Shown: positions 1 to 64,000 of the stretch, in pieces
How the letters are laid out: every line of letters begins with the position of its first letter
Numbering within the stretch: position 1 is the first letter of the stretch
Assembly: GCA_039096225.1 (NCBI GenBank)
Contig: JBBPEB010000009.1
Span: 1,391,001 to 1,455,000 of the forward strand
Source of the DNA: Blastocystis sp. Blastoise
Taxonomy: Eukaryota > Sar > Bigyra > Opalinata > Blastocystidae
Reading direction: 5' to 3'
DNA: 64,000 nucleotides
The notes under the pieces: model-generated
Database searches by the model: none
What the model saw: the letters and a program-made list of their open reading frames with translations, nothing else
What the model was told of the DNA's origin: nothing
Made by a program: the position numbers and the translations under genes

Positions 1-1271
1 TATATAAATAAAAATATAATTTCTTTTATATTCAAATAATTTTGCCCTTAAAATAGCAAAAAACGTGTTTTTGTACCTCGATTTTTTGTTTTTAAAAAAT
101 TGTCAGAAATAACTACTTTATAATCGTGATAAGATCGATTTTTTCACTGCGTTTTTTTTGTCATTTTCTGGTTTAAAATATCCGCCAGAACCGAGAATAT
201 TTAATAGCGCAATTTAGTCTGGCCAAGGACACAAACTAAACCCTTCTTTTACTAAAAAGATATTCACAATTATTTATTAAATATTCCTATGACTTTATTA
301 AATATTTATGAAACAAAATTTTATGGCATTCCTATTTTCAAGGGGATTGTCAATTAGAACCATTCTACATTCATTCTCTTTTTTCGTTTTCGTTTTCTTT
401 TCTTTTAAAAAAAGACTAAACCAATAATTATATATTTATTATCATATATAGATTATCTTATAAGGTTTAGTTTTTCTATTTTATAATTATTGATTGGTTC
501 TTTTCTATTATTAAAACAAAAGGATTCTTTATTACTTTTATAAAGATTGAAATCAATTCTAAATTATTTATAAAGACTTATTCTATCATATTTACTATAA
601 AATAATAAAATATTAAAGAATGAAAAATTTTAAAAAATTATCTAGTTCTATAAAATCATTATTAAAATGAATATAAACAATAGATACTTCATTATAGATC
701 ATCAATTAACGATTATCTATAAGTCAAACAATACAATAACAGAAATATAAGAAATATTTCAGAGTTTTTTAAAAATAAGCTTATGTTTTTCTTATAAATC
801 ATTCCTTCTCATTATTATTTATTATTGATATTCATTAATATTATTATTCTATTTATTTTAAACTATATTTCTTTGATCATTATGAATAATTATTAAATTA
901 ATAATTAAAAAATTATTTGTTTTAAATTTTGTCTTATTTCTTTTTATTTATAGTATATTTTATTATTTATAAAAGTGTTTTAAATATATTTATATTCATT
1001 AAAAGTTAAAATAATATTATTTTAGTTTTTTTATTAATTAATAAATTTTATACTGTATAAAAGAATATATTTTCTTTTTTAATAAAAAAAATATTTTTAT
1101 GTTAATAAGTAGAAAAATAATTAATAGATATAAATTTTATTTATATTTATTATAATGTAAAAGAAATGAAACTAAACTATTTTGTTATATATAAAGATAT
1201 TTTTAAACTATATTATATTTAATAATAATAATATTTAAAGAATAAGCAAAGCTAATTTGATTTATATATAA
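1..1271. other. AT-rich intergenic region
   Basis: No gene could be supported here on either strand. The first 240 bases are more complex and slightly richer in G and C than the rest, with several C/G-containing words, and could belong to the regulatory or untranslated part of a gene lying to the left. From about 400 on it is mostly A/T with short homopolymers. The segment ends just after the stop codon of the deubiquitinase gene on the minus strand, so its right part probably holds that gene's 3' untranslated region. Confidence 0.5.
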
Positions 1272-1804
1272 TTATATAGTTCTCATATCAATAACAGTTG
1301 TTATTTCATCTAAATAAACAACATTCTCTGCATTCTCATATAATATTAAATTATCAGGATGTTGATGATGTCCTTGTTGAGAACATGATTTAAGAAAAGG
1401 AATTTGAGAAGAACATAAACGAAATATACCACTTCTATATATATATTATATTATATAATATTATATATATATATATATATTTACGGTTTTTTAGTATCAA
1501 ATGGTGCAATAACAATAGCAATAGACTATAATAATATTTATAATAATATTTATAATAATATTCTTATTCATATACTTTATCTAAAAGAAGATGAAAAGGT
1601 AATGTAGTATGAATATCAATAGAAGAAAGAAAACAAGGTTGACGAGGATGAGACTATATATATATAATTAATAATAAGAATATATATATATATACATGAA
1701 TCCATCCTAACATATATATATCATGATTAGATAATTCAATACTAAGATCTTCTTCATTTAACATTGTACAACTATCACTATCACCCTATATATATATATA
1801 TATA

Positions 1805-1836
<32 letters not shown>

Positions 1837-1894
1837 TTTTTGTTTTGGAATAATTAAATGTGTTATTTTTATATCATCATTTATCTATATATAT

Positions 1895-1926
<32 letters not shown>

Positions 1927-2227
1927 ACATAGATTCCTCCTAAAATTCCACATGTTTCAAAAGGAGGTGTACTAATAATTGAAGAATAAGCTGCCTATAA
2001 TATATTATATATATTATATGTATTATATACCTTATAAAATAAAGAAAATATATCTTTATTTATTATTGTTTTATATCTATATTTTATAAATAATTATTAT
2101 TCATAAAATATACGTTGTTGTACAATAGTTAGAATTCATCTATATATAATAATAATAATAATAATATATATATATTTTATATATATACATTTGTTTTTAT
2201 ATTAGCAGGAATAGTATCATCAACAAC

Positions 2228-2264
<37 letters not shown>

Positions 2265-3067
2265 TAAAATACCTTTTCCTTGAATAAGAACATTAGGATT
2301 ATAAGGAGATATACTAATAAGAGAAGGAGAAGGAGAAGGAGAAGCAGTATAAGGTAATGTATTCATACTATTAGTATTATATTGAATACTATTACTATTA
2401 TTATATTGAATACTATTACTATTATTATATTGAATAGTATTATTTCTATTATTATTATCCTTCACAATAAATGGATCATTTGATTGAAATATATTCATTG
2501 TTGATGATAAAGAAGAATTCTTATTCTTATTTGTATCTTGAACAATATCATAAAAATCAGTATTATATAATGAATTCTTTATTTCTTTATATATATATAT
2601 AATAATAATAATAATAAACTATATATATACTTTGAATATCTAATTTTCCATTCTTATATTGTTCATATAATTTTATTTCTAATTTCTTTAATAAATCTTC
2701 TATTTGTATCATATCCTATTAATTAAAAATTAAAATAAAAAATAAATAAAATAAAAAATAAACAATAAAAAAAATAAATATTAAAATATACTTTTTCTGC
2801 TTTATTTTTTTCATTAAGACAATCAATACCATATCGTTGATGAGCACATAATTGATCTAATAAACTACGATACATATTTAACTTCATATATATCTTCTCA
2901 TAAGCAAAGTCTTTCATTAACAACAAACTCTCTTTCTTATATTCAAATCCTTCATCATAATATTTCTTTATATCAACTTTACTATATATTGGCTTATTAT
3001 ATCTTGATCTTTCTCTAACTAAACTCATATAATTCTGAAACTTTATATCTTTTTCATGATCATTCAT
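1272..3067 (-). CDS. STAMBP: AMSH/STAMBP-like JAMM deubiquitinase
   Basis: Zinc-dependent deubiquitinase of the AMSH family, which trims (mainly K63-linked) ubiquitin chains at endosomes with ESCRT. Twelve exons: 3067-2792, 2715-2631, 2584-2273, 2226-2189, 2139-2114, 2076-2031, 1994-1929, 1884-1837, 1785-1696, 1653-1576, 1525-1485, 1434-1272, giving 422 residues; human AMSH is about 424. Residues 1-115 look like the helical USP8-dimer/MIT-like region. The middle (about 150-235) is a low-complexity Asn/Ser linker with a repeated IQYNNSNS unit. The catalytic JAMM domain is intact: Glu274 in FETCGIL, His329 and His331 in HSHP, Ser339 and Asp342 in FLSSID. The family-specific GHHQHPD segment and the C-terminal VVYLDEITTVIDMR strand are also present. 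The zinc-binding His-Ser-His is split across an intron. It is divergent from TGS1. Fold, motif order and length agree, so identity is secure. Confidence 0.95.
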
Positions 3068-3480
3068 TCTTATTCTGACTATATAACATATTATTATAAT
3101 TTATAAACAATCAAATACTTATTTATCAATAAATATCCAACTGAAATTATATAACTATATTTGAAATCTATTAATATTTTAATGAAATTAGGAATTATAA
3201 GATCAAATTAATCTAATAATAATTTATATTCAATTTATTATATAATAGTATCGAATAAAATCTTATTGTTTTAATCTTTTATTCTCTCAGAGAAAAAGTA
3301 TTCAAAAAAAATTTTAAAAATTTCATCAATTTTCAACAACAATCAAATCTCTTCTCATTTGTTTTCTTTTCATTCTTCTTTTATTCATTTTATTTTCTAT
3401 TTTTTTAATTTTTTATATTTAGTAAAAGAATTATTAATATTATATATATCTTATTTTGATATTATAAATAAATAAATTCT
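3068..3480. promoter_or_regulatory. divergent promoter region, AMSH / TGS1
   Basis: This 413-base spacer separates the start codons of two head-to-head genes and must hold both promoters and 5' leaders. It is nearly pure A/T with T-rich stretches at 3361-3430. I see no specific binding motif that can be claimed. Confidence 0.5.
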
Positions 3481-5068
3481 ATGAATTTATTTGAAACCTA
3501 TTGTATTGATCAACAATTCACATATAAACATTCTTCTCATCTCTATTATTCAAATAATAAACAATATATCCTTACAAACGAAAACATCGAGTAATTGTTT
3601 CTTCTTTTATTTCATTTAATAAATATATTTTATATAGATCGAAAGCATATAAAGATAAATATATTCATAAGATAATAAATAATATATTAAATGACGTTTT
3701 TGATCGTAAATTATATATTTTTTTCTTTTTTTTCTTTTTCTAAAAAACAAAATAAAATAAAATAAAATAAATAGGTACTCATCAATTTGAATTAAATTAT
3801 AATTATTTATTTGAAAATAATAATAATAATAATAACGAAATATTAATTGAAGAAGATAATAAAATTGAAGAAATAAGACAACAAGCAATGGTATATAATT
3901 TTATTTTTATTATAATTACATATATATATATATACATAGAAACGATTCGATTATGGATTACCTTTAAGTTTTTCAAAAGAAGAGAAGAAAAAAGAAATCA
4001 ATAAAAAACATAAGAAAGTAATTAAAGATAAAAAGAATATTGAAAGTATATATTATTATTATTATTATATTTATATTTATATTTATTATATAGATAAAGA
4101 AGAAGAAATAATTTCTATGGAAACTATTTCTTATGATGAATGTATTATTATTATTATTATTATATAGTATATAGTATATAGATTATAATAGTATTTGTTA
4201 TGGTGAATTTAAAGAAAATAATAATATACAATATATACCTATATATATTCATGATTCTTTAGAAAGTATTTATATATTTATTTATTATATATATATATAT
4301 TATATATATATAGATGGATATATAGTAGAATATATAGGATATAAAGGATTATATATATTACAAAGAAATCAAATAAAACCATTAAAACAATCTTTAGATT
4401 ATTATATACTATCTTCTAATACTCAAGTATATATATAATATATATAATATATATATATATATACTATAAATAGGAAAAGAAAGAAATATCTTCAAATGAA
4501 TCTAAACAAATGAATCCATGTAATATAATATATATATATCATTAATAATATATAGTAATAACAAAATCAAATATACCAAAACATTTACAAAAGTATATAT
4601 ATATAATAATAATAAGCATTATTATTCTATTAGATATTGGAAACAGCGTTATCGATATTTTTCTTTATTCGACAAAGGAATTCAAACGGATGAAGAAGGA
4701 ATCTATAGTGTTACACCAGAAGCTATTGCTATTCTAATTGCTCAAAAAGTATCTTGTCCCACGGTTATTGATTGTTTTGCAGGAATTGGTGGAAATTCTA
4801 TTCAATTAGCTAGAACATGTTTTAAAGTTGTATATATATTTTTATTTATATTTTTATTTATATTTTTATTTATATTTTTATTATATTATATTTATATTTA
4901 TATTATATTATATTTATATTATATTATAAATATATTTATATATATATATAGTTTAGTGTTGATATTGATATTCATAAATTACATTATCTTCAACATAATG
5001 CTTCTTTATATAATGTAAATAATAATATTGAATGTATACATATGGATTCTATTCAATTACTTCAAATG

Positions 5069-5113
<45 letters not shown>

Positions 5114-5620
5114 TATTATTATTATAGTTGTACTATTCCTTGTGATGCAATTATATTAGCACCTCCTTGGGGAGGACCTGAATATGGAAAACAAGATAAT
5201 TATTCATTAAATAATTTACCATTATCTATTTCAGGAAAAGAATTATTCTATCTTGCTCGAAAACATACAAAAAATGTATTTTAATTTTTTTTTTATTTTT
5301 TTTAATATAATTCTAGATTGTTTATTTATTACCAAGAAATATCAATAAAGAAGAATGTATTCAATTAGCTGATTCTAATGAAGTATTTTATTATTATTAT
5401 ATTCATTATAAAATTTTTATTATTAGATTCATTATAAAATTTTTATTATTATATTCATTATAAAATTATTATTTTTATATTTATTATAACTAAATATATA
5501 TAGTGTGTAGAAATAAAAGAATATTGTATAGATGGAATTGTGAAGATGACTGTTGTTTTCTATGGTAATCTTGTTGATCAAACAAATATCAAACAAGCAA
5601 AATTAATCATTAAAAAATAA
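3481..5620 (+). CDS. TGS1: trimethylguanosine synthase (TGS1), with a possible Tudor-like insert
   Basis: SAM-dependent RNA cap methyltransferase that turns m7G caps of snRNA, snoRNA and telomerase-type RNA into m2,2,7G caps. Fourteen exons: 3481-3590, 3638-3705, 3775-3890, 3940-4045, 4094-4141, 4182-4265, 4314-4426, 4474-4519, 4556-4592, 4634-4829, 4952-5067, 5128-5275, 5317-5382, 5504-5620; 456 residues. The methyltransferase core starts at KYWKQRYRYFSLFD (243), with the TPE element at 270-272, the SAM-binding motif IDCFAGIGGN (288-297), the acidic VDID (311-314) and the catalytic APPWGGP (358-364). The C-terminal NIVYLLPRN strand matches the family. A YGLP motif lies at 103-106. Residues about 153-203 resemble a Tudor fold (EYIGYKGLYIL...IKPL), which is my inference. 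Intron 10 (4830-4951) consists of repeated T4-5ATTTATAT units, and intron 13 repeats a 26-base unit. Confidence 0.95.
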
Positions 5621-5887
5621 TTATTATAAATCTCTTTTAGTTCTTTTTTAATACACATTTTATTTTATTTTATTTTATTTAATAATTCTCATTTAAATCG
5701 TTATCAGTTTTGTTTTCATCAGTTTATTTATTGGATAAATTTTATAAAGAACCATTTATCTCACTCCCCTTCTTTATTCAGTTATTCACATGATTATTTA
5801 TTTCTTTCTTTTAAATTTTTAGTATTTTAGTATATATACTAAAAACTATTATTTTCTTATTTATTTTAATGTTTTAATTTATTAATT

Positions 5888-8080
5888 ATGATATTGATAC
5901 TCTTATTCTCTTTATTCTATTTAACTGTATTTTCTTTTATCTATATCTATATAATATTCTTTTTCATTCATTTTAATTAATTTAGTATTCGTTTAATATA
6001 CAACAAGATATTTATGGTAATATTTCTTATGGATTCTATACTATGAATGTATTCGTTGGTACACCAAAACAATCGTTCTCTTTAAAATTAGTAAACAAAA
6101 TATTTATTTTTTTTTTTTATTATTTAATTATTATTTTTTTAATATATATTATAAATAGAATATGAATTCAAAAGATATATTTTTATATTCTTCAGATTGT
6201 CTTTGTTGTTCTTCAGTAAGTTTTTATTTATTATTATTATTATTTATTGTATTTATATAGTATAAAAATCATATATATAATTCAAACGAAAGTCTTACGT
6301 ATAAAGAAATTATTCCTAATCAGTATTTAATATTTATATATATATTATTTATATATAGATTAATAGAAGATCAAATAACTATAGAAAATAATCAAACAAT
6401 TTCTTTTTCTATTCCTTTTTATTTATTATCGTATATTATTTTTATTTGTTTATTTATATATTTTTTTTATTAGAAATTGTTCCTTATTAAATTCTATATA
6501 TGATGGTCATCTTGGACTTCTTTCTAATAATAATATATATATAAATACATTATTAGAATCTATTTCAAAAGATAAAATAATGACATTCTGTTTTGAAGAT
6601 TCTAAAGGAATTCTTTCTTTTGGAACTATAGATTCTTCACTTTATGTATATTTTTTATTTATTATTTTTTTATTTATTATAATATATATATAGAAAGATC
6701 AAATATATTGGTTTCCAAATCAATTCTCTTCTTCTTTATTTAATATTCCTTTCTATACTATATTAATAGACAATCAACCATTTACTACTCAATCTGTATA
6801 TATATTTATTTATTTATTTTTATTATTATTATATATATATAGTTTCCTTCAAGTGCATCTATTGATATTTCTATTCCTTTTATTTATCTACCTCCTCTAC
6901 TCTATAAAGATCTTATTCTTTTCTTTCAAACATATTATACTAATTTACCTTGTATATTTATTTATTTTTATTTATTTATATTTTATTTATTTATATTTTA
7001 TTTTATTTTATTTATATTATATTATAATATATTTATATTTCCTTTTTAGCTATATCTACAACATCAAATATATTTAATGATAATTGTTTATATTATTTCC
7101 CTTCTTCTTTATGGCCACCTATTAATCTATATCTATATAATCATACATTTCTTTCTATTCCTCCTTCACTCTATTTCTATCCACATATTATTAATACAAA
7201 AACTTATTATTGCTTTATTTTCAAACCAAACAACTTTTCAAATCATGTATTTTATTATTTTTTGTTAATTATTTTTTGTTAATTATTTATTATATAGAAT
7301 GATATTATCCTAGGAAATAGCTTTCTTCATTCATTTACAACTATTTTTAATCTATATAATAATTCTATTGGATTTACTATTTCAAATCCATTATCTTGTC
7401 ATAGTATTTATTTTATTTTATTTTATATATATTTATTATTATATATTATATATATATATATATATTATCTTTATTATTATCTTTAGATCTTTATGAAGGT
7501 GGAATCAATGAATCAAAATATATACTTAAACAAAATACTTCTATTACTACTATTATTCTACTTATTCTATTTGTTCTACTTACACTTATTCTTATTCTAT
7601 ATTATATATTCAAAGCAAAGTATATATATATATATATATATTTTTTTTAAATTATTTATTTATATATTTTCTAGTGGTCATTCTTTATTATTTAAACATA
7701 AATTTATATCTATACCAACACAATCTCCATCTATAAATCCAAAAATATCTTCTACTACTATTCAAAATATCAATGATATTCATTTATATCCAAATACTAT
7801 TAATAATAATAATAATAATAGAAATATACTTCAAAGATCTGCTCTTCATACTGGATTAACACCAAGAGAATTCAATTCCTCTCCTATTTATCAATCTATA
7901 TATATATCTGAAGAAGATCTACATCCTGATATCTATATTGAAACCGATGGATCTATTTGTATCGATGTTACAGATAGAAATAATATTAATAATATTAATA
8001 ATAATATAAATCAGTATTCTATAAACCATAATGAAAAGTATAATCATGAACTCATTCATCATTCTCTTAATCAAATCTAA
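5888..8080 (+). CDS. membrane-anchored pepsin-like protein, catalytic residues replaced (pseudoprotease)
   Basis: Type I membrane protein with the fold signature of A1 aspartic proteases. Twelve exons: 5888-5926, 5986-6090, 6159-6215, 6261-6322, 6359-6430, 6474-6645, 6694-6795, 6843-6951, 7050-7246, 7298-7403, 7487-7619, 7675-8080; 519 residues. A signal peptide (MILILLFSLFYLT) is followed by the pepsin N-lobe entry FYTMNVFVGTPKQSFSL and the C-lobe strand ILGNSFLHSFTTIFNLYN...IGF. The first active-site motif, normally DTGS, reads NMNS (49-52), so the Asp is Asn. The second, normally D[TS]GT, reads DISI (211-214), keeping Asp but losing Gly. A transmembrane helix spans about 361-383, and the 136-residue cytoplasmic tail is Asn/Ser-rich. 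The layout recalls BACE or other anchored pepsins, but catalysis is unlikely. It could instead bind peptides or act as a receptor. No nearby partner is evident apart from surface genes A and B downstream. Confidence 0.85.
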
Positions 8081-8702
8081 TATTTTATGCTTTATTTATT
8101 TTTATTTATTTATTATTTTATATATATATATATATATGTATATTTTTCAATTCTTCTTTAAAAATCTTTTCTACTTTTTTTTAATTTATTTCTATTATTA
8201 TTATTTTGGATACTACTTTTGTTATCATCATGGCTATTGTTCTTAATAAATAACTTGGCTTTTTTAGACTAAATTATATATTTTATATGTTTTATAAACA
8301 CTATAATTATGCTATACTGAATAATATAGCAATACAAATAAAAAAATATATGATTACAAAACAATAATGGTAAAATAATAAAAAACTTAAATGATAAGAA
8401 TGATAAAAATACCACAACAGAATATAAAGAACAACAAAATAAAACGCAAATTAAAAAGCAATAAGGAAACTTGAAAAATAAATAATAAAAAAAGTAAAAA
8501 ATTATTAATATATTACACATAGAATATTTTTATTAGCAATAAGAAATATAGATATGTGAAGAAAAAAATATGTTTCTATGAGATATAATATATATATATC
8601 AACTAATATTAAAAAAAATGTTTTCTATAAAAAAAAAATGATTTTATATTTAAAAAAATATAGAGTATATATCTATATATATATATCTATTGTACTAAAT
8701 AA
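8081..8702. other. convergent intergenic region
   Basis: This spacer lies between the stop codons of two convergent genes (pseudoprotease on +, surface protein A on -), so it should hold two 3' untranslated regions and polyadenylation sites. It is A/T-rich. An open frame at 8269-8520 (-) has only hydrophobic, T-rich codons and no recognisable feature, and I do not call it a gene. Confidence 0.5.
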
Positions 8703-11700
8703 TTATAATGGAATTCGAGGAATGGAACTATTTTGGATTTGTTCAAGTGGAATGAAAATTCGTTGATTTCCATGATTATTTTCATTTTGATGTCTATAAA
8801 ATAATGGACAATAATTATGATTATTATTTTCATATTGATGATGTTCGTCAATATATAAATTAATATTATGATTTATATAAAAATCATTCTTTTTCTCTTC
8901 ATTCTTTTTCTTAATTTGATGTATAAGGAATTTTATTAATATATATAATAATAATATTCCTACAAAAACATACATAATAATAAACAAAATAGATGTATTA
9001 TTTGTATTAACAGTAATATAACTATTTACTAATTGTATTGAAGTTATATATTGTAAATATATATATTGATTTTCTTTACATATATTAAGAAGAGTATCAT
9101 TTGAAGTTTTTATATATTGATTATAATAAGGAAGAATCATTTCTGCATAAGAATAACTAGTTTTTAATCCTATGATTACAACAATACCATTATTTATATT
9201 AATATCATTATTATTTTGAATATCTAGTATATATAAAGAACGAATAGGTTTGTTAATAAGATTTAAAAATGTATCAAATAAAGAAATAAATTGAAATTGA
9301 GATTCAGGAATAGTTAATTGTCCTTGAGTTATATTTGTAATCATTAATTGAGAATATAAAATAGATTCATCATTTTTTGTTAAATCAAAAAAATCTGTAC
9401 TTTTACAATTTGAATTTTCAATACGTCCCCAATAAGCAGTATTTCCACGGGAATAGCAAGTTCTCCATTGTATACCATATTGATTTAATGAACAAGATAA
9501 ATAGACGGTAGTACCTAATTCAACTCTATCCCAAATACCATCTTTTTCACAATATAAAGAAGAAATAGAAATAGAAATTTCAAATGTGTTTTTATTACCT
9601 TTAGAATTATATACAGTAATAGTATATATATTATGAATTCTACTATTAAATGTACCATAAATGATACCTGTAGTAGTATTAAAAGAGACAGTAGAAGGAA
9701 GTGAAGGAGATATAGTAAAATAGGATATTTCTATACCTATAACTATAGGAATAAAAGGATCTATAAAGAAACCTATATAACTTTCTATTGTAGAAAATGG
9801 ATATGATAATATTGGGGGTTTTGGAATACAATTATTGGTAATGTTTCCCCAATAAGGGGATTGTGCAGGTATACAATCACGTGATTGATATCCAGTATAT
9901 AACTCTGAATTTGAACATGGAATCGTTTGTGTTTCTCCAGCAGGAATACTATTCCAAGGAGATTGAGTAGTACATTGATTATTATGAATAAGAATGGTAA
10001 CAGGTACAGTAGTATTTTGGTTTTCTTTTATTAAAGTTATATAAAATGTAGTTAATGGGAGAATAACCGTGGGAATACCATATAATGTATAATAATTATC
10101 TATAAATAATCCATTAGGAAGAGAAGGTGTAATAATAGGAAATTCTTTATAAGTACTAATATATATAGGAGTAAGATTTTGAATAGGAATAAAAAGAGTA
10201 CTTTCAATATTATAATATGGATAAACTAATATAGGTAAAGTTTCTTTACAATCATAATATACTTCACTCCATGAAGGTGGATTCGTATTTTGACAGAAAC
10301 GTACTCTATTTCCTTGTTGATTACTATTTATACAGGGTAAAAGTGCAGTTTTATTGATATCTGTTTCTGGCCAATCATCTTCGGTTACACATTTAGAAAA
10401 TAATATTGTTATACGTAACATAGATTCAGAAGAACCTCCAGAATTATGTATCGTTACTAGGAAATTAGAAGATCCTAAAGAATTAATAGGAGTTCCTGTA
10501 ATAATACCAGTTGTACTATTCAGATATATACCTGTAGGAAAAGATGGTTTTACCGTAAATTCTGCAAGTAATCCTAATGATGATACTGGTATAATAGGAT
10601 ATATAGGAAGATTTGTATAAAATTTATATGAACTATGTGGATATTGAAGAATAGGTTTTTTAGGTGTACAATAAGAAATAATAGATGACCATAAAACATT
10701 ATTATTTTTATAAATACAAGATCGTTCAATATAACCTTCAAAATTATCATCAAAACAAGAAATTGTAGCAGTTGAATTCGAAGGTGTTTCAGGCCAAATA
10801 CCATCAGCTCTACAATTTAATTCTGTAGCTACTAAAGATAATGAACTTTGAATCATTCCCACGGGATTTGAAAATGTGAATATATATTTAGTAAAAGAAT
10901 AATCTTCAATATATCCATATAAAAGTTGTTGTTCTAATGAATATGTGAGTGTAGAAGGAAGAGAAGGAGTAATAGTAATATTCATATATAAACCTTGAAT
11001 AATAATAGGAATAGATATCCATAAATATGTTTTAGTAGAATAAGTATTAGGTATAGAAAGATCATAAGGAGGAGAAAGAATACAATTTGTTTTAATTGTA
11101 TCTTCTAAGTGGTTTCCTATACATAAGCGAGAATAACTACCTATATATCCATAAGGACATGATTTATAAGATAGATTATTATTAGTAGAAGAAGAAAAAT
11201 CATCTATACCTTCACAATCTTTAGGTACATATGTATAATAAAATTGTATACTAGTTAATTCAGTATATAATGTAGTTGCTTGTATGTTATTATTATAGTT
11301 ATTATTATTATTATTATCTGAGATATCTTTATTATTATCTGAGATATTATTATTATTATTTGAGATATTACTATTATTTGAGATATTACTATTATTATTA
11401 TTATTATTATCTGAGATATTATTATTATTATTATTATTATCATCATATAACATTTGTTTGCTTTCGCATTTATAGAAAATAATTCTATATTGATCAGAAG
11501 CTAAATCATTAGGAAATGAGAATGTAATCGATTGTTGATCTTCTACAATAGAATAACTATATATAGAATGTATAGTTTTCCAATTATTATGAATACTATC
11601 AAATACTTCTAAAGACCATGAAGTAGGATATATATAATTTAAATGTCCAAGTATAATAGTATATTGAGTCACTATATATTGTTGACCTTGAGTAGAAGAG

Positions 11701-13431
11701 AGATATATAGTAAGACCAACACAAGAAGTAGAAGTTATATACGTAGTATTTAAAGAAGTAGATAGAAGAGAAGTAAGAATAGTTGTCAGGATAGGTTGAG
11801 ATGAAGAAGTAATTGTATATATAGGTAGAAAAGTAGGTTTCGTTGTTGAACCCATTGGATTAATAATAATATCAAAATCATTATATTTAGGTAAAGATTG
11901 ATATTTATGTAATTCAACAGAAATCAGATTAATACTGGATTCAACTTGTTTCCAAAGATTACGATTATGTAGATCTATAGTAGTTCTTACTATATGTGTA
12001 TATTGATATTCTTTAGTAGCACAAATAGAAGAAGAAGAAATAGAAGAAGAATCAGAGAAAGTATTATCAAAATACTCATTTATATCTTCCATATATATAT
12101 TCTTATTCTTATTATTTATATATGTGTAACAATGATTATCATTTACATTCATATTAAATCGAAAGATTTCTATATTATTCAAATATACAATTATACCTGA
12201 ATAAATATAAAAGATCAAATCTAATGCTAATATTGACGAATATACAGAAGAAGAAAGAGTTATAGACGTTCGATAATATTGTACGGATACCTCAGGATTA
12301 GGGAATTGGGTAGAGAAACTTTTAGGCCATAAAGTATCATCAAAGCCAATTGTGTTCCATCCAAGAGGGGGATCTATAATAGTATTCCAATAGGACCATA
12401 TTTGCTTTCCTTTTTGAATAAAAGGATTTAAATAGAAAGGAATAAAATCTTCAACTTGTCCTTTCTCTAATGATTCTCTTAGTATATTTATATCATTCTC
12501 TAAGGTTATGGTTATATAACTATTTTCCCATGTTTCTTCACTATTTGAAAGTATATATAATATATAATCATCAGGAATTAAACAATACGTATGATTATAT
12601 TTCATTAGTGTATTTGGAATAGTATCATTAAATAATAAATTGAATGATGGATATTGCAAGATAGAATAAGAAGTAGGTTTTCTATGTTCAGAAAAACTGA
12701 AATATAATGCAAATGAAATACAATTATTCTTTAATGAAGTTGAAGGGAGATATAAAGTAGGTGGAACTATATATATATATGAGTAAAATATTTTACAATA
12801 ATAATAAAAAAATATATATATGTAAATTATTTACAATAATAATAAAAATATAAAAGTAAATTATTTACAATAATAATAAAAAAAATATATGAATGCAATA
12901 AACATAAATATTATGATAATATACTATTGATTGAAGCTGTTAGAGAATCGTTGATATTATAAAAATCATTAATTGATTTTGAAAACAAAAGATTCGATGA
13001 GTCATATAAATAAAGAGTAGACTGTATAGATTCATTATTTGTATTGCTATATATTTATAATGATAGAGAGAATAACATATTATATATAAAAATCTCCAAA
13101 GTAAGTTAGATAAAAATGATAGATATATTTATATACAAAATAGAAATAGTAAATGTATAGGAAGATGATGGAGAAACACAAATTGAGAAATTTGAAGTGT
13201 TTGCTGTTGATGAAATGATAGTTTCTTCGGGTATATCTTTATCATATATATCTGGACTTCTTGTCTCATATATCTTTGAATAGAACGACATATAATTTTT
13301 GTGAACAATAACGACATTTAATTCTTTCTGTGTTTCAGAGCATAGCGTATAACCTAAAATATGTGATTTGATATAATAATATAAAAATTACCAGTAGAGA
13401 AAAGAATGAAGAAGAACAGCAAGAAAAACAT
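8703..13431 (-). CDS. surface protein A: HormR-like / putative-Ig repeat type I membrane protein
   Basis: Unnamed large cell-surface protein. Four exons: 13431-13392, 13353-13137, 13046-12925, 12766-8703; 1,480 residues. Exon 1 encodes the signal peptide MFFLLFFFILFSTG. About residues 245-330 form a galactose-binding-like jelly roll (GWNTIGFDDTLWP...YYRTS...IVYLNNIEIFRFNM), followed by a discoidin-like stretch interrupted by polyasparagine encoded at 11290-11450. Then come about five cysteine modules of hormone-receptor (HormR) pattern, C-x-x-D-x-W-P-x-T...G...C...G...R-x-C...W...C, alternating with He_PIG-type putative Ig modules (TPSLP-x-G...TGIITGTP). A SEA-like domain, a transmembrane helix (FIIMYVFVGILLLYILIKFL) and a basic, Asn/His-rich cytoplasmic tail complete it. 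It is divergent from surface protein B. Adhesion or receptor activity is inference from domain types only. Family assignment rests on recognisable motif spacing. Confidence 0.85.
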
Positions 13432-14891
13432 CTTGTAGTAATAAGCTTTCGATATAAAAGACGTTTTGTAAGAACTTCTTATAATGAAATGATATAACAA
13501 AAAACTTGAATTCTTATTGAACAACGAAATAATAATACTTTTAATTAGAAAGAATTATATGTAAATAATGACGGTTATTATTAATTAATGCTGCCATTTT
13601 TTGTGATTCACAAAAAATTACATAAAATGATAACTTCATGAGTATTTCATTTCTGGTTATTAAAATAATATTTTTTAAGTTTCCTTTATAAAAAATTCAA
13701 GATATACTTGATATTAGTTCGTTGAGAGACAGCCTTATGATATTTTTATATTTATTTTGACACAACAGTGAATTGTCTTGTTGTTAAAGTTATGAAACGA
13801 TGCTTAGAAACAAGTTGTGAAGCATTCTGATGTAGTTATCTATATTTTTCAATGATTAATATGTATGTATAATGTGGTTTCAGCACACATGACATAGGAA
13901 ACTGTTAGGAAATTGTAAGTCAATTGTCTGAGATTCAGTAATTAAGTAGAGCAAGATGATAAACTTGGAATAGTTGATAACTTAAAAATTCAATTGACTT
14001 CACTAAAATTGTAATTGTTCTTGTTACATTTAAGTGTATATATCAAGCTCATTACACTTAGTAAAAACACAAATTTGAAGTATTATTTATTTTGAAAATA
14101 GACAGTGGTGGTTGTTCTATTATGATGAAAATACTCGCTTGTTTATAATTTTATTGATATATAGAGATACATCAATTCGTTAGAGTATTAAATGATCGTC
14201 ATTAATTAAAGGTTATTCAAATATTCATTATACTAAAAAATAGGTATGATGAATATGATAGGCTGAAGGATCTTTCTTTGCGATCGGATTGGTAGAAATC
14301 GGAGTAATCCATAAATATTCTTTTTATTTTTTGTTTCGTTTTATTCTTGAATTACTAAAAGACATCTATTGTGCTATTGTAATATAGAAAATAATCTCAC
14401 CACAAGATTCTATGTTTCTCCACTTCTATTTGTTTTTTTTTGTAATTTATTAGGGTGAAAATTGTTGTTTGATCATTTAGTAAATTATCTGAAACCTTTT
14501 GTACAATAGGACGATTAATTTTTAGTTTTGATGTTTAGTTTAAATTAGAAAATGGTAGTTAATCAAACAAATAGAGATTAAAATAAATGATTTAATTGTT
14601 GTTTTTATTTATTTTTTGTTGTAAGTCCACAAGAGTCAATGGAATAAGTATATAGGATGAGTGAATAATTCATATTATTCTTTAAATAATTTAAAAGTAG
14701 TTTATGAATTGAAAAAAAAGACAAAAAGTACAAAAATGAAATAATCATGGAAAAATTTATAATTAAATAGGGTTGAATAAAATAACCAGAACTGATGAGG
14801 ATTTATGGAAAAAAGTGAACAGAATTTTTTTATTATAGATATCTAGCCTTTTAAAACAAGATTAATATTTAGTTATCGCAATTAGTTATCA
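13432..14891. promoter_or_regulatory. divergent promoter region between surface genes A and B
   Basis: This 1.46-kb spacer lies between the start codons of two head-to-head paralogous surface genes. It is more complex than other spacers (mixed words with C and G, few (TA)n runs). That contrast would fit control elements, but I cannot point to a defined motif. No open frame with coding character was found. Confidence 0.45.
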
Positions 14892-17722
14892 ATGAACTCA
14901 GTGAGTATTATAGCAGTTTTATTACTGTTGTTGATTGGTGTTCATGGTATGTTCATTGTTTTGTTCTCATTGTTTTATTTAATTTAGGTGTTTACCGATG
15001 TGACCCAGGGAGTTATGAACTTATGGTAGGAATTAAATCTATGAATTTCTCGATGTTCAACGGTGTACATGTTTCACGAAAGAGTTTGTCTTCTTTGGTG
15101 CCTCTTCCATTTAGGAAAAGTATTAAGAGTGCTGATGAAATGAGTTTGATATCATTTTATTCAGATTGTGTAGGTTTTGATGATAATTTTATTTTGGTTG
15201 TTGAAGATGTGTAAGTGTTTATTTTATCTATATAATCATAAAATATATTTCTAACTATAGAAATGAAAATAATGTTGAATGGAACTGTGAATTGACCTGT
15301 AGTGTAGATACAGTAATGGTCGTAGAGTTTTCATTAACTAAATCACTTTTTTCGAATTCAAAAACATTAGAAATCAATGTCCCAAGTATGTTGTTCTGTA
15401 CATATAATAATAAGAAGATATTAAATTAAAAAAGAATATAATATATTAAAAAATTGTAGAAATAAAAATAAAAAAAATATATATATAGTGGATCATTATA
15501 GAAGTATATTAAAATCATGGTATATGAATGATAGTTATCAATATTCTTCATTATGGTCTACTATATCTTATAATAATTCCCCATGGGTACTTTATGATTC
15601 AATTGATTTTCCTTTTTCTTCGTTAATCACATCAAATAGATATTATAGACAAGATTATATACTTTCAAATAATGATAAATATATAGATATTAGTATTTAT
15701 ACTTCACAATCGTGTAGTCTTTATATTAATGGAAAAACAAATTATAACATATATAATTCGTATATATATATTTAATTATTATCTTTTTATTAAATAATGT
15801 TATATATTATTATTAAATATATATCTATAGGAATCCATTAATTAGTATATCTAATTATAATCAAAGGTTAACTATATATCAATATAAGTATATTTGTTAT
15901 TATATTTTATGTCTATATTTAGTTCATTCTATACTTTTTTAATATATAAATGTATATATTATTATCTATTTCTATAGATTCATAATAAGTGTTTCTTCTA
16001 TTTATTCTATTGATATATCAAGAAATATATCTATTGGAATAGAATTTCATTTTGAAAATCCTAATGGTTCTATTCTTTTTAAAGCTAGTATTTCGTCATT
16101 TTCACAACAAAGTATATATATATTATATTATATATATATTTTTTATAACTAATTCATATATATTTTATATAGAATATCTTTGCTATATATCATCATTAAT
16201 ATCATTATCTTCTACTTCTTCTTCTATTACTCCTCCTCTTCCTTCTAATAATATAAATGGATCCTTAAATACTATAAATTTTATACCTTCTAATTTTACT
16301 TATGGTTCTCATACATTTACTTTATATTTATATCAAAATGTTTTAATATATGTAAATGTTACTGGGAATAATATAAGTTTTTCAAGTACTCCTTCTCTTC
16401 CTAATGGCTTATATTTTGATGTACAAGGTAATATATTTGGTATTCCTACAAGTATTATAGAATATCAAAGTTTTGTTATTACTGCTTTAAATGAATATGG
16501 TCAAACAACAGTAACTATATTATTACAAGTACTTATTCCTCGATGTATACAAGATAATGAATGGCCATTAACAAATAGTGGAGATTCTATTATTTTATCA
16601 TGTTCAGATACTATTAATTATATAGGAAATCGTAAACGTGATTGTTTATTAGGTTATCCTGCTATTTGGAGTGAAATTAATGATACATGTATATATAAAC
16701 CACCTATATTAACATTATATTCTACTATTATTAATGGATATCAATATGATACAATAAGTCCATTTATGTTTCAAATAATTGGTCAAAATATATCTTCTGT
16801 ACAAATTGAACCTAAATTACCTTTAGGTTTAATATTACAAATAGAAAATTCTATTATATATGGTATTCCACAAGAAACTTATGTAGGTATATTATATTTA
16901 AGTATAAAAAATCCTGGTGGTGTAACTACAAAAACAATACAAGTCAATATTATTAGTAAAAATTGTACATCTACTGAATATTCTTATATATCTTCTTATT
17001 GGCCAGAAACAGCACGTGGTTTAACTGCATATATCAATTGTCCTCAAGGTCAAATGGGAATACAATCACGTGCGTGTATTATTAAAGATGAATCTTATTA
17101 TTGGGGTAAAATAGATCAAACACATTGTTTTATTTATAATGATGAAGATCAACCAAATGATGATGAAACTTATATATTATTTTCTATTATTTTAGAAGGT
17201 ATTCAAAAAGTATATTTTGGTATACCTTCTATATATGAATTGTTTCGTAGTTATATAGTTGATATATTATCTACATATACTATAAATGATTTAGATATAC
17301 AAATTATTGATTATCGAATTCAAACTAGTAATAGTACTTATGTTAAATTTAGAATTACTGTATATTCACATTTAACTAGTGATATTACAAAAGTATTATC
17401 TTATTCTATTAATGGAAGTACATCTTTATTAACTACTAAATGTAAAGAATCAAATAATATATATTTACAACAAATTACTTCTACTTATATTTCTACAAAT
17501 GGTATTACATATATTAGTAATAATATGAATTCTTTATATATATTAATTATTGGAATTTCTGTTATTATATGTATTACTATAATCATTATCGTATTTATTA
17601 CTGTTATGTATAATAATATTAAATCTCAAAATAAAAGAAGAAGAAAACATCAAAAATATTCATCTCGTATTATCACAAAATCTCAAGTTATTCTTTTTAA
17701 TCCAAATCTACCACCAATTTAA
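14892..17722 (+). CDS. surface protein B: HormR-like / putative-Ig repeat type I membrane protein
   Basis: Smaller paralogue of A and C. Seven exons: 14892-14946, 14988-15210, 15261-15385, 15489-15759, 15831-15887, 15978-16111, 16173-17722; 804 residues. Exon 1 is the signal peptide (MNSVSIIAVLLLLLIGVHG). A cysteine-containing N-terminal region is followed by a galactose-binding-like module around 140-230 (YYRQDYIL...CSLYINGK). Then come two putative-Ig modules (STPSLPNGLYFD...GIPT) alternating with two HormR-like cysteine modules (CIQDNEWPLTNSGD... and YWPETARGLTAYINC...). A SEA-like membrane-proximal domain, a transmembrane helix (LYILIIGISVIICITIIIIV) and a short basic tail ending NPNLPPI follow. 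Introns cluster in the 5' half. The most plausible role is adhesion or signal reception. Ligand and pathway are unknown. Confidence 0.85.
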
Positions 17723-18732
17723 ATATCTTATATATATATATTATTATTTTATTATTATTTACTATTTTTCTAATAATAAAGTTTTCTTATATTTATTAAA
17801 TATAATACATATATATATCATTTTTATTTTCTTCTTTTCTGTTTTTTTTTTTTATTTAATTCTTCTTTTTTATTTTTATTAATACTCTATATTATTTATT
17901 ATAAACTCATTTTCATTTTTTCATTTAAAAAAAAATATTAATTCTCTTCTTAATACTATATATATATTCATATATATAATATTTCTTTATCTAGAGAATT
18001 ATTCATATTTAAATTTTTTTTTTCTTTATAAAAATCATTTTTTTTTTCTATTTAAATATTCAATAATTTATTTATCATGCTTTTTGCTATGTGTCTGTCT
18101 CAATTTATGTGTTGGATATATTCTTATAGATATTATTTCATCTATATTAATCTTTTTGTTTACTATAGAATACAATAGTACACTTTCTTTTTATCTTTGT
18201 TATCTTTCTTGAATGCAAATATGTTCTGTATTTCTCATTTCGTTATCCAAATTCGTCTGTCTTTTTGCTTATGAATCATCTCTTTTATTTTCATTATCCA
18301 ATCGTGTTTCTTTTATAGTTAATTTCAATTATTTTAAAACATTGTTTTGCTCTAATTATATATATTTTTTACTATTCTATTAGAATCTACAAAGCATATC
18401 AATAGTCTAATAATAGAAATTATATTGTTTTCAAATAAACAATGTAACAATTAATATTGAAGCACCTTTTATTCTTTCAAAAAAATATAGAATCCTTTCG
18501 TTAGCAATCTCATAAAGATTATCAAAAATTAATAACATGTAGAAGTGACTTCAGATGTAAAAAAAAAATAAAATTTTTTTTTTTAAATTCATATTGAAAA
18601 CAGATTTATATAAAGAGTCGTTTTTGATAATTCCCGTAAATACTCACAGAATATACGAAGTTTTTAAATGATCATTTGTTTATTCAGATTTATATACTTA
18701 AATCAACTAACTTAATTAAAATATATTTCAAA
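17723..18732. other. intergenic region before PPP4R2
   Basis: A 1.0-kb spacer between two genes on the plus strand. The left part has many T-runs, expected for a 3' untranslated region. From about 18080 the sequence is more mixed and probably contains the PPP4R2 promoter. No RNA gene or open frame could be supported. Confidence 0.45.
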
Positions 18733-19462
18733 ATGAATACAGAAGATATCGAGAAGAAGCTAGCTGAATTAAAGCCTAGTGATCCTTTACCTGAAGATTT
18801 AGATAACGTATCTTATTTATATATCGTTCAATAACTAATATAAATATATAAATATATATAGATTATCGAATCTATTTCCATTAATGGAATTAGCAATTAC
18901 CCCTGGGATACTCTTCAAAAGCTTTTAACTGAAAAGACAAGAAGAGTATATATTTGATCATTATTTATAATTATACACTCTTTTTATGAAAAATTAATAA
19001 AAAATATCATTTTTTTTAGTCTTTAAATCAATCAAATAAAATGTATCCTTTTAAAGCTCAAGATGGCAAGAGTTATGATGATCAAATCAGTGTAATTTTT
19101 GATGAATTAGAAAAACTAGAATCAATTCCTTTTACCATTCAAAGAATATGTGAATTATTAACAGAAACAAATGGAATCAATGTTTATAAGAATACAAATA
19201 AATATATTATGGCTTTACAAAAAGTATTTGTTTTTTTTTAAATTTTTGATTCTATTTATAGTGCTATTCTTATATATATATTAAATTTTATTTATTATTT
19301 TATATTTAGGTTCTTAATATCTATTTATCTGCTTCGACTTTATATAAAGAATCTCAACCCATTGTTAATTTACCTGTATATATATATATATATATATATT
19401 TATTATTCATTTAATAATTTTATTTTATATATTTTATTAATTATATAATTTATATTTTGATT

Positions 19463-19493
<31 letters not shown>

Positions 19494-19670
19494 GGGAACA
19501 ATGCCTATGTCTTTAGATCGTATATATATATTATATATATATACTATTAATCTATTTATATATATATAAATTCTATGTCTATTATTTCATTATATATTTC
19601 TGTATTACTATTTCTTTATATAGAAGTTCCTATATCTGATTTTGATCCTGAAACGAAAGCTCCTTGGTAA
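18733..19670 (+). CDS. PPP4R2: protein phosphatase 4 regulatory subunit 2 (core domain)
   Basis: Regulatory/targeting subunit of the PP4 Ser/Thr phosphatase complex, which acts in the DNA damage response, snRNP maturation and the cell cycle. Six exons: 18733-18807, 18862-18945, 19020-19223, 19310-19375, 19495-19519, 19624-19670; 166 residues. The family signature SIPFTIQRICELLTE sits at about 88-103, followed by the Tyr...Lys-Tyr...ALQKVLNIYLS segment that matches animal and fungal PPP4R2. The helical N-terminus contains the expected Trp (YPWDTLQKLL). Human PPP4R2 is about 417 residues; this protein keeps the core and lacks the long acidic tail, ending ETKAPW. The fourth and fifth introns carry long (TA)n tracts. 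No PP4 catalytic subunit lies in the window. Identity rests on one strong motif plus flanking agreement. Confidence 0.85.
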
Positions 19671-20084
19671 TTATTTTTTTATTTTTTTTATTTTGTTTTT
19701 TTTTATATTCATCTATATATATAGAATCATTTATTATTTCTCTTTATTTTTATTTTTTTTTAATATTCTATATACAAAATATGTATTTTTAATCTATCCA
19801 TTTTATATAAAATTAATTTTTGTTTTGCTTATAATTTAAAACATTTTTTTTTATATTTTTTTTTTAATTTTTTTTTTAATTTTTTTTTAAATTTTTTCTT
19901 TTCTATTGAATTAAATTAAAAAGTAAACTAAGAATTAAAATAAAGCAAACGTAGAAGATGATCAGTTAAGAATTAACATAAATAAAATTAAAAAAAAAAT
20001 ATTTTAAATAGAAAAAAAAATAGTATTCGATAAAGTAGAAACCTGATCATTCAATCAAGACACAGTTTCCACTTTTGAAAGGAA
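19671..20084. other. intergenic region, PPP4R2 to cyclin
   Basis: A 414-base spacer. It starts with T-rich stretches (19671-19910) and becomes more mixed after about 19920. The start of the next gene is uncertain, so part of this stretch may be 5' leader. Confidence 0.4.
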
Positions 20085-24189
<4,105 letters not shown>

Positions 24190-25396
24190 TAATTATATTT
24201 ATTTATTTATTTATTTTATATATTTTTCAATTTTTTTTATTTTTCATTTTTTTTTTATTTTTCATTTTTTTAATTTATTACAACTTGATATAATTATTTT
24301 TTATGTTTAATATTCTATAAATACTTTTATATTTTTAACAAAATTATATCCTTTATTTCCATTGTTTTTTTCCTATTATTATTTTATAGGGTTACAGTTT
24401 AATAAATATTTAATTGTTCTTTCTTTTATTTTCTTTTTGTTTCTTCTTCTTTCTTAAACTTTATTTCATTATTAGTATTCAATAACTTTCTATTCTATTA
24501 TTTTCATATTATATTCAACTTGTTTTTATTCATTATTAAATAAATTCATTTGCTTTATATATTAAATAAAACTCAAAAATATAAAATATATAAAATATAC
24601 ATATATATAAAACAATACAAATAAATTATATTATAAAATTGAATTTAAATTACAACCAGAAAAAATAAAAAACTAAATATACATATATAGAACATATATA
24701 TGTATATATTATGATATGAGGGAATCAAAACTAAAAAATAAAAACTAAAATTATTACAATAGATTTTGTTCTATATATATACATAAGAAAAAGAAAGCAA
24801 ACAGAAATTATTAAAAATATATATATAAAAAATAAATTACAAATATATAAAGTTAATCTATAAAAATTTATATTTAAGAAATATCAAAAAAAAAAACAAA
24901 AATTGAAGATCATAGAAACAATATATATATATAGTATACATATGCATATATATAAAAAAAAAATAATCTATTCAATACAAATAGATATTTAGAAAAATAA
25001 CAGAACATTCAAAAATAAATACATATTGAAATAGTATAACAAAAAAAAAACTAATAAAATATCGAAATATTTATTTTTAAAAATCATTAAAACAATGAAA
25101 ATAATTTAACATACATAATCTAATGATAATTAAAAATATATATATAATGAAAAGTAAAAAGAGATAAATAAAAAAAAAGAAAAATAAATATAAAATGTAT
25201 TATAAATAAAAAAAAATGTTCTAAATAAATAAAACCTCTTTTAGAGGATAAATATATTTAATATATATAATTAAATTACATAAAATCTATATTAAATACA
25301 AAAATATATAAAAAAAATATATATATATATATGAAATAAAGAAATTAAAAAAAAAAAGTAAAATCTATAGATAAATTATTATAAAAATAAAAATAA
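24190..25396. other. convergent intergenic region
   Basis: A 1.2-kb spacer between the stop codons of the cyclin gene (+) and the giant TLDc gene (-). The left half is T-rich on the plus strand and the right half A-rich, which is what two facing 3' untranslated regions would give. The switch in strand composition lies near 24560. No gene is supported. Confidence 0.5.
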
Positions 25397-38396
<13,000 letters not shown>

Positions 38397-38621
38397 CGTT
38401 ATTTTTGACTAATAGAAATAAGAAGTCAATGAAGCTAAAAAATATAATGTTTTTAATTTCAAATTTTCATTTTTTTTTTTATATTATTCTAAATTTTCTA
38501 CTTATTCACGAAAAAAAGTGTTTTTTGTCTTATGTTTATTAGGATTCTCGTGATTATGAGAATGGTTTCTTATTTTTTTATTTATATACTGTATATTGTT
38601 CAATAGAAGCAAAAATAAATA
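38397..38621. promoter_or_regulatory. divergent promoter region, TLDc gene / PITH gene
   Basis: A 225-base spacer between the start codons of two head-to-head genes. It contains a T-run and A-run near 38460-38525 and a mixed segment after that. No specific motif is claimed. Confidence 0.45.
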
Positions 38622-39346
38622 ATGGACTCAGGATATTATGAGAATCTGAAGGATCAAATTGATAAATCAAAGGTTATAGTGCAAAATTGTGTTGATCAAC
38701 CCTTGTTTCGTATTTCAAAAGGAGAAGAATATGACTTTTCGGTAACAAGTCGTGTTGATGATCAGATTATTATTGTTATACCATTTAAACAGAAAGTACA
38801 GCTTTTCTCTATTTCTATTCATTCTCAATATGGTGGTATTTTATATTTTTTTGTAATTTTTGATTTGGATATATATAATTGTTCTTTTTTTCTTCGTAGA
38901 AACATGTCCTAAAACGGTCAAATTATATAAAGACGAACCATATATCTCATTTATGAATGTGAATCAATATAAACCTACATCAGTATGTTTTTTTTTTTAT
39001 AAATTTGATGATTGTATTAAATAGTAATATAATATAATATAATATATATATATGTAATTTGTTTTAAATATATTGAATTCTATAAAGACAATTGATGTTT
39101 CTGAAGAAACAGTTTCAAAACATTATACAACGATCTTGAAAGAATATGACTGGAAGAAAATAACTACATTATCTGTATGTTTTATTTATTGTTTTTTTTT
39201 TTTATTTATTTATTTATCATATTTATCATTATTATATATATATTAAAAAAATTTACATATATATATAGATATTTGTTGAGAATAGTTTTGGTAAAGAAAA
39301 GACTATTATTGATAGTATTTCTCTATATGGAAAACTATATAACTGA
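38622..39346 (+). CDS. PITHD1: PITH-domain protein
   Basis: Small cytosolic protein made of one PITH domain, the proteasome-interacting module found in TXNL1 and PITHD1. Four exons: 38622-38835, 38900-38982, 39088-39174, 39269-39346; 153 residues. Supporting motifs in order: VDQPLFRISKGEEYDF, DDQIIIVIPFKQKVQLFSISI (the two core strands), CPKTVKLYKDEP, the acidic/Thr segment with ISFMNVNQYKPT, and TTLSIFVENSFGKEKTIIDS followed by ISLYG. No thioredoxin domain (CGPC) is present, so it is PITHD1-like rather than TXNL1. It ends with TGA, the only clear TGA stop among the genes here. The gene symbol is by family; a divergent PITH-only paralogue is also possible. Confidence 0.9.
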
Positions 39347-39678
39347 TTACTATTTAGTCTATATTATATACTATAATAAAAATAATTATTAAGTTTTCTA
39401 TTTTTTTCTTTTCATAATGATATTTTAGTTCTTTTTTTTTTCTGTAGTTATTAAAATAAATATTTTGTATTTCAATATATATGAACAAAACATTTTATTA
39501 TGAAAGCAGTTATGAAACTAATAATACAGAAATGAAAAAAATAAAACATATAAAACTATATAAAGAGGAAAACGGAAAACAGAAAATATTTACGGTAATA
39601 ATATAATTTATGAAAAAAGAAATATCTAATAAACAAAAAAAAATTAATAAATGAAAAAAACATATATATATATATATT
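39347..39678. other. short convergent intergenic region
   Basis: A 332-base spacer between facing 3' ends of the PITH gene (+) and the glycosyltransferase-like gene (-). Nothing beyond A/T-rich untranslated sequence is visible. Confidence 0.5.
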
Positions 39679-42153
39679 TTAAAATATATATTTAATATTA
39701 TATAATTTACATAATAATAATCTTCTATGCATTTGATAAACACTATTTGTTTTTGATATGATTAGATCTTGATTTACTAAGAGCCAATCTATAGGTTCAT
39801 TGAATGTATTACAATTATTAGTGATATTATAATGATATAATAAAGGAGTAATAAGAAGAGGAGTAGAAGTTGTATTCACAGGATTCGTATATATAGGTAT
39901 ATAACACGTTTTATTTAATAAACATGAAGTATATAAAGGAATAATAGTATCACGAATAATAGGTATTTTATAATTGAATCCAATTATAGTTATAGAACAA
40001 CTATTTTTATTCAATACTGTATTTTCATAAGGAATATGAAAATAATTCAATATTTTCTTAGATATCGTTTTTCTGATATTTTTATTGGGTAATCCAAGAC
40101 TCACTATACCTCTATTATTTAATTCATTCATATGATTAAAAAATAAATCTTTTATTTCTATAGAAGGATCAATCCACCATCCTTTTCCTTCTGTTTCTTT
40201 TAATATACTTAATTGTATATAGGCTTGAATTGCTTGAAAATCAAATTGATTATTCTTTTTAGTAAATATACTTTGTTTAGATAAATCTAATTTACGATAA
40301 AAGGAAGGTAAATATATACCACGATCTGTTCGAATACGATCTAAGAATAATAATGTTTCTATAATCAAACTCATTCCTTTTATATCTATTCCGAAATCAA
40401 TAAAAATAATAGGAATATCTATTCTTCTTTTAATTATAGAATCTAATAGATTTATTGAAGAATGCACTTGTTCTGATGTTGCTCCTGTTATTATATACAT
40501 ATCATTCTCATCAAATATCCATTTTGGACATTTTGTTATTTTTATACATGGCGGGAAGTAACTTGGAGTGAACTCAACGTAATCTATAAAGCATATAATA
40601 TTCTTTTATAGATATAATTTTATATAAAATTTTAATGTATTGAATAAAATATGAAATATAATGAATATGTAAAAAAAAATAAAAAATAAAATAAAAAATA
40701 AAAATAGCATGTTAATCATATATATATATCTTTTAATATATACATAATAAATAGAATCTATTAAAAAAAGTATTATATATATATATATATATATTATTAT
40801 ATATACATTATTATTACAATTATATACTATTACATGTATATTATATATATTATTATATATATTATAATAATATACATAATACAGTATCATTGACACCTAC
40901 AAATGGTAAAGAATCATAATCAATAGGAGTAATAGCTAATAAACATTTGTCACAAGGTTTGTAAGGTTCAATATCTCCTGTATCTACAGTAACTACATGT
41001 TCTTCATAAAATGTAGGTAATTGTTCTATTTGGTAATTAATTGTCGATAGTTTTTGAGCTGTATATAAAACAATAGTGAGAAAGTTAGAAAAGTAGATTA
41101 TTTATAAAAAAAAAGTGTTTTCCTTGAAAAAAAAACTATGTTATTCATGAATGTATATATTTGAATAATTATATAATAATATCTAATTTATAAAAAAAAG
41201 TGTAGTAAAGTAATATACACCATAAATAGATAATAATAATAATATTATAAAAAAAAAGGAAAACACCGTTAAATATATTTATAATAAATAATTATTAAAA
41301 AAAGAAAAAGAAATAATTATTTAAAAAAAAAAAGAAATAATTATTTAAACAAGAGAAAACTATTATTTACGCATAGTATAAGTATCTCTTGAAGTGACTT
41401 GCATATTCTTAGGAATAGGAGAACCATCAACTCTTTTTAAATAACTGAACGGAACTGAAGAGGAAGAGGAAGTCTTTTCAACTATAGAAAAAGTATGTGT
41501 AACAAATATATAATTAAAATAGAATCTTCTATATTAATAGTATAAAGAAAATAAAAAATAAAGCTTATTATAGCATAAGATAATAAAAACATACGAGGAA
41601 AAGGATCTGTTGGAATATCTGTTTGAATATTCTATAGAATTATTTAATAGAAATATAAACAATACTAAAATATTAAAAAACTAAAAAAAATACAGTTGAA
41701 TTTGTGACTTCTATATTATATATATATAAAGTCTCTTTCTGCTTTCGAATCTTTGGATAATCTTTGTAGATATCTATAGTAAAATAATAAATAGCATGAA
41801 TTGCAACAAAAACAAATAAAATATATACAATTTTTCTTGATACATTCAGAATAGTTGTCTCCCTTCTATAATTATAGCACTAAATAATTATGAAACTTAT
41901 TTACATACCATTCGAACACATGAAGTCAAGTTAATTTGCATTTGATTGATTGGCATGCTGTCTAAATAAACTCAAGATAGTTCAAAGATGCTTTGAATAT
42001 ATTGTTATGTATTTCACAATATATATAAAAAAAAAGAAGCATACATAGAGCAACATCAGCGAATCGTATGTACAAAAGAATCAGTAGTCCCCAACCCATA
42101 AGACTCCATTGTCTTAGATATCTTGGGAAAAAGCCATCTATGTATTCATCCAT
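39679..42153 (-). CDS. type II membrane glycosyltransferase-like protein
   Basis: Predicted Golgi-type, single-pass enzyme-like protein. Eight exons: 42153-42045, 41961-41909, 41865-41829, 41773-41694, 41631-41595, 41481-41371, 41058-40876, 40583-39679; 504 residues. The cytoplasmic start MDEYIDGFFPRYLRQW is followed by a transmembrane helix (about 17-36, GWGLLILLYIRFADVAL), a stem with an NLTSC glycosylation site and CX10C pair, and a Ser-rich stretch. The catalytic-type domain has YIITGATSEQVHSSINLLDS, then IDIPIIFIDFGID, and ends near YQMHRRLLLCKLY. This resembles DUF1647-like nucleotide-sugar transferase relatives (VTAASSNHF...YDLGL). A classical DXD motif is not clear. Exon 6 could end the gene at a TAA just after ATGCGT, but a GTAAAT donor there joins in frame to exon 7, so I treat it as one gene. 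The enzyme family is uncertain. Confidence 0.7.
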
Positions 42154-43877
42154 CAATAAATAATAGCAGAAACACTTATTCTATTTATTAAAAAATATGG
42201 GTGTGGTTATTCTTTTGGAAACAACGGCATTTATGGAGAAAAAGATTGGCGTATTGTTTCAGACTTTGTTGGATTTCAAATAAACTACTAAGGGTAGGAA
42301 TCCTACCTAACAACATTCTTGTTATTCACATAAAATACGATAAGAATACGAAAAGAATTGTTCCTACTACCTAAGAACGTCTGTAATTCTTTTTTTCCAT
42401 AAAAAAAAATGATTACAAAAAACCGAGAAATTTTACAATATGTTTTATTGTCTTACATAGTTGATTTCTATTTTTTAAATTTTTATGAAAAATTATTATT
42501 TATGTGTTAAATGATTATTGTGATAGTAAGGAGATGTTAAAGAAATTATATATATGCATCAAAATGGTCTTTGATTGTTCAAACTTCTTTTAAAGAAAAT
42601 CCTATTTCATTCACAACATTATAGAAAGTAGTGAAATACTGTATATATATGAATTATGGTGAAATATAGATATAAAAACCATGAAATGAAAAACACGATC
42701 GTTATTCAAACATTAGAATCTATTCAATATAGTCTACCCTTAGTGTCCAATTCATTCAATGAATTGAAATAAGGTAATTAGACAATAATATTTAGTAGTA
42801 TCAGTTTTTTTAAATGTATTTTGTGAGAATAACATTAAATAAACGAAACGGTGAGTTTGATTTTTATGCAATAGTAGCTTCTATAAACACTACTCATCTT
42901 GAAATAATAGATCAACAAATAAAAGAGTTCCAAACTGCTTATCTATGTGTTTTATGATTTATGCTGTTAGCTGTATCTATTCACTGTGATTCTGTGAAAT
43001 GTGAACTCATATCTAAAGTTCTTTACAAAACAAATTCACGAATGATGAAATTATTTTATTAGTATCTCAATTATCATTTAGCTTATTGCAATTTATCTAA
43101 CTATTGGAAACTGAATAAAATTCGTTGTTCCACTTATTGTACTCATTCAATTTTTTTACACGCTTATTGTTATCTATTGTCTATATTGTTCAAAATTCGT
43201 AATATAGATCTTGTTAAATAGGATGTCAATCATACACTCATTGATCTTATAGAAATCAATGCCTTTTTAGCTTTTTGTAATATAAATATATTTTTAGCAT
43301 GTTACATCTCTTTTGATGACTAAATAATTGCTAGAATAATAAAAACTACTAAAGCAGTTTTCACTAACAGGTTTTAAAACAGACGAAGAAAAATATCATC
43401 ATGTTCTCCACTCATTTGTTTTTTTTGTATTTTTCATTTTGTTAATTTTTCATTTTTAGCATATATATCAAGGATGTTTTTCACAAATCAAAAATTATTA
43501 TTTTCTCCAAGATGAAAAAAAATACGGTACTTGTGGGAAATGACGCACCTCATGTCATTCACGTTGTATTCATTTTTAGAATCGATCTCGGGGATAATTC
43601 CTATGATATTACTTTATGAAAAACGTATAGAATGAGTTCATTTCGGTCTGTCAAGCGAAGCTATCCAGTAATTTTAATTGTTTTCTCTACAAATCAATCA
43701 AATAATGTATTATGAAAAGATCTTGTTTCCCCATATTCGTTTCTATTCCATTCATTTCTACTAAAGTTTCTCTTTACATGGGGTAGAGTCAGTAACAAAA
43801 ATACTTCAAGTTTTTAGTCATCAATACTAGAAAATGGTGATGTACATTTAACATATTTATTTTTAATCTAATTCTGA
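42154..43877. promoter_or_regulatory. long divergent upstream region of the glycosyltransferase-like gene and surface gene C
   Basis: A 1.7-kb spacer, the largest in the window, between two head-to-head starts. Like the A/B spacer it is more mixed in composition than other gaps, with few (TA)n runs. Open frames are short and lack coding character. It probably holds the promoter of surface gene C, but no element can be named. Confidence 0.45.
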
Positions 43878-46800
43878 ATGAAACTTAGTTTAATCCTTTT
43901 ATTCATCCTTTTGGGTATTTTTATCTTCTTTATATTGTCATGTATATATTTTAATTAGGTGCTGCAATTGATTGTGCAACTCCAAATGTTATTGTTAAAT
44001 TTGATCGAAAATACGGAGGTACTGCTCGAGAAGAACGTCTGAAGATCTATGAAGGACCTTATTCGGAAGGTAATCTTGTTGCTGTAATCGATGGAAACAA
44101 TATGGCAAACATGCTGAAGAGTTACGAATATTGTTTAAAGCCCATGATGCATAGTCTTATTGGTACTGATGGGTATATTTATGAATCTCTTTATATATAG
44201 ATAAAATTTTAAATAATGTATTATTTCTATAGTGGTAACTCAGGTTGGTCTTCTGGTTCTACACTTACTGTATCTATTGGAGGCGTTACTATCTTATATG
44301 ATACACTTGAAAGAGGAAGTTTCACCGAATGGACAATTTATCGTATATATATTGTATTATATATGATTATTTTTATTTTTTATTAAATATGTTTTATTTT
44401 TATATTTTATTTTATAATTAATTCTTATTTTATTATATATTTAAACTTTATATTTTATTATATATTTAAATTTTATATTTTATTATATATTTAAATCAAA
44501 TTAATATTATATTAATAAAACTTTATATCTATAGCTTCTTATGCTCTTCCTAAGTCTTCTCAATGGAAATATTCGACTGCTGTTCAATCTGATTCTACTT
44601 GGACTCAATCTACTTATGATGTTACTTCTTGGTCTACTTATTCTAGTGGTTCTTTTCCTACTACTATAGCTTCAACTACTCGTTATTATCGTACTACTAT
44701 TACTCTTCCTGATCTTACTGATTTTGCTACTTTTGAATTAGGTATTAATGCTAAAGAAGGAATGATTGTATATATAAATGGTCAAGAATTATTCAGAAGA
44801 AATATGGCTGATGATGCTGTTTTGGGAACTACTCTTGCTACTAATGAAGATACTGCTTATGCTTATAGAAGAATTACTCATTCTATTAAGAAATATTTAA
44901 GTGCAACAAATCAAGCTGTTATTGCTGTTGAAATCCATCCTGCTGCTACTACTGTTGCTGGTGATGATTCTTTTGATGGTTTCTTTATTCCTATTTATGG
45001 TACTTGCTCTAAACGTACTCATGAAGGTGTAGCTTCTGGTCTTCCTGTAAAAACAGGTAATGAATCTGCTGATAAAGCTTTTGATAATAATAGAGATACT
45101 AAATGGTTTACAAATCCTTTACCTGTTTCTCTTACTTATCAATTTAATGATGATAGACGTGAATGGATTAGTAAATATGAAATTATTTCTGGTAATGATT
45201 CTCCAGGCAGAGATCCTAAAGATTTCACTTTATCTGGTTCTAATGATAATGGTGTTACTTGGGATTTATTAGATATTAATGCTGCTGTTACATTCTCTGC
45301 TAGAAAGGAATCGAAAATGTTCTTAATTCCATCGAATGCTAAAGCTTATAATATGTATAAAATTGATGTTACTACAAACAAAGATCCTTCTGCTGAAGGT
45401 TGCCAATTTTCTGAAGTTGAATTTTATGCTTGTAATACGGATATTATTACTGATTTTGTCTATGAACAATCTTCTTATACTTGGTATAAAGACTTAGATA
45501 GTGTTTATTTATCTCCTCATTCTTCTGGTTTAAAGACTTTTGCTCTCACTTCTCCTACTACTCTTCCTGAAGGTCTTACTTTCAATCCTACTACTGGTGA
45601 AATCTATGGTACTCCTACTGTTGCTTATACTGGTTCTTTTGTAATTACTGCTGTTGATGTTATTACTAGTCAAACTGTCACTTGTACACTCTCTATTACT
45701 ATAATTGAATGCGATGGACTTAATAATATACATATACAAGTAATAAAAGCATCTGGTGGCAAAACTCCATGGTCTGAAATAGTAACTATTTATGATTCTA
45801 ATAATAATATTAAATTCACAGCTACTGGATTAGAAGGAGGTGACAGAACATTTGATATATGTTTACCTGCTGCTCTATATACTTTAGAAATGAAAGATAT
45901 TGATTCTGATGCTTGGCATTCTTCTTCTTCTTTAACTATTAAATTAATAGAAGCCTATGATTCCTATACTATATTTAAAGATACTCTTGTGGAGAATGCT
46001 ATTTCTACATCAAAATTAAATCTTCAATATTTAATTGAACGTCATAATCCTAATGTTCTTTGTTATACTATTGATACTGCTCTTCCTACTAACTGGTATA
46101 CTACTAGCTATACTCCTGATACTAATTGGACACCTTGTCTTGCTCTTGAAACTAGACCTACTTCTCCTGTTCGTACTCAATTCTTTAGACATACATTTAC
46201 TGTTACTTCTAAAACTGATATGCATATGGCTGAACTTCGTCTTAAAGCTGCTGAACCTGTTGTTGTTTATATTAATGATAATGAAGTATATAGACATGGT
46301 CTTCCTACTGGTGATATTACTACAACTACTATTCCTACAACTACTTCTACAAGTGCCAATACACGTCGTACTACTATTGATATTAGTAGAATTAATATAG
46401 GTACTAATACTATTAGTATTGCTCAAGTATATCCTGATGGAGTTACTTTACCTGTAGAAGTTTCTTTTGATTTCTCTTTAAGATTAGAAGCTACATCTGC
46501 TACTCAAAGTCATACATGGGGAATGACGGCTACTGGCCCTTCTAGAAGTGGTGAAGGACCTACTCTTCTTATTGATAATAAGTATTCAACTAGATGGATT
46601 TACGATGCTCCATCTGCTACTTTTGATCCATTTACTATTTCTATTTCTTATTCTAATGCTGCTCAATATTCTTATATTAATAAATATTGTTTTATTAGTA
46701 ATTTTGATGTTCCTCAAGCTGATCCTTCTGATTGGACTATTCAAGGTTGTAATAATGATGTTTGTACTCTTTTAGGATCTGAATCCAATGTTATGTGGAG

Positions 46801-49800
46801 AGCTAGAACTCAACGACAATGTTTCTATATGAATGCTCATACTGAATCCTATCATTCGTATAATATTATTATCTCCAAGAATGTTGGTTATGGAATAACG
46901 GCATCAAATGCACTTGCTGAAATACAATTATTAGCTGTTGACTTCAGTACTGTTATCGCATCTCCACTTAGTTACACTCCAAATACTATTGTTGGCTATA
47001 AAGATGCAGATCTCTCTACTATTACTCCTGTTGCTAACTATCATAGTTTTAGTATTATTGGTACTACTCTTCCAAATGGAATCTATATAGATAGTAATAG
47101 TGGTTATATTTATGGTATACCTACTATTTACTCTTCTACTACTCAGTATACTGTACAAGCTTATAATCTTCAAGGAATCGCTTCTACTACTACTATTTCT
47201 ATTACTATATCTGGTTGTTCATATCCTAATACTATATTTAAAATAAAAGTATCAAATCCTGATTATAACTATGGTGAACAAATGGGATTTGAATTAAGAG
47301 ATGGTACTACAAATGTATTAATTGACTCTAGAAGTTATTTCCCTAATTATTCTACTACTTATTATAGTTATTGTAAACCAGAAGGTAGTTATAAACTTCT
47401 TTTATTAGATGAAGCTAATGATGGTTGGGGTGGTGCTACTATTGCTGTTCTTTATAATGATAATACTCAAATAGTCAGTTCTGGTCTCACTACAAATCAA
47501 GCACCTAAGACTGTTGCTTTTAATATTAATATTTTATCTTCTGCTTCTTCTATTACTTGGACATATTTAAATAGTAATACTATTTCTGCTCCTACAGATT
47601 CTTCTTGGACTACATTGTCTTATACCAATTCTGAGTGGTCTTCAGGTACTATTGATATGTTTACTGCTCCTGTTGGTATTACTCAATATTATAGAACGAT
47701 ATTCTCGGTTACAGATATTAATAATTTTATCAGTTTTACTTTAAATATGAAATTAATGGCTGGTGCTGTTGTATATATAAATGGAATGGAAATAAAACGA
47801 TATAATATGCCTGAAGGTACTATTACTTCAACTACTACAGCTACTTCTGATTATGTTACTGTAGAAACTATTTCAGAAATATTCCCTCTTCAATTCATTG
47901 ATATTTATCTTGTAGAAGGTCAAAATGTGTTAGCTATTGAAACTCATAAAGGTTCTATAGATTTAACTGTATCTTATTTCAGTGCTTCTGCATCTTTTTC
48001 TTCTAATACTGTTAATATGGTTATCAATGGTGTTAGTGATGGTGCTAATGAAAATGGAAGTACTACAGAGAATATAGCTAAAGTATTTGATGGTTCAGTT
48101 GATACTAAATGGTTATCTCCTGCAAAATGTGTAGGTGCTTGGGCTTCTTGGACTTATAATAATAATCAAGTAAAATATATTGATTCTTATAGTGTTACGA
48201 ATGCTAATGATTGTAATGTTAGACATCCTTCTGGTTGGGTATTAGAAGGTTCTAATGATAATGGTTCCACTTGGACACTTGTTCATACTGCTGAAAATCA
48301 AGTATTTACTGCTTATAAACAAACTAAATCATTTGATTTCATTCCTACTCAACCTTATAATTGTTATAGAGTTACTTCTACTGAATGCGCAAATCCTGCT
48401 ATTTCTGGAGATCCTTCTGGATGTTCTAATAGTGATATGCAATTATCTGAAATTTCTTTTAGTCTCAAGAGATTAGATGGTCTGTGTTCTGCTTCTAATG
48501 GTTATTCTGCTACTGCTAATGGTGAATATGCTTATAAATCATGTAATGATGGTACTGATAATAAAAAGAAAACACTTTGTACAGATGGTATCTTTGGTGC
48601 AGAAGATACTTCTTTATGTGCAGCAGTACCTACTTTTACTTATCCTAATTCTCTTTATACATTCACTATCAATACTGCCATTACTCCTCTTGTTGCTACA
48701 CTTACTGATATAACTGGTTATACTTGTACTTCTTCTCCTTCTCTTCCTACTGGATTAGTATTAGATACTACTACTTGTGGTATTTCAGGTACTCCTTCTG
48801 TTCCTCAAGATTCTATTCAATATACTATCACTGCTACTTCAGGATCTATTTCTGTATCTACTTCACTTTCTATTGTTATTGAAAATGTTGTTGTACCTGT
48901 TGTTGTTACTATTACTTATAGTCCTAATATTATATCTGTCAATACAAATATTGCTATTTCTGCTATTCCTACTGTTACGGGAGGTACTGTTTCCACTTGG
49001 ACTATTACTCCATCTCTTCCTGAAGGTATACTCCTCGATACTACTACTGGTACTATTACTGGATCTTCCACTGTTTCTTTAGACTCTACTCTCTTTACTA
49101 TATCGGCTATTCCAACTACCAGTACTACTCCTGTTACTACTACTATTACTCTTATTATTAGTACTCCTTCAGCTATTCAATGTCCTCTCGATGGTGTTTG
49201 GCCTGCTACTAATGCTGGTGTTACTGCAATAACGTCATGTAATGATTCTCAAAAAGAAGGACAAATCACTAGATTATGTGCTGCTACTGGTGTTTGGGAA
49301 AATATTATTGATAGTTGTACTTATATTATTCCTACTGTTACTATTAACCCTTCAACTATTATTGCTTATATTAATGAACAAGTCATAATTACTCCTGTTA
49401 CTCAACAATTTGTTACTTCTTGGAGTGTTACTCCTGATCTTCCTAATGGATTCACTATTGATAGTTCTACTGGTATTATTACAGGTACTCCTACTACTGT
49501 ACAAGTTGCTACTACTTATACTATTACTGCTACTAATCCTACTGGTAACGGTCAAACTTCCTTATTCTTAACAATTAGTGCTCATAATTGTCCTATTGAT
49601 GGTGTATGGCCTGCTACTAATGCTGGTGTTACTGCTACTTCTCCTTGTACTGATTCTCAAAAAGAAGGACAAATGACTAGAGTTTGTGATGCTACTGGTG
49701 TTTGGGAATCTCCTGTTGATGGTTGTACTTATATTATTCCCACTGTAACTATTACTCCATCAACTGTCACTCTATATACATCTGAATCATCTACTATTAC

Positions 49801-51568
49801 TCCTGTTACTCAACAATATGTATCTTCATGGACTGTTACTCCTTCTCTTCCTAATGGATTAACCATTAATAGTTCTACTGGTATTATCTCTGGTACTCCT
49901 ACTACTATTCAAGTTGCTACTATTTATACTATTACTGCTACTAATCCTACTGGTAACGGTCAAGCAACAGTTTCTATTACTATTAATTCTCGTACTTGTG
50001 CTGCTGATGGTGTTTGGTCTGTTACTAATGCTGGTGTTACTGCCACTTCTCCTTGTACTGATTCTCAAAAAGAAGGTCAAGTTACAAGAATTTGTGGTAT
50101 TACTGGTGTTTGGGAATCTCCTGTTGATGGCTGTACTTATATTATTCCCACTGTTACTATTAGTCCATCAAGTGTTACTTTATATACATCTGAATCATCT
50201 ACTATTACTCCTACTACTCAACAATATGTATCTTCATGGACTGTGACTCCTTCTCTTCCTAATGGATTAACCATTAATAGTTCTACTGGTATTATTACGG
50301 GTACTCCTACTACTATTCAAGTAGCTGCCACTTATATTGTAAAAGCTACTAATATTGTTGGTTTTGGTCAAGCTTCTATATCAATTACTATTAATTCTCG
50401 TACTTGTCCTTTAGATGGTGTTTGGTCTACTACTAATGCTGGTGCTACAGCTACTTCTCCTTGTACTGATTCACTTAAAGAAGGACAATTAACAAGAATC
50501 TGTGGTCCTACAGGAATATGGCAATCAGCTATTGATAGTTGTACTTATAAAGCTCCAGTAATTACTTTAGATCCTCTTTCTTATACTTTCTATAAAGATG
50601 AAAATGCTGAAATTATTCCTACTGCTGAAAATCAAGTAAACTCATGGATTATTTCTCCTTCTCTTCCTATTGGTATGAATTTAAATAGTAATACAGGTAT
50701 GATTTCTGGTTCTCCATCATATATACAACCTGCTATTCAATATACATTATCTGCTCTTAACAGTGATAAGAGTGCACTTATTTCTGTATCTATTACTGTT
50801 ATTTCTCGTACTTGTGATGTTGATGGTGAATGGCCTGCTACATATGTAGGTACTACTGCTTATATATTATGTGAAAATAGCTTAACAACTTCTCGTTCTC
50901 GTGCTTGTACTCATATAGGTAATGTTGGTCAATGGGAAGCTGTCAATACTACTACTTGTTATAGTATTTCTAATGAAGATAAACCTGTTCAAGATCGTAC
51001 ATTTATTCGTTTACCTATTCATTTCTCTGGAGTATCTTCTACATTCTTTGATGGTATTCATATTCATTTACTTCAAAATGAACTTGATAATTTCATTGCT
51101 ACTTTGAATATACCAAATACTAAGATATACATTGAATCTATACAAAATAATCCTTCTGTTTTCTATGCTGATAATACTATTATTACTACACGTGTTGAAT
51201 GTGATGAGTCTCAAAATACTGTTATTAATGAAGCTCTTGTTCAGTTTATTAATATGCCATTATTAAATGCTCTTAGAACTAGTTCACCTGATTATAATCA
51301 AGTTGTTTCTATTCTTGTTACTCCTGAAGATGTAACAGTTACTAATTATACATTCTGGAGTACTACTGCTATTGTTGTGACTGTTATTGTTATTATTGTT
51401 GTCGTTGCTATTATTATTGTTGCAGTTTATCTTGTTATGAACAAGAATGGTAAAAAAGGTAATAAAAAACCTAAGATTGTCAAACCTGCCAACAAACAAA
51501 AAGAAGTTCCTAAAAAAGCAGGTGATGTTAAAGTGAAAGAAGAAAAGAAAACTGTTTCACAAGTTTAA
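43878..51568 (+). CDS. surface protein C: large HormR-like / putative-Ig repeat type I membrane protein
   Basis: Largest member of the A/B/C family. Four exons: 43878-43914, 43959-44172, 44233-44342, 44535-51568; 2,464 residues. The signal peptide MKLSLILLFILLGAA is on exon 1. The N-terminal half repeats three times a set of galactose-binding-like jelly roll (RYYRTTITL...VYINGQELFRRNM), F5/8C discoidin-like module (AFDNNRDTKWF...FTLSGSNDNGVTW) and putative-Ig or beta modules (CLPAALYTLEM...). The C-terminal half has one diverged and five regular HormR-like modules (CPLDGVWPATNAGVTA...GQITRLCAATGVW) alternating with putative-Ig modules in exact 408-base units. A SEA-like domain, a transmembrane helix (~2395-2420) and a Lys-rich tail ending VSQV follow; the tail end fits a class I PDZ ligand. 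Codon use (GCT, ACT, GGT, GTT rich, no polyasparagine) differs from its neighbours and suggests high expression. Adhesion or receptor function is inferred. Confidence 0.88.
49181..51220 (+). repeat. five exact 408-bp units (HormR + Ig) in surface gene C
   Basis: The first cysteine codon of successive HormR-like modules lies at 49181, 49589, 49997, 50405 and 50813, each exactly 408 bases (136 residues) apart. Units two to four are nearly identical over long stretches. The fifth starts with CDVDGEW and diverges, its second half being replaced by the SEA-like domain. Confidence 0.92.
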
Positions 51569-52768
51569 TTAATTAGTTGCTTTTTTAAAATAAGATTTAT
51601 TTATTATTTTACTATATAAGTTTATTGTTTCAACTTTGTATAATACACAAAGTCCTATTTTCTCATAAATTAGTTTGCTTTTATTTACTCTCAACTATTT
51701 TATTATACATAGAGTTTTGTTTAGGTATTTATGATTTATATTAATAATTTTAAAAATTTATTAATCACTAGATATACATATAATAATAAATAGAAGTATT
51801 ACTTTTTTTTATATCCACTATAAACAGTTATGTTTTTTTTTGTATATAATTAGGTATTCTAAATACTTTTTGTATTTCAGACAATAAATAAAGTAGAAGA
51901 TAATAATCTAAAATAAATGGAACCTAAAAATGTCCTTTATACATGATTCTTATTTCACATATATATGTTCATATATACTATTGTTATTGATATTCTTAAA
52001 AGTCTATAGAATTGTAGTATATAGTATAATATAGTTAAAATGGAAGAGAACAATATTAGTGATTGAATAATGATTTGTGTTCATCATATGATCTTATTTA
52101 TAGTAACTAGAAATGATGAAGAAGAGACTCTTTGTTATTCTATGAACATCTATATGGATATTCTTACTATATATAATAAAATGGATAATAACAAAAGAAA
52201 ACGTATTTAATAATTAGGAAATGATACCGTAAAGAAATGGAAACTGTGTTCTCCATGATTTGACAGTTATATCTAACAAGATAGAGATATTCATACCAAA
52301 TTGGATAATTCACGTTCTATTTTTACAGAAGCATCACCTTCTTGATATATATAATAATGATTTGTTCTAATAAAAACTATGAAATGAATGGATACAATTT
52401 TTGGCATGAAATATTAACTGAATTCTATAAATCTTCCCTTTTTTTATCTTAGATTTAGCTTTATACTATTGTACTCTATAAATTGGAACAGAAAATACAT
52501 CACAGAAAGATATTAAAATAGAGAACATATAAATAACACAAATCAAAAGACAAAAAAATGTTCCCTAGCAATAAAGAAGAACCACCCTACTACCAAAAAT
52601 TAATTTATATTTTTCTTTATATTTACCTACACAAAAATAAAATTATACGGCTTTCATATGAGATTCCCATGGTTATACATGTTTTCTTGGTTGGTCGGCT
52701 TTTTCACAAAAGAAAAATTTTTTTTATTTATTTTTTAATAAATAATAATTGAGAAGCAGGAAACTCTA
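51569..52768. other. intergenic region, surface gene C to GPATCH4
   Basis: A 1.2-kb spacer between two plus-strand genes. The first 250 bases look like 3' untranslated sequence. The remainder is mixed and may contain the promoter of the G-patch gene. An open frame at 52558-52752 has no recognisable feature and is not called. Confidence 0.45.
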
Positions 52769-53784
52769 ATGGCTGACGACATTGGTAATTTTTTGATAAG
52801 GATAATGATTTGAATATTTGAATATAGATTATAGTAAATTAGGTAAGAAACAAATGGAGTTTCTTGCTACCATTCAAAATGATACAGTAGCTGTACCTCC
52901 CAATGAGTTTGCAAGAAAACAGTTAGAGAAGATGGGATGGAAAGAAGGTGAAGGTTTAGGAAAGAAGTCTGATGGTATTACAAAATCAATTCAAGTTCAT
53001 AGAAGAGATGAAAATGAAGGTTTAGATAGATTTTTATACGAATTACTATTTTTTTCTATAATTATTTATTTATAGTTAGGTCATGGAGAATTCAAACTTG
53101 AAGAAAAGAATGATAATTGGTGGTTTTCTTGTTTTGATCAAACTGCATCTAAAATACAAGTTTCAAGTTCAGATTCCAGTTCAGATTCTGATTCTGATTC
53201 TAAACCAAAATCTAAATCTACATCTCCTATTGTTATGTATACGGGTATATAATGATTCTTTGCTTATTTTTTTTTTATTTAAATGAATATATTTTGCAAA
53301 TTATATATTGTTTATATTATATATATTGAAATTATATAGATTAAAAATTTATATATATGTATACGGATGAAGAATTATTTAAAGCTTGTGGAGGTCGTCG
53401 ACTTGGTATGAGAGCTAGAGCATCTCAGGTAAATATAAATATTTATTATTTATTATTTATTATTATTATTATTAGTTTTTATTCGCTTTATTTTTATTCG
53501 CTTTATTATTATTATTTTGAATATATTTATATGATTATTAATTATACAACTCTATAAAGAATGGTAAATGGAAGCGTATTAATGATGCGGATACACTTCC
53601 TTCTTTACCTCCAAAAGAAGAAGAAGAAAAGAACAAGAAGAAGAAGGAAAAGAAACATCATCATAATCATAAAGAGAAGTCAGAGAAGAAACATCATCAT
53701 AGTCATAAAGAGAAGAAAGAAAAAACATCAGTTATAGAAAAGAAATCAAAAAAACATGAAAAGAAACATCATAAGAAGGAATAA
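52769..53784 (+). CDS. GPATCH4: GPATCH4-like G-patch protein
   Basis: Nucleolar RNA-helicase cofactor; GPATCH4 stimulates the DEAH helicase DHX15 in ribosomal and spliceosomal RNA work. Five exons: 52769-52784, 52828-53019, 53080-53244, 53373-53428, 53560-53784; 217 residues. The G-patch is FARKQLEKMGWKEGEGLGKK then SDGITKSIQVHRR, matching GPATCH4 ([28 protein letters not shown]). It is followed by GHGEFKLEEKNDNWWFSCF, like the family's WW segment, an Asp/Ser run, and the C-terminal ELFKACGGRRLGMRARA box (family TDE-x-L-x-x-AC-x-GR). The tail is Lys/His-rich (KEKKHHHNHKEK), as in nucleolar proteins. Intron 3 is odd: an 11-base direct repeat spans both of its junctions, so splicing at the repeat instead would give MYTDEELFKAC, which fits the family better than the canonical AG site. 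Confidence 0.88.
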
Positions 53785-54081
53785 TAAGGAATATTGATTG
53801 TGTTCTATTTATATATATATTATTTGTCTTATTCATTTTTCTTGTTTTTCTATTATTTGATCATTTGTTAGTTCTCTGTTTTGTCGTATGTGACTCTGCT
53901 GTTTTGTTGTAAATTAAAAAGAATTTGGTGTATTTATTATTATATCAAGTGAAAGTTACAGATATATAAATTATATAGAAACTAGACTGCTTTTATAATA
54001 CATTTCAAATAATATACAATTTAATATATATAACAATATATATATTTTTACAAATAATTCATAATAAATAACCTATTGATA

Positions 54082-54564
54082 TTATTGTTCATTATTCTCT
54101 TCATCTGTATTTAAAAAAGGATGTTCTTGATCATAATTAAATATAATATTTATCGAATTCTTTATTTTTTCTAATAGTTGTTCTTTAGGAATAGTATTTA
54201 TTTCAGGCCACGTGGGTAAGGAACACTCATAACGTTCACCATTCATCTATATATATATATATAATTTAATTATCTCAATATATATAGAGTATATTTAGAA
54301 ATAGTTGAATAATATATATATATATATATTGAGGTTATTACAATATAAATAAAAGCATGAAGAGCTATGGACATAAAAGAGAGTTGTTCGTCGTTATATA
54401 AAGCATTCATTCTATATTTAGTAAATATATTAATTATTATATATTGTATATTTAGTAAGAATAACATATACTATATTAATAATAATAAAAAAGTATATAT
54501 ATATATATAATAACCTTTCTTTTTCATCCATTTGACAAAAACGACAAGTCAATTTTATTCTCTC

Positions 54565-54603
<39 letters not shown>

Positions 54604-54823
54604 GTTATTATTCATGTAGTAAAGAATAGATAATATATTTGAATGTATATATAATTATTAAACTAAAAATATAAACTTATGTAATTGATATAATATATAT
54701 AAATACCTAAAGGATAGTTTTGAATATCTTTTGGAATAACCGCGGGAGACCATGGTACCATTTCTTTTCTATATTATTTATATATATAGATTTATAAACT
54801 ATTTTTGTAGATATTTATATATT

Positions 54824-54870
<47 letters not shown>

Positions 54871-56576
54871 TCTCTGATACATTTTTCATTATAATGAACA
54901 TCATTATATATAGGATGTCCGATATATTTTGTATGAAGCCGAATTTGATGAGTTCGACCTGTTACTGGAATACATAATAATAATGTATATATATCTATAT
55001 ATATATGATATATGTATTTTTTTTTTATCAAAATACTATGTTAAGATATATATATATATATAATATACCCTCATTATCCTTTATTGAATCTATAGTAATG
55101 ATATCACAAATTTGATTTTTATTATATATGTAATACAGAGGCACACAATATGTACATGATGGCTATATATATATATATAATAATAATAATAATAAAACAT
55201 TTTTTTTATTCACTAATCTCTTTATACAAAAAATTTATAATAAATACAATAATATAAAAATATAAATATAATAAGTATTATATAATATTTATAATAATAT
55301 ATATACTTTCCCGTGGGAATCACATGCGTAAAGTCCCTTTTTATGAGAGACTACATCGATGGGAGCATCAATTTTAATTCCTACCGAAGGTATATATTCT
55401 ATATACTATAAAGTATAGTTCAACAGTATATTGTATCTCTATATTATAAATAATAAATAAATAGAATTATTGAAAAAATAATATATTTTTCATAATCTAC
55501 CTGACTATTTGTACCGGTTGGGAATACTATTCCATCAGTGATACACAAATACACTTTATGTGCTGTTCTTCCTCGTAATAATTGTGATAATTCTCCAGCT
55601 TTTTCTTTTGACTTGGCAGTTAATAATAATCCTATATATACATATATCTATAGTAATAAATATTTATTTTATATATGAACTGAGAAAAAAAACATATTTA
55701 TATATAAACTAAGTTAAATAAAAAACAAATATATATATAAACTAAGTTAAATAAAAAACAAATATATATATAAACTAAGTTAAATAAAAAACAAATATAT
55801 ATATAAACTGAGTTAAATAAAAAACAAATATATATATATACCAGAAGTAACTCTATCTAATCGATGAATAAAATAAACATTTTGAATATTTAATTCAGTT
55901 TTCATAATAAATTCCATAGTATTATGTCTATATGTACCACAAGGATGAACAGGAAGAGAAGCAGGTTTGGAAACACAAAGAACGTCATCTGTTTCTTTTA
56001 AAATTTGAATTGGTTCATCGATCACTGGAGGCTCATCTAAATCAATTATAAACGTTATAGAGCAAAAATAGACTAAGAATAATTGAAAAATACGTCGATG
56101 AACCGAATGTCTAATGAGATCACTGTTTTTAAGTATATAATCTGGTCTTACTGCCTCACCATTGACAGTAATTCGTCCTGCATTAATAGCTTCTTCATAA
56201 TAATCTCTTGAATAAGCAGCAAACTCAGAAGAATAAACATCAAGAAGAGTTTTTCCTAACCATCTCTTTATATAAAAAGGAATATATTTTAATCATTCAT
56301 TAATTAAATCAGATACTTGTTTACAAAATGTTTCGTGGTGATATACGTAAGGTTCAACATATCTTTTACCTAATTAGTACATAAAACCAATATTCTATAA
56401 TAGATACCATCTTTAAATGTATATTTGACATCTTCTATCAAGTTTTTGAAATCAGTTCGCTGCTTTTTCCTTTGTTCATTTACAACATTGACTTTTCTTT
56501 TGTTTCTAAATCATCATATAGTTAGGGGATATAATGTAGAAACATACTTTGTATTCAAATCTGGTTTTTCCTCCAT
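54082..56576 (-). CDS. RPUSD2: tRNA pseudouridine synthase, RPUSD2/PUS9 type (RluA family)
   Basis: Pseudouridine synthase that in yeast and animals modifies tRNA (position 32) and some mRNAs. Thirteen exons: 56576-56548, 56505-56408, 56369-56317, 56265-56094, 56036-55842, 55631-55501, 55405-55307, 55162-55069, 54994-54868, 54768-54707, 54566-54515, 54411-54342, 54246-54082; 448 residues. In order: Lys-rich start, KRYVEPYVYHHETFCKQ, RWLGKTLLDVYSSEF, S4-like RITVNGEAV, VHRHEPPV, KPASLPVHPCGTYRHN, the catalytic HRLDRVTSG with Asp at about 177, PVTGRTHQIRLHTKYIGHPI, the CRFC pair and the C-terminal LHAFIYIMNGERYECSLPTW. These agree with RPUSD2/PUS8/PUS9 rather than RPUSD1/3/4. The start lies only 67 bases from the OSGEPL1 start on the other strand. 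Intron 5 holds four copies of a 33-base repeat. Confidence 0.93.
55707..55838. repeat. 33-bp x 4 tandem repeat in an RPUSD2 intron
   Basis: Four copies of a 33-base unit beginning AACTAAGTTAAAT (the last with a G in place of A) start at 55707, 55740, 55773 and 55806. It lies wholly within intron 5 of the pseudouridine synthase gene. Confidence 0.9.
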
Positions 56577-56643
56577 TTTAAAAATATTATTGTTTGTGGG
56601 TGCATACAAAAAGTATTTTCTTTAAAATATTTGTTTAAAAATA
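56577..56643. promoter_or_regulatory. 67-bp bidirectional promoter, RPUSD2 / OSGEPL1
   Basis: Only 67 bases separate the two start codons of head-to-head tRNA modification genes. Both promoters must share this stretch or reach into coding sequence of the partner. It is A/T-rich around one central GTGGGTGCAT block at about 56597-56606. Confidence 0.7.
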
Positions 56644-58755
56644 ATGTTTTCTCGTTTATTAACTTTTAAATCTCTTCATCTATATCAAAGCACAAATTTC
56701 TTTTCTTTATCATTATTTCAACGTTTCTGTTCTAATGAAACAAAATATATTTTAGGAATTGAAACAAGTTGTGATGATACTTGTGCTGCTTTACTTGATG
56801 ATAAAGGAAATATAATCGAACATGTAGAGTCGAGTCAATGGAACATATATGAGAAGTATCAGGGTATTTTTTATTGAATTCACTTTTTTTATTTTTAGTT
56901 TTTGTCATTTTATGTTTTTTATATGATTATAGGAATTATTCCACATTTATCTTCCAGGATGCATTTGGTTAATTTACCGGTTGTTGTCAATTATGTGTTA
57001 CAAAAGTCTGGTATAGAGAATATTGAACACAAATTAGAAGGTATTGCTGTTACAGTAGGTCCTGGACTTGATCCTTGCTTAAAAATGGGTTTAGATATGT
57101 CTAAAAAGCTTTGTAAACAATATAAAATACCTATGATTCCTGTTCATCACATGGAAGGACATGCTTTGGTGTCTTCTATACCTAAAGAAATTAAAGAAGA
57201 TTCATTTTGTTTATTATTATCAGGTGGACATTCTCAATTATATACATTAACATATAAAGAAGAAGAAAATATGATAACAAATTGGAGTGAAATTCAAAAT
57301 AATATATTATTTAATTATGATAATTGTATGAATAGAATGCTATAATAAAGATTATTATTATTGTTATATATATAGTTCGTGGTCCATTTCATTATGAATT
57401 ATTAGGAGATACTATTGATGATTCTATGGGTATTATTATTCTATTTATTATTCAATTTATTGCTTTATTTATGATTCTATTTATTATTTATTTGTGATAT
57501 ATATTATTTCTATTCATTATATATTATATTATAAATTATTATTTATAATTTTTTAATAATTCTTTAATAATTTTTTAATAATTCTTTAATAATTCTTTAA
57601 TAATTCTTTAATAATTCTTTAATAATTCTGTTTATAATTAAGAATATTTCCTATAAATATCTTTATATCTAATTGTTCTCTAGGTGAATGCTTTGATAAA
57701 ATAGCGCGTAGTTTGGCGGGAATAACTCCTTCATCTATACCTTTCTTTGATCCTCACAAAGAATATAATTATCAACCTATTACATTTCATGATATTGGTA
57801 TTCTATATATATATATATATGTTATTATTATACCATATATATGCTTATAATCTATTACTATTCTATATATATAGAACATCCTTCTTCAACAATTCCCGTG
57901 GGAGGAGCCGATATAGAAAAATGGGCAAATGAATATATAGGTATATATTAACTATTGTTTATAAGATATATATATAGCTGCAATATCTATATATATATTA
58001 AAAATCTAATATATTTCTATATAAATAACTTTTCTATTGTATTCCATATATAGATTTATATAGTCAGAATAATCCTCCTTCTTATCCTCCTCCTATATTC
58101 AAAGTTCCCATGAGACAAAGAAAAGATCTATTATTCTCTTTCTCTGGACTCAAAACCGCGGTTATTCGATATTTAATGAAAACAAAAGTATTTTCTATTT
58201 TTTTGTCTATTAATTCTAAAACAAAATAAAAATAATATAAATATTTTTTTTATACAACTTATTATCTATTCTAGTTCCCTTTAAGTAATGAGCAACGTGA
58301 TCATGTTGCATTTCAGTTTCAATCAGTAGCTATTCAGCATATTATTGATCGACTGAAATATGCTCATGTATTATATCCAAATATTCATCAAATTGTATAT
58401 ATAATGATTTGATTATAATAATATTAATAAAACTTAATAATAATATATATATATATATAGATTTTAGGAGGAGGTGTTACATGTAACAAGACACTAAGAA
58501 ATAGTATTTCTCAATTTTGTAATAAAAATGATATGAAATTAATTGCACCATCTTTAGAGTAAATATATATATATATAATTATTATTTACATTATTTACAT
58601 ACAATATAATACTTATTATATACATATATAGTCTATGTAGAGATAATGCAGTTATGATAGCATGGACAGGATTGTATAAATATAAAAGAAATCGATATAT
58701 AGATTATTCATGTGTAGATCATGTAGATTTTGACTCTAATTTAGAATTATATTAG
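56644..58755 (+). CDS. OSGEPL1: mitochondrial tRNA t6A synthase, Qri7/OSGEPL1
   Basis: Kae1/TsaD/Qri7 family threonylcarbamoyl transferase making t6A at position 37 of ANN-decoding tRNAs; this form works alone in mitochondria. Nine exons: 56644-56863, 56933-57325, 57376-57429, 57684-57797, 57875-57940, 58054-58187, 58275-58394, 58461-58558, 58632-58755; 440 residues, usual for the family. The N-terminus MFSRLLTFKSLHLYQSTNFF...RFCSN is basic, hydroxylated and acid-free, like a mitochondrial presequence. Then ILGIETSCDDT, VTVGPGLDPCLKMG, HHMEGH (metal ligands about 146 and 150), LLSGGHSQL, LLGDTIDDSMGECFDKIAR, FSFSGLKTAV, LGGGVTCNKTLR and LCRDNAVMIAWTG. The usual PE-x-ASR-x-H element reads PHLSSRMH. 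It ends in TAG. Intron 3 carries an 11-base tandem repeat. Confidence 0.95.
57550..57630. repeat. 11-bp tandem repeat in an OSGEPL1 intron
   Basis: About seven copies of TTCTTTAATAA, some with TTTTTT at the front, lie inside intron 3 of OSGEPL1. Confidence 0.85.
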
Positions 58756-59244
58756 TGAATAAAATACTCTATGTATCTATTCTTACAAATTCTAAATTGT
58801 ATATATATCAAATATAGTTTATTCTGACTAGTTTGTCGATTTACTAATAATTTATGTGTACTATCAAGATTCTAAACAATTAGTTGTGATAATAACGTTA
58901 TCAAAAATAAAATATTATCGATAGTATAGCATAATAAAATAAATGAAGAACATAAATATCATTCATTTGCTATTAAAATGAAAATTTCATTTTAAAATTT
59001 AATATTCTATTCTATATAAGATATATAAACTCATTTTTAAAACAAAATTTGCTACACAAAATGAATGACAGGAATAAAATATCGGTTTCTAAGTGTTTGA
59101 TTTTATCTATCACTATAAATATATTGTTATAACAAATATAAATAAATTTTTGTTTAAATAAATGTATAGTTATAGTAAATAAAACAAAAATAAGAATATC
59201 TAATTACTATGTTTAATTAAGCTAGTAAGAAAATTTATTCAACA
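58756..59244. other. intergenic region, OSGEPL1 to tRNA-Ser
   Basis: A 489-base spacer with the 3' end of OSGEPL1 on the left and the 5' flank of the tRNA gene on the right. Nothing else is recognisable. Confidence 0.5.
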
Positions 59245-59326
59245 GACAATTTGTCCGAGTGGTTAAGGAGGTAGACTAGAAATCTACTGGGCTTTGCCCG
59301 CGCAGGTTCGAATCCTGCAGTTGTCG
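59245..59326 (+). tRNA. tRNA-Ser (AGA)
   Basis: An 82-base cloverleaf with no intron. The 5' GACAATT pairs with the 3' AGTTGTC (one G-T wobble), with a G discriminator at 59326. The D-arm reads CCGAGTGGTTAAGG. The anticodon stem GTAGA/TCTAC encloses the loop CTAGAAA with anticodon AGA at 59278-59280 (decodes UCU, and UCC/UCA after A-to-I). A long class II variable arm and the T-arm GCAGGTTCGAATCCTGC follow. The B box GGTTCGAATCC is at 59305-59315. It matches eukaryotic nuclear tRNA-Ser(AGA) closely, and UCU is a frequent Ser codon in the genes here. Confidence 0.97.
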
Positions 59327-59327
59327 A

Positions 59328-59334
59328 TTTTTTT
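59328..59334 (+). terminator. RNA polymerase III T-run terminator
   Basis: Seven consecutive T residues start two bases after the end of the tRNA, the standard Pol III stop signal. Confidence 0.85.
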
Positions 59335-59633
59335 ATTTTTAAAAAAAAACATATTTTTATTTTCCATTTATTACTTGAAAAAGTAAACAAAACAGCATAA
59401 ATGAATTGTGAATACTTCAATACAAAATTAATAATGAATTCAAATCATTTGAATAATAAGTAGAACAGTAAATAATAATAATAATTAAAAAAAAAAGATA
59501 TTTTATTCTAGAAGGAAAGAGAGATAAATATCCTGAAAAATTTAGAAATTAAAAAAAAGAATGAGTATATATATAGTAGAGAATATACTTGATAAAAAAT
59601 GTTGAATAAATAAAAATAGATATATTAACAAGA
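59335..59633. other. intergenic region, tRNA-Ser to SERAC1
   Basis: About 300 bases between the tRNA terminator and the stop codon of the SERAC1-like gene on the minus strand. It is A-rich on the plus strand, as expected for that gene's 3' untranslated region. Confidence 0.5.
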
Positions 59634-60353
59634 TTATATAATAAGATCTTCTTGAATAATATTCGGTTGTTCTTTAATATGTTGAATACTATTCGAAATC
59701 ATTTGATCTATATCTTCTTCAAATATATCTCCAGAACTCATAATATCCACGATGAAATCAGCTAATATCACAAATCGTGGATCTCTAAAGAATAAATGAA
59801 ATATAGTATATATATATAGTATATTTATTATATATAGTATATATAGTATATATAAAATAATAAAAATATATATAGATACTCCATATCTTTTGGTTTACAT
59901 ATTTCGATATGATTGGCTGTTTTATCAATAAAATAATCACAATCATCCTATTTATATATATATATAATAAAAAAAAATAGAAAGAGTCTATAAATGATAA
60001 AATAATAATATATATATACAGTAATTCTAGAGCTATATTCAGGTACAACAATTGATGATAAGTGTTTATTAACAACAACTGGTTTTCCCTCACAAATACA
60101 CAATAACCGCGGGATATACGGCATATTCAAAAAACGATTATTTAATTCTAATAATTCAGGTGAAGAATTATATAATTGATTTACCTATATGTATATAGAG
60201 TAAAATATAGTGAATAGATGAACAAAAAGTTACTTATATATAGAAAATAATAATATTATTATTTATGATCAATCAATAAAGCTATTTATATATAAATTAG
60301 AAAATCGTTAAAAAAATTATATATAAAAAAAAAATTAAAAAAGAATATATATA

Positions 60354-60424
<71 letters not shown>

Positions 60425-62396
60425 ATATATATATATATATACAGCTTTATTAAAAGGAGTAATAGCTTCTATAAGATTATATCTTTGTTTCATAACAGGT
60501 GTTCCTTTATGAGGAGTAGAATAGAAACATATTCCTTTAGTAGAATATAATAAAGGACTTATATAAGATCTAGAAGGGATATAGAGTATATTATTTATTG
60601 CATTATATAATATATATAATATATATAATATATATAATATATATTATATTATATAAGAAAAAAAAATGAAAACATAATAATCATAATAAATAATTCATCT
60701 ATAAATAAACATTAAATAGATAAACATAATTATATTTAAAAAAATGAATAAAGTAATAAATATATAATATACTTTTCATATTGTTTAACCAGAATATGTT
60801 TTAATATAATACCACCCATGGAATGAACAACAAATATAACTGGTCGTTTCCCAACTCCCGCCATTTCTAATTGACGTTCTACAATGGCGCCAATTTCAGC
60901 TACTTCTAAATTCTGATGACTTTTATTTCGACTTATTTTTGCAGGATATTTTATGGATAATATTCGAATAGTAATATCTTTATCATCCTCTTGGGAATAA
61001 GATGAATTTGAATGTATATGATTTTTGTCTTTAGGAAGTATCATTTTATTGGCTGCTGATACTAATTGTGTTTCTGATAACGTAGATTCATCAGAAATAG
61101 TATTTTCATCTGATAATTCATTATTATCATTTATATACATATCTTGAGAACTATCGATCTCTTCATTATCTTCTAAATAATCACGGTTTTTTAAGTGTTC
61201 TTTTATATATGGAGTTAACCATTGACTAATCCAAACATCAGTCTATATATATATATATTTATTTAGTGTCTATTCATAAATAGTATAATTATATATATAT
61301 ATATATATATAATATTCTATATAGTCATATATATTTAGTGTCTATTTATAAATAATATAATTATATATATATATACTTGATACGTTTTATCTCCTTCAGT
61401 AACCCATGTCTTATAAAATGAGCCACCAACTCCATGAATAAATACTATATCGTAATCAGGCTATATATATATATAACATTAATAATAATAAAGTTATCTA
61501 AATGTCAAATATAATAATAATAATAAAAAAAACATAAGAAAACATAAAAAAACATAAAAAACATCAAATATATACTTCTATTAATTTTCCTTGTTTATTG
61601 ACTAATTCATTATAATTCATAATATATATACCATCATCTAGTTCTTCTTTATTATATATATTATTTGATTCACAACAATTCGAAAAATCATCTGAATATA
61701 TATTATTATCATTATTTATATCATTCTCTATACAACTTTGATTCTTTATATTATATAACAATCTCTCTGTCATATATCGAACTTTTAACCGCGGGGATTT
61801 TAACCAATTATTCATAGATTCATTCCAACGTAGAAGTATATATTTACATAATCGTCTCTATATATAGAGTATATATTCATTATAATTAATATATATTATT
61901 ATTATCATGGTAATTAATATATAGTATAGATATTATTATTAGAATAATATATATTAAAAAAATGAATATATATATATATACAGATCGTCGATCATTTCCC
62001 ATGGAAATATCGCATAAAGACCTAGCTAATTCACCTTGAATCGCGGGATTCGATGAATCTTTTAAACATTCTAATAAGAGTAAAAATTGATGACTAATAA
62101 GAAAATCTTTCATATCATCTCCTTTTAAATAACAACATAAACTACGAAGTAAACAATGTAATTTCCAAATATCCGTGGGAATTCGAGATATTTTATTATA
62201 ATAACAAGTAGATACAGTAGCTAAAGAAGGCGGTGCTAAGGATGATAATATCTTATAGGTACTTTCTAAATAATCCTATATATATATATTTAATAATAAT
62301 AGTGAATATGTATATATATATACATTAATAAGTTGATATGGAGTATTACTATATTTAATAAAATTTTTAATTACTTCTATAGCTACTGTACTTTGC

Positions 62397-62437
<41 letters not shown>

Positions 62438-64000
62438 TATATAATAATAATATATTATATATATACGAAGAGATCTGTTTGATAACAAGTATATAGAATG
62501 ATTTGGCGCCAACGATAACTTTCCCGGGAACCCTCTTGATATTCTATGGGGATTTCTTCTGCTTGCCCTGCGAAATTAACGCGTTCTTCTTGCTTATCTT
62601 CATCAAACACAAAATAATCTATATTAATGATAATAATAAAAAAGATATAATTATAATAATAAACATATAATAATAATAATAAAAAGAATATAATAAAAAA
62701 GATATAATAATAATAAAAAAAAACATAATAATAATAAACTAAATAAACCCAATAATATATACGTTTATTTTCATTATTTTTATTACAAGTACTAATTAAA
62801 TATATTAATTTAATAATTTCTCGTCGATATTCTACAGAAAGATGCATATTAATATTTTCACTAATTGATAATAAATCGTCAATTCCCACGGATATATAGT
62901 ATGCTAAAGACGCAGGATGATGACATAAATTACATATAGATTTTACACTATTTGTCTATATATATATATATTAATCATAATAATATGAACGAATAGTATT
63001 CGATATTATGAATAAATCAAATATATATATATATATATATATATACAGCAAGTCGTTCATCTTCGTCTTTCATCCATTTCGAAAATAATTCTATCCATTC
63101 TTTTATATAAACAGTATCTTTTGTAAATCGATAATCGCGGGAATCATTAGTTTCAAGAAGAGACATAGAAGAAAGATCTGAAGAATTCTTTTCGTTTTTA
63201 TTGGTTACTACTAGATTTGTATTTTTAGAAACACTATCATTTTCTTCATTATTATATTCTTCTTGGATATTCATCAATTCTGAATCTACATCATCTGATT
63301 TATTCTGAATATATTTCAGTCTATATCGATATTGTTTATATTTAGGTAAATATGCATTAATAATATCAACTTGAGAAAACTTTAAAGGAATTGTATAATA
63401 ATACTGATCTACAATCAGTTTATCATATATATCTTTTATCCAATCAAACCGTAAGAAAAAGATTAGTGTTTTCATATGAATCCTTTGAAATAAATCTTTT
63501 AATGTATGTTCATGATGATTGGAATACGCAGATTCACGTAAATATACATTCTCAGGAGGTAATATATTTTGAAAAAGAAGCGATAAATGTAATTTTTGAT
63601 AATAAGGGATCTATAAAATCATATTTATATATATAGAATTTATTAAATATATAAATATATATAGCGAATATAATTAATAATAATGTAATTTTATTATTTA
63701 TAAATTATATATATATACATTTGAAGAAGGAAGAGGAATATCTTTTGCCTCCAAACAAAATGGCGGTAATCCTTCAAAACACCATAACACAAATGTCTAT
63801 TTATGATTATAATAATAATAATAATAATAATCAGAAATATATATAATACAGAGATATATAAATATATAAATTTATATATATATATATTATATATATTATA
63901 TATACTTGTATAATTGATGATGAAGAATTATTATATAATTCTTTTAATGCATTTATATCTGTAAATATAGGATTTGGCTATATTTATATATATATTAATA
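59634..64000 (-). CDS. SERAC1: SERAC1-like serine hydrolase (5' end beyond the window)
   Basis: Alpha/beta hydrolase of the SERAC1/PGAP1-like class; human SERAC1 remodels phosphatidylglycerol at ER-mitochondria contacts. Visible exons: 63977-63906, 63796-63719, 63610-63047, 62955-62763, 62618-62467, 62395-62324, 62275-61982, 61857-61576, 61460-61377, 61242-60773, 60569-60443, 60184-60020, 59947-59880, 59784-59634; 923 residues seen, and the start is to the right. The N-terminal part is helical and ARM-like (KSICNLCHHPASLAYYI, AIQGELARSLCDIS). The hydrolase has the oxyanion strand YDIVFIHGVGGSFYKTW, TDVWISQWL, the nucleophile elbow VIFVVHSMGGIILKH, GICFYSTPHKGTP and the catalytic His in TANHIEICKP. 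Human SERAC1 is about 654 residues; here an Asp/Ser-rich insertion lies between strand and nucleophile (about 61180-61000). Intron 10 contains (TA)n sequence and intron 11 a long TAAA repeat. Confidence 0.92.
60354..60426. repeat. (TAAA)n tetranucleotide repeat in a SERAC1 intron
   Basis: About 18 uninterrupted TAAA units within the intron between the exons ending at 60443 and starting at 60184. It is followed by a short (TA)n run next to the splice site. Confidence 0.95.

Follow-up and report, generated by a model that had tools for sequence, protein, structure and literature searches.

A large family of probable type I membrane adhesins with alternating HRM-like and He_PIG modules in Blastocystis sp. 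Blastoise

The closest described system is the set of He_PIG (IPR008009) proteins encoded by 26 genes of Blastocystis subtype 7, for which the available part of the published account proposes a role in adhesion (Denoeud et al. 2011, PMC3129679). Those proteins come from the same genus as the ones analysed here and share the He_PIG domain, and some are annotated as cadherins; hormone-receptor (HRM or HormR) modules, discoidin heads, the stalk plan, a membrane-proximal domain and the tail are not described in that part of the 2011 account (PMC3129679), and the family goes without mention in the available part of Gentekaki 2017 (PMC5608401). According to the accessible portion of a 2025 survey (PMC12716839), HRM arose near the base of Holozoa and, one exception apart, is largely confined to holozoans; the groups searched, as named in that portion, do not include stramenopiles. 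The same source reports HRM on non-GPCR membrane proteins of Fonticula alba, outside Holozoa, which resemble the present proteins in carrying HRM without a GPCR but are encoded by five or six genes (both figures appear in that source), compared with at least 75 matches here. Adhesion GPCRs such as BAI3 and latrophilin have the same HRM-type module with the pattern WPxT..G..C..R.C..W..C; there, HormR lies next to GAIN and seven helices, whereas here HRM repeats in alternation with He_PIG, on proteins that cross the membrane once. The He_PIG/cadherin-like repeat fold is likewise found in bacterial He_PIG adhesins, among them SraP of Staphylococcus aureus. SraP-type adhesins are wall-anchored and have a different lectin head. 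The CBM32 modules of gut bacterial glycosidases (NanJ, CpGH89, BT3015C) are attached to enzymes, in contrast to the membrane-anchored heads described below.

We analysed a window of 64,000 nucleotides from the gut-dwelling stramenopile Blastocystis sp. Blastoise, a source that agrees with the protist named in the preliminary description. Genes A, B and C (Table 1) begin with ATG codons exactly where that description placed them, at 13431 (minus strand), 14892 and 43878, and each ATG is followed by a hydrophobic leader, recognized by eye, and then by a GT intron donor. Gene C corresponds to WA158_000803 (P0001, 2464 aa), most of which is encoded by one large open frame (44519-51568, plus strand, 2349 aa). 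The large frame of A has a paralogue, WA158_008276 (P0121), that is 70% identical over 93% of the frame. The start proposed for A holds, and the parts of the gene placed here are exon 1 and the large frame, to either side of 13390-12830.

Table 1. Positions of the features of genes A, B and C within the window.
Gene	Feature	Position	Strand	Basis
A	Exon 1, ATG and hydrophobic leader, GT donor next	13390..13431	-	Sequence, translation; exon end inferred without transcript
A	Large open frame, ectodomain to tail, 1375 aa stop to stop	8703..12830	-	
A	Head, jelly-roll-like then discoidin-like, Asn-rich insert; limits approximate	11400..12600	-	BLASTP to third head of C
A	Array of four HRM-like modules alternating with He_PIG modules	9405..10814	-	Pattern scan, Pfam
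A	HRM-like modules	10668-10814, 10248-10391, 9828-9974, 9405-9551	-	Pattern scan
A	Membrane-proximal domain	9021..9404	-	Match of C3:1399889-1400554 to end of gene C, E 3.6e-9
A	Single membrane helix	8925..8990	-	Hydropathy
A	Tail, last residue Leu	8706-8924	-	
B	Exon 1, ATG and hydrophobic leader; end approximate	14892..14945	+	Sequence, translation
B	Open stretch with jelly-roll-like piece	15425..15775	+	BLASTP to C, E 3e-4
B	Large open frame, 559 aa	16043..17722	+	
B	Two HRM-like modules (16544-16690, 16964-17128), He_PIG-like module between	16544..17128	+	Pattern scan, homology to A
B	Further He_PIG-like module	about 16283-16537	+	Homology to A array
B	Membrane-proximal domain	17129..17512	+	Match of C3:1407988-1408641 to end of gene C, E 1.2e-12
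B	Single membrane helix	17540..17605	+	Hydropathy
B	Tail, last residue Ile	17606-17719	+	
C	Leader exon and small exons, module with DGGNSGW motif	43878..44350	+	P0001 maps to 43925-44350 (tblastn)
C	Large exon, residues 122-2464 of WA158_000803	44537..51568	+	100% identity
C	First jelly-roll-like domain	44543..44998	+	Model m5090b39bf915, pLDDT 88.4
C	First discoidin (F5/8C) domain, CBM32 sugar-binding-module fold	44999..45436	+	
C	First He_PIG module	45437..45709	+	Pfam, model
C	Last discoidin domain	48014..48481	+	Best Pfam F5_F8_type_C stretch, ORF residues 1179-1276
C	Five HRM modules alternating with He_PIG, period 136 residues	49181..50959	+	Pfam, pattern scan
C	HRM modules	49181-49318, 49589-49726, 49997-50134, 50405-50542, 50813-50959	+	
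C	Membrane-proximal domain, predicted strand-helix-strand-strand-helix-strand	50990..51358	+	DSSP of model m680437a5b368
C	Single membrane helix	51371..51436	+	Model, hydropathy
C	Lys-rich tail, last residue Val	51437-51565	+	

The three genes proved mutually homologous by BLASTP. A and B have the module array and membrane-proximal part in common (E 3e-40, 30% over 400), the head of A aligns with the third head of C, a jelly roll plus discoidin (E 8e-15, 20% over 397 columns), and in the head region B shares with C a jelly-roll-like piece (30% over 92 columns); in addition, the last 255 residues of C are matched by both A and B. All three show the leader, HRM-like modules, membrane-proximal domain, helix and tail; B shows no discoidin head and, of the jelly roll, just a short stretch resembling it. 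A family of three members was a large undercount and is ruled out: the last part of C gave 104 matches in its own genome, 75 of which extend from the cysteine module across the membrane-proximal domain, and the large frame of B gave 117, itself included. Pairs of matches with equal scores to the C-terminal query of C sit on different contigs. A family search from P0058 returned P0058 alone, although P0050 aligns with P0058 at this end, so the search carries no information on absence elsewhere.

The jelly-roll and discoidin heads were supported in C by model and Pfam and in A by alignment to C, A having no Pfam F5/8C line. The F5_F8_type_C match of C (3.3e-6, two stretches, 27.7 bits) falls just below the cut-off of 28.2, and a later jelly-roll copy (ORF residues 1055-1106) weakly matches BetaGal_ABD2 (0.0056). 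The alignment made of such domains covered 14 from the family. In fold, the discoidin module corresponds to the sugar-binding CBM32 modules of, for example, NanJ, CpGH89 and BT3015C; the same fold list includes APC10, SUN2 and an intraflagellar-transport protein, so that the shared CBM32 fold does not by itself show function. The putative-Ig modules are He_PIG (PF05345), above the cut-off of 24 in C (E 2.7e-51, eight stretches, 172.4 bits) and A (2.4e-13, two stretches, 50.8 bits), with an Ig/cadherin-like fold close to that of the bacterial adhesin SraP; B has no He_PIG line by Pfam, and its array is nevertheless homologous to that of A. One membrane helix and a tail were found in all three by hydropathy, and in C also by model. 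The designation of the membrane-proximal domain as SEA-like was overstated: it fits the strand order of the C model, but no Pfam SEA (PF01390) line appeared at E <= 1 in A, B or C; the fold search barely covered this domain of C, and its profile matched solved structures at membrane helices only. Pfam lines to syndecan and SieB lie on the membrane helix, and one to rifin (E 0.0012, short of its cut-off) spans the helix together with the membrane-proximal part; we took all three as matches of composition.

The stalk repeats at an HRM period of 136-140 residues in C and in the gene on contig C13. One gene carries 19 HRM-He_PIG units of two alternating types, with identical copies within a type; the identical repeats of 840 bp are units of the C13 array. 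Because copies within each unit type are identical, stalk length seems to change fast, presumably via internal tandem duplication, and strains might differ in this respect.

Judged by its sequence, the cysteine module is HRM-like rather than sushi, as first proposed. A pattern scan found it four times in A, twice in B and five times in C, and C1, W7, C20, R31, C33, W39 and C46 are invariant across 44 modules, partly by construction because the selecting scan required the four cysteines and both tryptophans. Searched singly at E <= 1, 38 of the 44 modules match Pfam HRM (best 1.4e-8) and six match sushi (best 0.008). As whole proteins, C exceeds the curated HRM cut-off of 26.2 bits (9.2e-17, five stretches, 61.6 bits; the last three modules are modelled in m680437a5b368 at pLDDT 86.6), B stays below it (4e-4, 21.2 bits) and A matches at no useful level (0.32, 11.8 bits); sushi (PF00084) is listed for none of the three at E <= 1. 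Genome-wide, 138 HRM (PF02793) matches were obtained at E 0.001 (best 37.4 bits, some under the cut-off) against none for sushi, which the control genomes did not yield either. Instead of being homologous to animal HRM, the module might be of sushi type or might have reached the HRM pattern by convergence, as an independent module with four cysteines. The poor matches of A and B and the six sushi matches fit such an origin, as do solved structures when scores are summed, with three complement C2 sushi repeats (2.8e-8) above BAI3 (8.1e-4). Per domain, however, the BAI3 HRM scores 21.9 bits versus 15.5 for the best complement C2 sushi, which rules out sushi as the better name, and this result, alongside the module and genome counts, makes a non-homologous origin rather unlikely. 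Fold-search lists for the C model are filled by He_PIG, and the lack of HRM chains in them is therefore uninformative.

Taken together, A, B and C are probably type I membrane adhesins, members of a large family whose heads, of glycan-binding type, are carried on an HRM-He_PIG stalk; the modular adhesion or recognition family first suggested is retained as the best explanation. The proteins show a leader, head domains, the repeats, a membrane-proximal domain, one helix and a short tail, and at least 75 genome matches share the HRM-plus-membrane-proximal end. Since the discoidin head is of CBM32 type, sugar binding would be its likeliest activity, possibly helped by the jelly rolls; alternating HRM and He_PIG units would form a stalk holding the heads off the cell coat, and the targets may be glycans of gut mucus, of bacteria or of the Blastocystis coat itself. 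With its short jelly-roll-like piece and no discoidin head, B implies that sugar binding cannot be alike in every member. Signalling receptors are another reading: HRM would bind a peptide or protein, as it does in class B1 receptors, and the signal would be relayed through the tail or through a partner. This would suit an HRM-like module whose best single solved domain is the BAI3 HRM, and the aliphatic end common to many tails could recruit a partner. We regard it as improbable, given that 7tm_2 and GPS had no match genome-wide (in searches run without a positive control), that Pfam listed no known intracellular domain above cut-off for A, B or C, and that HRM, repeated every 136-140 residues, resembles a stalk unit more than a pocket for a ligand. 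A, B and C, unlike adhesion GPCRs, have one helix each and no GAIN/GPS or seven-helix Pfam line at E <= 1; a catalytic domain above cut-off was not listed for them either. The many divergent copies, the equal-score pairs on different contigs and the identical internal repeats would also fit variable coat proteins serving mainly immune evasion or antigenic variation. Of 93 family matches, 14 lie within 50 kb of a contig end, a slight excess over the 8% expected (p 0.016), but the excess is weak and fades with distance (p 0.034 for 100 kb and 0.13 for 150 kb), and large families suit adhesins too; a coat role is quite unlikely. Recognition between Blastocystis cells, in aggregation, mating or kin recognition, appears a poor candidate as well: molecules of cell-cell adhesion resemble such repeat stalks with their Ig/cadherin-like modules, yet this likeness reflects a common Ig-like fold only.

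The adhesin reading accords with the published He_PIG genes, as A and C fit the Blastocystis IPR008009 description in being He_PIG-bearing and of surface type; the subtype 7 proteins, compared here by their description, most likely represent the same family. Calling the family undescribed accordingly fails for the He_PIG genes, published in 2011, and holds for HRM and the whole architecture, of which the available literature texts gave no account, as they gave none of HRM in any stramenopile; by title and opening lines of abstract, no paper among those listed concerns HRM in Blastocystis. Bacterial proteins match part of the C query, including He_PIG, and among the matches listed none bears an HRM label. 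Prokaryote contigs, searched with a tandem-HRM query able to detect close relatives only, yielded no relative. The HRM model that gives 138 matches in the Blastoise genome gave none in 38 genomes (of 39; nearly all Bacteroidota plus one Chlorobiota), where the control set was silent too. These were drawn from 80 loci reached via a bacterial He_PIG protein, most of which match its C-terminal end alone (about residues 3316-3403), so the genomes need not carry He_PIG. Such comparisons lower the likelihood of a bacterial source of HRM. Somewhat tentatively, we propose that HRM is a major surface block in this stramenopile, used in at least 75 genes as a stalk repeat that is paired with an Ig module of bacterial type and with heads of CBM32 type, and that it is either far older than animals, serving as an adhesion spacer until receptors adopted it, or was acquired by this gut symbiont from its animal host and amplified. 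Dozens of stramenopile HRM genes bear on the origin of the hormone-receptor domain, and make ancient origin, host-to-symbiont transfer and convergence testable. They also provide a genome-wide candidate set for attachment to mucus or bacteria by Blastocystis, a very common human gut eukaryote.

The tails share a feature at their extreme end, 52 of 63 terminating in Val, Ile or Leu (49 of 60 without three probable run-on frames at C33:967649, C33:1026273 and C16:2056077). The 60 fetched tails were drawn from the 104 C-end matches, mostly those reaching far C-terminal, and the background for this statistic was the tails' own residues; genes for ubiquitin-conjugating enzymes, being interrupted by introns, were set aside as a control. 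The aliphatic end may act as a sorting signal, for ER export or as a PDZ-type ligand.

ATG codons were confirmed at the described starts of genes A, B and C, each followed by a hydrophobic leader and a GT donor. Gene C is the deposited protein WA158_000803 (Blastocystis sp. Blastoise), whereas gene A's own protein was absent among the 7 proteins found by protein search, the nearest being a paralogue, WA158_008276, with 70% identity. According to the taxonomy record, the source organism belongs to the stramenopile family Blastocystidae; its genome comprises 34 contigs totalling 33.3 Mb, and the window corresponds to positions 1391001-1455000 of contig 3. The single plan ascribed to the three genes in the preliminary description was upheld for the module array and membrane-proximal part, which align between A and B (E 3e-40), and for the jelly roll plus discoidin head, shared by A and the third head of C (E 8e-15); B, however, retained only a jelly-roll-like piece of the head (E 3e-4). 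In Pfam searches, He_PIG was found in the large frames of A and C and HRM strongly in C, but HRM fell under the cut-off in B and reached only E 0.32 in A, and F5/8C in C was slightly below its cut-off. Two other frames of the window were noted: one, uninterrupted, is very Asn/Ile-rich with internal repeats, and its sole Pfam hit was weak (Collagen_mid, 8.3e-4, below the cut-off); the other, Asn-rich in its N-terminal part, has a C-terminal stretch resembling Pho80-type cyclins by eye and gave zero Pfam lines at 0.001.

Coordinates of the genes and frames (G000:Cn, contig n of the Blastoise genome; L, fetched locus)
Feature	Location	Strand	Remark
Gene A	window 8703-13431	-	
Gene B	window 14892-17722	+	
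Gene C	window 43878-51568	+	
WA158_000803	window 43925-44350 and 44537-51565	+	protein mapped onto DNA
Asn-rich frame	window 21648-23756	+	702 residues
Asn/Ile-rich frame	window 26145-38396	-	4083 residues
Family member L069	G000:C13:31000-40900		20 HRM modules
Giant secreted-type frame	G000:C33:569969-596201	+	L070-L072; 8744 residues open in fetched part
Giant secreted-type frame	G000:C18 about 36-62 kb	-	L073-L075; 7594 residues

Rather than the three members first described, the family likely numbers about a hundred. The last 255 residues of C matched at least 104 places in the genome (149 scored of 207 candidates), 75 of which start in HRM and extend beyond residue 185, that is, through the membrane-proximal domain; the remainder comprised 1 place with this domain without HRM, 24 ending ahead of it and 4 with helix and tail only. 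Merging places less than 5 kb apart left 102 on 25 contigs. From these counts we take 75 as a firm lower figure. He_PIG alone gave at least 149 matches (150 scored of 890 candidates). A weak enrichment near contig ends was observed for the 93 places on contigs of known length (9 others being excluded): 14 lay within 50 kb of an end (8% expected; p 0.016), 22 within 100 kb (p 0.034) and 27 within 150 kb (p 0.13). Member pairs sharing a match score were seen on opposite strands (G000:C10:79951 (-) and C10:96536 (+)), on different contigs (G000:C1:381764 and C10:45004) and on the same contig (G000:C13:803944 and C13:1058605), suggesting recent duplication or inverted repeats. In many members the ectodomain is one very long open frame; matches to ubiquitin-conjugating enzyme in this genome are mostly split into short frames.

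The identity of the cysteine module was assessed against both HRM and sushi domains. A pattern scan over 26 sequences (24 database proteins, gene C among them, plus the A and B frames) detected 131 modules, 115 of them distinct, with 4 in A, 2 in B and 5 in C; protein P0123 was the only one with none. For a set of 44 modules (42 chosen from 76 representatives, plus two more of gene A), Pfam HRM matched 38 at E <= 1 (best 1.4e-8) and sushi 6 (best 0.008). Complement C2 topped the comparison of the 44-module profile with solved structures, through a sum over three weak sushi repeats, whereas the best single domain was the HRM of BAI3 (21.9 bits versus 15.5 for C2 sushi), followed by weaker matches to HRMs of CRF receptor 1, PTH receptor, latrophilin-1, glucagon receptor and others (all E > 0.1). 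Genome-wide, HRM gave at least 138 matches (150 scored of 381 candidates) and sushi none at E 0.001 among 28 scored, control genomes being silent too. Because Pfam counts, single-domain scores and genome-wide searches all favour HRM, it is the better name than sushi; the resemblance to HRM probably reflects homology and not convergence.

A 2025 GPCR survey describes HRM as mostly confined to holozoans, Fonticula alba being the single exception (PMC12716839). The HRM here may be of ancient origin, may have been transferred from an animal host or may have arisen by convergence. A bacterial source is not supported by the searches: HRM was found in 0 of 38 bacterial genomes (nearly all Bacteroidota, one Chlorobiota), a weak negative with the control set silent too, and a tandem-HRM query retrieved no close relative from prokaryote contigs, a weak negative addressing close relatives only. 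PF02793 and PF05345 occurred together, among the best 120 of 587 protein matches, in Blastoise proteins and one ENA protein, P0058; the HRM label for these proteins is therefore already in databases. Another ENA protein, P0066, carries the cysteine pattern four times by pattern scan, a He_PIG line and a discoidin line under the cut-off, with no Pfam HRM line at 0.01. No printed description of HRM in these proteins was found in searches of the literature on HRM in Blastocystis, protists and stramenopiles, and the part covered of a 2017 subtype comparison does not describe the family (PMC5608401). Denoeud et al. 2011 report 26 subtype 7 genes carrying IPR008009, which they regard as candidates for adhesion genes gained by horizontal transfer (PMC3129679).

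Stalk length may have changed recently. In L069 the HRM modules are spaced by exactly 140 residues, in an array of nineteen 420-bp HRM-He_PIG units of two alternating types. Within each type the copies are identical to two decimals; between the types similarity is 88%, and a twentieth unit reaches only 40%. Barring an assembly artefact, the identical alternating units indicate that an 840-bp pair was duplicated recently. The two giant frames, relatives of these proteins, have almost identical beginnings, and that on contig 33 contains HRM, He_PIG, LamG_3, PA14, WSC and Methyltransf_FA domains by Pfam.

Beyond the domain map, we infer that the proteins most likely act as adhesins. The head would bind glycans or another surface ligand, its predicted fold supporting sugar binding; the HRM-He_PIG stalk would provide reach, the membrane-proximal domain and helix would anchor the protein, and the tail would route it to the cell surface. 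Blastocystis binds mucin and isolates differ in this, according to the part covered of one study (PMC4979897). Among 63 predicted tails (60 members fetched via their 3' ends, together with A, B and C), 62 had TAA as stop codon and 52 ended in V, I or L (49/60 without three apparent run-on frames). After clustering of similar tails the proportion was 29/39, whereas V, I and L together account for 19.6% of the 25 residues before the last one across all 63 tails (binomial p 2e-13, with the same tails' own residues as background and leftover kinship ignored). Hydrophobic C-terminal residues can act as ER-export signals or PDZ ligands, and we read the aliphatic end as a putative sorting signal.
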